From: Halichondria panicea
Taxonomy: Eukaryota; Porifera; Demospongiae; Suberitida; Halichondriidae
Direction of reading: 5' to 3'
Assembly: GCF_963675165.1 (NCBI RefSeq)
Contig: NC_087377.1
Location: forward strand, 13,006,632-13,070,631
Length of the DNA: 64,000 nucleotides
Below, piece by piece: positions 1 through 64,000 of the stretch (position 1 is its first letter; each line of letters opens with the position of its first letter). The notes under the pieces are model-generated. The model saw only the letters and a program-made list of their open reading frames with translations. It was not told the origin of the DNA and ran no database searches. The translations under genes and the position numbers were made by a program.

Positions 1-1439
1 CATTTCGCCCATATAGCACCTCATTTTTTTGTGTACATTAAAACTCTACTTTCGCAAAACGTAATTATATAAAAGTGTCGCCTTAAATCGAGGTTTTACG
101 GTAGTTAAGTTAGAATTTGATTCAGCAAGTAATCCCGAGGTGCGGGATAGGGTGGGGAATTTGACTTCCTCAATATACAAACTTTCAACAGTAATATCTA
201 GCCGCGTGTAGTCAAATCCCGGTGTTGTTAAGTGGGCCTGGGGGTATGGGAGGGGAAGTGGGGATTTTATTTCAACCAGGCTCCCAGAAGTGGGGCAGTT
301 GATATTGATGTAAATCTGGAATGACAGCTTATCGGAAGCCACGCCTTTAATCTTTGCATGTTATAGCAGATACTTCTAATTAAAGAACAATTGTCGTGGA
401 CTTAATTTTCGTGTAGGATACGAAACCAGCACCCCTTGAAAATTTCGCGCTATACTCATATTATACAGTATATTATAGTATGAACTAAATGTACAACGCG
501 AGCGTGCATTGTTTATTGATGGCAAGAGTTGTTTGTTAATTCTTAAGGCCACCACCATACACCAGGCAACTTTCAGACAATTCATTGCCTACATGTACAA
601 TGGTTGTAGGCAATTCATTGCCTCGTGTATGTTACACAATCTATTGTATGCAACTTGTTGCCTGAAGTTGATCCATGGTTAACTTCAGTCAACAGATTGC
701 CTGAGTGATCAAATTTGTTATATTACTAAACCACACTACCTATGCCGTCATAATTATCTGAACACGTATCAAAGTGGCCATTTGTGAGTGGCAGAGATTA
801 GTGAACTGATCAAGTTGTATGTAGTTTAAGGTAGTTAAACGTAGTTAACGAGGGAGCGGCCTTACCTCGAGGTAAGGGGCACACAGACATACGGGCGTAC
901 CCCTCCTTGCTAAGCTACCGCGCATGCGTAGCCTACACATGCAAGTACAGGAACTGTCTCACGAGCACACTGGCTGCTGCTCAATTTTCAAGCCTTCCCC
1001 CCCTCCCCCCCCCCCCCTCAGTCGGTTACCACCTATCACCTATTTCCATCTGATGATGTGATTACCGGGATGGGGCTGAATGAGGGCTCCTCAAAAATAA
1101 CTGTTATTTCAATACCCTGTTATAGTATGTAAAATTGCCAGCTATGGACACTCAGTCCTACAACTAGTACCTGAATGCAAAAAAGGGGGGGAAATTGGAG
1201 CTAGGAGGGGGATATTCCCCCTTTCCCCCCTGTATGACACTCTCTCAGGACTCCCCCAAAACCTAACCACAGCCATGTGACCTTCGACTTCTAGGGCGAC
1301 AGAATCCACGGGACACGTGACTCCAGCTTAGACCCGGTACTGCCAAAATGTTAATAATATCCGCGCACCAGATATGACACTCTAGTTATTGCAACACTCT
1401 TGCGACCGTAGTTAAATGAAGAGAGACCCTGCTTTTACT
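1..1439. other. Non-coding stretch with repeat fragments
   Basis: I see no supportable gene here. Bases 41-103 resemble, in inverted orientation, bases about 59626-59690, so both are probably pieces of one transposon. There are poly-C runs near 995-1018 and a G/C-run segment at about 1130-1240. That segment reappears inverted at 39395-39540 inside an intron of receptor gene B. Confidence 0.4.
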
Positions 1440-2490
1440 ATACCGTATAGCGGCAAATTTTTGCGTGTGCACATTTTCGCTATTTCGTTCCAGAGCCCTC
1501 AGCAGATATTTTCGTGGGTTTTGCTTTTCAATGCTAGGAAATCATCAATGCTAGGAAATCACACCATAGATATAAGAAGGGAGAGGGATGGGAAACGCTA
1601 CATAAATAGCATTGACGATCCGCGTTTCAGTCAATGTTTTCTTCTTTATTTCCTCCAGCCCATGCTTTTAGCTAGTACTAGGCTATAAACTAGCTACTGA
1701 GCTCCATGTATTAGCAATGGCTAGTGGAACAGTCACAACAAGGTAGCAGCAATAGTTGTGAGACCCCTCCAAGCAGTAAAAAGCAGCTTGGACAGGCAAA
1801 TTCTTGAGAGGAGCTCTGTCTGTATACTGTTGAGTATAGTCACAGACATGATAGGAAATGTAGCAAAGTTCTGTCGTAAATTACTGTGCCGATACGATGA
1901 ACCAACTATCAATGAATACAAAAAGACATTTACCTACATTCAATCATTGATATAACTTGGGTACACAAAAAGTCTGCTTGTCAAAACCAGAATATTACTC
2001 ACCAACCTAAAGCCAAGTGGCTTTGATTTTACTTGCATACAATTCCCAGCTACTTAAGAAAAAGGGAATCATTAATATTTTGGGCTGTAGTCACAGCCTC
2101 TCCTTGTAGAAGGTACACAAAGCCACTAGATAACCGAAACGATAATACTTGGTGAGATACACAACGCTTCTATATGAGGCGTGGATGCTCAGCACAGGAC
2201 TAAAAGTCCCAGTGGGGAGCTGCGAATGATAGTAATAACATTTCCCGCTTGGTTGGCGGGGTGTCTAAAGGCGAAACGCGGATTAACTTTTGGCATTACA
2301 CAGAAGTGATTGTGCGCACGTGCTCCGTTTCCCATCCCTCTCTCTTCTTATATCTATGATCACACCCACCAATAGCTTTGCATGTGAAATACTGGTGTGT
2401 GGGAGTTTATCCATTTTCGCGTTAACTACTCTGCCCTTGAAAAACGCAAAATGTTGCATTCCACGAAAATTTCCTGCTATACGCTATCAA
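1440..2490. mobile_element. MITE with ACCGTATAGC-type ends, split by an insertion
   Basis: The two ends match the ends of shorter, uninterrupted copies at 5371-5578 and 45125-45342. They share an end motif like ACCGTATAGCGGGAAATTTT and an internal stretch about a short inverted spacer. This copy is interrupted by the separate inverted-repeat element at 1565-2358, so the two halves lie about 800 bases apart. The assignment rests on comparison with the two intact copies. Confidence 0.55.
1565..2358. mobile_element. Nested inverted-repeat transposon
   Basis: Terminal inverted repeats of about 33 bases begin CATAGATATAAGAAG at the left and end with the complement at the right. Both sides are flanked by the duplicated bases ATCACAC (1558-1564 and 2359-2365). 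The element sits inside an older MITE. The 7-8 base duplication suggests a hAT-like or similar cut-and-paste element. No transposase is visible. Confidence 0.65.
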
Positions 2491-3162
2491 GTCCAATCAT
2501 TAATCCATTTTTCGGTCCAATAGACTCTATTTCAATAATTTCCTCTCCTTTTCCTTAGTGCCGTAACCAGTAGAACAGAGCTAAGGACTTGTTTCTCATC
2601 CCCCTGCCTTACCTACTTTGAGCCTGGTCAATTTACCTTGAAAACATACCGGTTGCTCATCACAAGACTCATTGTTGACCTTTGACCTGCTACTAGCAGT
2701 GATTTAGTCAAGCACGTGATCTAGCACATAGCCATAGCTAGCCGCTAAGATAGCTAGCTATAGTATCAAAAGAAGACTGGCTGCTAATTATCTTGCAAAA
2801 GAAGGTCTGCGTGATTACAGACACTCCTGCAGACACTCATAGTACATTTGTACACTACTGGTCTACTGTATATGATGCCTGAAACTTCAGCAACTAATTT
2901 TAAAACAAACTATTAAAACAGGAAGTGACTTCATAATTAATAGACCACAACTTCTGGTACCGGCCTGCCGGGTGCTCTGAATAGTAGAGGGGGGATGAGA
3001 AACACGTAATTGATAGAACTTTTAACCACTATTTTTACCACTATTTTTAAAGATCAGGGTACAAGTAATAGTTGTACCATAATAATAAGTAATAGTTGTA
3101 CCATGGATATCAAGGGTGTATTGGATTTGCCCCCAAGGGAATACATACAACTGCTTGAGGTA
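2491..3162. other. Non-coding spacer
   Basis: No gene, clear repeat or RNA was recognised. The sequence is AT-rich with scattered TAGCTAGC words, which are common throughout the window. Confidence 0.3.
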
Positions 3163-3473
3163 CAGTAGAACCTCGATTATCCGGACACCTTGGTTCCAGA
3201 GACAGCCCGGATAACTGAATATACCGTATAATCGAATAGATAAACCACGCCTTAATTGATCCACCCACTTTATTGATAAACAGCAGTGCCACACATGGTT
3301 GTCTGCGCATGCGCATGCGCAGAAGATAAGCAGACCTGTCTCCATAGTAACAGCTGCAATGCGCATGCACATTCCAAGGACACGCCCATTTTCAAATCTG
3401 ATTAAACAGAAACTTCCAAGCCAGATAATCGAGGTTCCGGATAATGGAGGGCCGGATAATGGAGGTTCTACTG
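3163..3473. mobile_element. Tc1/mariner (pogo-like) MITE
   Basis: The ends are CAGTAGAACCTCGATTATCC and its diverged complement, and the element is flanked by TA on both sides (3161-3162 and 3474-3475). A TA duplication and a CAGT-type terminus are features of the Tc1/mariner/pogo superfamily. It is too short to encode a transposase. A truncated relative is visible near 47970-48060. A 166-residue minus-strand frame crosses this element and is therefore not a gene. Confidence 0.7.
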
Positions 3474-3484
3474 TAGTACAATGA

Positions 3485-3995
3485 AAGCACCGCAGGTGCT
3501 GATGCCTCGGTGGAGATGCCAAAGCTACATAACATAAAGACTAATACACATGATAATTTTGCTGCATAAAAACTCAGAGAGTGGGTAATGAATGACCATG
3601 ATTGTTGTTAAAACGATCGATGCCAAAAGTTCAAGTCTAAAATTAATGGCTGCCGTCTGCAGAGCCTTGCAGCTCTCTTCTCACTCTTTCAGCTACCAAT
3701 AGCTAGCGTTCTAGTGCAGAGCTAACTACTAAGTGGAGTAGCAACACTCGATAAACAAGTTTGGCTACGTGCTCTTCTGAAAAGGCTGCAATGGCATTCC
3801 AAGTAAGCAAAACTAGGCATAACTCGAGAACGAAGCATTATTTTGCAAATCCACGAATTAAAATCCAAGTAAACATGACTAGAAGCCTATAGAAACTCTT
3901 ACTTGCACTTGATTCATCCTTGAGCAGCTGTAGCAGTCTACACACACACACAGACACACAAACACACTACCGTATACCTCGCTTGCGCATGCACA
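3485..3995. repeat. Dispersed repeat family R1, copy 1
   Basis: This roughly 500-base unit starts near AAAGCACCGCAGGTGCTGAT and ends near an AC-rich tract followed by CTACCGTATACCTCGCTTGC. Two more copies in the same orientation lie at 9942-10473 and 49372-49949. Its family is not identified and no coding capacity was seen. Confidence 0.65.
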
Positions 3996-4050
3996 TATAT
4001 CCATGGTACAGGTAGCTTGTAATGAACACATAATTATTACAATTAGAAGC

Positions 4051-4255
4051 TGTTATCCAACCCATTTACAACTGAGTAGTAGTAAACACTCTTTGATCTC
4101 TGTCGTGCATGCACTGTGCACATTTTGTGTGGTGTGCTTGCACTTGACAAACCACATTTACAACTTCAGACACCCACTTCCAATAGGGTCAGGTAGTTTT
4201 AGTGAATCTGATTGGATATTGACTTCACAATGTGATCCAAGTGCGTCACAGTAGT
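4051..4255. repeat. Dispersed repeat shared with 19222-19415
   Basis: The two stretches share long blocks, such as GTGCATGCACTGTGCACATT-like and CACTTGACAAACCACATTTA. They are in the same orientation, with small indels. Type is unknown. Confidence 0.5.
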
Positions 4256-4618
4256 GTCCTAAGGGGTGTGTCGGCAAGTTACAAGAAATTAAGAATGGTT
4301 ACTAAAATAGCTAGCTTCTTTAACAGCTCTTTCTGACTATTGTAGCTAGCGCTTTAGTGCAAGGCTAACTTATAATTATGTTGAATAGAAAGTTTGTGCG
4401 AACAGATGATGCTATAAAAGATTCTGAAGAGGCCTTCAATGTGAGTCAAATAGTCATAACTCGAGAAAGAAGCTTTAGTTTGCTAATCCACGAATGGCTA
4501 GAAGCCTATAGAAGCTGTCAGTTTTTGTTGCATTGCAACCGTTGATCAGTTACAGCTGGAATACACACACAGTCAGCTTTACCATATCCCTTGTGCGGCT
4601 ACGCCTTGAGGCATAATG
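4256..4618. repeat. Dispersed repeat family R2, copy 1
   Basis: This copy ends at a GTGCGGCTACGCC...GAGGCATAAT motif. Other copies are at 10620-11032, 15362-15660 (reverse), 32540-33541 and 51475-52233. The family contains a CA-repeat followed by a GC-rich quasi-palindromic end. No protein is encoded. Confidence 0.6.
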
Positions 4619-4748
4619 AAAGAATCGCAATGCCTACCCAGACTGCACTGAGAGTGAGATGGGGTGAGGCTGCTTGCTTGCAACTGGCTTGGTTGAAAAA
4701 GTCTGAGAAATCTGTGCTCCAGAATTCCATGTTCATGTTGCGGTAGCC

Positions 4749-5339
4749 TAGACTCGCCAGCCAGCCCTTCCTCGGGGTAAGGGACTGGTGGATTGCCTAT
4801 CTGAGAGTTGTGCCGTTACCTGAATCTGGTAATGACCAATCAGAGTGCAGTATCAATGTCATGTGACATTCTTACGCCCACAGTATCGCTTAGTTAGTTT
4901 CTTTGTGGTACAATGCATGATAATAACAAAATAATGGATGGGCAAGACTGTGCTAGTGCAAGATTAAGCGACCAAGCAGAGCTTATCAATCAAGCTGCAA
5001 TTGAGACAAATCCTCCAGTGACTTTAGTATGTAGATGATTTGCACCACTTGTCTTACATTGGAGAAAATCTTTCCAGTCTGAAAGTATGTGGGGATGGAA
5101 AGGGCTTGCCTTCTACCACCAGTTCTCATGGTTTCTTGGTTTCTCTGACAAACTAAGCAAGGGGAGCTTATTTGTAATTGTGTATAAGCCATTTGCAACC
5201 CACGCATATCAGATATTACAAACCACATGATGATGTCATACACGGATGTCATGCAACTCATTAAAATTCCACCGGCACAACTCTCAGATAGGCAATCCAC
5301 CAGTCCCTTACCCCGAGGAAGGGCTGGCTGGCGAGTCTA
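4749..5339. mobile_element. Mutator-like MITE with 9-base target duplication
   Basis: Long inverted repeats of about 68 bases begin TAGACTCGCCAGCCAGCCC. A perfect 9-base duplication GCGGTAGCC flanks the element (4740-4748 and 5340-5348). A 9-base duplication with long terminal repeats is typical of Mutator/MULE elements. The interior holds a plausible first coding exon on the plus strand (4913-5026), so it may be a gene-capturing, Pack-MULE-like element. No transposase is present. Confidence 0.75.
4913..5026 (+). CDS. Possible captured first exon inside the Mutator-like element
   Basis: An ATG opens 38 codons (MHDNNKIMDGQDC at the start, then an acidic, glutamine-rich stretch). It runs to a GTATGT donor at 5027, just before the frame closes. 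Composition is protein-like and unlike the surrounding repeats. It lies entirely inside the element at 4749-5339, so it may be a host exon carried by the element or a remnant of its own gene. No partner exon was found. The function is not recognised, and chance remains possible. Confidence 0.3.
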
Positions 5340-5370
5340 GCGGTAGCCTTGAATCCACGCTGATCAAAAT

Positions 5371-5578
5371 ACCGTATAGCAGGAAATTTTCGTGGAGGTG
5401 CAAAATTTCGCGTTTTTCGAGGGCAGATCGATCGAGTAGTTAACGCGAAAATTAAAACTGGTATAAACTCCCATGCACCGGTATTTCAGTATTTCACATG
5501 CAAAGCTATTGGTGGGTGTGGTTTCCTGGCATTGAAACGCGAACATTTGCATCTGTGAAAATTTCCCGCTATACGGTA
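5371..5578. mobile_element. MITE with ACCGTATAGC-type ends, intact copy
   Basis: A short element whose ends are ACCGTATAGCAGGAAATTTT and the complement of TTTCCCGCTATACGGTAT. It is the same family as 1440-2490 and 45125-45342. It is too short to code and its superfamily is unclear. Confidence 0.65.
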
Positions 5579-6218
5579 TATACGTATTTTAATCGGCGTG
5601 GATTCGAAGCTAATGTTGCAGTAGCATGCAGTTGCAAACCAGAGGAGGTTGGCCATGAGTCATTCCTAAGGTCTCTGCTCACGTTACCATAGATACCGAA
5701 CAATTCTAAAAAGTTATGGCTACTCTTGCTTTGCTGAGCTTATAACACCAAAGAAAGAAAGAAAGAAGGAAGAGACAAACAAAAAGGAGAGCTTGCCTTT
5801 CTAAGTCGCGTGACGGTAGACAAGTGGTAGACAGGTGAAAATGAACGTGGGCAATCACTAACTGGGCGGAGCCTGACAGAGCAAAAAGCTACAGCATGCC
5901 TACGCATTGCAAACTCTAACATAAAAGCTGTTAGCATCCTAGATAGTGTGCCAGAATCAAGTGTGGAGACATCGTAGACGATATCAAGATCTAGATCTCA
6001 TTTATTTTCCTGGGTTCAGAACAGACCCACTTGACTAGTAGATACAGCAGTATAGTCTACTCTAGTCTTTCTAGTCTTTTATACTTACTCTACTGACTAA
6101 AGGTCTCACGAAGGCTGTTCCTCCAATTTTCCTCTTCTTAATTCTTGATCTTATTGTGACAAAGAACAGAAAAAGGAGGGCCTGCGAAGGAGGCTATATT
6201 ATATATGTATCTATATTA
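5579..6218. other. Non-coding spacer
   Basis: No supportable gene was seen. A short purine-rich run (about 5750-5790) and a polypyrimidine stretch near 6060-6080 are the only notable features. Confidence 0.3.
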
Positions 6219-7500
6219 CAGTAGACACTCGCTGTTCCGTCTCTCTGAAGTACAGCCACCTCGATATACCGGCCGTTTGGTTTGGCATGGAATGCTAGCT
6301 AGATGTTTACTGCACAACTCACCCTAAAGTACGGCCACTCGCTATTCCGCATACTGGCCAGTGCTGGCTGCCCCAAACTATATGTTTCAATGTAATTTTA
6401 TACGTTTGTTACGGCCAGATATGACGTTTTAGGTGTGGTTTGGTAGAATTACACTTAATAGTGAGCAGAATGATTCGATCATTATCCTCGAGACAAGAAC
6501 AAATTACAGTGCTCCAACCAAAGAGACTGGAACTTTTATACAGCTCTATCAGTATAATATTTAAGATAAACTGGTTGATAGGGATGTATTATTATAGTAT
6601 ATAAGACAGATACCTTGAGTTATAGCCAGCACAGTACAACAGAAGCAAAGAACAGAGCAAAGTTAATATGTTTTGTGTGTAAAAACGCCATCTTGTTTTG
6701 ACGTTTCAATGGCTTTGACACGCCCTCCATGATGTTTGATGACAGAAACAATTGTGCAGTTGGAAGGTAGGCTCACATGAGCTTTGGATGTAGCAAATAA
6801 TAACAGGATGATTTATGATGTCATAAATCAGGGAAATTCATTGCTTACGTCAGCAAAAGTAGCAAAACAAGAAATTTGTGCAAGAAGGGCTGCTCTAGCA
6901 ACGAAGAGACTCTTGCAGTTTCTCTAAAGGTAGGTAGATGAAAACTACACTATTATAGTACATGCTCATCAAAAATCAGACCTTAACTAGCATAAACTCA
7001 AAAATTCTATGCCTAACATATTTACTACCACAAAACAACTAGGTACAGTATTTCTCAGTACTTACTAGTGTCTAAGACTTCCGCTGAGGCTTAAAAGTTG
7101 AGCAACATATTGTAGTTCATGCACAAAAAAATTCAGATCTTAACTCAAAGAAATAGGCTAGTTCTATGCCTAACATATTTTCGTCAGTGCTCTTCTTCAG
7201 GAAGCCATCTTGTAGTGATGATGTAATATGATGTAACAGGAGGTGGTCCAAGAGAAGCGCCAATACTTTATCTTTCAATACCTGTACTCATATTGAACAA
7301 AACACTTATACTTTTAAAGATATGAACTGAAATGTGAAAAATAAAAAGTTCCAGTCTCTTTGGTTGGAGCACTGTAGCTAGTCATTAGATTCGAGGTAAG
7401 GTCGTTTTTAAGCCTTGGCTATTTCCTGAAATACAGCCACCTCGCTATTCCGGCCAAGCTGCACTGTCCCAAGGGTGACCGGAATAACGAGAGTCTACTG
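6219..7500. mobile_element. Tc1/mariner-type element (family T), carrying a nested element
   Basis: The ends are CAGTAGACACTCGCTGTTCC and the complement of CGAGAGTCTACTG, flanked by TA (6217-6218 and 7501-7502). Subterminal sequence is shared with an intact 400-base copy at 19658-20057 and a truncated copy at 17640-17940. The interior is interrupted by a second TA-flanked element (6507-7374), so about 410 bases belong to the outer unit. It is non-autonomous. Confidence 0.75.
6507..7374. mobile_element. Nested TA-flanked inverted-repeat element
   Basis: Terminal inverted repeats of about 31 bases begin CAGTGCTCCAACCAAAGAGA, with TA at both sides (6505-6506 and 7375-7376). It inserted into the element at 6219-7500, which is therefore older. 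The interior of about 800 bases has no convincing frame. Confidence 0.75.
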
Positions 7501-7502
7501 TA

Positions 7503-8495
7503 TCCTACAGTTGTTGACCAATGAGATAAATTATAGTGGTGACGTAAGTGTGGTATAAGAAGCTTAGCAAGTCTGGAAAAGCTTGGAACTACATGTTCTT
7601 AAAACAATGAACAGAAATAAGAAAACTTAGCTAGCTAACTTGATCAGTCCAAAAGGGCTCACTTACTGGTGTGCAATTAATAATGCCTTAATTATTGTTA
7701 TGAGCATGCGCAGTGAGCTAGTGAAGCCATGAGCAGTGATAACTGCATGGGACATCCCCACAACAATTCAACATGTAAAATATGAATGGTATGAATTACA
7801 CTGAAAATTATACTCGTGCGTTTAATTATTGTGAATTCCCCCAAAATTTGCAACGCCCCCATGTTTTGTCCCGGAAATTTGGCTGGGAAAGTTGCCAATC
7901 AGATTGCGAAGGGTATAAAATTTTATGTTTGTGTGTACCTATACCCACGAATTTATTATCGCAGCATGCAGCTGCAAAAAGCCTGCTATTCCGCGAAAAA
8001 ATAACCTTTTTCCAGTGGTCTTTCCGTGAAAGTTTGTATATACCGTATGCTCCCACAGTTGTAAGTTTGTTTTCCCAGCCTGTGTTGTAATAATAATTAT
8101 AATGAATAATGACTGACCGAAGCAGAATCAATAAATCTTCTTTACTTGGCCTTAGCAGTATCTTATTCCATTTACTCATGCACAGCAGCAGCTCAAAGTC
8201 TGTGGTTCTTGCGAAAGTTTATAAAAGTCTTGTTATGACTTTCTAGACACTTGTGGTATGTATACCTACCATGCCTCATACGATGCTCAGGAGTGTGTAT
8301 AAAGGCCCTTTGCTACGGTAAACATATAGACTAGGAGAAGTGCTGAGTGAGCATGATTGGACCCTAACTCAGCACTTTTCCTAGTCTTAATCTGCTCAAT
8401 ACATATAGCACTGGAATGCTTTGGCCAGGCGACAATGCTGTATAAATGTGTGATTTGTAGGCCATTATAAGTATAATTGTTATATTCTTGTTTAG
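7503..8495. other. Upstream region of receptor gene A
   Basis: A signal-peptide exon for gene A would be expected here, but I could not find one with a matching phase-1 donor. Overlapping short frames at 7780-8180 occupy all three phases and look accidental. Confidence 0.3.
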
Positions 8496-8529
8496 GTGGT
8501 GACGTTTTATATTGCTGCACCAGTTATTG
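8496..8529 (+). CDS. Gene A: small hydrophobic exon before the Ig exon
   Basis: The 34-base exon lies between a TTTAG acceptor and a GTAAGT donor and reads VVTFYIAAPVI. It joins the next exon in phase 1 over a 63-base intron. It could be the end of a signal peptide or an upstream linker. It is short enough to be spurious. Confidence 0.35.
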
Positions 8530-10402
8530 GTAAGTACAGTAGTTATGGCTGTCCATCCCCATTCATTCAACTATCTTGTTTTTCATGTCTAGGTCAGGTG
8601 GAGTACATTAATTCAGATTTGAATTCTGCCGGCCGTAACTTTTCTTGTTCTAATGAAGTTGTCACATATACTTGCAGAGGGCAAGGAGGCACTCTCTTTG
8701 TAAATTCTCCACCATTGTTTAATCATCCTTTCGGCAGTACCGGTCTTGTTCCAAACGCTCAAGTATTCCCCTCTGCTCCAAATGTTGTTCTTAATCTTAT
8801 AAACAGATTTATGAACTCGTCGGGTACATATTATGATGTTAGTCTTCAAATCGAAGTATTGAGTGATGTGCGGATTAATGTTTCATGTTCTACGGATGTT
8901 CCTGGCCCTCTGAATGATTTTGTATTACCATTGATCCACGAGTGTGAGTTTCTCTAGTAATATGAGTAATTGTTAGCTGGTAATTCCGGGGGACAAAATT
9001 TTCGTGGTTGGAGCTCAGACAATGAATATTTTACCCACGAATGAAGCGACTGCCTACATTTACCTGCAGTGCAAGCAGCAACTACGAAAATATATTCCAC
9101 GAAGTGACTAAAATTAATATTGCTCAACCACGAATGTTTTGTCCCCGAAAATTGCCAGCTGTACGGTATTACATTATACCCGATAGAAGGTATTTTGAGG
9201 TTGCGTATTTACTAATGTACCACGAAATTTATACCCATGAATTATTAATTTTGGTTGTCCACAAAAATCGGCGAAACCCTTTTTAACAGTATTCCGCAAA
9301 AGTTTATACCCTCTTGCTATACGGTATTGCATTCTTAGAGTGCAATATGCATAAGTATACTTGTCCCGAATTAGCCAGCTAGATTTAGTACCCCTGTTTC
9401 TTGTCCCGAAAGGAAAATTCAAATATCCAGAAAGGGTTATGCAGGCATGAAGGCATGAAGCACCGCGCAGTGCCACAAATTTTTTATGGAAGCATAGATA
9501 ATTTAGACGATAGAAGCCTATTTAGCTATATATACGAACAGAAACACATGCATGAGGAGATGGAGCGACTTACTATGCATAATATTGCGGACTCAATATC
9601 GTCTAACCACATTTCCATGTGCTGTACATGTGCGGCTGATAACACAGCTCTTAGCGGTTTGACATAGTTCCATCTCCTCCTCATGTGCTTCTGATACAAA
9701 CGAGTGTGCAAGCGCACGCTTGCTAATGCCTCTCGCCATGTTTTTGCTTTCGCTCAAAAGTATTAGAGTGTACGTTGGCTTTGATTGTTTCACAAGAAAG
9801 GGGTTTCCACAGTTAATAGTGCATACTGATTGTGCTTGTAGCCAAGGCATAGTCAGTATAGTCTGTGAGATAAATGACAGAATTCAATCACAGAGAGTAG
9901 TATCTATAACAAGCAGTCTAAAAAGAGTTTAATCAATAAAAGCACCGCAGGTGCTGATGTCTCGGTGGAGATGCCAAAGCTACATAACATAAAGCTACTA
10001 ATAGCTTTTATACACATGATAAACAATTGCTGCATGCAAAAACTCAGGGAGTGGGTAATGATTGACCGTGATTGTTGTTAAAAACGATCGATGCCAAAAG
10101 TTCAAGTCTAGGCTGCATTAGCAGAGCCTTTGCAGCTCTTTTCTCACTCTTGCAGCTACCAATAGCTAGCGTTCTAGTGCAGAGCTAACTACTAAGTAGA
10201 GTAGCAACACTCGGTAAACAAGTTTGGCTACGTGCTCTTCTGAAAAGGCTGTAATGGCATTCCAAGTAAGCAAAACTAGGCATAACTCGAGAACGAAGCA
10301 TTATTTTGCAAATCCACGAATTAAAATCCAAGTAAACATGACTAGAAGCCTATAGAAACTCTTACTTGCACTTGATTCATCCTTGGAGCAGCTGTAGCAG
10401 TC

Positions 10403-10436
<34 letters not shown>

Positions 10437-13400
10437 ACCGTATACCTCGCTTGCGCATACGCACCGAGGCATAATCACAGAGAGTAGTATCTTATAACAA
10501 GCAGTCTAAAAATAGTTTAATCAGAGAATTCAATCACAGAAAGTAGTATCTATAACAAGCAGTCTAAAAAGAGTTATCAGAAAAGGTTAGTTTGTGGCTT
10601 ACCAGGACCTCAGAAGATTTTGCCAGGATCTGAGGTTCAAAATGGATTCTCTTACACGTGGTATTGAGCGCGCATGCGCATTACATCCAGGAATAAGGGG
10701 TGTGTTTGCAAGTTCAATATAATGGCTACTAAAATAGCTAGCTTCTTTAGCAGCTCTTTCTGACTCTTGTAGCTAACAAAAAGCTAGCGCTTTAGTGCAA
10801 GGCTAACTCATAAGTTGAATAGAAAGTTTGTTCAGCCTTCAATGTGAGTCAAACTAGTCATAACTCGAGAAAAAAGCTTTAGTTTGCTAATCCATGAATC
10901 GCTAGAAGCCTATAGAAGCTGTTAGTTTTCGTCGCATTGCAACCGTTGAGCAGTTACAGCTGGAATCACACACACACACACAGTCAGCTTTACCGTCCGT
11001 ATCCCTCGTGCGGCTACGCCTCGAGGCATAACAAGAACTAGTTGATAGATTTAAGCCACATAATAGCTCACAATTTAGAGAGTGAACAGCAGCAAGATCC
11101 AAGAGAAGGGCACACTATTCTGACCCGTAAAGTGGAGATCCAGTAAAAGGGGGGGGGGGGGGGGCAAGGGGAGAAGTTTCCCCTTTTGCGACCCCCTGGC
11201 TATATACACCAGTGGTTGCATCCTACACGTGTGCGTTATATACAACACCGTGCTGTGGTTTGCAGGCACTTAGACTTAGCCACCTTCCATATAAGGAATC
11301 ACAGTTTCACCGGCAATTACGGAACGTAAGTTCCCTCTTCTTCCCTTATACATGCGGCGCATAATTTGCATGATCAGAGGTTGCGCAGGGGCGTAGCCAG
11401 GATTTTGGGAAGGGGTGTTATTATAGAAAGAGGGCGCGAAGTGTGTTGACCGGAAGCCACACCTCATAGTAATGACGTCATAATAAACTTATGTGCTTAG
11501 TTGGGTGTGGCCTAATCTTCCTTTTGCTAGCTAGCTATAAGTGTTGGACGAGAAGGGTGCTCAACTAGATAAACAGGTACACTTTGTGTACAATCTCAGC
11601 CTATCTGAAATAGAAAGGGGTGCTTGAGCACCATGAGCCCACCCCCTGACTACACCCCTGTTGTGGCTATTTATTTTGCTGGCAAAGGAGGTAACAGTTT
11701 AGGAGAGGCCACTGTTTTAGAAAGCAGTAAATGCAACTTTTGGCAAAATTTTCTTTTCTCGAACTCTGCTACTAGAAAAAATATACTTAGCACTAGCTAG
11801 CTGCTACCATTGCTACCATAAATACCAGTATCAACACGTGGCAGCCTCACATAGGGTCAAAGTTCACTGAGGCTACTATTTGAGAGTGGCTTATGACAGT
11901 AGAGAGGCTTAAGGGGCTTTATATATGAGAGTGCCCTGTGAATAAAGTATTATCAAGGGCGTATAATTAACATCTTAGCTTTCAAATGTCTGTAGTATGT
12001 TTAAAGATAAATGGGCTACATTTTGATACCAAGCAGTCTGCCTTAAGACCCCAAATGTTGTAAGACAGGAAGTGCTACAAGTTGCCTCATGAATATATCA
12101 GTTTTTCTTTGTTTCTGATAAAAATAAAGGTTTTTAGAGCTATCTAAGTTGACAGTTTAACATACGATAAACACTTTAAATTATGAATTTGGGTCAAACT
12201 AGCATGAAGTTGTGTAAAAGGATTTTGCGGAAAGTTTGAATTTTTGAGCAAGCTGTTCACCATCGACATATATAGCAAGCTCAAAATTGGTTGAATAATT
12301 AAAAAGGATCTAAATAACAACATATTCAAGGTAAATGCCATACAAATGAATAGTGTTTGCAAAGCAGTTACACAAACTTTGACATAAATACACAACTTGG
12401 CATAGAACACATCATGAATCATTTCTAGCCTTCTAGTTTGCTGCAAAGCATGCACATGCATCAGATGCACTAGTTGATACTTTAGGCAGTCACTGGTTCC
12501 ATTCACATCTGGAGATATGCAGCCATGAGTTCCACCAATCACAGAGACTATTCAGAATGAGCTAACTTTGAGTTTTTGCGCAAGCTGTTCTCACTAGTCC
12601 AAACTACTTGCTGAGTCAATACATTCCATATTGAACTAATTTATCTCCTAGTAACACGTTCTAGTTCAGTAAATGGTCTGTGTTATGAGCTTTGGAAATC
12701 CAGAAAAAATCACCCTCAACTACAATCTGGTAGAGTTTTTGGGTGTCATCATTATATAAAACAATTTTTTGTGATGTCATACTTGTGAAACCATTAAAAT
12801 ACTTGTGTTATGTATTTCCCGTCTTGTCTTGCAAATACTGAAAACTTGTGGGTGTTAGGGAAGACTAAACATATTCCATTGCTGAGATAACACTGATGAC
12901 ATCAGCAGCTGCTAACCACAAACCATTAATCAACCACATTCGAAAGCTAAAGCTATTAATTTTTCAGAAGTTATTGCTCATTATACACTGTGAACATATA
13001 AGACCCATAAAGGATAGCCAGGAAACCTAAACCATTGAACAATTATCTTATGAAGTCTGAGACCTTAGTTGTTTAAGCTTAGTGTTTTATTACTCCCACT
13101 ATATGTTCTAAATTAATCCCCCTAAACCCACCACCTCATGTTTTCATGAACATTTTTTTGGATATGTTGTAGCTGGAAAAGGGTCACTACAATAGAAAGC
13201 TAGAATTGTGACTGGTTTGTTGTCCCTGGCCCTGTTAGCTAGCTGACTCTGGGATCCATGCAGGAGCAATACTTCTAGGTTTCTTTGCTGTGATCCTAGT
13301 CCACAGTGCATACCGTATATGCTCGATCAGAGGCCGATCTTGTATAAAGGCCACACTCAAATAGTAGCCTCCCTTGCTAGCAAAATGAAACATTTAGTAG

Positions 13401-16400
13401 CCGCTCTCAAATAGTAGCCTCAGTGAACTTTGACTCTAGCATTTCTGCACGCGGCAGCCAAAAAAATTATTGATACTAGCAGCTAGCTACATGTACATAG
13501 CTACTAGGCAGCTTGTTAGTGTGCTACAAAGACTCCCTCATGGCAGAGTTCAAGTTTATGCAGGTGAAAAGAACTTTTAATGACAAACTAATGGTTGTTG
13601 AATTAGCTGGAGCTAATAAACACCGCTCTTGAACAGTGGCCTCTCTCGAATTGTAGCCAGCCGCCTCTTCCAGCAAAAGAAACATTTAGTAGCTGCGGCT
13701 CCTGATCAAGCATATACGGCAGGGTTCTGCCCACACTGGTCGGGGGTGGTTAGATCCGACCACCATTCTCTTCAATCCGACCACCACTTACCTCTCTCCG
13801 ACCAGTTGCTAATCTACTCTTGCTTTTATAGCATACTCAGTAGGAGGCCACACCTACACACGTGGCTGAATCTCCACGATCTAGGAGTGATAATTATGAA
13901 TACATGTAGATTTAGTTCAGATAAGACTTGATGACAGTGAATCTAGCATGCAGTGGTGATGAGTCTGAGATCTGAGACTATGCAAGCTTCCTCAAAGAAG
14001 ACAGCAGCCATCTGCTGCAAGCTCATGCACTGATTCTGCATGCTGCTATTAGTATCAGCAACTGATGCAGAATCAGTGCATGAGCTTCTAAGACTCAAAG
14101 TAAGCAAAAAAGGCTAAAATAAGTATAGCCTATGTAGGCCATAGGATTTTTTTGTGTTGTATGCTTTTTGTGTTGTATGCCAGAAGCACATTACAGAAGG
14201 AGCGTCTAACTGTGCATGGGTTCGGAAATCGCATCTCGTGTGCTTTCCTAAACGCCGCATTGCCTTATAAGAAAAGTGTGTAAGTACTGTGTACATAAAT
14301 TACAGACCGCGGTCAGCCTGTGAATATCATTATAAACGGATTTTGTATGTAATGCAGCAGCAGGAGAGCTAGGTTGAGCCAGAAAGAGCTAAAATGAATA
14401 GCTAGATCTTTGATGGATGTTGGTATATATCATGGAAGAGACTGTCATCGGTGAGGTACAGAAAGTTCTAAAATAGGAGCATATCCAGTCACTTTGTACA
14501 GAGAAAGTTTGCTAGACTTAGACTAACACATACTAGGCGTTTTGTTTTTGCAGTAGGGAGTCTTACTGGGGTTCTTAGAAGAGAGACAGGCCTATAGCTA
14601 GCTAGCTAGCTGTAGCTTTTCACTTTTATTTACCTATGCTTGGTAAAAGTGCACCGTCAGCTCAATTAGCATTCGCCCGCAGACCCACTTAGTGGTTTTG
14701 CATATAAGGTCATGCTTTGCAAACTTCCACAAGATGCAATTCCCAAGGTAAGACGCTCCTTCTGTAATGTGCTCCTGGTGCCACTAAAACCCTGTTCTCA
14801 AATGTTTCAGCATCTTTATTGTTCCTGAGTTTCTGTGCTAGGACAGTTACGTCATACATGATAACATCACTACATGCACTGTATTATATGGTTTCTTTGT
14901 AATCATGTCCCCAGCCGAGGGTTTGCACTTTAATGCTGTTCTGTCGTAAGTTTGCAGTTATTTATGTGTTATAGTGATGTTAGTGTTATAGTGATGTTAG
15001 TGATGTCTTGTTTTCTTCAGGACCATGCAGAGACTATTTATCAACTATCGCTAATTAGATCTATGACGAGTAATTCACATGTACATACTAGACATGCCTC
15101 GCGCAGAGTTGTATTTAAGTACATTTTTAGGAGAAAAGAGTAGAAAATGAGATTTGGATATAATTATGTAATAGCAAATACATACAGTGCATCCAGCTTA
15201 GATTACCACAAATTTGTGAGTAGCTGTACTTAAATGTAAATATAAGAAATAGTGTTGATACCAATGTGTAGGTGAATGACCAAGCTACAACATACTCAAA
15301 AATTTTTCCATGAAAATATAAGGTGGTGGGTTTGTAGTGATTAATAGAACAACAGCAAATTGTTATACCTCGAGGCGTAGCCGCACGAGGGATATGGTAA
15401 AGCTGTCTGTGTGTGTATTCCAGCTGTAAGTTATGGCTATTTGACTCACATTGAAGGCCTCTTCAGAATCTTTCATAGCATCATCTGTTCGCACAATCTA
15501 TTCAACATAAAAAATTAAATTGTTAGCTACAAGAGTCAGAAAGAGCTGCTAAAGAAGCTAGTAGCTATTCTTATAATTTCTTGTAACTTGCCGACACACC
15601 CTTTATTCCTGCGCATGCGCTCATTACCACGTGTGAGAGAATCCATTTTCAGAAATCAATGGTCTTGGTAAGCCACCAAACACTTGTACAATGATACCAG
15701 AATACAGTAGATGTGTGTACACAAGATGTGTACTAGTTAATGCACTGTTGCGAGTGCTCTATGGATATTATTGGCCAAGCGGAAGTTCAAGAAGCTCATG
15801 TAGCTCGAGGCGAAGCCGAGTGCTACATGATGCTTTGAGAACTTAGCAATACTAGCCTTTACTCGAGAATAAAGCCTTTGTTAGCAAGATAGCATTGCTA
15901 GAAGCTTATAGAATCAACTTAGCTGTACTCTCATTGCAACCATGGAGCAGTTGTAGCTATTATAAAATTCAATGGCTTAAAAATCAATTATTTTAACCAC
16001 CAACCGTGCTCTAACTACCCCAGCCATGCTCTAACTACCAAACTGTTCCAAAAATGCCAACCACAGAATAATAGAGCACGGTCTGTGGTTACTACAGTTG
16101 TAGATCCTAGTCTATGGCATTTGTTACCCGAGGTGCGCGTGGGCGGCCACGGGTATAGTAGTATGTTGGTTTGTTTGTCTGTTTGTTTGTTTGTTTGTCG
16201 CGAGTATATCTACTCACCTGGATGCCACAGCGCTGCGTTTACAGCATGGATAGCCTTCACACAACAATATCTTGGTTTAAGTAGTGGCAGATTTTGATGT
16301 TAAAGCTTCTTTGTCAAGCAAAAGCTAAGAAGCTTGAACAAGCTTGTGACTGGGTCTGCTTACCTGGATGATCTAGCACTGCGTTTACAGCATGGGTAGC

Positions 16401-18366
16401 CTCCACACAACAAGTTAATACTTTTGATAGTGGCAGCTTTTAGTGTTAATGCTTCGTTGTCTAATAAAAGCGAGCAAAATTTAGCTTGAACAGAACTTGT
16501 AAACTTCGCACTACCAGACCGCATCTTAAGTGGGTGCGCAGGTGTAGTGGTAAAAATGATATCAGCATACACACACGTGTGGTTTGTACCTCCAGCCCAC
16601 ATTTAATTTTATTCATGGCTAACAGTTTACATAACTACAAGTGTTAGTGACGGATTCAGTCCGAGATATAGAATGGAATGTGCGTGGGAGTGGCATACTC
16701 CTCTTCATACACTCCTGTTAAAACTAATAACTTATTGTGTGAAGACTATTCATGATGTAGACGCAGTGCTGTGGCATCCAGGTGAGCAAGCTCAGATCTG
16801 ACAAACACAACTATACCTGCTGGCCGCGCAAGTCCAAATGACTACTATACCCGTGACGGCTCACGCGCCTCGGATAATGATACTAATTACGTAAAACATG
16901 CAACAAAGTGATTCCCGAAATCCTTCCGTGCAACGGTAGAGGGCAGCGGCGCCTAACTACTCAACCACGATGAGTAATTGTGATCCTTTATATAATTATA
17001 CAGCACGAGTGGAACCACCATCCGATGTGAGGAGTTTTTACACTGTTAAGTGTACTGAGCTTATAGCAAGTCGATCAGTTCGTGTCTGGTGGACCCCACC
17101 TGCGAACTCCCAATTTGACATTGATTATTATCTTGTAAGAGTTTACAGGAACGGAGTGTTGTACACAACTAGAACGTCTACTAACAATAGTCTGAATGTT
17201 GGCATTCCATTTGGAGCAATAACTGCTGATGTTAGAAGTGTTTCCACTTGCGGCACTATCAGTGCTGCAGGAGCATCAACAGACGAATCAGTTAATGAAG
17301 GATGTCCAGGTTTGTTTGAAACAAATCCTCATGAATCTAATTATTTTTGTTCCCTTTTGTAGAGTTTTATTTTGGTTTTTTGGTTCCAACACTAATCGGT
17401 TTTCTCCTCATCGTCACTGTTATCATACTGGTTATCTTTCTTGTGATAGCACAGAAGAGGGTGAGCATTATAATTTATACATATTTTGTGTATGCGTGTA
17501 CTGCCTTGATGTTAAATATCGACAGTTCACGCATGTGTACTTAGCCTTGTTTTTGCTCCTCTTGCAGATATCACACTTGCAAGTAAATGATGAAAAGGTG
17601 TGTATGTATATATATGTATTGATATGCATGTAACAATGTTGGCTGTCCCAAACAAGGCTTTCAATATAATTTTATACGTATATTACGGCCGAATATGACG
17701 TTTTGGGTGTGGTTTAGCAAATAAAAAATTGGTATTGGATTACAAATTGGATTAGAATAGAGAACAGAATGATTCATTATCCTTCATTATCCTCAAGACA
17801 AGAACCGCAAAAGTAATCATTAGATTCGAGGTAAGGTCGTTTTTAAGCCGCGGCTATTTTCTGAGCTACAGCCACCTCGCTATTCCGACCAAGCTGCATG
17901 GTCCCAAGGGTGACCGGATTAACGAGAGTCTACGTATACTGTAATGATAATAACCTTTGCATAATTATATTAAATCAGCTGTGGATTTTCTAAGAGTATG
18001 TAGTAGTAATTAGGCCTTGATAAATTATGCTTTTTTTCCACCCATTACTTTAATTCTTGAAGATATGCTTATTATTCACATAAAAAATCCGATTATTCTC
18101 ATAAAAGTGCAAAAAAATGCGACATTAATTATAGACAAAATATAATTAAGACGTAGGCATAAACACAGCATAATTATGTACACAAAAATGGACATTTGTG
18201 CCTATTATTCCCAATTATTCTTTAGACGCCTATTATGCTAAAATTATTCCGAGCATAATTTATCAGGGCCTAGTAGTAATTTGTAATTTCATATTTGTCT
18301 CACTACTTTTATGTTTGATTTCCCCAGGGCGAAGCTCTTGAAACACATCGACAGTCATCGCAATAA
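8496..18366 (+). CDS. Receptor gene A: Ig - Fn3 - transmembrane protein, 5' end not found
   Basis: Proposed exons are 8496-8529, 8593-8943, 16947-17309, 17363-17460, 17568-17597 and 18328-18366. Together they give 915 bases (304 residues and a stop) with all junctions in phase. An N-glycosylated Ig-like domain is followed by an Fn3-like domain, one strongly hydrophobic segment (about 23 residues) and a short charged tail without tyrosine. That order implies a single-pass cell-surface protein. No initiator or signal peptide was found upstream of 8496, so the N-terminus is incomplete. The intron between Ig and Fn3 is about 8 kb and full of transposons, and further domain exons could hide in it. 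Gene B, C and D have a different, tyrosine-containing tail. Function is inferred only from architecture. Confidence 0.55.
8593..8943 (+). CDS. Gene A: Ig-like domain exon
   Basis: This phase-1 to phase-1 exon of about 117 codons lies between CTAG and GTGAGT. It contains the paired-cysteine pattern VTYTC ... INVSC and N-glycosylation sites such as NFS and NSS. The layout matches the Ig exons of genes B (VSFTC) and D (VTFTC), though sequence identity is low. Confidence 0.65.
8979..9172. mobile_element. Short MITE in gene A intron
   Basis: About 195 bases with inverted ends, containing ATTTTCGTGGTTGGAG-like and ACCACGAA words. A second copy in the same orientation lies at 54219-54418, in the last intron of gene D. 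The same family in introns of two receptor genes may be coincidence in a MITE-rich region. Confidence 0.6.
9942..10473. repeat. Dispersed repeat family R1, copy 2
   Basis: Same unit as 3485-3995, in the same orientation, with a longer CA tract. It lies in the long intron of gene A. Confidence 0.65.
10620..11032. repeat. Dispersed repeat family R2, copy 2
   Basis: Starts near a GTGGCTTACCAGGACCTC motif and ends in CGTGCGGCTACGCCTCGAGG. It shares the full layout with the copy at 51475-52233. It lies in gene A's long intron. Confidence 0.65.
11033..13311. other. Long-intron sequence of gene A without recognised exons
   Basis: A poly-G run lies at about 11150-11165. Bases 11793-11895 are a fragment of the MITE at 13312-13725, inverted. 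A 132-codon minus-strand frame (12144-12542) is the longest non-transposon frame here. It has no splice context, domain or recognisable composition, so I do not call it a gene. Confidence 0.35.
13312..13725. mobile_element. MITE with GTATATGC-type inverted ends
   Basis: The left end ACCGTATATGCTCGATCAG is the inverted counterpart of CTGATCAAGCATATACGGC at the right. The interior repeats the motif CATTTAGTAGC twice in the same orientation. It lies in gene A's long intron. No coding potential was seen. Confidence 0.6.
14018..14090. repeat. Perfect-stem hairpin
   Basis: AGCTCATGCACTGATTCTGC is followed after about 30 bases by its exact complement GCAGAATCAGTGCATGAGCT. This is probably a short fold-back transposon remnant, though a structured RNA cannot be excluded. 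Confidence 0.55.
14100..15360. other. Long-intron sequence of gene A
   Basis: Nothing supportable was found. There are short direct repeats, such as TTTTTGTGTTGTATG twice near 14150-14175 and GTTATAGTGATGTTAGTG near 14975-15000. Confidence 0.3.
15362..15660. repeat. Dispersed repeat family R2, reverse partial copy
   Basis: Begins TTATACCTCGAGGCGTAGCC and reads as the reverse complement of the other R2 copies. The far end is truncated. Confidence 0.6.
16124..16881. mobile_element. Inverted-repeat element next to gene A's Fn3 exon
   Basis: The left end (TTACCCGAGGTGCGCGTG) and right end (complement TTATCCGAGGCGCGTGAG) are diverged inverted repeats, and each continues into ACGGGTATAGTAGT. The interior carries two near-identical segments around CTGCGTTTACAGCATGG. 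Fragments of the same family lie near 31010-31260, 40690-40880 and 50340-50570. No transposase was seen. Confidence 0.6.
16947..17309 (+). CDS. Gene A: Fn3-like domain exon
   Basis: The exon reads through VEPPSDV ... VRVWWTPPAN ... DYYLVRVYRNG ... VSTCG, an Fn3-type pattern with the conserved tryptophan and tyrosine. The acceptor at GGGCAG before 16947 keeps phase 1, while another at 16939 would be phase 0. The exact start is uncertain because bases 16912-16957 match, inverted, the end of the MITE at 20191-20515. The donor is GTTTGT at 17310. Confidence 0.6.
17363..17460 (+). CDS. Gene A: transmembrane exon
   Basis: After a TTTTGTAG acceptor the exon encodes a continuous hydrophobic segment including LIGFLLIVTVIILVIFLVI. 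It closes with the stop-transfer residues AQKR, and the donor GTGAGC follows in phase 0. This predicts type I orientation with the Ig and Fn3 domains outside. Confidence 0.7.
17568..17597 (+). CDS. Gene A: cytoplasmic mini-exon
   Basis: The 30-base, phase-0 exon reads ISHLQVNDEK between CTTGCAG and GTGTGT. It is supported by phase and splice sites only. Confidence 0.5.
17640..17940. mobile_element. Truncated family-T element in gene A intron
   Basis: Matches internal and right-end sequence of 6219-7500 and 19658-20057 (for example GTTTTTAAGCCGCGGCTATT), but the left terminus is missing. It lies between two cytoplasmic exons of gene A. Confidence 0.65.
18011..18272. mobile_element. hAT-like MITE in gene A intron
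   Basis: The ends TAGGCCTTGATAAATTATGC and GCATAATTTATCAGGGCCTA are inverted repeats with one mismatch. A perfect 8-base duplication GTAGTAAT lies on each side (18003-18010 and 18273-18280). Eight-base duplications are characteristic of hAT elements. A one-ended fragment lies at 61155-61197. Confidence 0.75.
18328..18366 (+). CDS. Gene A: last coding exon
   Basis: After a TTTCCCCAG acceptor the exon reads GEALETHRQSSQ and a TAA stop, then a GTAAAT donor at 18368. A 3' untranslated exon would start near 18447. Confidence 0.5.
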   Translation, partial: GEALETHRQSSQ

Positions 18367-18608
18367 GGTAAATAATTAATTCATCGACCCTACATGTAAG
18401 ACTCCACACTGTATGCCAATACAATAATTGTTCGTTCTCGCTGTAGATTGTAAGAAGAATCTTTCAAGTCTGCAAGACTTAGTACTCTGTTTAAGTATAA
18501 CGGACTGTAGAGAGACTAATGTATTATAATTATAGGTGCTGTGTTAATGATCTTTATCTATTATGCAGTGGAAAAAGACAGTTTTGCGTAATATTCTACG
18601 TTCTGTTT

Positions 18609-18614
18609 AATAAA
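18609..18614 (+). terminator. Poly(A) signal of gene A
   Basis: AATAAA lies about 245 bases beyond the stop, within the proposed 3' untranslated exon. It is a plausible 3' end for gene A. Confidence 0.45.
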
Positions 18615-18619
18615 TATAG

Positions 18620-19657
18620 TAATGATGATAATATCTGTGTTGGGTGCAAGCATCGTTTCCCTTAAATAATGGCAATTTGTATATACACGCTTCTCCAAAA
18701 CCGACCATGCAGTTAATTGCATGGAGCACAGCATATTTCCCCATTATTTTCTATGATTAGCCAGCAACTCAATATTAATGGACGAAGACAAATTATGCTT
18801 TTTTTTTTCGTATGGTGCTATAATATATAGTGCCAAATTCAATTATGGTATACTTTTTCATTAGGAGGTATACTTTTTCATTGTATTACTGTTTATCAGG
18901 GTTTCATCATAAATAGAACAGTAAGAGGGATTGGAAACGACCGGGCCGCCCTGTGTAAAAGGTTGAATTCGCGCTCGCAAATATTTTTGTGGTTGATCGT
19001 TCTGTGTTGTATTTTAACTGTTTCTAGCTCTCTTATCCACTAGCGATCACTCAGGGGCTGGGAGGTACTCTAGAGAAGTAAGTTTATACCACTGACAAGC
19101 TCTAAGTCCGTTGTCTTTACAATGAATTACTCTATGTCAACTTTTCTCTTTCCCTGCTGTGGAGTCAAAACAGCAAAGTACATTGCTTGACTTGGTTATT
19201 AAGTGCTATATAAAATGGCCATTTACAACTTACTGAGTAGTAGTTTGATCTCTGCCGTGCATGCACTGTGTGCACATGCATTTTGTGTACGTGTGCGTGT
19301 GCTTACACTTGACAAACCACATTTACAACCCACTTCCATGTGGTCCAGTAGTTTTAGTGATGGAAACTGAAGAATTGATCTTCACAATGTGATCCTAGTG
19401 TGTCACAATAGTGATCTATAAAAGAGTGGGGTGGAGGGTGGAGGGTGGGCTTTAGGCTGACCACAGCCAATGTATACCCTAGGGTATACATGAATGAACG
19501 CCTATAGCAGGGTACATGGATGGGATTTGTACGCGTGGAGTATCCTGAAAGTTTCAATAGATATTCCTTAGTGTCGGAGCACATCATGGTATAAGTGCCT
19601 TTTAAGTATTATGTATGTGTGGTATATTAGTGTAGAGGAATGCATGTGTAATTTATA
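18620..19657. other. Intergenic sequence
   Basis: No gene was recognised. Bases 19222-19415 repeat 4051-4255. The rest shows no clear structure. Confidence 0.3.
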
Positions 19658-20057
19658 CAGTAGACTCTCGGTCACCCTTGGGACCATGCAACTTGGCCGG
19701 AATAGCGAAGTGGCTGTAGCTCAGGAAATAGCCGCGGCTTAAAAACGACCTTACTTCGAATCTAACGACTAATTTTGCGGTTCTTGTCTCGAGGATCGAT
19801 ATGAATCATTCTGTTCTCTATTTAAGTGTAATCCAATTTTATTTGCTAAACCACACCCAAAACGTCATCCGGCCGTAATGTGTATAAAATTACATTGGGA
19901 CAGCCAGCACTGGCCGGTAAACGGAATAGCGAGTGGCCGCGTACTTCAGGGTGATTTTGTGCAGTAAACATATACAGCTAGCATTCCGTGCCAAGCCAAA
20001 TGGCCGGTATATCGAGGTGGCCGTACTTCAGAGAGCCGGAATAGCGAGAGTCTACTG
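19658..20057. mobile_element. Intact 400-base family-T MITE
   Basis: CAGTAGACTCTCG at the left and its complement at the right are flanked by TA (19656-19657 and 20058-20059). It shows the family's uninterrupted length and is the reference for 6219-7500 and 17640-17940. Confidence 0.75.
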
Positions 20058-20190
20058 TATACTTCCTCTCGTTATTGACGTCATTATTGTTAGGTTGATT
20101 TTTGTCCCCTTGTACGCAGCTGTTTAAATGATCTTTTATATAAAGAGTGAACTTAGCTCTAGCTGTCTCTAGCTACTCTGGGTAGTTAAG

Positions 20191-20515
20191 GCCTAGTCGG
20201 GCGCCGCCGCCCTCTACCGTTGCCCGGAAGGAGGTCGGGAATCAAGCCTATCCACAGTTTTGTTCTGTTGTTGGAATTCCAACAATTCCACCAGCTCCAA
20301 TATCAGATTGCAGTATCTCAAGGGTATTGATCACACCCACTCAACTGTACCACGTGTGAATTTTGCACATCTTGGATTGACTGAGAGGCGAGGCCAACAC
20401 CCACTTTAATAAATAATATTCATCGCTATTCGTTAGCACCCACATAGAATGATCATGATACTATTGCGGATAGGCTTGATTCCCGACCTCCTTCAAGGAG
20501 GGCAGCGACGCTCGA
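20191..20515. mobile_element. GC-rich-ended MITE
   Basis: Left and right ends share, in inverted orientation, GGAGGTCGGGAATCAAGCCT and a GGGCGGC-type terminus. An isolated end of the same family lies at 16912-16957, touching gene A's Fn3 exon. The ends resemble in layout those of the element at 32851-33165. Confidence 0.6.
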
Positions 20516-20984
20516 CTATGCACTAACACTAGCGATGTCAGACCGATTTTCATTTTTGCTATTTCTAACTCCTATGTATTACTATCTCTTTTGAACACTC
20601 TAGGCAAACCAGAAAAACTTTACTGCACTGGATTTGGTCAAGCGAATGCAGAGATACAGCGTTTTGAAGAACACTAGTCAGGGAAAAATTCGTACAAAAA
20701 TTTACCGCATTTTAATGTACTTGGGCGGGACTTATGAAATTTGTTGTTAATACCGGAAATGATCTTAAAGTTAGCATATATGCTGAACCGCTTGGTCTAT
20801 TCTCTTTTAAAAAAGTATGAAATGGACACTCAGGACTCAGGAGTTAACATTGTAACCATTTGATATCTAGATCTATTATGAAGTTTATAATGTTTCTGTA
20901 ATGTATATCTTTATGATGTCCCTATAATAGTATGATGTCTCCTGCTTCAGAGAGTTCTTTTGGATTTAAAGTAACCATGCTATC

Positions 20985-21345
20985 TTTTCAGTATATTGTA
21001 TCATGTTTCAGAACTCTCATCAATGTCCACCTTACGCTTGTATCTGCTTTTTGATCTTTATAAGCAACTTTTCTGTCAATTTCATTTGGTCTAAATAATT
21101 CGTTTTTAGTGTGATGTAGATTTAAGGCCATACAACTATAAATCTATGATACAACTCTGTTGACAGCTTCCAGTAGATTACTCTTGTCTTTTTTTGTGTG
21201 CAAATTGAATCAGTTCTTGCAATTTGCATTGTTGTCCCTGGAATTCTCTCCAATCTTTCTTGTTTCTTTTCAACAGAGGCTTTCAGATTGCTTCAATAAT
21301 TACTTTCAGTAACTTCTAAGAACTTCTAAGAAATAAATACAGCTA
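20985..21345 (-). pseudogene. Decayed coding fragment, unknown family
   Basis: On the minus strand, adjacent open pieces in different phases look protein-like. One is a 47-codon piece from an ATG at about 21131 (LFRPNEIDRKVAYKDQ within it). Others upstream are rich in lysine, glutamine and glutamate (DWREFQGQQCKLQELIQF). Two or more frameshifts separate them. It could be the wreck of a coiled-coil protein or a transposon frame. AT-rich DNA favours such residues by chance, so confidence is low. Confidence 0.25.
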
Positions 21346-21724
21346 CTTGGCTTGATTTTACTGCATTTCTATTCTCAGCTCCACCCATCTATCCATGCAA
21401 TATGTGATTCCGCAAGAAATAAAAGCTTATTGTAGCAACTTTTTGCATAATCTGGAGAGAGTTAGAGATGAAAGACATGCTCACTTGTGTTTTTGTTCAT
21501 TTTTATGTTTGGTTGCTGAAATGATGATCACCTTTGAGAAAAAATCACACACAAAACAAGCATCAAATGCTAAAATCATAAAAAACTGTTATAAAAATCA
21601 AATTCTATGCTATTTTTTACCCCTGGGAACAACTGTTCTTTGTTAGACTCTTCCAGGGCTTGCGGAAAGCCTTTCTTGATCACTCACTTTCTGGTCCCGT
21701 TTTTTACCATTGAATTACTGTACG

Positions 21725-21728
<4 letters not shown>

Positions 21729-21755
<27 letters not shown>
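21729..21755. repeat. Poly-T tract
   Basis: An uninterrupted T run of about 25 bases. It may be the tail of a minus-strand retrocopy, but no element body was recognised beside it. Confidence 0.5.
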
Positions 21756-21760
<5 letters not shown>

Positions 21761-22059
21761 CAAAACAATACAAATGTACAAAAGCAAACAGACTAAAAGA
21801 TAAGAGGGGGGGGCATACAGTTTAGCGGATACCATCCGCTGAAGGAGGTAAAGTTTGTTGGCGATGAAGCCACAGGCAGGCATTTCCTCTCCAAAGTGCA
21901 ATGGCCAGGCGATGAAACAGATGCTTCTTGGTGGAGGATGTGGAATGTGTCATAGTTACTCTCCGGTCGATGGCATTTCCGATGGCACCTATGATGTTGA
22001 TTGCTTCTTCGCCTAGACCTCCTAGTGTAAATACGCCCACGCACTACTTCCGGTGAATT

Positions 22060-22388
22060 TAATGACATTCCATGCCAAATTGCTTTTCGTTTTTGCTGAC
22101 TCAGCACGGCTACTGCACTTCAGCTAGTTTCATATTTTAGCCGCCCTCTAAAAGTTGGGCGGCCTAATCACAAGTCTATGTAATAGAGGGCGACTGATTT
22201 ATGAGATAATGTTTTTGCACGCTTTCTGTCGCTAAATCTGTTGACAACTAGTTGTGTTTGGTGTCTGTGATGGTTACTGGACCTAACCCTCAGCACATAA
22301 TAGCCATTGATTCTAGCTAGATCCAGCCGTGTTCTATTGCTGAGTCAGCAAAAACGAAAAGCAATTTGGCCTGGAATGTCATTAATTA
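22060..22388. mobile_element. MITE with long inverted ends
   Basis: About 55 bases are repeated in inverted orientation at each end (AATGACATTCCATGCCAAAT ... complement at 22325-22388), around a 200-base centre. TTAA-like bases occur at the right border. It is non-coding. Confidence 0.65.
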
Positions 22389-22401
22389 AATGAAGCTTTT
22401 T

Positions 22402-22860
22402 ATAGCCTAGCTAGCTAGCTAGCTGTGGCCTTCTCTATGGTGTTGTGTTGAGAAGGCTTGTACACGAAGCCAGAAGAGGCTCTCATCTACCTCTATGATG
22501 GTTGGATGGTCGTGATGTTTTGAACTGGGTTTCTGACAAACTATGGCAAGTCTTTGACTTTGTGCTTCCAACTGCAACCATAGGACCATCGTAGAGGTAG
22601 ATGTGAGCCTCTTCTGGTTTCATAATAGTGTGCAAACCTTCTTGACAACACAATAGAGAATATAAGCCACAGCTTCACAGGAGAGAGAGTTTAAAGTGTT
22701 TCTGACAGACTATGGCAAGTCTTTGACTTTGTGCTTCCAACTGCCACCATAGGACCATTGTAGAGAGCCTCTTCTGGCTTTAGACAAGTGTGTAAGCCTT
22801 CTTGACAACACAATAGAGGGCATAAAGCCACAGGAGACAAGTATTTGTTAAAAATAATAC
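22402..22860. repeat. Dispersed repeat shared with 57836-58110
   Basis: Both copies start TAGCCTAGCTAGCTAGC and carry AGAAGAGGCTCTCATCTACC. Within this copy the segment around TATGGCAAGTCTTTGACTTT occurs twice. Its family is unknown. Confidence 0.55.
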
Positions 22861-22975
22861 GGAAAGAAACTAGTAAACAAACTAGTTTACTGTATAATTT
22901 TACAAAGGTTTACTAATGTGAACGAATTCCCCAGATTCTGGGGAACTCAGTTTTGCGCATGTGCACTATCACATG
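22859..22975. repeat. Direct repeat, left of the minisatellite
   Basis: A segment containing GTAAACAAACTAGTTTAC and the small hairpin CCCCAGATTCTGGGG. It is nearly identical to 24497-24608, so the two copies bracket the minisatellite block. Relatives form the fold-back at 58118-58460. Confidence 0.6.
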
Positions 22976-23689
22976 GAGTTTAAGTTCGTTAAACGGAGTT
23001 AATGGGGTGGAGCGTATGTCTCACATGTATATGGTAAAGCGCATGGGTAATATCACATGGCCTCGTGCTTGCTATAATCTTAACTGTTGCTGGTTATAGC
23101 TATCCTTCAATTCGATTGTCTCCTCTACGTACATACAAGGGAGTCAAGTGAGTTGTCACACTGGCACAGGAGCTGGCTTTATCAGTCTGACCATCCAAAC
23201 ATAAAATCGGTCCTGACAGGGCACAGGGCATCAGTCCAGCGGTAGCAACCTATAGCCCACAGGTTAGTAGCAAGTAATTAATCATACAGCATTCCATAGG
23301 GACAATGTGCTTAGTGGGATACAGACATCCCAGCACCAGCACTATAAGCTATTGGCATGGTGATTAACCACCCCTTAAAAGCAACCACCCCATAAAAGCA
23401 TTCGACGGTCCAGGGCTGGGCAGTCTGCACGGACCTTTGGTACTGTTAGCAGGTATGTAATTAATAAGCACCTGTAATTAATAAGCACAGTTAGTATGTA
23501 TGTAATTAAAGTTAATTAAACACCCTTGATGAACTTTCCGTGGGGGTGAGTGGCTGTGATATCTGCGGGGGTGAAGTGCTTAGCGTGACAACGGCGTCCT
23601 GCTAATCACCTAACCCCCTCTCCAGTACCTCCCCCCCCCCACCCAAATAGGTCGAGCGACCCTGGGATACATTGCCCACTAAGTGAACA

Positions 23690-24440
23690 CACATTGAACG
23701 CAGAATACAGACTGAGCAATCTGACAGAATACGGCATACTGTCTGGGGCATTTACCATGAACACATAACAGACTGGGCTGTCTGGGGCATACAGTCAGGC
23801 GTGAACACAGAATATTGAACACAGAATATGGCATTGACCCAATACAGACTGGGCTGTCATACAGAACAGACTGGGCTGTCTGGGCAGAATACGGCCAATA
23901 GGGCATTGACCGTGAACACAGACTGGGCTGTCTGGGGCATAGCACAGAATACGGCATTGACCCAATAGGGCATTGACCGTGAACACAGAACAGACTGGGC
24001 TGTCTGGGGCATAGCACAGAATACGGCATTGACCCAATAGGGCCATTGACCTTGAACACAGAACAGACTGGGCTGTCTGGGGCATAGCACAGAATACGGC
24101 ATTGACCCAATAGGGCATTGACCGTGAACACAGAACAGACTGGGCTGTCTGGGGCATAGCACAGAATACGGCATTGACCCAATACAGGCATTGACCATTA
24201 ACACAGAACAGACTGGGCTGTCTGGGGCATTGACCGTGAACACTGAATACGGCATTGACCCAATACGGGCATTGACCGTTAACACAAAACAGACTGGGCT
24301 GTCTGGGGCATTGACCGTGAACACAGAATACGGTCAAAATACGGCATTGACCCAATACAGACTGGGCCGTTAACACAGAACTGTCGGGGGCATTGACCGT
24401 GAGCATTGACCGTCTGGGGCATGGTGCAGAATACAGACGG
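23690..24440. repeat. Minisatellite, unit about 73 bases
   Basis: About ten imperfect units carry GACTGGGCTGTCTGGGGCAT followed by AATACGGCATTGACCCAAT. The most regular spacing (71-74 bases) is between 23919 and 24210. Several overlapping minus-strand frames of up to 203 codons arise only because the unit lacks stops in some phases. I do not regard these as genes. Confidence 0.8.
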
Positions 24441-24496
24441 GACAGTCTGGTTGATTATACCCAGGAAAAAAAAAGGCGATCTAGGGCAGTGGTAAT

Positions 24497-24608
24497 ACGG
24501 AAAGAAACTAATAAACAAACTAGTTTACGGTATAATTTTACAAAGGTTTACTAATGTGAACGAATTCCCCAGATTCTGGGGAACTCAGTTTGCGCATGTG
24601 CACTATCA
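24497..24608. repeat. Direct repeat, right of the minisatellite
   Basis: Near-identical partner of 22859-22975. It runs into a GAGACCAGGCCG...CGGCCTGGTCTC hairpin at 24622-24655, a motif also seen at 57719-57745, 58307-58345 and 58517-58550. Confidence 0.6.
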
Positions 24609-25176
24609 CCCATGCAATAGAGACCAGGCCGTATTTTAATCGGCCTGGTCTCGAGGCTAAAACGTTCATGGATTATGAAATGAGAGATACAAAGAGAGAA
24701 AAGGCTAAATAAACTATCTGTCTATTCAGTTTCTTTATGTGGCCTTTCCCTGCAGAGATAGAACAGTTGGAACACAAGTCAAAATAAGTAAAATATTGCT
24801 AAACACGGGCAAACCCACTGCCAATCCTATGTAAAACCTACTGGTTTTACCAAGGGCGTATACAGAGAAGAGGGCATGCAGCTCACTATGTATCCTACGT
24901 ACTCATCCGACTTCGTATCAGAGACCGGATATGCTAAAAATAGAATCCAGTATACGGACGTGAACAAGTGGGCGGTGTTGTTTACGGAGTTATAATTATG
25001 GGCGTGTACATCAGAGCTGCCTAGCTAGCTAGCTAACAGTGCAGTATTATTTTAGAGAAGTGTCATGACCAGTCCTAGTCCAGCCAGGTCCAAGACAACC
25101 CCTTCGAGCATGAAGTTGAGTGCTGGGCGCATTGTTAAGAAGTACCAGAGACTCAGGAAGACAGATTATTGTACCT

Positions 25177-26485
25177 TTTTTTTTTTTTTTTTTTTTTATA
25201 ATAATTCTGCAAAATGCATGGATACACTAGTAGCATATTACGCTAACCTAATGTGCGCCCTGTATATATTACTTACAATAGCGAGTACAAATTAAAAATA
25301 AAGACTAATATTATACTAATGCAAGTGACAGAGTACATTTCTCTTAAATGACAAAATCGATGTACTTTCCTGCAGCTCCAGTGGTAATTCATTCCACACA
25401 GATATTGCCTTTGGGAAAAAAGAGTTCACATATGCATTTGTTCTGCAAATTGGTCTTTCAAACTGTATATTTTTTGTGCTTCTTAGATTGAGAGGGCATA
25501 CTCTTCTTTCCAGTGGTGGATCAGAGAATTTAAAGTTACCATTTATTACCTGGTAAAGGTATGATAGCTTCAGGTACAATCTTCTTGTAGAAAGGGACGG
25601 TAGGTCCACAGTATCTAATAGGGAGTCGTAGTCCATATTCCAAAGTTTTGTGCAGATTTTAAGGGCAAACTTTTGTACTTTTTCTATTTTGTGAGAATTT
25701 GTTTTTTGGTATGGATCCCAAACAGGGGCAGCATATTCCAGTTTTGATCTCACAAGGGAGATGTAGAGTTGTCTTAAACATTCTAGTGACGAGTGGCCAT
25801 AGAACTGTCGGTAAATTATACCAACCTGCTTGCAGGCATTTCTGCACATTTCTTCTATGTGTTTTGACCATGAGAGGTCGTGAGAGATCCACACGCCAAG
25901 GTACTTGTAGTGGTCAACTTTAAGTAGGGGACGTCCACTGATATTGAGACACATGTTGGGAAGTGGTGGGCTGAATTTTCTTGATATAGTCATGTATTTA
26001 CACTTGCTTTGGTTAAACAAGAGTACATTTCTTTCAGACCATGCTTGGAGTTGATCAATATCTCCTTGCAATTTTATATAATCTTCAGGAGATTGAATAG
26101 GATGGTAAAGAAGAAGATCATCAGCATAGAGCAAAAGACTTCCTTCATTTTGATGTAGATCGATGTCATTTATATAGATTAGGAAAAGAAGAGGTCCCAG
26201 CACCGAACCCTGGGGAACTCCTGACACAACCTCCGAGATATTTGATGACTTTCCATTTATTATGACATATTGTGATCTATTCCTGAGGTAGCTTGCTACC
26301 CAAGATACCAGGTGGGGATCTAGGTTCAGATTGGTTAGCTTACTCATCAATATCGAGTGAGGAACCTTGTCAAATGCTTTTTTGAAATCAAAAAAGACTG
26401 CACATACACTCTGACCATCTTCAAGCAGTTTGTGCCAATTGTGCACTGCCGTAAGCAGCGCACCTGTGGTGGATTTTTCTTTACC
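25177..26485 (-). mobile_element. 5'-truncated non-LTR retrotransposon (LINE)
   Basis: On the minus strand the element ends in a run of about 20 A (T run at 25178-25198). It begins abruptly inside the reverse transcriptase, near 26485, so it is a typical 5'-truncated LINE insertion. The endonuclease domain is absent. No obvious target duplication was found. The open reading frame suggests a fairly recent insertion. Confidence 0.8.
25316..26446 (-). CDS. LINE reverse transcriptase fragment
   Basis: An uninterrupted frame of 376 codons carries the reverse transcriptase blocks in order: FFDFKKAFDKVPH, GVPQGSVLGPLLFLIYINDI, then LLLYADDLLLY with the catalytic YADD. A thumb and C-terminal region follows, ending ...FKRNVLCHLH. 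The same frame continues upstream to about 26480 without a proper start (STTGALLTAVHNWHKLL), so the listed start is only a convenience. The enzyme would copy its own RNA at a nicked target. Block order suggests the jockey/CR1/Rex1 side of LINEs. With the N-terminal half missing, it is unlikely to be autonomous. Confidence 0.85.
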   Translation of the reverse strand: MHNWHKLLEDGQSVCAVFFDFKKAFDKVPHSILMSKLTNLNLDPHLVSWVASYLRNRSQYVIINGKSSNISEVVSGVPQGSVLGPLLFLIYINDIDLHQNEGSLLLYADDLLLYHPIQSPEDYIKLQGDIDQLQAWSERNVLLFNQSKCKYMTISRKFSPPLPNMCLNISGRPLLKVDHYKYLGVWISHDLSWSKHIEEMCRNACKQVGIIYRQFYGHSSLECLRQLYISLVRSKLEYAAPVWDPYQKTNSHKIEKVQKFALKICTKLWNMDYDSLLDTVDLPSLSTRRLYLKLSYLYQVINGNFKFSDPPLERRVCPLNLRSTKNIQFERPICRTNAYVNSFFPKAISVWNELPLELQESTSILSFKRNVLCHLH

Positions 26486-26767
26486 TAGGTTTCATCTTCT
26501 TGGAGTTGCAACTGTTGGATGGTTTGCCTTTGCCTTTGACACTGCTAGTACAAGCCATACTGCTGCTGAGAACTAGTTTTACTATGCTGCAATCGAGCTA
26601 GCTAGCTGGCACAGATATAAAAAATACTTTGATTTACCTTGTGCGGTCAAAGGTTACGCGTGGGCGTTTTTGTGGGCAGTTCTAAAAATAGCTCAATACG
26701 AAGTCGGATGATTCTGAGAATGGGGCGAGTTGCATGCCCTCTTCTCTGTATACGCCCTTGGTTTTAC

Positions 26768-27297
26768 TAATGTATTCATTTATGATGTACGTGCAATTTG
26801 TATTAATTTTGACACAAATGGCACCCCATAATAATATTATAGTGCATGCATGCATATATATACGCTTATTTTTTTGAGCATTTTTTGCAACAATGTTATG
26901 AGCTATAATTATAATTGGCTACCTCCAATAAGATTAAACCAAATTATTAATTTTGTGATTGTAACACATTAATTACTACCGTACCTGTGTGCCTAGTCGT
27001 ATACGATGATCTTATATAAAATGTAGGTTCATGCATGCATATACGCATAATTATATGCATGTATCAAATTACATTTATCACCCAATTAGAATTAATTAAT
27101 GTCTCATAATTATATATCTGTATGTATAATTATATATACATGTACTATAGCTATATAGATCTTATGACAGCATTCTATAGCTATATTATCATGCAAGTCA
27201 CGTCGGATTTTATGACGTACGTAAAGATATGTAAACGTGTCTATAAATAATATTGCTAGTAAGCTCCAGTGCTTTGAGAGTTCCACTCTTTGAAGAC
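26768..27297. other. AT-rich spacer
   Basis: Very AT-rich, with many TATATA and ATGCATGC words. It lies immediately downstream of the minus-strand gene at 27298-28247. No feature was recognised. Confidence 0.3.
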
Positions 27298-28247
27298 TTA
27301 GAAGCTGGGCTTCTTCACGTCTACATCTGTTAACGAAGCTTTTGGCTTTGGTGGATCTACAATTTAAATGAAAGAATGATGTAAGAATTGTACAATGTTA
27401 ACTTTGACAAGCAATTCATACGTACCTGAATGACCTTCTGTGATAAGTGACATATCACCTCCTTTTCTGCTGGCGTCATTATCACTGGATATTTATGCTA
27501 TATAGGCATCCATGTGTTAAGTATTGGATGTGTACACAATTCATACAAATTTAATTATAGTGTGTATACATACCTGCATGTAAGAACTCCTCTCTTTCCA
27601 CCCCTTATATACATTGTGTAGTATGTGCCTCTGGACTTCTTGTATATAGAGTGCATGGGGAAGAAATTATCGTTGTCATTTACATCTGTTTAAAAAAAGT
27701 TGTTTTAAAGAGCAGGCACATGCAATGTATAGTGTACACGCATACCAGAGTCTAAAAAGAGAGGTTCTGGGGATTGGTTGACACCTCAGGTGTTTTATGA
27801 TGAATTGATCTGCTTTTGTTCCCAGGGACCCTTAGAAATTGTTACATGTACTGTACCATGTACAATAATTAATTTACGCCACATACCCTCCGGAGCACAC
27901 CTTACACTGTGTAGTAGTATACTATGATTTACCTCTTCATCATGCACTTAGGTTGGTTTCATCATCACCATGGGGAAGTGCTCCAATTGAAACCTCATAC
28001 GTAGATCTGCTAATTCACATGACATAATAGCGATTACAGCATAAAACCACTCACCATAATCTATATACCGCGAATTTCGAGGCACTTAAGGTTGACTGCT
28101 AAACGGACGTATATTCTACTTCGTGTAGGTTTTCAATGGCTTGAAGGTCATCGTCAAACCTAAAGATGGACAATCGAATACTATAATTTGTATATACCTC
28201 TTAACCTTTGAGTCACTTCCTCCAAACGACTTCAATCTGTCGCACAT
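27298..28247 (-). CDS. Small eight-exon gene, product unknown
   Basis: Reassembled on the minus strand from splice sites. Exons are 28198-28247, 28120-28159, 28055-28095, 27887-27906, 27746-27784, 27574-27685, 27426-27484 and 27298-27356. Together they give 420 bases, an exact 139-residue frame ending in TAA. The start ATG follows a TTTTTTTAG acceptor, so an upstream untranslated exon is likely. The protein begins MCDRLKSFGGSDSKVK, continues with an acidic FDDDLQAIENLHE part and ends in a charged region. That region contains VNDNDNFFPMHSIYKK, YYTMYIRGGKRG and PPKPKASLTDVDVKKPSF. There is no signal peptide, membrane segment or known domain. The last four exons are the best supported. If the donor at 28119 is not used, the second exon reads to a stop at 28099 and gives a 36-residue product ending VEYTSV. 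Confidence 0.45.
27574..27685 (-). CDS. Best-supported internal exon of the 27.3-28.2 kb gene
   Basis: The 112-base exon lies between AAACAG and GTATGT and reads NDNDNFFPMHSIYKKSR...GGKRGVLTC. It joins the exons at 27426-27484 (phase 2) and 27298-27356 (phase 1) without a stop. Three consecutive matching junctions make chance unlikely. Confidence 0.55.
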
Positions 28248-28259
28248 TCATCCCTAAAA

Positions 28260-29445
28260 AAGAAACGATTGTACAAGTCATGTGTATTACGTAGCTGTAT
28301 ACTGTAAGTACATTTCACGAATATGGTTACACTTCTTTAAGTTGTGTCACTAGGAATAGTGAACTTCACAAGCAAAAGAGTATCAAACTTTGTTCAGTGG
28401 TGTCAGTAGCTATATATAGCTGTATCCTTCCACATCCTTTAAACACAAGCCAAAGTTACCATCAAAAGGAGTAGAACGCACTACCATCCTAGGAAATTTT
28501 ACAAGATAATAGACAACATTCGTATTTGGTGCGTACCTTCGGACAAGGGACATTTCTTCCTATCATTTTTCCTGAGTGTCTGGAATTAGAAGTTTCACCT
28601 CGTTGCACATGTGGCTACACAGCTGATAAACTACACATTCATTTATCAAGCTTACCGGTACTCCTCAAAGCAGTCTATAATCATGGGGTACGAGTTTCGC
28701 TTCTTCTCCTGGAACAATTAATTCCTTATACAACACTGTATACATGAGGGAAATTTGTACGTTTATACCTTCAACAACTTGAGCATCAGAGTACAGAAAC
28801 AAATTCTTTAGCAGACACTTGGCACTCGTCCTGAAACCAATCCAGCAGCTGTAAACACACATTAATTTTTATAAGCACACAGCTTGGTAGTAAGCAGGGA
28901 CACGCATAAGCAACAAGTTGCAGTGATTGAGTGAAAACAACCTATATAATTATTTCTCAAGAATATCAACGTACCATTCTTATCAACGCATGTGAGGTTA
29001 CGATGGTACGTAGCATTGTAACATAATCACAACCTCTATTCGTATTTGATGTATATTCATCATTTAAAATCACAACATAAATTAATTGAGCTACGAGCTA
29101 TCAGTCGAGAGACAATTTCCATGTGCCTTTTAGCATTCTTCGAGATCACAAATAATTATATGAAAGATTAGTCTTCTGCGACTAGGGCCTAGCTCTTTTA
29201 AGCAAGTTTCCACAAATAACTGATCAAAAAGAGGAGCTAGCTGTTCAGCTTATTAAAAGTGGACCTTATTGACCCTGTCGTATATACGTACCTCCCAGCA
29301 CACTCTTTGTAAGTTTAGGAGATACGTTGCAGTGTATCCTATGCTTGCATTTTATAATAAAACAAAGTCATGTCATAGATTCTAGATAGGAAGTTGACAC
29401 ATTCCCATTGTGAAAATGCATGGGACTGTCGATTACTTTGGCTAG
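28260..29445. other. Upstream region of the small minus-strand gene
   Basis: Two further minus-strand segments look like exons but could not be phased into a model. One is about 28775-28850 (acceptor TTTACAG, donor GTATAA, reading WIGFRTSAKCLLKN). The other is about 28538-28580 (acceptor AATTCCAG, donor GTACGC). They could belong to a neighbouring gene or to 5' exons. Confidence 0.3.
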
Positions 29446-29725
29446 ACTCGCAAGCCGTCACTGTTGTATGGCGAACAGTAGACTGGTAAAACTCCGTGTA
29501 GAGACTCGTGTTGCTCAGTCAGCATTTAAGTGGCTGCGGTTTTCGTGACATCAGTATACTGCATGTGATACGTAGAGTTTTCAAGTGCTATGTCACTATC
29601 AATGATCTTGTGGTAACCGCATGCGGTCTAGCCACTTGAGTTGCCACAAATATCGTGGCAAATGTTGCAAGAGTCTCTACACAGAGTTTGACCAGTCTAC
29701 TGTTCGCCATGCAACAGTACACGAG
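29446..29725. mobile_element. MITE with 60-base inverted ends
   Basis: GGCGAACAGTAGACTGGT at the left and its complement near 29690-29710 lie within longer inverted arms that reach AGTCTCTACAC. The interior includes a second partial inverted pair around GCCACTT. It is non-coding. Confidence 0.6.
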
Positions 29726-29807
29726 CGTAATAAATAGCCCGGATTGGACAGGGCTACAATACACGCCTTCAGATGTTATAACTACCTTATTGGCTTATCT
29801 TCTTTAT

Positions 29808-30290
29808 TCAGCTGTTAAGCCATGCTGAATTACAGTTATCAAACCTCTCCTTAATGGACACATTATCCATCTCATCATCAAATGCCTTAGCAAGAGCTTG
29901 CTTTTCCTACTGCGTAAACTCCCTCTTTGCAGTCGGATGGCCAGCGACCGTTTTATATTTTTTAGCCGGAAGTACTTCCTGTTTCTTTTTATTTTGCGGT
30001 TATAGGTCCCGTTTTTCTGAGCTATCTTCTAGCTTGTTTATCTTTCTTACTGCAAAAGGTATGATCTTCTAAACAGCTCCAAAGTGCTTTTCAGTCTTCC
30101 AGGAGTCGAATAATACTAATAAAGTATCTAGTTTTGCTAGCTGCTTGCCTCTAGCCCCGTTTTTGTACATACTGCACAATTTTGTACCTCAGCAGTGCAT
30201 GTGTTTGCACTGTTCAAAATCGCGTTTCCCAATACGGGCATGCCACAAAAAGTCAAAGGTATTATTGCAAAAAAACCTGGTTGTTCCAGC
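29808..30290 (-). pseudogene. Decayed minus-strand reading frame, unknown family
   Basis: One frame can be followed for about 160 codons on the minus strand with four in-frame stops. It reads for example HARIGKRDFEQCKHMHC, then KQLAKLDTLLVLFDSWKTEK, KINKLEDSSEKRDL and finally ALAKAFDDEMDN...NSAWLNS. An AATAAA overlaps the terminal stop (29803-29808), as at a genuine 3' end. GTACTT and CAGTAG bordering the last interruption could also be an intron of about 70 bases, which would remove one stop. It could be an old transposon gene or a host pseudogene. No domain was recognised. Confidence 0.35.
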
Positions 30291-30493
30291 AAAAAAACAA
30301 AAAGTTAGAGCATGCTAAATTTACCACTTAACATCCATGTGGTCACAGTGTGGCAACAAGTGGGAAACAATTTAACAACACAAAGGTTTGTTCAGAATAT
30401 GTATGACAAGTTACAAAAGTTATCAGCTAACTAAATGGAGCAATGTAGAACCAATCTAGCAACACAAAAATGGACGTTACAGAAGTCAACTGA

Positions 30494-30704
30494 TTATATT
30501 ACACTACGTGAGGCCAGTTCAATCCAGTGTGTATCCAGGGCAACCATGTCGCACCCTCCCATGTCAGCCATGTATCCTCTGTGAGAACGCAAAAAAATTA
30601 TGTTCGAAGTATTTTCACCCCAAAAGCCTTCTTTGGATATCAAGTCTGACAGTTGTGTTATGTAGGAGCTGCCGGATTCCGTCGCAGTAATAGTAGATTC
30701 ATAC
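30494..30704 (-). pseudogene. Exon-like open segment, unknown product
   Basis: After a strong TTTTTTCGGTCTAG acceptor, 69 codons remain open on the minus strand (YESTITATESGSSYITQL ... GYMADMGGCDMVALDTHWIEL). A GTAGTG donor just before the stop would join it in phase to a segment near 30283. The opposite strand is also open over 60 codons, so the coding strand is not certain. It may belong with 29808-30290. No family was recognised. Confidence 0.3.
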
Positions 30705-31609
30705 CTAGACCGAAAAAAGAAAGTGTAAGGTCAGAACAGTGCAATGTGAGTGACATCAGTTCGCTAAAATGATTGATGATTCAATAAGCAATGTGTTAAA
30801 ACTAGAGTTGATTCTAGCAACAGAGACCACTTTAACAGATACCAATTAATTTACTATGATCATTATAATTATAGCAAACTTATTATGCCGATTCATTCCT
30901 GAAGCTTTCTTCAGAGAGAGTGTGCTTTACCTGTTACAAATTCACATCTAATTGTACTTAAAACACACTCGGGGCTCACTTCAAGTATTGACGAAGACCT
31001 CATTAACCCGATGCCTCGCGAGCGACTTGTCCTAGAGGGAACGGCGCGCTGCGGCGCCATGGGTTATACTAGTCTGTCTGTATGTCGTTCTGTGTATTCT
31101 GAGTATTCTGAGTCTACTGCGATGGCACCGTGTTTGTACCATGGATAGCCTCAACACAACAAGATACAGTATAGTAATTTAAAATTTAATGTTACTCAAG
31201 CTTCGTTGTTGAATAAAAGCGAGCAGAAGCTAAAAAGCTCGAACTTGAATATTAGCCTAGATGTACACACGGCTTTAACTCGAGGTTGTAGACTAACTAA
31301 ACCTCAAATAAACGCAGATGGTTTGCACTTCAGTGCTCTAGCTTTTACATCGCTATCCACAAATGAAATAACGGTTCAGCTATAGTTGCAATTCATAGGA
31401 GAACTAAAAAACAGACTGCTCTATTATTATCTGTAGTGTTTAAAGGTCTCAGTTCTTACAGTACAATATTCACTAGGTTATGCTTACTTCAAGAAGCACA
31501 CGTTTGCCATCATTCCCAACCCCAATGAATCCTTAATAAGAGCTCAACACAGTGTATGGCTTGATCTTATAAGGGATTAAACAGACATTGGAAACGTTCA
31601 TGTTGGGGT

Positions 31610-31797
31610 TTATTGTGTAAAGGGCCAACCCACCACTTCAGCTTCCTCAAGATCAACTGGGATAGCGACAACAACGTCATTCCATTTAGGTGTAAAAAAA
31701 AGAACAGTACTGTGCACCTGGCAAACTTACCTCTACAGTTAAGTAGCACCCGCACCTTGCATGGAGCAGCCGAGTAGCTCAGAATCAGAAACAGATT
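31610..31797 (-). pseudogene. Last exon with a homopolymer frameshift
   Basis: On the minus strand, after a TCTCTAG acceptor, the frame reads NLFLILSYSAAPCKVRVLL and NCRGKFARCTVLF. It then loses sense at a run of eight T (31694-31701). Shifting by one base restores a protein-like end (TPKWNDVVVAIPVDLEEAEV...) that stops at a TAA overlapping an AATAAA signal. This fits either a pseudogene or a one-base error in the homopolymer. Product unknown. Confidence 0.35.
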
Positions 31798-31902
31798 CTA
31801 GAGACGATAATTATAGTTAAGCAAGTATTTGGTGATTTTTTACTTACATATAGTTTAGCCAATCAATATATAAGAACCAGACAGCCCCTAGTATGATCTT
31901 AT

Positions 31903-31989
31903 GACAATATTCAAGCATCAGACAGTCCCGATTATGATCGAGATGACATGGATGAACAATTTGTTGTATATCGTGATGTTTTATATTGA
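31903..31989 (+). other. Possible acidic, tyrosine-rich C-terminal coding end
   Basis: A short plus-strand frame reads DNIQASDSPDYDRDDMDE, then QFVVYRDVLY and a TGA stop. The preceding bases form a diverged tandem copy of the CAGACAGYCCC...TATGATC segment. A TGA lies upstream in the same frame, so an exon boundary or decay is needed. It resembles a receptor tail, but no splice partner was found. Confidence 0.2.
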
Positions 31990-32539
31990 CTAACTTTGTA
32001 CTTTCATAAAACGATAACTACAACTGGGAACAAAACAGAGATTACAGTATAGCAAAGGGCAGCTCTTCTTCTATCTCCTAACAAAATGTTATAGTAAAAT
32101 TTTATTGGGAAACGCATTTTTGAACACTGGGTAAATAGCCACTATTGTGGGACAACCTTGAGTGAGAATTGCTATGCTAGTGTATCTCTCAACTTACTTG
32201 GCAATAATAGGTGAACTTGGTACCATCCTGTTCCTTGAAGGTTAGTTCACAATACTAGCGCTAAGAGATATTGAATAGTAAGCCCATTTCTTAAATATAA
32301 TAGCTCAAACAACACTGATAAAATTCTAACATTTTGTTGCTTGCAAACAAATGATGTAATGCGAAATGCATATTAAACTAGTGTTCAAGCTGGCGCTGTG
32401 CTAATGCCTCTCGCCATGTTTTTGCTTTCGCTCAAAAGTATTAGAGTGTTATAATTAGTTAATTTTATATTTTATATTTTATCTATATAAAGTCACTGAG
32501 AAGAAAAGACTTATTTACATGCATCTATTGTTGTTATTT

Positions 32540-33541
32540 ATTGTATTATGTGGCTTACCAGGACCTCAAGAAAGAAGAAAATTGATTATTCCAGGATCTG
32601 TAGTTCAGTGTATCTAAGAAGAAAAGACCTGTGTACATGCATATTGTTATCTATATTGTTATATGGTAGTGCTTTGTGGCTTACCAGGCCCTCAAGACAA
32701 AGATGATTCTGCCAGGAGGATCTGGATCTGGATCTTGGATATTATTTTCTCACACATGGGGGAATGAGCGCGCATGCGCATTACATCCACAGGAATAATT
32801 AAAGGGTGTGTCCAAAGAGATCAATGAATGGCTACTGCTAGCTAGCTAGTAGTTGGGCGGAGCCCGACCGTCCCTGACGGGAGGTCGGGTTGCAAGCCTA
32901 TCTGGGATTTGTTCTAGCGCCACTATAGTGGCGCCCTATCAGATTGCAGCATTTTTCACGTGGCTTGGTTACACTTCCGCTTGCATCTAGTTGCAAAACC
33001 GCATGCAGTATTGCTGTGCCATCCTGTGGTTTACACGTCATCAAGTCGGTTAACACCCACTTGAGAATAATAATATTCATAGCAGTACTACATAATGCGC
33101 AGAACAAATTCCAGATAGGCTTGCAACCCGACCTCCCGTCAGGGACGGTCGGGCTCCGCCCAACTAGCTAGCTAGCTGTTTTAACAGATATTTTCTGAGT
33201 ATTGTAGCTAACAAAAAGCTAGCGCTTTAGTGCAAGGCTAACTCATATGTTGAATAGAAAGTTTGTGCGGACAGATGATGCTATGAAAGATTCTGAAGAG
33301 ACTGCAACAGCCTTCAATGTGAGTCAAACTAGCCATAACTCGAGAAAGAAGCTTTAGTTTGCTAATCCACGAATCGAAATTCAAGAGAACGTGGCTAGAA
33401 GCCTATAGAAGCTGTTAGTTTTCGTCGCATTGCAACCGTTGAGCAGTTATAGCTGGAATACACACACAGACACACACACACACACACACACACACAGTCA
33501 GCTTTACCGTATCCCTCGTGCGGCTACGCCTCGAGGCATAA
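32540..33541. repeat. Dispersed repeat family R2, copy split by a MITE
   Basis: Layout as in 51475-52233: GTGGCTTACCAGG start, GCGCGCATGCGCATTACATC middle, CA tract and GTGCGGCTACGCCTCGAGGC end. The MITE at 32851-33165 interrupts it at a TAGCTAGC run. The segment 32403-32445 upstream (CTCTCGCCATGTTTTTGCTT) also recurs at 9725-9765 and 51211-51250. Confidence 0.65.
32851..33165. mobile_element. MITE with near-perfect 60-base inverted ends
   Basis: AGTTGGGCGGAGCCCGACCG at the left and its exact complement at the right extend about 60 bases inward with very few differences, so it is probably young. It sits in a TAGCTAGC run, which hides the target duplication. Confidence 0.75.
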
Positions 33542-33559
33542 TAAAACTGTTTGACTCCA

Positions 33560-34000
33560 TTACTTTCTAGTGACCCTGCTACAGTCTGTAGGCACTGTTT
33601 TGAGCTCAGCTAAACCTCTGCACTGTCAATGCCACCATGCCACGTGGGTCCTGGGTCTGTTATTATCTTATACAAGTAGCTATAGTGCCTGACAGCATAA
33701 CTGCAACCAAATTGTATTGCTCATATCTCATGTTCTATAATAGCTATCAAAAATCTGATGATATCATTCAATTCAGTGTTAAAAATAGCATTGAATGGGC
33801 TGCTTGTTTCATGCTGTAGCTGGTAAGTCAAATCTGACCAATCAGAGTAGAGCTTTGTGGACTGTTGTCACGGCAATCATGACATCACTGCGTGGTTACC
33901 ACGGATACCGCAAGCTAAATTTTTACTAGTGAGTAGAAAGAGGGCCTTAGTATCAGTTTAGAATAGCTACAGGCCCTGGACTAAGAAAAGGAAGGCTATA
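33560..34000. other. Non-coding spacer
   Basis: No supportable feature was seen. Confidence 0.25.
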
Positions 34001-34004
34001 GAGA

Positions 34005-34191
34005 GATGTTCCCTTATCAGAGAAGAAAAAAAAAGAAAATAGCTCCAGTGGGAGTCTGGAAAGCAATGATTTACCTGAGACAAGTCAACCTTCTAGTTGT
34101 TCTTTAGTCAAAGAGTGAAGACCTGCATGATACACTCAATGATAGTGAAACATACTATGACAGTGATCCAAATGAAGACCTTTTCAGCTGA
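34005..34191 (+). pseudogene. Decayed acidic, serine-rich coding fragment
   Basis: Plus-strand pieces read ENSSSGSLESNDLPETSQPS and, one frame over, EDLHDTLNDSETYYDSDPNE up to a TGA. A frameshift near 34115 separates the two, and an A run near 34025-34033 separates them from a basic upstream piece (KRKAIERCSL). Residue choice looks like a disordered nuclear protein. Further decayed sense can be followed at about 34340-34560, with stops. The family is unknown. Confidence 0.3.
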
Positions 34192-34813
34192 TGTAGCTCA
34201 AGAATTACTTTATATTGCCCTTTTCTTAGATGGCAGACATCGATTAAAATACCCTCCGAAACAATTGCTTTTTTGTGTGCTTAATTTAAATTTTAGTTAC
34301 TATTCTTTCTGTACATTCTAAAGAGTGGACTGTTGTGTGTATGATCATGTGTTTTGTTTTCATGTGCTGCAGAATGCACCTGTAAAAATTTCCACTAAAA
34401 GCTGGTAGTGCTTTATCACATTCCATCATGACAAAATTAGAAAAAAAAAGATTTTTAAGAAACTGTCTGGCCACAACATTTGCACCCTGTAGTACTACAC
34501 ATGCCCAAATTTGGAAGCCTGAGGAATGAACAGGAAGTCAGTAAATTCCTTTTGTTGAGTTTTCCTTCTTCTCATGTACTAATTGATTATCATAGTTGCG
34601 GTTAATGGAATGCGAAAAAGGGGTGTGACACCTTAATGTTCCCTCTGTCTCCAGTCTGTGTGAGAAGTAAAAAATGTTCTGGATGGTGCTACAGACAGTT
34701 ATGCATTAATATTGCTGGGTATCATTTGGTTGCAGTTATGCTGTCAAGCACTATATGGTGATGAAGACACTCCAGCCTGCATCAGTCCATCCAAACATAC
34801 GTTAGATCTATAG

Positions 34814-34927
34814 TTATAACACGGGCACAAGGGATGTATGGAATATATTGCACTGAAGCACGAGGGCGCCAGCCCCGAGGGCTGAGTGCAATATATGCCA
34901 TGCAGCCCGAGTGCACGTGTTATAACT
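34814..34927. repeat. Short inverted-repeat element
   Basis: TTATAACACGGGCACAAGGG at the left pairs with a diverged complement ending GTGCACGTGTTATAA at the right. An inner pair around ATATTGCACT also matches. It is a small fold-back. Confidence 0.5.
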
Positions 34928-35577
34928 AGTTTATATCCCGAGGGCATAGCAACATTAACACTGTCCTAGTAGCACAATATAAACAGCACAAAAAAAGACA
35001 GAGACAACTCTAGACACAGCTCCATCTCTTCTCTCTTCTAGACGCCAGTATCTGCAGCGTATAAGATTGGCATGACCGACACAAAATTGTTGGAGTTTCA
35101 ACTGAAATCTGCAAAACAGCCCCACCCCACTTCTGGTGCTGCAAAACAGCCCCGCCCCACTTACTGCTGCATAGAAACAGCCACACCCCACTACTCAGTG
35201 AATACACGGTATTAGCGGCCTCATAACCAAGCCAAGAAAGCTCGCTTCTACACTAATGCAAAATAGCTCATGCCCCCAGCAAAAAGAGCCACTTCTAGTG
35301 CTACGGTGAAGCAGAATTGACATGCATCACGATGTCGAGGACTAGGTCGATCTAGGAACACAGAATATTCCACAAAATGAATCTTGGACAATTTTAAAAC
35401 CTGCATGGTTGCAAGAAGAAACTCCAGCAGTGCTGAACATTCATTCCTGCATGGCTGGACATACTTTGATACTTGTTATTTCTCATGCGTATTAATTTAA
35501 TTTTAATTTAATTGTCTGTCTAATTGCCAGAGGGGGGTTTTGCGGTCAGTGCAATATGACTTTCAGCAGTGCAATTA

Positions 35578-36041
35578 GTCTCATGAATCAGCCGCCGTTC
35601 TTTTGGAACCACCGTCTGAGCACTCTTGTCATCGTTTTATGTGCCAAGACGGAATTCCGTCTTGACCAATCAAATTGCAGAAGTCCAGTCAGGTGATGAA
35701 CTTGGAGGCAGCAAAGAACTGCACTTTGCTCAACGCATTTGGATAATCATTACGCATGCATTACGCATGGTAAATACTTCATACATAGAAGCTGCTACGA
35801 AGCATAAGCAAGGCAAGCAGGGGTCCTTGGGCACAGATTAGCACCACAGCAAAACACAAGTGGAGAGAGATGCCTTCGCTTGGCGATTTGTATAACAATT
35901 AGGAAATATGTGTGGGCGTAAGATCACGATTTAATTACATTCCATTGGTTTTGTGAGCAATCAACATTCCATTTTGAAATGACTTCATGACAAGAGTGCT
36001 CAGACGGTGGTTCCAAAAGAACGGCGGCTGATTCATGAGAC
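35578..36041. mobile_element. TA-flanked MITE
   Basis: Inverted ends of about 55 bases start GTCTCATGAATCAGCCGCCG, with TA on each side (35576-35577 and 36042-36043). A diverged relative lies at 43084-43414. No coding potential was seen. Confidence 0.7.
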
Positions 36042-36180
36042 TACAGTGCAATATGCTTCATATTGCACTTGGCAACAACGTAGCAACGGGATATAAGATA
36101 ATTATAGATTATATACGGTAGGGTTTCCATAGTCTCGCGGACCCAGACCCTGATAATATATCGGCTGGTCCACGAGACTA

Positions 36181-38548
36181 GGGTTTCCACATGAAAAATA
36201 AAAGTCAACAAATGAGGCTCAAATTTTTGTTGCACACTACACTACATGAAAGTATAATGGCTGCACCTTCAAATCCAAATTTCGCTACTCTTATTCTAGC
36301 ATGCTAGCAATGGTGCTCTTTATTTCACAACATTTCTCTCAAAGGTCAAAGGTCATAGTGATCTCTAATAAAATAAAGCTATGACTCTCCTTTTGCTTTA
36401 CATCCATTCCTATACTAACTAGTAGTGTGTGGATCACCCCAAACTGGAGAAAGGATTCTCACAGGTGAGTATTTTTATGGGTAGCAGCACATAGTACCAC
36501 TAGTAGGTCAAACATTGCGACGATTTACCGATAATGCCGTTGAAATTGCTAGTTCCTCATGTGATTGTCAGAAAGTACTAAGCCTAAGTAGTCCATGTAT
36601 CAAATAACAGGCAAAATGCTAATTTTTTACCAACTGGCTGGAGTGTTTTTTTATTTTTATTAGTGTTTGCATCCCATAAATGCACCCCCATTGTCTCATT
36701 GAGCATGGTAGACGCTTCATATAGATGCCACATTGTAGTAGAATGATAACAAGTGATGGTGAAGAAATACAATGATTATACACCACTATCTACATTCAGG
36801 TGCGAAGCAGAAGGTCTCGAGGTATCATCCTACAGTGTCAAGATCAATCTACCTGCTCGACAATACAACACAGTAATACAGCATAAAGTGGAGTCTATTC
36901 TTCCGAAAACAAAGTCAGAACTGGATCACCTTGCTATTAAAATACTGTTGGAGCAGGAATTTAGGATTAAATTACCCTAATTATTTCACATTTGTGACCT
37001 GGCATGCAAAAAGGTACCTATCCAACTTTTACAGCTTCGTGGTAAATTGGTAGTAAAGTTTACACATGGTCACATTCCAGGACACATGCATTTTCCATGG
37101 CAACCAGGGCTGGATTTCCCCTTACATCACAATGAAGTATACACGTGGCTTCAGTAGGTAATGAGCTTTCATTAGACTCCAAGTTGGCCTCCCTATCTTC
37201 TTCCTAGCCAAAGTTACACCCAGTCAAAAAGTTATAGATGTTGACTCTACTCCTGGTCTACCAGAAGAACTAAATTAATTAAAGCAAGGAATGCCAATGG
37301 AGAGTTGTTTGAAACACAGTTCTGGGACCCTCAACTAGATCTACCACCTCTTGTCTTGATTTTGATGAATTTTTTTGAAGACCAAGAGAAATAAGTCCTT
37401 CTAGGTAAATTGTTCGAGCTTACTTGAACTTCACAAGACTGCCTGTTGGAAACATTCAATTTTGATCTAAAATGTAGCTGAAGACGTTACGTGACCAGTA
37501 CCGGAACCCGCCAGCAATGAACAGTTACACAAACGAGCAAAGCTGTCCCCATAACGCCCACGCACATGTAGAGTGATTAGTGTTGCTAGGGACTTAGCTG
37601 CGAAACCATTGACAACTTAGTGTTTCTTTTTTGTAGACATGTTTTTGATGTATTAAAGTTTAAGATGGATGACAAATCTCAGAATTTCAATTTTTGGGGA
37701 TAGGTACCTTTTTGCATGCCGGGTCACATTTGTGTTCCGATTTCATGGTATTTCAATTAAAAATACAAGAATGAATACTGGTACTAACTACTTTACATAC
37801 AAAAAGAAATAAAATCTTATTTTGATATTGTTTAAAGAGTGTTGTATCATTGAGCAGGTAGATCGATCTTGACACTGTATGATGATACCTCGAGACCTTC
37901 TGCTTCGCACCTGAATGTAGACAGTGGTATTATGATCATTGTATTTCTTCACCATCACTTGTTATCATTCTACTACAATGTGGCATCTATATGAAGCGTC
38001 TACCATGCTCAATGAGACAATGGGGGTACATTTATGGGATGCAAACATTAATAAAATAAAAAGCACTCCAGCCAGTTGGTAAAAAATTAGCATTTTGTCT
38101 GTTATTTGATACATGGACTACTTAGGCTTAGTACTTTCTGAAAATCACATGAGGAACTAGCAATTTCAACGGCATTATCGGTAAATCGTCCCAATGTTTG
38201 ACCTACTAGTGGTACTATGTGCTGCTACCCATAAAAATACTCACCTGTGAGAATCTTTTCTCCAGTTTGGGGTGATCCACACACTACTAGTTAGTATAGG
38301 AATGGATGCAAAGCAAAAGGAGAGTCATAGCTTTCATCCACAGTTTGAAAATCACATTTTATTAGATATCACTATGACCTTTGACCTTTGAGAGAAATGT
38401 TGTGAAATAAAGAGCACCATTGCTAGAATAAGAGTAGCGAAATTTTGGATTTGAAGGTGCAACCATTATACTTTCATGTAGTGTAGTGTAGTGTGCAACA
38501 AAAATTTGAGCCTCATTCGTTGACTTTCATTTTTCATTGTGGAAACCC
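36181..38548. mobile_element. 2.4-kb fold-back element with about 690-base arms
   Basis: The left arm (36181-36862) and right arm (37853-38548) are inverted copies with few differences, starting GGGTTTCCACATGAAAAAT. TA flanks both ends (36179-36180 and 38549-38550). The central kilobase contains a second element (36996-37725). A 75-codon frame at 36753 crosses an arm boundary and is not evidence of a gene. The long, similar arms suggest a recent origin or conversion between arms. Confidence 0.8.
36996..37725. mobile_element. hAT-like element nested in the fold-back
   Basis: Ends GACCTGGCATGCAAAAAGGT and complement are inverted repeats, with a perfect 8-base duplication ACATTTGT (36988-36995 and 37726-37733). 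It inserted into the centre of the fold-back element. It carries no visible transposase. Confidence 0.75.
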
Positions 38549-38866
38549 TATAATTATACGGTCAGCACATACCTTCTACCGTACACGGGTAATACTTGAT
38601 TACAACACGTAACAACTACTACCTAATCCCGGTAATGTGATGAGCTAGCCTCCTTCACTAAGTGGGAAGTGCGGCCTGGGATCGAGGCTACACCATGAGC
38701 ACACGTGCTCCTGTGCTCCAGATTGCATAATTGAAGGCAAAGAAAAGATTATAGAGGGCGATCATAATTCGAAAGTGCCAAGTCAGCATATGGAAACCAT
38801 TCTTTTTGTGCAGACCGAGAATGGTTTTTGTGCAGACCTAATATAGAGAGAGAGAGAGTAGCAGAG

Positions 38867-38945
38867 ATGAATGCAAGGTCATCAGATCTACAGATTGCTG
38901 TCACTCTAGCGTTGCTTATTTTAAGTTGGTCATGCCGAGGGGAAG
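38867..38945 (+). CDS. Gene B: signal-peptide exon
   Basis: The ATG at 38867 opens MNARSSDLQIAVTLALLILS and continues to a phase-1 GTAGGT donor. It has a hydrophobic core of about 13 residues before SWSCRGE. An ATG four bases later is in another frame and gives no signal peptide. Confidence 0.75.
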
Positions 38946-41900
38946 GTAGGTAGATGTAAATAATAAATTATTATTAAACAATGTTACACAAAGCAGCTTA
39001 TTTGACAATAACCCCCACTGTGGCTTGTCCTGATGACACTGTATCCTTCACCTGCACTCTGCCTGGTAGCTTTATACGATGGGTAATCCTTCCACTGCAA
39101 GGGGCCCTGTTCAGCATATCTTTATTTTCTAACAATGATGATGTCACAGACGGTATTCCAGCATTCCGTGGTGTTCGCAATGACACGAGTGAAGATAATG
39201 TCACTGCCACTCTCATTTCACTGTCCAAGGCCTCCATTGTGGAGGGTTTTATGGTGGAGTGTATTGGGGCTAGCTCACGAGAAGGTCCTCTTCCCATTAC
39301 TGTTGCTGGTGAGTGGTTGATGAATGAGAATTACAAAGTTTGGGCGTTGCCTGGTTTCCGTGAAACGAATAATACAGTGCATGCAGTGTATGATGTGCCA
39401 GGGTTTTGTACAGGGGGGAAGGGGAGATATCCCCCCCTAGATCCAATTTCTCCCCCCCCCCCCCCCCTAAAATGTGCATTCATGTACTAGTTGTATGACT
39501 GAGTGTCCATAGCTGGCAATTTTACATACTAACAGGGTAGCAAAATTTTCTGGTTACTTTTGTTACTTCCCGGCCCCCTCTACTTCAAAATCCTGTATGA
39601 CGACACCCTGTATAATGCACACACACACACACAGATCCACCCTCCCCTCCCTTGAGTCCAAGAGTCTCCTTCACTCTAAACCAACCCAGCTACTCTAATA
39701 CTACCCTGGAGTGGGGCCCTCCCTCCTCTACTGGCAGTGTGTCTGTCAACTATGTCGTTACTATCTCCCCAACACCTTTCTCTGGGTCACCAGTCACCGT
39801 GGAGGCCATCTCGGCACAGATAACTGTCTCCTACAACACTCTCTACAATGTGACTATCAGAGCTGACAACTGTGCAGGAATGAGCCAAGAGAGTTTAATT
39901 ATGGATCTAAGTCAGTCATGATTTATATAGCTAATACTATATAATTCCTCCTCCTTAATGCAGTTGTGTGCCCCACACCGTCTACTGCTGCTGATGTGAC
40001 TATCACCAACACACCTCCTGTCACTATTGGTGGATCTATGCTCACCTTCACTTGCAGAGACAGTGAAGTGATAACCTCAACCTGTGGCAGTAGTGGGTGG
40101 TCTCCTGACCCTGGGACCTTCGACTGCAGCAGTCCAGTTACAGGTATCATGCATGGGCAATTAACTCTCTAAAAGGAATGTTGATCTCACGCATTAGATC
40201 CCCAAGTCAGCTGTGGTTCTCCTGCTATACCATCTAGAGGTAGTTTGGACATCAATGGTGGGACACCACCCTTCTCACTGGGTTCAGAGATAACTTATCG
40301 CTGTGACGATGGACTGTTCCCTCCTGATGTGAGGACCAGCACATGCACTGATGTGGAGGGTAGGGGAGAGTGGGTGGAGAATCCTAGGAGCTTGGTGTGC
40401 AGAGTGAGTCCAGGTAATACAGTATACAGTGACAGAACAAGGTCAACCATTAAATTGTCAATCCTTTTTTCAGTCAACTGCTCTCTTCCTGCTGAGCCAT
40501 CCAACGGAACTATAGTGAACTATGAGAGGTTGAATGAGACAGTGTCTGAGGGAACAGTGCTGACTTACCAGTGTGACAATGGATTCTCATTGACTAAACC
40601 CAACACCATCACTTGCACTAATGCTGGAGTCTGGAGTATTGAGCCTGAGGCAATCATGTGTGTGCCACCAACTGAAGGTGAGAGTAATGAACCCGAGGCC
40701 CGAGGCACATAGCAACCACGGGGGTTATGGTAATCCCTTGATTTGTTTGTCTGTGTATTTAAAGTCTGCTCACCTGGCTGCCATAATTATATACTATAGC
40801 GCCTTCTTTTACAGCACGAATAGCCTCAACACAACATATTATAATTAGTGGGAGCAGATTTAATTTTGTGGCAAGCGAGCAAAAAAGTTATAGTTTATAA
40901 GACGGTATACAATATGTAGCTAAACATGATATATATGCCTTTAATTTGAGGCACGCTATTACACATGCGATTGTGCCCTTGTGCACTATACATGCAGCCA
41001 TGTGCATGCATGGAGCCTTATTTCATGGGAAGACTTCTTAACTTGCTGGCTTCATTATTATACTGTGAGCCTATACTCCGGTCCCACGCATATATAATGT
41101 GTTAGGTGTGTCCTATACATGTATACTTGTAACACTCCAGGCCTCGATCTTTGCTAGCTCTGCTGTAATTAATCCTAATGGTCCGGGACTCTCAGTGCAT
41201 GTCAGATGCCACTAAGGTTTATTTCAGTGTGGCTTAGCATGTTATAATTATTTCACCTGCTTAAAATGTTCTGTCACCTGCTTGGAGCATGTTCTCACAG
41301 CTCAACAACTGTAAGGCAATGTCGTTCCCTATCAAAGACACCATCTGCTGGCTAAGGGATTTTTGACAACAAGTAGGAACTAATGAAACAGAAGTTCATC
41401 TATATATCACCCCCTCCTCAACTATAACCTCAATCCCAGGCAGCACTTCCTTTCTTCAATGGAAGGCTTGTGGCTACCTGGCCCTCAACTTAGCGCATGT
41501 AACAACAATTAATTAATGACTGTACATTATTAGTCACAATACTATACTACATTGTATAGATCTACTATGAGCAGTAAGGCAATTACATACATGTATGTAC
41601 ATGTAGCACACAGGCTGGCTTACAAAGCAATCTTCTTGACGACAACCAGGTAGATGAAGAGTATGACAACTATATAGCTGGTACATTATATACCGGTATA
41701 ATACAACATCGCATGCTCCAGGGTTTGCAGCAACATTGCAGGAAGTTACCACAAGTCAACCATTTTGTCTGGAAAACGTTAAAGTAACATTTTTCTGGGG
41801 GGACGCAAGCAAGCGTCCTATATGCTAGCTACGTGTCAACCACATGTCACCTACATGCTTGGGAAAATCTGAAATAAATCCTGATTTGGACTTCTTTGCC

Positions 41901-42644
41901 GACTTTACTGAGATCCTATAGTGAATTATATAGTCCCATGCATGAAGTGCATGTCTGACCATGTACACCACCATCTATCTACGTGCACGTGTCAAGTGGC
42001 ACCACGACCGTTTCAAAACCTTTGTCATAAGGCCATGCAAAGTAGTTTCTCAGGCCCTCGCGCTTGGAAATTGGCAGCTTTACAATATCACGTGACCTCA
42101 AATTAAAGAAAAAGAAAAGGATAAATTGATATGGTTTTTTGGTCATGAACTAAAATTAATTAGTAAAAATTATGCACTTCCGCTTATTGAGAAAGTTAGG
42201 GGTGTGTTTTCAATTAAAATTCTATGAATATCATTATCATTAAATGCCTCAATCCGCTTGCTATTTTAGCCTGAGAAACTACAAATTGACTTTGCATGGC
42301 CTAAGTGTATTATACTAGTAGGGTATATACGAATCTGATTGTGCTCTATATAATGTTATGCCAATAATTACTGCCAATCCTTCACAGCTGCCACCCTATC
42401 AACTGGTGCAACTCTTGCCATCGGTGTTACTACTACTTTCGTTGCATCTACTATCCTTGGATTTCTAGCTGGACTCCTAGTGATGTATTCGTTCACGCGT
42501 AAGAAGGCAGTGTACTACACAAGAAAAACAGCATTATCTGTTGTACAACCCACTAAACCAGTTGGTCCTGTTTATGAAGAGGTGTCACCCAAAGAGGAGA
42601 TTGAACTGAACACTAACCAGGCGTATGGACCAGTAGGACTGTGA
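38867..42644 (+). CDS. Receptor gene B: signal - Ig - Fn3 - 3 CCP - TM - tyrosine tail
   Basis: Seven exons (38867-38945, 38997-39308, 39635-39910, 39964-40143, 40198-40413, 40474-40677 and 42388-42644) are joined by phase-1 introns only. They give 1524 bases, 507 residues. The order is a cleavable signal peptide (about residues 1-25), an Ig-like domain, an Fn3 domain and three CCP/sushi domains, each with four cysteines and the conserved tryptophan. One transmembrane segment and a tail of about 50 residues follow. The tail has YEEV and YGPV motifs 17 residues apart (tyrosine to tyrosine) and ends in VGL. In other animals such domains bind ligands outside the cell, and phosphorylated YxxV motifs can bind SH2 domains. 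That role is inference here. All donors are GT and no break was seen, so this is the intact reference for C and D. Confidence 0.85.
38997..39308 (+). CDS. Gene B: Ig-like domain exon
   Basis: Cysteines in VSFTC and MVEC bracket an IRWV tryptophan, as in Ig folds. An extra cysteine precedes them (TVACPDD). The acceptor is AAGCAG; AAAG three bases earlier would add one alanine. The donor is GTGAGT. Confidence 0.8.
39635..39910 (+). CDS. Gene B: fibronectin III domain exon
   Basis: The exon starts after an ACACACAG acceptor and contains TLEWGPPSSTGSVSVNYVV, the B and C strand pattern of Fn3. It then has LYNVTIRADNCAG near the end. The preceding intron carries long poly-C and CA tracts. Confidence 0.8.
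39964..40143 (+). CDS. Gene B: CCP/sushi domain 1
   Basis: A 60-residue module with four cysteines (VCPTP, FTC, STC, FDC) and the SGWSPDP tryptophan between the last two. Phase 1 at both ends. Confidence 0.8.
40198..40413 (+). CDS. Gene B: CCP/sushi domain 2
   Basis: Four cysteines (VSC, YRC, STC, LVC), with GEWVENP before the last. The DDGLFP motif is shared with the CCP domains of C and D. The donor at 40414 is used; GTGAGT at 40404 would break phase. Confidence 0.8.
40474..40677 (+). CDS. Gene B: CCP/sushi domain 3
   Basis: Cysteines in VNC, YQC, ITC and IMC, with GVWSIEP. The FSLTKPN segment corresponds to FSLVGA in C and D. The acceptor is TTTTTTCAG and the donor GTGAGA. Confidence 0.8.
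40678..42387 (+). other. Last intron of gene B
   Basis: A 1.7-kb intron. Bases 40690-40880 are a fragment of the element family at 16124-16881. The remainder shows no exon. Confidence 0.5.
42388..42644 (+). CDS. Gene B: transmembrane and tyrosine-tail exon
   Basis: After a TTCACAG acceptor a hydrophobic stretch (TTTFVASTILGFLAGLLVMY) is stopped by TRKK. The tail follows, with AVYY, then PVGPVYEEVSPKEEIEL and NTNQAYGPVGL. Its final 80 or so bases are almost identical to those of C and D. Confidence 0.8.
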
Positions 42645-44589
42645 ATTTTGTACTACTAACTTTTGTACTAACTATCATCATGCATACAATTTAAGTTTTC
42701 TAGCCAGTATTATAAGTGTTTCATCGATCTGCTATAGACTGCTAACCGTTTAAACAGTTACTTTAATTATATAATTAAAAACAATAGCAATTACATAATA
42801 ATGTTTTGTTAACAAAAAATATACACACAATTAAGTCATAATAATTATTATGCACAACATTGAGAGAAACTACAGTACTGTTACTGTTCTGTAAAACTAG
42901 TACTGTCCAGATACCTGCAGTAATTAATAAAGGAAGTGCTGCCATATGAAGTTAGGAAAGTAAGTAATTATATAAGAGACATTCCATGCATGTCACAAAC
43001 AATAATGTGCACCCTCAGATTTCAACAAAACTTGGTATAAAATTATAATTATGTACACACCTTTCCATAATAAGTATATATTAGTCGCATGAATCAGCCG
43101 CACCTCTCAGAGAGGAACGTCTGAGTATTTTCTACGTATAATATCATGACAATGGAACGTATTACAACGTACACTGTATATATACAAGCTGACAAAACCA
43201 TAAAAATCATAACAGTGCCACATCCGCTATCTCTGTTTAGCCACAACATTTGCTTGCTGCCGTAAAGTTTCATATTATTTGCTGCCTCCTATTCAATTCA
43301 AGTCACCTGATACTTGTGAGCAATCTTATTGGTTACATTGTAATTCCATCGTGGCCCATGAACTTACATAAAGAGTGCTCAGACCCTTTAGGAGGGCGAC
43401 TGATTCATGATCGCCAATAATAAAATTATGGCTTCTTAGCCTTTAAAATCACCATAATTATTTTGGTGATCACCCAGGTCATAGAACATAAACTTTTGCC
43501 ATGATTCGAATAAAAACTGATAGGACTGTACCACCGTACTCCTTATGATATGGTATTTTAGGTGACATATTTAAAGGGGATGGGCACTCGTTAAAGGGTC
43601 AAAGCTTATTGTTGCATCCTTTAATTACTCAAAAATGGCGTCTTTAGTTACTATTGTCCGCCTTTTATAACTTAATTTCGTGATGAGATCAAAAGATATG
43701 GACATTGCAATATAAAAGTGAACTGCAGTTATAGACATGATTGTGGGTCATTCCATAGGAATTGCCTATAGCTAAAAGGGTGACCTTTCAGAATTCTCCA
43801 AAGCATCACGTATATTATAATTATTGCTTCTGAGGTAAGGCCACCTCTTAAAAAGAAAAACAACTTACGATCAGAGTGTTTCCAGAGTGTATTCTTGTAG
43901 CTAATGTAACAACTAGGTTTTCACAATGTTGTGTGGCCAGATTATGGGATAATTAACGTTAAAATTTGGTTAACAATTTGGTTTGAAACAACTAATTGAA
44001 AGGTATACTATATAGCGGATAATTTTCATTGGTGCAATTTTCATACTAACTACCTATTTGTATTCGTACAGTTCAGGATGGTGACGTTGAATATAATATG
44101 AACAATTCTCAGTTTTAATTTTTGTAGCCACTGATATGAAAATTTCCACCATACGAAAATAACCCACTATAAGGTAATTGGCAGAAATTATGCTCTATGA
44201 AGCATATAGGTAGTCGGGTCACCAACATTTTAGTGAATTTTGAAGGACTCGTAAATAATTATGAAACATGGGGCTAAGGTGTTAGTATGTATGTTTCGTT
44301 GAAATCTGAGGGGGTGCTCATTTTTTGTGTTGACTAAATTGAGGAATGTCCCATAAACGAAGTAAGTACTTTAAGTGACACATGTACGTGGTATAAAGTG
44401 GAGGTTTAGCCTAAGCTGAGTGGGTTTGGTTGTGAGTTAGCTTAAGGGTCATACTGAATGACACAATAAACATACGTGGGTACAGTAATAATCGTCCTGT
44501 ATAAGGAAAGTTGGACTTGAGCCTATGTCATGCCATACAGTGCTATCATACACATAGACAGAAGCTAGACATTACGTAATAACTCACGT
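42645..44589. other. Spacer between gene B and the C block
   Basis: An AATAAA at 42926-42931 could end gene B. A MITE relative of 35578-36041 lies at 43084-43414. No other gene was seen. Confidence 0.3.
43084..43414. mobile_element. Diverged MITE, relative of 35578-36041
   Basis: Both ends carry CATGAATCAGYCGC in inverted orientation, followed by AGCACTC or GTCTGAG motifs as in the family copy. The target site is not clean. Confidence 0.5.
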
Positions 44590-45070
44590 CGGATTATGTT
44601 GTTCTATTCTCCCAGCAGCTGACAGAGTGAAGTGAGACAGACCACTACAGCAGACTGCATGCACCAGGCATTATCACTGCTCTGTGAGGGGTAAATGTAG
44701 TATCTCTACATTATCAATAATAGGAAACAAGGACACATTTAATTTATACCACATGTACAAAATTAAGTACCCTTATCAAACACATCTTTGTACATGATCA
44801 GTACACCTAATCTACACAACATTAACATACCTTTATCCCATACCTCACTACACCCTTAATCACATAGCATACCCACACACATCTCACACCCTCACACACC
44901 ATTCTTCTCCCACGGCTCTCCCGGCTTGTGATAGTGTGAGTCCACACATTGATCCTCCCCTCCTCATTTTGGGGCCAGTAAACCACATGAGAACATCTGC
45001 TGATCTGTGTGGGTCGGGTCGTTATAGATACAAGGCACTACCCCAATACAGCCAGTCCACGATCAATACC
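44590..45070 (-). pseudogene. HEAT-like gene relic, copy near C
   Basis: On the minus strand, a segment at about 44590-44690 reads SSDNAWCMQSAVVVCLTSLC and then hits a stop. Another at 44880-45050 is a broken version of the exon at 50865-51010. The same two segments recur near D, in the same relative orientation to a receptor. The leucine/alanine-rich helices are HEAT- or armadillo-like, but the family is not identified. Confidence 0.4.
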
Positions 45071-45124
45071 AGAGGAACTGAGGAAGGGGGAGGAAGAACT
45101 GTAGTAAAAATAATTTGCTTCTTA

Positions 45125-45342
45125 TACCGTACAGTGGGAAATTTTTGTAAGGTGCGTTTCGAGGGCACGGACAGAATACGGGAAAATTAAACCTGGGATA
45201 AACTCCCAGCACTGGTATTCACATGCAAAGCTATGTGAGTGTGGTTTCCTGGAATTGAAATGCGATTATTAGAATTCACGAACATTTATGCTGAGGGCTC
45301 TGGAGCTAAATAGCGAACATTTCCCGCTATTATTATACGGTA
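45125..45342. mobile_element. MITE with ACCGTATAGC-type ends, diverged copy
   Basis: Ends ACCGTACAGTGGGAAATTTT and complement of TTTCCCGCTATTATTATACG. Same family as 5371-5578, with a small insertion at the right end. Confidence 0.6.
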
Positions 45343-45591
45343 GCTTAAAACACGATCAGCATTAACATTAAAGCACATCCGCACACAATCTTTCAGACAG
45401 CTGTTCAGGTAGTAACACAGTGGAAAGTAAAGCTCAATGCACAACAAATTGATTGCCAAGCAGCAGCTTACAAAGTTAAAGAAAGAGATAGAGAAACTTT
45501 ATAGCATTTTGTACAAGTGAAGTACAATATGGAGATAAGACAAAGAATGTAGTGGTCACCCACACTGCATTCTTTGTTCACTTTGTTCATT

Positions 45592-45621
45592 CAGATCACT
45601 AAGTTGCAACTTAGTGATCTG
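45592..45621. repeat. Perfect 30-base palindrome
   Basis: CAGATCACTAAGTTG is followed directly by its exact complement with no spacer. Origin unknown. Confidence 0.6.
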
Positions 45622-45948
45622 TTACAGAACACAAAGGATTTGGAAGGTGATACACTCCATACTAGTTAAACTGTAACAGGAAAAAATTTCTTAATGGGGC
45701 TTTCATACTTGTATAGTGTTGTTTTCACATGGTCAGAAGCAGAGATAATAAAAACCGCTCATGGTATCGAGGCTAACACAAGAGCACTGACTTGTACTTG
45801 TATCTCTGAGCAAAATTGGCGAAAGTAATTTTAACCTCATGTGTGTAATCACGTATCAATCCCTTGTATATAATTATGGGGGATAAAACATTGATGCAAA
45901 AGCCCCTGTATGGGTGAGTGATAATTGATGCCGTAACAATGCAGGAAC

Positions 45949-46026
45949 AGCAAATGACCTCTTAACTAAACAATGAATAACGTTAAAATTCGCACTTATT
46001 CATTGTTTAGTAAGAGGTCATTTGCT
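45949..46026. repeat. Hairpin with about 31-base arms
   Basis: AGCAAATGACCTCTTAACTA and the following bases are repeated inverted, with a single one-base difference, around a loop of about 15 bases. It lies 160 bases upstream of receptor copy C. Confidence 0.55.
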
Positions 46027-46188
46027 TATTAATTTTTTTATTAGAGCTTTATATAGGTCTAGGAATTGTAACATTGGTGCATGTGATACACTGATCGTTT
46101 TCATGTAATCCCTTTCCTTTGATGTGCTATCATTCTATAGAATAGGCAGAGGCTGGTTTAATTCTAGTCCACTAACTGGTAAATAGAG

Positions 46189-47649
46189 ATGATCACTGGA
46201 CTTCTTATGATTTGCTTTCTAGCTGGCTTCAGCACTGGTAAGACTGACTATTCACTTATAGAATTCTTTACATTGCTGCATGTTTCGTAGAGCCCAATAT
46301 TCAGTGTGAGTGTGGAGAGACCATGTCCAATGGAAACAGTCACTTTCACCTGCACTGCTCCTGTTTTAATTATTTATTACACAGCCTCTCCGGATCCAAT
46401 GAACTGCACAGCTTCACTACTTCCATCATGGAATGGCACCATCAGTGGTCATTCAGTACCAGCTATTCCCGGTACACAAGTGACCTTCCAGTGTGACGAC
46501 GGACTGTTCCCTGAGGGCACAATGAATGTCATCTGTTTAGCTACAGGAGAGTGGGACAAAAATCCTTGGGAGATCGTCTGCCGACTTGAACCTAGTAAGT
46601 TATTTATTTAAGTAATGGGCATTCACTATCCCCTGTACCCAGTTTTGTGTGTCCCGCCTGCCCCTCCACTCAATGGAGCATTACTCAACACCTCTCAGAA
46701 TACTAATGCAATTAACCGAGGGCTCAGTTCCAGTGTGCTCCTGGGTTCTCACTGGTGGGTGCAGCGACTGCCACTTGTAACAACTCTGGTCTCTGGGATC
46801 CTGACCCGGCTCTATTGGAATGTTGTACGTACGCATGAGTAGTATAATAAACCAGCTGATACAACTATACAATTATATAAGCCAAGGTTTGAATTACTAA
46901 ATGAGCGATCTATTTTCCAGTTTCCTGTGTCCTGCCTGTCCCTCCACTCAATGGAGTGTTACTCAACACCAGCTCTCAGAACATTAACCTAATGGAGGGC
47001 TCAGTCATTACCTTCCAATGTGATTCTGGGTTCTCACTGGTGGGTGCAGCGACTGCCACTTGTATAGCAACTCTGGTCTCTGAGATCCTGACCCTGCTCT
47101 ATTGGAGTGTTGTACGTATATACACATGAGTAGTAATAGACTATAGCTGGTATACAATGATATATATATATTATAGCCAAGATTCGAATTACTATAATAC
47201 TTTAAATAAGCTCAATAATCTATTTTTACTATATTCGTTGTATACCCAGTTTCCTGTGTCCTGCCTATAATTATAGTAGTAAACTATAGCTGATATACAA
47301 GAACTTTTTATTAGTTTACTCTGCATGCCTTCAATTTATCTATTGGATTTCACTATATTATTGTGTAATTTAGCCTTCTCCCATGCACAGTTCAATCACC
47401 CACTCTATTTACCGGAGAGATTCTTTCTATCAGTGTGGTTGTCACTGCAGTTGCTTTCTTAGTCATTGGATTCCTCGCTGGACTCCTAGGATGCACCTTT
47501 GCTCTCGTAAGAAGGCAGTGTACTTCCCAGCAACTAAAGGACAAGCTAACGTAGGACCCACTCCAGTTGGTCCTGTTTATGAAGAGGTGTCACCCAAAGA
47601 GGAGATTGAACTGAACACTAACCAGGCGTATGGACCATTAGGACTGTGA
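46189..47649 (+). pseudogene. Receptor copy C: deleted and frameshifted
   Basis: The copy is close to D throughout. The signal exon (46189-46237, MITGLLMICFLAGFST) is intact. The next exon (about 46305-46594) starts as an Ig domain. After TFTCTAP it jumps into intron sequence and a CCP domain (MNCTASLLPSWNG), so most of Ig, all of Fn3 and one CCP are deleted. A two-base difference upstream also breaks the splice phase. Two copies of the third CCP exon follow (46643-46824 and 46921-47111), each with its own frameshift. The last exon (about 47389-47649) keeps a good transmembrane segment in the ancestral phase. One base is lost after it, so the tyrosine tail falls out of frame. This is probably a dead copy. 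Confidence 0.7.
46643..47111 (+). pseudogene. Copy C: tandemly duplicated, broken CCP exons
   Basis: Both segments begin after a CAG acceptor with CVPPAPPLNG or CVLPVPPLNG and share LLNTS and GSHWWVQ- or FSLVGA-coding sequence. The first lost about ten bases in the middle. The second gained two bases after the third cysteine codon and has TGG changed to TGA. The duplicated exon is unique to C. Confidence 0.65.
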
Positions 47650-48242
47650 AACTTAAATTACTATAATATTCCCACAGGCATATTTATCGGTTAAAACTTA
47701 AAAACTTAAAGCTAATTAGTATAATTAAAGTGTTTTTACAACAAAAACATTTGCGATGTAAAGTTGCCGGGGGAAATATCAAAAAGCGTGGAAACAAGAA
47801 AGCGGGCGAGCTGAGAGCATAATGACAATCCGTTTCACATGTATATCTTTCTCGCAAACTTTTTAAGTTCAAGTGCGGCCTATAATTATAAAGAGAAGAG
47901 AGCAACTCACTATCTACCCACGTATATAATCACCAAACTTCATATCAGAGGCAGGATACATGCATGATCTAGTACTGTAGAACCTCGATTGCTTGGTTCC
48001 AGAAGCAGGCTGGATAACTGAATGACCGGATAATAGAATGGATAAATCATGCCTTGATAAACAGCAGTGGAAATTTGGTGCACGTGCATGGGCAGAGAAG
48101 GATTGTCAGGGTCAATAGGTCTTAATCATAAACCTGCTTCCAGGGGACTTTAATTGAATTCCACTCATCTACTCTTCCTTTAGTATCTCCAATTTACATG
48201 GAGCTAGCTGCGCATTTTATACATACACTGTTTGTGATTCTC
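47650..48242. other. Spacer after copy C
   Basis: Contains a truncated pogo-like fragment (about 47970-48060, CTGTAGAACCTCGATTGCTT). No gene was seen. Confidence 0.35.
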
Positions 48243-48251
48243 TCCGAGAGT

Positions 48252-49333
48252 TAGCCTCGATCCCAGGCCGAGTTTTCGCTTTTATAACGGTTAGGCGAAC
48301 AACTGGGCCTGGTACTAGTTGTCTGCGCATGCGTCAGTCGTTCGTCAGATTCTGACGAATGGATATTCTCGTTCACTTTTGTGACATTTATATTCGTGTA
48401 CTATCGTGTACTAGAAGTCAGTTCCCGTTTTATCATTATTGGAATCGATTGGAATGGCTCTTAGCTGAAGCTTCTCTCTTCTCTGAAGCTTATTCTGAAG
48501 ACTGAACAACAAGGGAAGAGGTATAAAGCTTTGTCAAGCTTGTTAAGGTCAGATATTTTTGTGTGGGCCCTATGGCCGGCTATGCTATCAAGTCTTGTTC
48601 ATGTTTGGCAAGAATGTAGGTAGACTATAGTTTCATCATTAATATGGTGGATCAAGTGAAGAGTGTGAGCTAGAGAACTTGGTGCTGCCATCATCAGCTC
48701 GTCGACAATGACACTATAACCGAGAAATTTAATATGTATAGATCTACACGTATTTAAAATGTCTACTTCTCTGTACAGGAGCAATGGCTAATATCCAGCT
48801 ATCCCAACAGTGCTCCTCTTGGCTATACTAACGGACGAGACTGGACAGTTTGAGGTAAGGGTTTAACCGTCTTTGGTTTCTTTTAATATTGTCCTATACT
48901 CACAGACACAGGACTGGAGTATGACCTGCTCATTCGAGCGTTGCTGGGTAGCTCAGAGACATCAAGAGAATCTACGTTTTCTCAAGCAATGAGTTACGAG
49001 TTGGGGCCTAGAATCAGAGAAGTCCAGCAGCCTGCTAAATCTTTTTGAAACGTAATTTGAAGGCATTCAATCATCCTGAAGTTGCCCTGGGTCACTGTAA
49101 TTGTGCTGCAGCACAACTGGCAACTCCCCAGGCCTTTGTGAAGCAGCTCCCTATGTGCATCTTTTGTGTACTCACTCTGTGCATTTTCTGTGTATTATTG
49201 ATTTATTAAATATTTTTGCCGACCACAAAATAATATACAATGAAAATTTGACGCATGCGCAGACAACTAGTACCAGGCCCAGTTGTTCGCCTAACCGTTA
49301 TAAAAGCGAAAACTCGGCCTGGGATCGAGGCTA
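48252..49333. mobile_element. Mutator-like element with captured coding sequence
   Basis: Inverted ends of about 85 bases start TAGCCTCGATCCCAGGCCGA. They are nearly identical to each other and flanked by a perfect 9-base duplication TCCGAGAGT (48243-48251 and 49334-49342). This structure is typical of Mutator/MULE elements. No transposase is present. The interior carries plus-strand coding segments (48779-49048) with splice sites, so it is probably a Pack-MULE-type, gene-capturing element. A partial end of the family also occurs near 38660-38700. Confidence 0.8.
48779..49048 (+). pseudogene. Captured gene fragment in the Mutator-like element
   Basis: Two exon-like pieces are seen. 48779-48854 (acceptor TGTACAG, donor GTAAGG) reads EQWLISSYPNSAPLGYTNG and RDWTV, then a TGA. 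48912-49048 (acceptor GACACAG) reads LEYDLLIRALLGSSETSRES, FSQAMSYELGPRIREVQQPA and KSF with a stop. They would be joined in phase 1 except for the TGA. The source gene is not recognised and no parent copy lies in this window. Confidence 0.45.
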
Positions 49334-49371
49334 TCCGAGAGTATACAAGATTAAAACTGCCATTATAATGA

Positions 49372-49949
49372 AAGCACCGCGGGTGCTGATGCCTTGGTGG
49401 AGGTGCCAAAGCTATATATAACATAAAGCTGCACACATTATTTCATGATGAATAATTGCATTAATTAACTTTGCTGCATGCAGACAGAATCCAGAATCAC
49501 AGGGAAACTCAAAGAGTGGGTAATGATCAACCACGATTGTTGTTAAAACGATCGATGCCAAAACTTCAAGTCTGAAATTGATGGCTGCATCAGCAGAGCC
49601 TTGTAGCTCAATCTCTTCTCATGCACTCTTGCCTGCAGCTACCAATATATAGCTAACATTCTAGTGCAGAGCTAACTACTAAGTAGAGTAGCAACACTCG
49701 GTGAAGAAGTTTTGCTATGCATGCACTCTTCTGAAAAGGCTGCAATGGCATTCCAAGTAAGCAAAACTAGGCATAACTTGAGAACGAAGCATTATTTTGC
49801 AAATCCACACATCAAAACATGACTATAGAAGCCTATATATAGAAGCTCTTACTTGCACTTCATTGATCTTGAGCAGCTGTAGCAGTCTATACACACACAG
49901 AGACACACAAAACACACTACCGTATACTTTGCTGCACACCGAGGCATAA
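49372..49949. repeat. Dispersed repeat family R1, copy 3
   Basis: Same layout as 3485-3995 (AAAGCACCGCGGGTGCTGAT start), with several small insertions. It lies directly beside the Mutator-like element. Confidence 0.65.
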
Positions 49950-50864
49950 CTAGAACACTGAAGTGCTAACCCTCGGCAGCTTTACCTTTCGCAACCAAGC
50001 AGGTATAATGATACGGTATGTACATGAACATGGAAGGGCCTAGCGGCGACTGAGGAAAATAAAATTTTAGCGCTAGTGTTGCATGGTCTAGCATACACTA
50101 GGACTGTATATAGGATCATAGCAGAGTTAACAGAAATTAGGCACCTGACATACACTGTGGGAGTCCTGGACCGTTATTTAGATCACAGCAGAGTAGGCCT
50201 GGAGTGTTAAAAGTAGGACACCAGCCTCACATGCAGTGGGACCGGAGTAGGCTCACAGTAGCCAGTAAAGAAGACCCTGGAGTCTCTTCCCATGAAAACA
50301 AACAGGTATCCAAATGGCTGCGCAAGTGTAATAAAATTCCTCGAATTAAAGCCGCGTACGTGTATCTAGCTATAGCTCCATGGCGGCTAGCTATAGCTCC
50401 ATGGCTGGCCAACGTGCAAGTTCAAGCTTCTTAGCTTTTTTTCATTCGACAACGAAGCTTTTAACGTCAAAATCTGCCACAATAACTTGTTGCATGAGTG
50501 TTACTGTAGGCTGTATACGCAGTGCTATGGCATCCAGATAAGTAAACTCTGATATTATAACAAACAGGTAAACCAAATGGCGGAGGGTAATTGTTATAAT
50601 TATTTTACCTCAATTTACATATTAACACAACACATTCACAAGCTGTACTCAACACTTGGACACTTGGATCCTTGTGTATCACTATAGTGACCACCACATT
50701 TATACCATATGCACATCTACAAAGTACTTTATCACACACATCTTTGTATGATCAGTACACCTATATATTAAAATCTATACATACATCATCATACCTTTAT
50801 CCCATACCCCACTACACCTTCAATCATATAGTATAACATACCCACACACATCACACACCCTCAC
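49950..50864. other. Spacer before the D block
   Basis: Bases 50340-50570 match part of the element family at 16124-16881. A direct repeat GGCTAGCTATAGCTCCATGG-type segment occurs at 50365-50405. No gene was seen. Confidence 0.35.
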
Positions 50865-51010
50865 CCTTCACTTTTCTCCCACGGCTCTCTGGCTTGTGAT
50901 AGTGAGAGTCCATACATCCTCCCCTCCTCATTTTGGGTCACTGAACCACACGAGTACATCTGTTTGTCTGTCACGATGGGTCGGGTCGTCATAGATACAA
51001 TGCACCACCC
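50865..51010 (-). pseudogene. HEAT-associated exon relic, best copy
   Basis: On the minus strand an open exon reads IVSMTTRPIVTDKQMYSCGS, VTQNEEGRMYGLSLSQA and REPWEKSEG up to a GTGAGG donor at 50864. A damaged copy lies at 44880-45050. The residues look like a real, conserved exon of a larger gene. The relation to the HEAT-like exons at 55.7-57.1 kb is inferred from the shared neighbourhood at 44.6-45.1 kb. Confidence 0.4.
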
Positions 51011-51474
51011 CAAATACAGCTGGTCCAGGATCAATACCAGAGGAGCTAAGAGAGGGATAGCAATAAGAAGGCTATGCTTGACTGATTATGCCAACAGAAT
51101 AATAGGGACATATAATTAAATGGGTGGTATATCTAAACTATTATAGTGTAAGCATAATTATCTTATACGTATATACTGAGCATAACGAGTGTTGCAAGCG
51201 TGCGCTTGCTAATGCCTCTCGCCATGTTTTTGCTTTCGCTCAAAAGTATTAGTGTTATAGAAGAGCTAAATAATTTGCGATGTGCTTTGATTGTTTGGGG
51301 TGTCCACAGTTAATAGTGTATACTGATCATCTTAAATGGCCTGTAGCCAAACAGTGGGAACAAATAGTCAGTACTCTGTGAGATAAGTATTAAAGACAGA
51401 ATTCAATCACAGAAAGTAGTATCTATATAACAAGCAATCTAAAAATAGTTATCAGAAAAGGTTGGTTTGTGGCT

Positions 51475-52136
51475 TACCAGGACCTCAACAAAAAGAAAAT
51501 TGATTCTGCCAGGATCTGGGGTTCAAAATGGATTCTCTTACACGTGGTTTGAGCGCGCATGCGCATTACATCCAGGAATAAGGGGTGTGTCTGCAAGTCC
51601 ATTCACAAAAATTACTAATGGCTACTAAAATAGCTAGCTTCTTTAGCAGGTCTTTCTGACGCTTGTAGCTAACAAAAAGCTAGCGCTTTAGTGCAAGGCT
51701 AACTCCTGCTTTTGAGACTTACCAAAGTATTATCACCTTCAATAGTGTCACATATTCTAACAACGCTCCTCGAGCACCATACAATGTGTTGTGGTCTACT
51801 GTGATATTTTATGGAGGAGAAAGCGTCTTCAAAAAGAACTCCCAAACTGCTTGTTTCTTGAGTTTCAGTAATATATTATGACAATTACGGGAAAATCAAC
51901 ATTTTACTTCATAAGTTGAATAGAAAGTTTGTGCGAACAGATGATCGATGCTATGAAAGATTCTGAAAAGACTGCAACAGCCTTCAATGTGAGTCAAACT
52001 AGCCATAAATCGAGAAAGAAGCTTTAGTTTGCTAATCCACGAATCAAATCCAAGAAAACTTGGCTAGAAGCCTATAGAAGCTGTTAGTTTTCGTCGCATT
52101 GCAACCGTTGAGCAGTTACAGCTGGAATACACATGC

Positions 52137-52185
<49 letters not shown>

Positions 52186-52233
52186 CACAGTCAGCTTTAC
52201 CGTATCCCTCGTACGGCTACGCGTCGAGGCATA
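51475..52233. repeat. Dispersed repeat family R2, with a 190-base insertion
   Basis: The full family layout is interrupted at about 51718-51908 by unrelated sequence. A GACA tract (52136-52185) replaces the usual CA tract. Confidence 0.65.
52136..52185. repeat. (GACA)n microsatellite
   Basis: About twelve near-perfect CAGA/GACA units inside the R2 repeat. Confidence 0.75.
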
Positions 52234-52239
52234 ATTAGA

Positions 52240-52707
52240 TGCATATAGTGTGGTGTGGGTAGGGGGGAGGGTTCAATCTTTTGATTTTATTCAATGTCAC
52301 GGTATGAAATTGGGCCAAGGTATGTAAGTACTCTTACCACTATCAGCCGCATTAGAAAGAGTTTTCCCCCTTTTAGCTAAATCGAATTATTTTTCTGATT
52401 GACAAGAACGTTCTCTTTAAGAGACATAATAATTCAAGATGCGTATTTCGATCTGAGGACAATTACACAGCATAATTAGAATAATAATGAATGAGCATTC
52501 ATAAAAAATAGAATAGCCCCTAAAAGAAAGGCCACCAGATGCGGTGTTCAGATGCGGTGTTGTATCAACAAAATTATAATTATACGAAAACAGGAAGTGT
52601 AATTAATATATGCCTGCAGGGAAGGGATGTAAACAGACTAAACAAAGAAGTTGTCTAGTCAGCAATCACATTGAAATGTAACCTTCTAAACTGTCAATAA
52701 ATAAGAG
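52240..52707. other. Upstream region of receptor D
   Basis: No promoter motif could be recognised with confidence. The 60 bases before the ATG resemble those before copy C. Confidence 0.3.
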
Positions 52708-52774
52708 ATGACACTAATAGAGATAAAGCTCATTAGAGTTCTCCTGATTTGCTTTCTGGCTGGCTTCAGCACTG
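52708..52774 (+). CDS. Gene D: signal-peptide exon
   Basis: Starts MTLIEIKLIRVLLICFLAGF and ends at a phase-1 GTAAGA donor. The final part is nearly identical to copy C's first exon. Confidence 0.7.
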
Positions 52775-54766
52775 GTAAGACTGACTAGGTTTCCTTATAC
52801 ATTGCTGCATGCTTTGTAAAGCCCAATATTCAGCGAGTGTGGAGAAACCATGTCCAATGGAAACAGTCACCTTCACCTGCACTGCTCCTGGAGATTCCTT
52901 GAGATGGGTGTCTTCAGATGGTACTCGCATCGCTATCTTTTCCACCTTAGAGCTCAATGCACCAGTAATGCAGTCAGGTTACACTGTGACACTGATTGCA
53001 GCCAACGACACCACATTAACGTCAACTCTGTCCAGAACAGCAGAGAATGGGATCACTGTGTCCTGTGTGGACCAGCCTGCGCCTTCAACAACCATAGGAT
53101 CTTCAATGATCCAATTGGTTGGTGAGTTGCAATAAGTGCCTCGCCAGTTATCTCACAATTAATAAGTTAAATAGATCTACCAGGATCACCTTCTACCATA
53201 AGACACTCCATTGCAAGCAGCTTAGCCCATGAAGTTAGTGTATCTGTGCAGTGGAACCCTCCTACTGAGACTGGTGGTAGAGATGACCTCACCTACACAG
53301 TGACCATCTCACCTCCAGCCCAGCTCTTTGCTACTGTCCTCACATCAATCTCTGTCACTGTGACTGTTCAATACAATGTGGACTACACTGTCAGTGTTGT
53401 GGCTACCAACTGTGCTGGGAACAGTACAACAGCTGAGTACAACTTTAGGATTGGCGAGTTTTATTTTATTTTATTGGACACAGTGTCAACTCCTTTTCAA
53501 GTGGCTGTCTTGCGTTGACCAACCCTGTGAATGGAGCGTTTGGACCTGTCTCCAGCAGATTGCCTGGATCCACAGTAACCATCCAGTGTGATGCTGGATA
53601 TGTGTCTGCTGTTACAATGGTGACATGTGAAGATACACTGATGTGGAGTCTAGACCCTGAGGCTATTGAGTGTACATCACTACCCACACTCCCTCCCACA
53701 ACTCGTGAGTTGAGTTCTTCATTGTACAAAACTTAATACTTAAAATTATTTGTTTCACCTCACAGCTCTTCCAATGAACTGCACAGCAGCACTATCCCTA
53801 CCACAAAATGGCACCATCATTAGTGATCCTTCAGTACCAGCTATTCCCGGTACACAAGTGACCTTTAAGTGTGACAATGGACTGTTCCCTGAGGGCATAA
53901 TGACTGCCACCTGTCTAGCTACAGGAGAGTGGAACAAGATCCTGGGGAAGATTGTCTGCAGAAATGAGTCTAGTAAGTTTATACCTGGTTTATGGTTCAG
54001 TGTACTCAATTTATTGAGATTAAAATTCGAACTACTAAAACCATTACCTTCCAATGTGATCCTGGGTTCTCACTGGTGGGTGCAGTGACTGCCACTTGCA
54101 GCAACTCTGGTCTCTGGGATCCTGACCCGGCTCTGTTGGATTGTGTATCTAGAAGTTGTACGTATATATACTATAATTATATAAGCTGATACAAGATCAT
54201 AGTACCATTATTATATATAGAGGGTAATTTTCTTGGGGCAAAATATTCGTGATTTTCGTGGTTGATGGTCTGACCACGAATATTTACCCACGAAAGAAGG
54301 GACCTTGCCTACCTTTACCTGTAGTGCAAACTCCAACCACGAAAATATTACCCACGAAATGTCTCAAGATTGCTGAACTACGAACATTTTGTCTCCTGAA
54401 AATTACCGCTATACGGTAGTCTTATATAATGTACTTCTGTGATGCATGCCCTCCCGTTGTCTGATATTTTTCGCTCTAAAAATTTAGCCTTCTCCCATGC
54501 ACAGTTCAATCACCCATCCTATTTACTGGAGAGATCTTTCTATCAGTGTGGTTGTCACGGCAGTTGCTTTCACAGTCATTGGATTCCTCACTGGACTCCT
54601 AGTGATGCACCTTTGCTCTCGTAAGAAGGTAGTTTACTTCCCAGCAGCTGAAGGACAAACTAACTTAAGACCCACTGTACTAGCTGGCCCTGTTTATGAG
54701 GAGGTGTCACCCAAAGAGGAGATTGAACTGAACACTAACCAGGCGTATGGACCAGTAGGACTGTAA
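52708..54766 (+). CDS. Receptor gene D: Ig - Fn3 - CCP - CCP - (damaged CCP) - TM - tyrosine tail, probably decaying
   Basis: Exons are 52708-52774 (signal), 52834-53121 (Ig), 53175-53457 (Fn3), 53502-53704 (CCP1), 53766-53972 (CCP2), about 54001-54157 (damaged CCP3) and 54505-54766 (transmembrane and tail). The domain order is that of gene B. Three problems are visible. The Fn3 donor reads GCGAGT where the family has GTGAGT; a phase-2 alternative donor is at 53458. The first 25 or so codons of CCP3 and its acceptor are deleted, and no acceptor restores phase. One base is missing before the transmembrane segment relative to C. A donor at 54162 instead of 54158 would compensate for the last. 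The tail itself is perfect (YEEV, YGPV). D is either a recent pseudogene or makes a shortened product. Confidence 0.55.
52834..53121 (+). CDS. Gene D: Ig-like domain exon
   Basis: Contains VTFTC, LRWV and ITVSC, as in gene B. Two phase-compatible acceptors exist (exon start at 52822 or 52834). ATTCAG at 52833 is the better one. The donor is GTGAGT. Confidence 0.7.
53175..53457 (+). CDS. Gene D: fibronectin III domain exon
   Basis: Carries VSVQWNPPTETGGRDDLTYT and VDYTVSVVATNCAG, close to gene B's Fn3. The expected phase-1 donor at 53454 is GC instead of GT. Ending at 53457 with GTTTTA would keep phase with the next exon. Confidence 0.6.
53502..53704 (+). CDS. Gene D: CCP/sushi domain 1
   Basis: Begins CLALTNPVNGAFGPV, typical of sushi modules. 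Cysteines follow in IQC, VTC and IEC, and a tryptophan in MWSLDPE. It is followed by a proline/threonine linker (TLPPTT). Confidence 0.65.
53766..53972 (+). CDS. Gene D: CCP/sushi domain 2
   Basis: Cysteines in MNC, FKC, ATC and IVC, with GEWNK. It corresponds to the fused CCP of copy C. Phase-1 donor GTAAGT. Confidence 0.7.
54219..54418. mobile_element. Short MITE in gene D intron
   Basis: Second copy of the element at 8979-9172, with inverted ends around GGTAATTTTC and GAAAATTACC. It lies between the damaged CCP exon and the transmembrane exon. Confidence 0.6.
54505..54766 (+). CDS. Gene D: transmembrane and tyrosine-tail exon
   Basis: The hydrophobic segment VVVTAVAFTVIGFLTGLLVM is followed by CSRKK. 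The conserved tail with YEEV and YGPV comes next, ending in TAA. To stay in this frame the exon must be entered in phase 2, whereas B and C use phase 1. Confidence 0.65.
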
Positions 54767-54779
54767 AACTTCTGTTAAT

Positions 54780-55600
54780 GTGCATCAACTGCATGCTTCA
54801 ATTAATGTATGTGTAAATAGTATGTGCATGTAAACAGCACTGCTCATTATACCAGAATATTTTGTGGATGAAAAACCTTTGCGAATGAGCCATATCAGCA
54901 GAAAATTTGACCCTTTGCGATCTAACTATTGCGTTCTGGCAAGGATCGTGTGTAAATAATTTAGGTTTTGCGGATTTTATTGTTGCGAATTGATCAACCT
55001 TGGCAAAATTCGCTTAGGTTTCCTCGAGTTTAGCAACATGCAGCTATTAAAACAGCCACGCCCACTCTCTATATGCAGTACACGATTACCACCTCTAAGG
55101 CACTTCTCACAATGGTGACATGTACATCATATAAAAGTTATACACTCAAATTTTGGAGGTGTCTAGAAAGATGCCCAAAGGCACTGTTTTAGTATCCCGA
55201 TCGTAGCGAGGGTACTACAAGTGGCTGAAGGCTTCTAAATCACACGGACATACACCGACAATACAGTGTCTAACTCATTTTGATACTACAGTACGCATGC
55301 ACAACCTAGCTTGCCACGAGGCTTAATTGACTATCAACAGGATACTAAGTACGTTGTAGGTGCACTAAGTCCCATAGTATACCTTCCCTGAGGCATTTTC
55401 CCGTGCACTTAACAATTAGGTCTTAATTATCAACTTACTATACCTCTGAGGCACTTCAGAATGGTATATCAACTTAGTAAGTTGATAATTAAGACCTAAT
55501 TAGAAAAATTAGAGAAAGTGTCTAATGTCTAATATATATATGCGTACATGCATGTACAAAGGAATCCTGAATGAATGGACACTATATATAATAATTTTAT
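54780..55600. other. Spacer after gene D
   Basis: Bases 55408-55500 form a hairpin whose arms read AATTAGGTCTTAATTATCAA and complement. No gene was seen. Confidence 0.4.
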
Positions 55601-55680
55601 TATGATTTGACAGTCGTCCTATAGGCTTTGAGTTGTTGGCCTAAGACATGTAGCTACGTAGATATTATTCAAAGACTCAC

Positions 55681-55793
55681 GTTTTTGTTGTTCTATTCTC
55701 CCTCTGAGGATCATTCTCCCTAGCAGCTGACATAGTGAGGTGAGACAGCTAGCTAGTCCACTCCAGCAGACTGCACCAGGTATTGTCACTGCT
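55681..55793 (-). pseudogene. HEAT-like exon relic
   Basis: On the minus strand, between ACAAACAG and GTGAGT, one frame is open (WSGLASCLTSLCQLLGRMIL, RGRIEQQK). Comparison with 44590-44690 suggests the ancestral frame started SSDNTWC and that small indels have shifted it. A further degraded copy lies at about 57280-57360. Confidence 0.4.
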
Positions 55794-56226
55794 CTGTTTG
55801 TGGAAGGGGAGTACATGTAGAGTATGCAGATTCATTATCTAAATGTAGGAAACACACTCAAATAAATTATGTATAGTCACAGTAAAATTAGACAAATACA
55901 AGAAAATGGTATAATAATTATTATGGAGAAAGTTTCTTACGTCAGCTTTTAAGATAATCTAGCTGTCCAAGAAATATCAACCCACGCTATCGATAGTACA
56001 ACATGCATCACACTAAAGTAAATTTATAGACATAGAGAGCATAGGTCATCACCAGAGGACGTCCGACATGCATACAAGTGCTAGTGTATTTTTTACCTGG
56101 ACATTATCACGCAATGGCATCAATGCACTGAACTTATAATTATATAGTGATTCGTACACGCATGTCGGACCTCCTCTGTGGTCATACTGAATGATACAAT
56201 GAGTATCCTTTTATCACCAATCTCAC

Positions 56227-56337
56227 CAGTTTGAGCAGTGTCTCCAGATCGAGGTTGAGGTGTTGAGGGTAGTGTTTGTGCTGTAGTGTCTCAGCACAGA
56301 GGGGGAGGAGGGAGGACACTCGGTCATGCACACCCAC
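56227..56337 (-). pseudogene. HEAT-like exon, leucine-rich helices
   Basis: The minus-strand segment reads HDRVSSLLPLCAETLQHKHY and PQHLNLDLETLLKL, then a GTGAGA donor in phase 0. The pattern of paired amphipathic helices fits HEAT or armadillo repeats. The acceptor is unclear because two stops lie just upstream, so the exon may be damaged. Confidence 0.45.
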
Positions 56338-56803
56338 TCACACCACTCAGCTCTCCAAGCAGGAGAAGGAAACTGGAGGGGGAGCATAAGCTGGATTAGA
56401 TTTGGTTTAAATTGCTATTGCGCATAATTATTATACATCACACAACAATAGGCCCTGGCAAATTCTGCCGGCATAATTTGGGGCATAATAGGGTTAAAAT
56501 TTTGAATTTGGTGAATTCAGTACAAATAGGACGGTCCTCTGCTGCTGCTGAATGTGTTTTTTCTCTTTTAAATGACTCTTTCACATCTAGAAGATTATGT
56601 TGAATCTTCAGTTATGTTACAAATGTACAATATACAACAAGAGATAATTTTTTGCTACTACTATTCTGAAAAAAGGACGTCAATGTAGGGCATATTGATG
56701 CTATTACACCTTTGTCACCTTTATCCTCCACACATCGTCATAGAAACACTACAATAACAACAGTAAGCTCACCTGTCCCCACGTACGGTTTCAGACAATC
56801 CTT

Positions 56804-56810
<7 letters not shown>

Positions 56811-56884
<74 letters not shown>
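56811..56884. repeat. (GT)n microsatellite
   Basis: About 36 GT units with a single interruption, next to a poly-G stretch. Confidence 0.85.
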
Positions 56885-56885
<1 letters not shown>

Positions 56886-57005
56886 GGGGGTGGGTTGAAT
56901 TGTTGAGCTGTAATGTGTGAACATAATTATGTGTGCTACTGAAAACATGATATCAGACTTTAGGGGATATACATGTAGGTTATTATTGCATGACCACCCA
57001 CTCAC

Positions 57006-57092
57006 CTTAGTGCCCAGCTCTGCAGTACAGATACAGGCTGCCTCTCTCACTGCATGGTTGGCTGCCTGGCTCTGGGAGATGTAGAAGTCCAC
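57006..57092 (-). CDS. HEAT-like exon, intact
   Basis: An 87-base minus-strand exon (TGTAG acceptor, GTGAGT donor, phase 0 at both ends) reads VDFYISQSQAANHAVREAAC and ICTAELGTK. The VREAA...ELG pattern is typical of the second helix of HEAT repeats. A corrupted copy lies at 59126-59218. It may be the remaining part of a larger gene on the minus strand. The family member is not identified. Confidence 0.5.
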
Positions 57093-57601
57093 CTACACAC
57101 ACATCAACATCACAACAAGATTGAGACTGCTTCAATAACATACTAGAAATGTACGTTCCATTTAAATGAAAGTAACCTGGTGTAAATACATGTACAAAGG
57201 AATTCTGAACGACACAATATATATAACGGGTACATGCAGTCGTCCTATAAGGCTTTGAGTTGTTGGCCTAAGTCATGTGGCTACGTAGATAATATTCAAA
57301 GACTCACATTGGACTATATTCTCCCTCTAAGGATAATTCTCCCCAGCAGCTGACAGAGTGCATGCAGAAACAAACAGTGTCAAGAATATCTTTCTGTTAC
57401 ATATCTGTACAATGTGAAGCGGTAAAGCATTGTATTAATGCATCACACAGGACACCCTACACAAACATTCTTTGTGAACCTAAAAGTAATTTGTTTAACT
57501 TGAAAGTAGTAGTTACAATACCAAAATAAACCAATACTCATTAGTCACAATACTCTCACTAATGATTGTACACACACTCACCAAATTGGCGAGCTGGCCA
57601 T

Positions 57602-57663
57602 ACACAAGCGCCACACACGCACACACGCATGCACGCACACACACACGCACACACGCACACACG

Positions 57664-57690
<27 letters not shown>
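57602..57690. repeat. (CA)n-type microsatellite
   Basis: A CA-rich tract with interspersed CG units. Confidence 0.75.
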
Positions 57691-57694
<4 letters not shown>

Positions 57695-57835
57695 ATTGCC
57701 GAGCTGGTCATAGCCTAGCCTCGAATCCAGGCCGATTAAAATACGGCCTGGTATATATTGCATGTGTAATAATTAATCATAGGCGTGGTCCATACACGCC
57801 CATGTACTATCTACTATGTATATATGAAGCTTTGT

Positions 57836-58110
57836 AGCCTAGCTAGCTAGCTAGCTGTGGCCCTCTATGGTATTGTCGAGAAGGCTTGCACACTAGTCTG
57901 AAACCAGAAGAGGCTCTCATCTACCTCTATAATGGTTGGATGGTCGTGTGATGTTTTGAACTTGGTTTCTGTACAAATGAGAACTTCTTCTGGCTTCAGA
58001 CTAGATGCAAGCCTTCTCGACAACACCATAAAGGGCCACAGCTAGCTAGCAAGCCTTCTCGACAACGCAATAGAGAGCATAAGCCACAACTTCACAGGAG
58101 ACAAGTATTA
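57836..58110. repeat. Dispersed repeat shared with 22402-22860
   Basis: Begins TAGCCTAGCTAGCTAGC and carries the AGGCTCTCATCTACCTCTA motif in the same order. It directly precedes the fold-back at 58118. Confidence 0.55.
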
Positions 58111-58117
58111 TTTTGTT

Positions 58118-58460
58118 AAAATTAATATGGCTAGTAAACAAACTAGTTTACGGTATAATTTTACAAAGGTTTACTATAAAGTATATGAGTTACCCAGATT
58201 CTGGGTAACTTAGTTCGCGCAATACGGGAAACTTGTCTTGACTCAATCCTTTTTACTCCCTTCTACAGAGTGCTCAGAGGATATACCCGGCTATGACTAG
58301 CCTCAAGACCAGGCCGATTAAAATACGGCCTGGTCTCTATTGCATGGGTGATAGTGCACATGCGCGAACTGAGTTACCCAGAATCTGGGTAACTCATATA
58401 CTTTATAGTAAACCTTTGTAAAATTATACCGTAAACTAGTTTGTTTACTAGCCATATTAA
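58118..58460. repeat. Fold-back structure with about 100-base arms
   Basis: The left arm (58118-58220, GTAAACAAACTAGTTTACGG onward) and right arm (58357-58460) are inverted copies. Each contains a small ACCCAGATTCTGGGT hairpin. The centre holds the GACCAGGCCG...CGGCCTGGTC motif. Single arms of this family bracket the minisatellite at 23.7-24.4 kb. Confidence 0.65.
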
Positions 58461-59125
58461 TTTTAACAAATACTTGTCTCCTGTGAAATTGTGGCTTATG
58501 CTCTCTATTGCTTATGCCTCAAGACCAGGCCGATTAAAATACGGCCTGGTCTCTATTGCATGGGTGATAGTGCACATGCACCTGCCTGGTGTTGCACATG
58601 CACAATACATCATACCCACCAAAATACTTAATCATGGCTGATTCTGGTTGTAGCCTTCTTTGTCTGCTGATATTGAAATAACAACATGTATAGGAATATA
58701 AGCGAGTAAACATTTTCTTAGGCAGTGGCGGATCACAGAGGGGGATCCCAGAGTGCCATGGAACCCAGCTAGCTATTTATCAGTAATTTGATTCAAAGTT
58801 TATAGTTGACTGTTTGGTTGAGCAATATTTAGTGTTCAACCACGAAAACTTTACCACAACTATTTATCCCATACCCACTACACCACAGCTCTACACATCG
58901 CAATGGAAACACTCCAACAGTACACTCACCAGTCGTCCCACGTACGGTCTCAGACAATCCTTTCATCTGTGTGTGAGTGTGTGTGGGGGGGTTGCTGAGC
59001 TGTAATGTGTAAACATAATTATGTGTGCTAGCTACTAAGCTAGAAAAGTTATGAGACCCCAAAAATTATGATACCCCAAAAAGGAATATAGGTTACACAG
59101 GCACTATCACATGACCATCCATCAA

Positions 59126-59218
59126 CCTTAGTGCCCAGCTCTGCAGTATAGATGCAGACTGCATGCCTCTCACTGCATGGTTGGCTCCCTGGCTCTGCAT
59201 GAGAGATGTAGAAGTCCA
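59126..59218 (-). pseudogene. Corrupted copy of the 57006-57092 exon
   Basis: Shares the start GTGGACTTCTACATCTC and the end GCAGAGCTGGGCACTAAG, but small insertions in the middle destroy the frame and the donor reads GTTGAT. It is a dead duplicate. Confidence 0.55.
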
Positions 59219-59794
59219 CCTACACACACACACACACACACACACATCGACATCACAGCAAAATTAAGACTGCTAAAATTATTAGGATATGCACATGTAT
59301 CTTAATCTTAAGGTAGTCCATTTGAAAGGTTTGTAAAACGTAAGCATCTGTCAACCAATATGCACATTCTGCTAGGGTGGGTGGATTTGGTAAAGACTTC
59401 TGAATGGATAAGCAATAATCACACAGAGCCATAACAGACAGTAAAGACCCACTACACTAAGCATGAAGCATCAATCGTAGCTCTAATAACTGTATGGGTG
59501 CATGTAAGGGGGTTAGTACTATTAAAAGGGAACAACTAAAATGAGAACCAATTAAGGATGATTCATGCATATACTGTGGTTGCGATGTAGGTACACGTAT
59601 GTATACATGCATGTACCATAAAACCTCGATTTAATTTAAAGCGACACTTTTATTACATTTTGCAAAAGTTGAGCTTTAAATGTACACAATAAAAATGAAT
59701 TTATATAGTGCTATAATTATGGGAGAAATGTCCAAGTGTCGCTTATTTAGAGAATCTTACTGAGCATGGGATGATCTCCCAACTCCCTCCACGT

Positions 59795-60123
59795 GGGGGC
59801 TAGATGGGCGTGCCCGTCCCCCCGTTTCAGCCCTATCTAGCATTCGTTCTGCTGCAGAAAATCATGCAGCACCAATCAGATTGCAGACTGCTTACGTAAT
59901 ACATTTCAGCACCAATCAGATTATATAGTTCTTACGTAATGCATTCCTTGGCTTCCCAGCTCCTCCCCTTCTCTGCAGCAAGCTGAGCTCTGTGGTTAGA
60001 GGCGTGGCTAATATTAACTATATTCATAGTTAGTACGGGAACAGCAGAATGAATGCTAGATAGGGCTGAAACCCGTCCCCCCCTTTTATGGCTGGGGACG
60101 GGACCGCCCATCTACGTGGGGGC
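59795..60123. mobile_element. MITE with GC-rich inverted ends
   Basis: Arms of about 65 bases contain GTTTCAGCCCTATCTAGCAT and complement, with outer ends around GATGGGCG and CGTCCCC. The centre has two CACCAATCAGATT direct repeats. Minus-strand frames over it are not genes. Confidence 0.6.
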
Positions 60124-60522
60124 CTCATCGACAAAAAACAGCATAATAAACACACAATAAACATCAAGTGAGACAAGGTATGATAAAGGGTCATGCAATC
60201 TATAACCATCATTGACGGACATACTTATTACATGATAAAGGGTCATGCAATTTACAACCATCATTTGATGGAGATGATAAAAGTACCGGTGGTTGGCTGG
60301 TAGCAGTATGCATGCATAGATACTATACCTAGTATCTATGATGCATGGGTATATGGGTGTGGTTGTCTCTCCTCTGTGGGGAGGTGGACCAGGAACTCTC
60401 TCGTAACTACGAAGGCTGACCGGATCGAGAAGAGTTACAAACGAAAAATGTCTCATGTATAGGGGAACCTGCATGAGGCTAACTGTCCTCTAGTCTCGAT
60501 TTCAAGTTAGTGTACTGATGTA

Positions 60523-60705
60523 TTGCAGCTTGGAATTGAGGCTAGAGAACTTTTAGATTTTAAGAAAGCTTTTAACACTGTTCTACATGATCCTAAAGCT
60601 ATTGCAGTGGAACATGGGAATTACAGCTCTTTGTGGTATTGGCTTACTAAATATCAAACAGACATCACGTTTGTATCAATCATTATTATTGATGGCACCA
60701 AGTCA
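60523..60705 (+). pseudogene. LINE reverse transcriptase relic
   Basis: The plus strand reads LLDFKKAFNTVLHD, which matches the first catalytic block of LINE reverse transcriptases (compare DFKKAFDKVPH at 26.4 kb). It then shows degraded sense with shifts (KLLQWNMGITALCG in another frame). This is an old, broken insertion, distinct from the LINE at 25.2-26.5 kb. Confidence 0.5.
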
Positions 60706-60959
60706 TAATAACTATAAGTCTCACTCTATAGGAGTTCTAATCAGAAGTGAATTATCATGCAGTTGCTCATAAAAAAATCACTTCCATCTAATGCACCAAT
60801 TCACCTAAAGAAACGGTTGTACTTCATTTTGTTGTTGTATAGTCTTGCACCATACCAATTGTATTACTTTGATTATATTTTGTACAATTGCTGTAAAGTT
60901 CAAAATAATAATGGTACTGGTATATATGAGCATAGCCATTATCTCATGTATGTTCACGA

Positions 60960-62655
60960 GTGAATCTCTGAGTGAATATGTACTACTTGAGACACTACTG
61001 AAGCTGATTAGGTAGAGAGTGTTCACTAAACGTAAGCCTATCTTACTGACACAATTGTCTTGCTGAATTGATCACATTCGGACACATTCGTCGTTATGCA
61101 AAACTTAATGAAATGATCTTTACCAAAAGTCAACATTGATGCCTTTGGACACCTAGCTATATGCTAAAATTATTCCCAGCATAATTTATCAGGGCCTAAA
61201 CATCACACTTAACTACTAGTGACTCTTACCACAGGCAAATATAGGTCAACATGCATACAGCCATGAGCATACTGTGCTTAAGGGGCTTCATGCACAATGT
61301 ATTAATGCTCCATAATCATAGTGGTAGTCAAAATAAATTGCGTGTTTAATATTTATTTCCCGTCCCTCCCTATAGTTTTGTTATCACAGTCTCTCACTTT
61401 GCTAAATGACCCTTTTAATTGTTAGGCACCTAGCCCCTAGATTTTGTGGCGGGACATCTGGGGAGCTGCCCTAGAAATATGAAAATTCATCAGTATAGTA
61501 ATTACTAAATTAACTTTTCCTAATGCCTTACAAATAGTTACTCCCCTTCTCATAGGCAAATAAATGCGTTTACAGCATTCAAAGAGGGTAAACCACCAGC
61601 CATTAAAATAGAAACTATTTTCACTGAAATAAGTATACCCCAACTACCACAAACAGACAATAATCTTCCTATAATAACTATCCCTTAGAATGACAACAAC
61701 TATTGTATTGAACATCAACATTTCTATGCAAATAGCTATAATGTACGCGTGAACATGTGCAATACATTATTATATACACACCTATACACAGCTGCTGGCA
61801 ACACATGCATAAACAACCAAGAAAGTAAACGGACTTTACTTTCACTTTATAACCTAACAATACATGGTCATACTAACTGCTTTCATAGCAGGAAAAACTA
61901 ACATGCATTAGTGCATGCCTGCCCACCTATACATACATGCTATGTACAGCACATACATTTTAATGTAGGGAACAATCGCTATATAGACAGCTGGCATTGT
62001 GTCAAGTGTGTTGATTGTCATGTGCTGAAAGCCTTGTCATGTACGTGTACATATAAAGAACAACTAGGGTTATATATAGCATTCTATTATTAAGTTTCCA
62101 TGTAGAGTCCAACGATGCATTACGGAAACATTAAAAGTACGCCATAAAAGCAACCAAGCTTCCCACCAACGTTCAAAGTCTGAGTATAAAATTTCAATTC
62201 AGATAGACAAATGATAGCTACTCATGATTATTTATGATGTCAAGCTTTGCTATGGAAACATCAATCAGTGAGTAGACCGTAATCACAGGGGCTCCCCAGT
62301 AAATTCCAGACACACCCAATAATAAGAGGAAGTGACATAGGCAGACAGGAAATTACAAGGCCATTCAGGCCGATAAAGCTACTATAATAGGATATTGGCT
62401 ACACAATTAATCCATATTATATCCAAACAAACCAGAGTTAGAAATAATAATATCATAACGCCATGACTATGAACAGACACAGACGTCATGCTAACAGTAC
62501 GTCTTACATGTAAAGAGGATACATATCTACACACATGCATCACAGTAGATCTAGTTACATATTGTACACCATAGACAGTACTAATGTGATGATGTCATTA
62601 TTATACACAAATTTTTTGGGGGGGGAAGGTTCACCCCAGCCCCCCCCCCCCATTA
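60960..62655. other. AT-rich spacer
   Basis: Bases 61155-61197 are an end fragment of the hAT-like MITE at 18011-18272. Poly-G and poly-C runs lie at about 62615-62650. No gene was seen. Confidence 0.35.
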
Positions 62656-62664
62656 GATGAAACC

Positions 62665-63234
62665 TAGTCTCAATCCCAGGCCGCTCTTCCTCGAAGAGAG
62701 GGCCTGGTATCGACTGTTTGCGCATGCGCCACATAATCCCCAGAAACTGGGGACTCCGGATTTCATCGTATAATGCTCAGTAAAACCATGACGTCACAAC
62801 GAACGGAAGTGGATTGGAGAAGTGCGATTGTGAAGGTTTCTAGCCAGTGTGATAGCATTCTAATAGCTACCCGTAGCCTGCTATGTTAACAAAGGACTCA
62901 CAGCCTGCAATAGTGTGGATGGCAAATCGTCTGAACGGAGGGAAGGCTGACAATAGCTTATATGGACAGGCCACGCCCATCTGACACTAACCTTGGTGAA
63001 AGTCTACATGTAGACTCTATCAGAAGAAATAGCATGCTGTAACCAAACGTACAGCTCTGTCTCTAGCTAGCTAGCTATATAGCTTTGTGTATGTAGTGTT
63101 CTTTGTGTGTACATGTTATTCAGGATACTTTTCGGGTAAATATCAGTTTAATACGGGGAAATTATCCAATAATTTTGCGCATGCGCAAACAGTCAGTAGC
63201 AGGCCTCTTTTTTGAGGCCTTGTGAAGGAGGCTA
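62665..63234. mobile_element. Mutator-like MITE
   Basis: Diverged inverted ends (TAGTCTCAATCCCAGGCC at the left, GAGGCTA at the right) are flanked by a perfect 9-base duplication GATGAAACC (62656-62664 and 63235-63243). The left end resembles TAGCCTCGATCCCAGGCC of the element at 48252. An inner pair TGTTTGCGCATGCGC is also inverted. Confidence 0.7.
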
Positions 63235-63555
63235 GATGAAACCCTGATAGGGTATGTTGACTGCTCAGCATTATTATGTCCATCAACCAACAGACAGCAG
63301 ACATGTACAGTACACTATAATTGTATGTGCACAAAATAATGTTCTTGATAATTATAAGCAGTGATCGAGCAAAAAATGTTTGTGAATTGAGAGAAATAAC
63401 CTAAAACTTTCTTAACATGTTAAACATGTAAGCTGACAATTAAGTGATTGTGACTAAACTATGGGGGATAATAAGCTTGTCAATGAGTTCATGTATTGAG
63501 TTGATTCTTGTGCTAACACTAAAATGTTTGTTGTATTCTACCACACACCTAGCAG

Positions 63556-63704
63556 CTACTACCTATGAAAATATGTCACCTAAAGGATATGAGTTGATTC
63601 TTGCACTAACAAGTTATGATCCAGTACCTCCAGTACCTAATGCTTCGCATATTGCTTGGACTGACGTGCAGGTACTGGAGGTTCATTGCTATGGGCTGAT
63701 TTAG
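63556..63704 (+). CDS. Possible tail exon of another receptor
   Basis: After a CCTAGCAG acceptor, entered in phase 1 like the receptor tails here, the exon reads TTYENMSPKGYELILALTSY and DPVPPVPNASHIA. It then runs on to a TAG at 63702. YENM, YELI and YDPV lie close together, and YENMSPK echoes YEEVSPK of genes B-D. A YxNM motif can bind PI3-kinase and Grb2 SH2 domains in other animals. No upstream exon was found, and a nearby repeat of TGAGTTGATTCTTG means part of it may be duplicated non-coding DNA. Tentative. Confidence 0.3.
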
Positions 63705-64000
63705 GGGGACGGGCTGGAACCATTGCCGCACCAGCTCTGTATAGGGGAAGGAGATAATGTTTAGGTAGCTAAGCTAATTAAAAGTGTGTTGTACATGGAC
63801 AATTGAGGAAAGCCACTAATCACTCCCAGGGTTACTATCCAGCTAAGAAGCTGTACTACACATGGTCTACCTGCTTAGAAAATGCATTTTTGTGGGTACT
63901 AGTTAGAGCCCTGCCTGCAGGTTTCTTAGTTGATAAGAGATAGTGACCTGCTAGCAGGTTTCTTAGCTAGATAGACACCTCATTAGCAGTGGCCACTTCA

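Follow-up and report, generated by a model that had tools for sequence, protein, structure and literature searches.

An array of candidate recognition receptors with variable Ig-like heads and a shared tyrosine tail in the sponge Halichondria panicea

Receptor genes in the window

The stretch of Halichondria panicea DNA analysed here (64,000 nucleotides, hereafter the window) carries on its plus strand one intact receptor gene, B, two broken copies of the same family, C and D, and a gene of another family, A. Gene B encodes an intact 507-residue receptor composed of a signal peptide, an Ig-like head, an Fn3 domain, three CCP domains, a transmembrane (TM) segment and a tyrosine tail. Its seven exons were found to join in frame exactly as a preliminary description of this DNA had given them, and every junction is in phase 1. 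The exons of gene B are as follows.

38867..38945, plus strand: exon 1, signal peptide MNARSSDLQIAVTLALLILSWSCRGE; ATG, hydrophobic core, GT donor, phase 1
38997..39308, plus strand: exon 2, variable Ig-like head; AG/GT signals, phase 1; C10, C19, W28, C88 framework; Ig profile matches below cut-off
39635..39910, plus strand: exon 3, Fn3; Pfam fn3 8.3e-4, under cut-off; phase 1
39964..40143, plus strand: exon 4, CCP1, short, without a Pfam match of its own; frame, splice signals and aligned copies in other genes
40198..40413, plus strand: exon 5, CCP2; Pfam Sushi (two stretches in B)
40474..40677, plus strand: exon 6, CCP3; best Pfam Sushi stretch, residues 357-412
42388..42644, plus strand: exon 7, TM and tail ending in PVYEEVSPKEEIELNTNQAYGPVGL, then stop; same tail at no fewer than 186 loci on chromosome C1

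In Pfam, gene B matched Sushi above the cut-off (3.1e-13) and fn3 below it (20 of the 25 bits required), and in PDB its CCP stretch matched complement factor H (1.3e-19) and CR2 (3.4e-16). A cytoplasmic kinase domain is absent, and from the start of the YEEV region the protein of gene B runs for only 25 residues to its stop. Neither Pfam nor PDB gave a described gene that matched the protein over its whole length, the outcome that the preliminary description had named as contrary to its reading. Rfam searches of the window gave no match, and ARAGORN found no tRNA there.

Genes C and D, two of the three copies B-D, are broken; the mix of intact and dying copies described earlier was thus borne out. 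Their features are listed here, with the ends of the CCP frames of gene D approximate.

46200..47646, plus strand: gene C, broken copy; signal-exon end (to 46237), Ig exon run into CCP (46291-46608), remnants of CCPs and a gap of 1 base in the TM-tail exon
52708..52774, plus strand: gene D signal peptide MTLIEIKLIRVLLICFLAGFST
52822..53121, plus strand: gene D Ig-like head, subfamily II; AG and GTGAGT signals
53175..53453, plus strand: gene D Fn3; the donor after it reads GC in place of GT; Pfam fn3 3e-5, under cut-off
53500..54160, plus strand: gene D CCPs; two frames at about 53500-53704 and about 53766-53972, and a third represented by its second half at about 54030-54160
54488..54766, plus strand: gene D TM-tail exon; 1-base gap relative to C near its start, tail codons intact

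The TM-tail exons of C and D were aligned against each other and also checked by eye against the translation of locus L038; the 1-base gaps in the two exons differ from each other. Within gene D, positions 53744-54085 matched Pfam Sushi (2e-5), and 130 of the 131 relatives of its head lie on C1.

Gene A had been counted as a fourth copy of the same receptor. The tail is present at each of B, C and D, for which the earlier grouping stands; gene A is excluded from it, as it lacks the tail, its head is 14% identical to that of B and its Fn3 exon occurs at 11 places in the genome.

8593..8943, plus strand: gene A Ig-like exon
17004..17309, plus strand: gene A Fn3 exon; Pfam fn3 0.0041, under cut-off
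17363..17461, plus strand: gene A TM exon, without the YEEV/NQAYGP tail

A non-systematic look at gene A revealed no CCP-like frame. On these sequence features, we assign gene A to another, small family without the shared tail.

Size and composition of the chromosomal array

In a search of the 131.5-Mb genome, at least 186 tail copies were found on C1 within 3.7 Mb (11.25-14.93 Mb), together with one copy on another chromosome. The C1 loci were merged from 149 places on this chromosome in a first search, 150 in a second, and 17 of those listed in a tail-word search. These are minimum numbers of tails, because 150 of 267 candidates were scored in the first tail search and 150 of 277 in the second, and the tail-word search listed the first of its places. 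That word, 29 bases of the tail matched with at most 3 mismatches, occurred 202 times genome-wide, whereas the reversed word did not occur at all, and the tail copies are therefore more numerous than expected by chance. The window sits within a giant receptor complex, and genes B, C and D are a small part of a much larger set. In the literature searched, which comprised open-licence papers, neither the receptor family nor the complex was described.

To describe the genes themselves, 36 loci were fetched; the first 12 were chosen for showing both an Ig and a tail match, and the remaining 24 were selected by eye from along the list of tails. Of the 36, 30 had open frames for Ig, Fn3 and tail, and an Ig or Fn3 frame went unrecognised in 6 of the 24 loci selected by eye. 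A signal exon was present in 30 of 34 genes, and the open frames of the TM-tail exons ended as in gene B, right after the tail. A stop inside the tail match was seen in only 2 of the 150 matches in each of the two scored sets. The proposed plan, in which modular phase-1 receptors carry a tyrosine tail that is conserved, is thus supported, more strongly by the genome-wide data than by the window alone. The domains had also been described as freely shuffled; this did not hold, since domain order was constant across the sampled genes, with one Ig domain per gene, and exchange was found mainly between head and body, within subfamily I.

Two of the fetched loci, L049 and L050, were virtually identical across the 2.4 kb compared although they lie 717 kb apart on C1, and several C1 places repeated the same scores at regular offsets. 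The assembly may have duplicated some of the copies.

A few further observations were made on the assembly. Of sequences C1-C17, 8 had recorded lengths, from 5.7 to 18.1 Mb, and 18 of C18-C39 measured at most 143 kb, which points to about 17 chromosomes. The fetched parts of the small contigs C20, C24 and C37 contained no tRNA gene and nothing recognisably mitochondrial. A nuclear COX1 fragment of 64 residues reads TGA as Trp twice and scored higher against 7jro, from a plant (91.5 bits), than against 1qle, from an alphaproteobacterium (81.5), or bovine 1occ (76.9); this fragment suggests that the mitochondrion evolves slowly, as it does in non-bilaterians. A Peptidase_C1 search of the genome, aimed at a silicatein, led to four cathepsin L-like genes being fetched, which held nothing diagnostic.

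Divergent heads, exchanged bodies and the conserved tail

Module statistics were computed over 16 genes, using those in which a module was found and omitting the identical pair L049/L050 from the pairs. The Ig head had a median identity of 0.41 and a dS of 0.99, compared with 0.79 and 0.24 for CCP3 in the same 16 genes. The C10, C19, W28, C88 framework of the head of gene B is common to 15 other heads, and the heads vary mostly in three loop-like stretches between the fixed C, W and C. Profile matches to known Ig domains were weak: Pfam Ig_2 matched 6 of 16 heads at E values up to 1 (best, 0.018), and the best PDB match had an E value of 0.033, with 57 of the 60 matches listed being antibody chains, in which PDB is rich. 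AF2 models of the head of gene B, alone and with two other heads of the window, reached pLDDT values of 46 and 39, and no fold search was made from them. On these weak profile matches we regard the head as a candidate Ig domain, putatively V-type.

Among six B-like genes, 34 of 312 sites were variable in the Ig exon, 18 of 302 in intron 1, 6 of 276 in Fn3 and 19 of 189 in the 5′ flank, which was thus nearly as variable as the Ig exon. A plain dN/dS test of the six B-like heads fell short of significance (p 0.17), and Fn3 gave the same ratio from 6 changes. Moreover, dN was below dS in most other close Ig pairs. Evidence for positive selection is local and mixed.

The Ig classes Ia and Ib form clades on the Ig tree, and AU tests on the tail tree rejected both groupings (p 3e-41 and 5e-8) in 28 of the 31 Ig-bearing genes; D and L075 (without a TM-tail model) and L050 (a duplicate) were left out. 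Distances between Ig heads correlated with those between tails at 0.13 or 0.00, compared with 0.64 or 0.57 for Ig and Fn3 (15 or 13 genes). Also, loci L057 and L066 have tails that are 100% identical and heads that are 35% identical. The rejected clades and the identical tails under such different heads show that recombination or gene conversion has swapped heads and bodies among copies. The suggestion of a fast-diverging family of recognition type gained support in this way from tail copy number, from head divergence and from head-body exchange.

The tail contains two conserved tyrosine motifs, YEEV and NQAYGPV/L, and in the window the YEEV...NxxY pattern has three occurrences, one each at B, C and D. 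In 36 genes, pN/pS was 0.138 for the last 25 tail residues, compared with 0.65 for the TM segment and 1.03 for the juxtamembrane stretch, a pattern indicating that these 25 residues are under strong purifying selection in the sampled genes. For a tally of motifs, 67 pattern-selected rows were taken and 3 spurious ones dropped. At least two core YxxI/L/V motifs were present in 62 of the 64 remaining tails, all of which had been collected as fitting the motif; within the same motif-fitting set, the tails showed no division into activating and inhibitory kinds such as NK-type receptor sets have. When these motif-collected tails were scored with ITIM and ITAM patterns, a strict ITIM occurred in 1 of 64 (at its TM end) and an ITAM in none, and the tail was accordingly rejected as an ITIM or ITAM.

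Proposed function and relation to known recognition systems

Tandem clusters of fast-changing, recombining Ig receptors with tyrosine tails are known from vertebrates, among them KIR, LILR and NITR. Such sets combine inhibitory with activating receptors and are not known to have a CCP stalk, whereas here one tail serves all tallied copies and a CCP stalk is present. By analogy, the sponge receptors may work like Hydractinia Alr and Botryllus FcoR, yet they fail features that define those systems. As a 2025 review describes it, the fester co-receptor FcoR at the fuhc locus of Botryllus schlosseri is a type I protein with a signal peptide, a variable-type Ig domain, sushi, a TM segment and a tail with core tyrosine motifs YxxI/L/V, and it belongs to a large family of linked genes, with 53 loci reported, that has a proposed part in allorecognition; further traits of FcoR are two C2-type Ig domains, ITIM or hemITAM motifs, and pairing with fester genes (PMC12065747). 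The signal exon, the Ig-like and putatively V-type head, the Sushi match of gene B over the cut-off, the single TM segment and the YxxI/L/V motifs of the motif-collected tails are shared with it. In contrast, the sampled sponge genes have one Ig domain, then Fn3, then up to three CCP domains between head and TM, where FcoR has two C2-type Ig domains after sushi; moreover, one kind of tail was found among those tallied, and the loci lie in one array, at least 186 of them, with heads exchanged among bodies. Like the Alr allorecognition complex (PMC11067881), they are a linked set of many divergent genes for membrane proteins of the Ig superfamily, Ig membership here resting on weak profile matches. 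Alr tails are described in the same review as bearing ITIM or ITAM-type motifs (PMC12065747), which sets them apart from the tails tallied here, and the sponge complex differs further in its Fn3 and CCP stalk and in having several times more loci; no Alr chain was among the 60 PDB matches listed for the head. Excerpts on sponge molecules (PMC12018476, PMC11999971) cover a Geodia receptor tyrosine kinase that likewise has an Ig-type ectodomain but carries the kinase domain missing here, and aggregation factors, likewise with a proposed recognition role, which are extracellular proteoglycans.

We consider it probable that these genes encode germline-diversified recognition receptors with a shared tyrosine tail, a judgement that leaves allorecognition itself aside. 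Each intact gene would produce a type I membrane protein with a signal peptide, one variable head of Ig-like kind on a stalk of Fn3 and CCP domains, one TM helix and a short tail. The head may bind a variable ligand, the receptors would then cluster, a Src-family kinase would phosphorylate both tail tyrosines, and these could recruit SH2 or PTB adaptors. With a shared tail and variable heads, one output would be wired to many specificities, and an animal's set of heads would decide what triggers it.

Non-self recognition is the job for which they have most likely been selected. Allorecognition is the job we favour, with confidence that stops just short of even; that the receptors serve some job other than allorecognition, the sensing of microbes or symbionts, or an adhesion code seems very unlikely. 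A more specific proposal, that the complex is a sponge histocompatibility complex in which exchanged heads give each individual its repertoire and decide fusion or rejection, is somewhat doubtful. The main rival, which is quite possible, is that the receptors recognise microbes or symbionts rather than conspecifics, with an arms race diversifying the heads and the uniform tail triggering uptake or defence. Pattern-recognition expansions are typically large clustered families with a single output, SRCR expansions have been reported in sponges (PMC10855680), and a single tail for all heads requires no balance of activation and inhibition; however, no feature here points to a microbial ligand, and allorecognition fits the expansion and head exchange equally well.

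A homophilic adhesion code, in which heads give cells or clones adhesive identities and the tail reports contact, draws on Ig and Fn3 ectodomains being classic adhesion modules and on each gene having one head and a uniform tail. We judge it rather improbable, since only one Ig domain was found per gene in the sampled loci and the head changes faster than its neighbours, which is atypical of conserved developmental adhesion. The near-identical loci 717 kb apart, the equal scores at regular offsets on C1 and the broken state of C and D could instead reflect an array in which the assembly has lined up haplotypes one after another and neutral gene birth and death has added further copies, few of them working. 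The low pN/pS of the tail, the rarity of stops in the scored tail matches, the open frames in 30 of 36 fetched loci and the strong differences among most sampled copies, which haplotype duplication does not explain, make this highly improbable.

Sponges discriminate self from non-self with remarkable specificity, according to a grafting transcriptome paper in whose main text the words 'receptor' and 'immunoglobulin' are absent (PMC5450542). The 2025 review calls the mechanisms of invertebrate allorecognition 'a complete mystery' and presents the candidate proteins of sponges, cnidarians and ascidians as not conserved (PMC12065747). With a mapped interval, countable genes, a constant tail and variable heads, the question of graft outcome against cluster haplotypes becomes a genetics experiment. 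Even with microbial ligands, a receptor array of this size in a non-bilaterian, its heads recombining onto shared signalling bodies, would argue strongly that germline repertoires are also diversified by exchange outside vertebrates. If it is a histocompatibility complex, one of the earliest animal lineages would have built, independently, a recognition system that works by swapping heads.

Receptor genes of the window and their relatives

When exons were joined in the window, gene B proved intact, with seven exons and six junctions in phase 1 throughout, and its product of 507 residues had the length given in the preliminary description. The product runs from a signal peptide through an Ig-like head, Fn3, three CCP domains and a transmembrane (TM) segment to a tail ending in PVYEEVSPKEEIELNTNQAYGPVGL, followed by the stop. 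Pfam matched Sushi firmly and fn3 weakly, and the CCP stretch matched factor H and CR2 in PDB. Four copies, A-D, had been claimed; B is whole, and C and D belong to the same family but are broken. In gene C the Ig exon is continuous with a CCP; in gene D the Fn3 donor is GC and the third CCP is present as its second half only. The TM exon has a one-base gap in C and a different one in D, and the last tail codons are intact in both. Judged from these features, C and D look like dying copies. Gene A was rejected as a fourth copy, being a member of a different Ig-Fn3-TM family. As its Fn3 gave 11 genome matches, all 11 on contig C1 at 11.69-13.35 Mb, amid the cluster described below, and the YEEV/NQAYGP tail is absent, gene A is interspersed with the B-D family yet lies outside it. 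Relatives of A form a second small Ig-Fn3-TM family, with three matches within 1.3 kb at 12.476 Mb of C1. The window also holds a minus-strand open frame of 391 aa (25319-26491) resembling a LINE-type reverse transcriptase, and a tandem array (23895-24333; 72-base unit, 5.7 copies, 92% matches).

Thirty-six further gene loci were fetched, 12 chosen for Ig and tail matches and 24 by eye from the tail list. Ordered open Ig, Fn3 and tail frames were found in 30 of them (12/12 of the first set and 18/24 of the second), and for 30 of 34 genes a phase-1 exon encoding a signal peptide lay 5' of the head. Two subfamilies were distinguished, I (B-like, with Ig classes Ia, Ib, Ic and Id) and II (D-like). 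Locus L089 (C1:11479000-11482500, minus strand) has this TM-tail too, in a form with three motifs of NQAYGP type (PPKEEMELNTNQAYGPLG repeats), beside frames that by eye are Fn3-like and unlike the B ectodomain; because of this pairing, the tail may be an independent module.

Size and layout of the cluster

The window occupies C1:13,006,632-13,070,631. In the 131.5-Mb assembly (39 contigs), the best 150 of 267 candidates for one tail query comprised 149 on C1 and one on C7, and the best 150 of 277 for a second were all on C1. When at most three mismatches were allowed, a 29-base tail word occurred 202 times in the genome (153 forward, 49 reverse), and its reversed control had no occurrence genome-wide. 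After matches within 260 bases were merged, C1 had at least 186 tail loci (148 plus, 38 minus) in the interval 11.249-14.927 Mb, at a median spacing of 6.1 kb and mainly in long same-strand runs. Heads were distributed similarly: among 150 matches listed for the B head, 148 were on C1 and two on C6; the D head gave 131 matches (130 on C1, one on the small contig C32) and the class Ib head 123 (121 on C1, two on C6). A few C1 head matches lay beyond the cluster core, as far down as 9.87 Mb.

The sole off-C1 tail match among those listed, C7:3596900-3601816 (L088, L036), has by eye a subfamily II-like body and a subfamily I-like tail, and is perhaps a hybrid escaped from the cluster. Ig-Fn3 sequences distantly related to the B head (30-36% identity) lie at C6:2305300-2306800 (L087) and C6:2349659 and are a possible outgroup or founder. 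Within C1, two genes 717 kb apart were virtually identical across the 2.4 kb compared:

C1:11.705-11.708 Mb and C1:12.423-12.425 Mb: L049 and L050, near-identical receptor genes

Equal scores at regular offsets were also obtained near 11.79-11.81, 12.04 and 13.22-13.24 Mb. Such near-identical distant copies are either recent (segmental) duplications or assembly duplicates.

Elsewhere in the assembly, the minus strand of contig C24 (20,381 bases, L115) is densely packed with open frames that have no introns, and the contig looks like one from a marine phage. Mitochondrial COX1 has left a fragment in the nuclear genome at C1:5280527-5280718 (L118), where two TGA codons stand for Trp; a complete COX1 was not found anywhere else in the assembly. 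This relic, the assembly size and a set of about 17 chromosome-sized contigs would fit a demosponge. Cathepsin L-like genes on C15, C6 and C9 (L091-L094) are single open frames of 206-360 aa, and in L094, by eye, the active-site Cys is Ser and the His position is Arg.

Variable heads, constant tails and their exchange

The conserved tyrosine tail of the preliminary description was borne out: over 36 genes, pN/pS was 0.138 in the last 25 residues, 0.65 in the TM segment and 1.03 (equal-length pairs only) in the juxtamembrane stretch. Across 119 pairs from 16 genes of subfamily I, amino acid identity had a median of 0.41 for Ig, 0.73 for Fn3, 0.79 for CCP3 and 0.69 for the whole TM-tail exon; within subfamily I it was 0.84 for CCP1 (54 pairs) and 0.79 for CCP2 (65 pairs). 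Median dS in the 16 genes was 0.99, 0.39, 0.24 and 0.41 for Ig, Fn3, CCP3 and TM-tail, respectively, so that synonymous ages differ greatly among the exons of one gene. A fast-evolving recognition family had been guessed; the fast divergence of the heads agrees with this, and recognition would be their role.

Head variation peaks at B positions 24-25, 29-51 and 89-94, and C10, V15, T18, C19, W28, L72, V86 and C88 are invariant or nearly so. Placed against C19, W28 and C88, the variable stretches fall at the sites expected of V-domain binding loops, and a V fold is a candidate for the head. Antibody chains, abundant in PDB, made up 57 of the 60 PDB matches listed for the head (best E 0.033), Pfam Ig families reached a best E of 0.018, and structure prediction of the head gave no usable fold.

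Heads and bodies have been exchanged between copies. When distances were compared by Mantel tests in sets of 15 and 13 genes, Ig correlated with Fn3 (rho 0.64 and 0.57), weakly with CCP3 (0.30, p 0.02; 0.19, p 0.13) and not with the tail (0.13, p 0.11; 0.00, p 0.45); linkage thus decays inside a single gene, 2-4 kb in length. In the Ig tree, built from 28 genes, Ia (9 genes) and Ib (7 genes) were supported clades, whereas the tail tree needed five changes for each, and AU tests on that tree rejected a single clade for Ia (p 3e-41) and for Ib (p 5e-8). Subfamily II was one clade on both trees. Extreme pairs gave the same picture, with tails and heads identical at 100% (TM-tails) and 35% in L057 and L066, 95% and 35% in L049 and L067, and 92% and 38% in L045 and L048; L042 and L070 had the opposite pattern (59% and 77%). 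The Ig exons of L049 and L067 share 57% of their DNA positions, and the stretch that runs from CCP1 through the tail, introns included, is 94-97% identical. Either heads moved or bodies were homogenised, and both are exchange among copies.

Local selection was tested on six B-like heads in similar surroundings (B, L039, L040, L079, L080 and L081). Variable sites numbered 34/312 in the Ig exon, 18/302 in intron 1 and 6/276 in Fn3, and the Ig exon exceeded intron plus Fn3 (p 0.0002) and intron alone (p 0.03); Ig nonsynonymous changes also exceeded intron plus synonymous changes (p 0.002). However, the 5' flank was almost as variable as the Ig exon (19/189 sites), Ig dN/dS of 1.64 was not significant (p 0.17), Fn3 gave 1.68 from 6 changes only, and dN was below dS in most other close Ig pairs. 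These comparisons are only suggestive of positive selection on the heads.

Tail motifs and proposed function

The 64 distinct tails were gathered by the motif itself, so the counts describe the tails found and not the frequency of motif-less copies. YEEV or YEEI was present in 63 and YEEM in one, NxxY in all 64, at least two YxxI/L/V in 62, a membrane-proximal tyrosine in 58 and a repeated second motif in five. The ITAM pattern occurred in none of the 64, and a strict ITIM in one, at the TM end. YEEI/YEEV suits Src-family SH2 domains, and NxxY suits PTB domains.

Botryllus FcoR (53 loci reported) combines a variable-type Ig, sushi, TM and a tail with core YxxI/L/V motifs (PMC12065747), an architecture that the sponge receptors resemble, although they lack its two C2-type Ig domains. 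Hydractinia Alr, with at least 41 linked Ig-superfamily loci, likewise has many linked Ig-type membrane receptors (PMC11067881). Unlike FcoR and Alr tails as described (PMC12065747), the sponge tails collected are without ITIM, hemITAM or ITAM, the single strict ITIM apart. The likeness, one of architecture, may be convergence. No description of this cluster was found among the titles and abstract openings listed by searches of open-licence literature.

Beyond anatomy and evolution, we infer every step of how these receptors would work. The head would bind a ligand and the receptors would cluster; a Src-family kinase would phosphorylate YEEV and NQAYGPV/L, and SH2 or PTB adaptors would relay one common signal. 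Recognition of microbes is a substantial but lesser possibility as the function. Allorecognition, at not quite an even prospect, is tentatively favoured because the closest known architectures sit at allorecognition loci, an argument from resemblance; the diversity of the repertoire would come from germline copies and head exchange.
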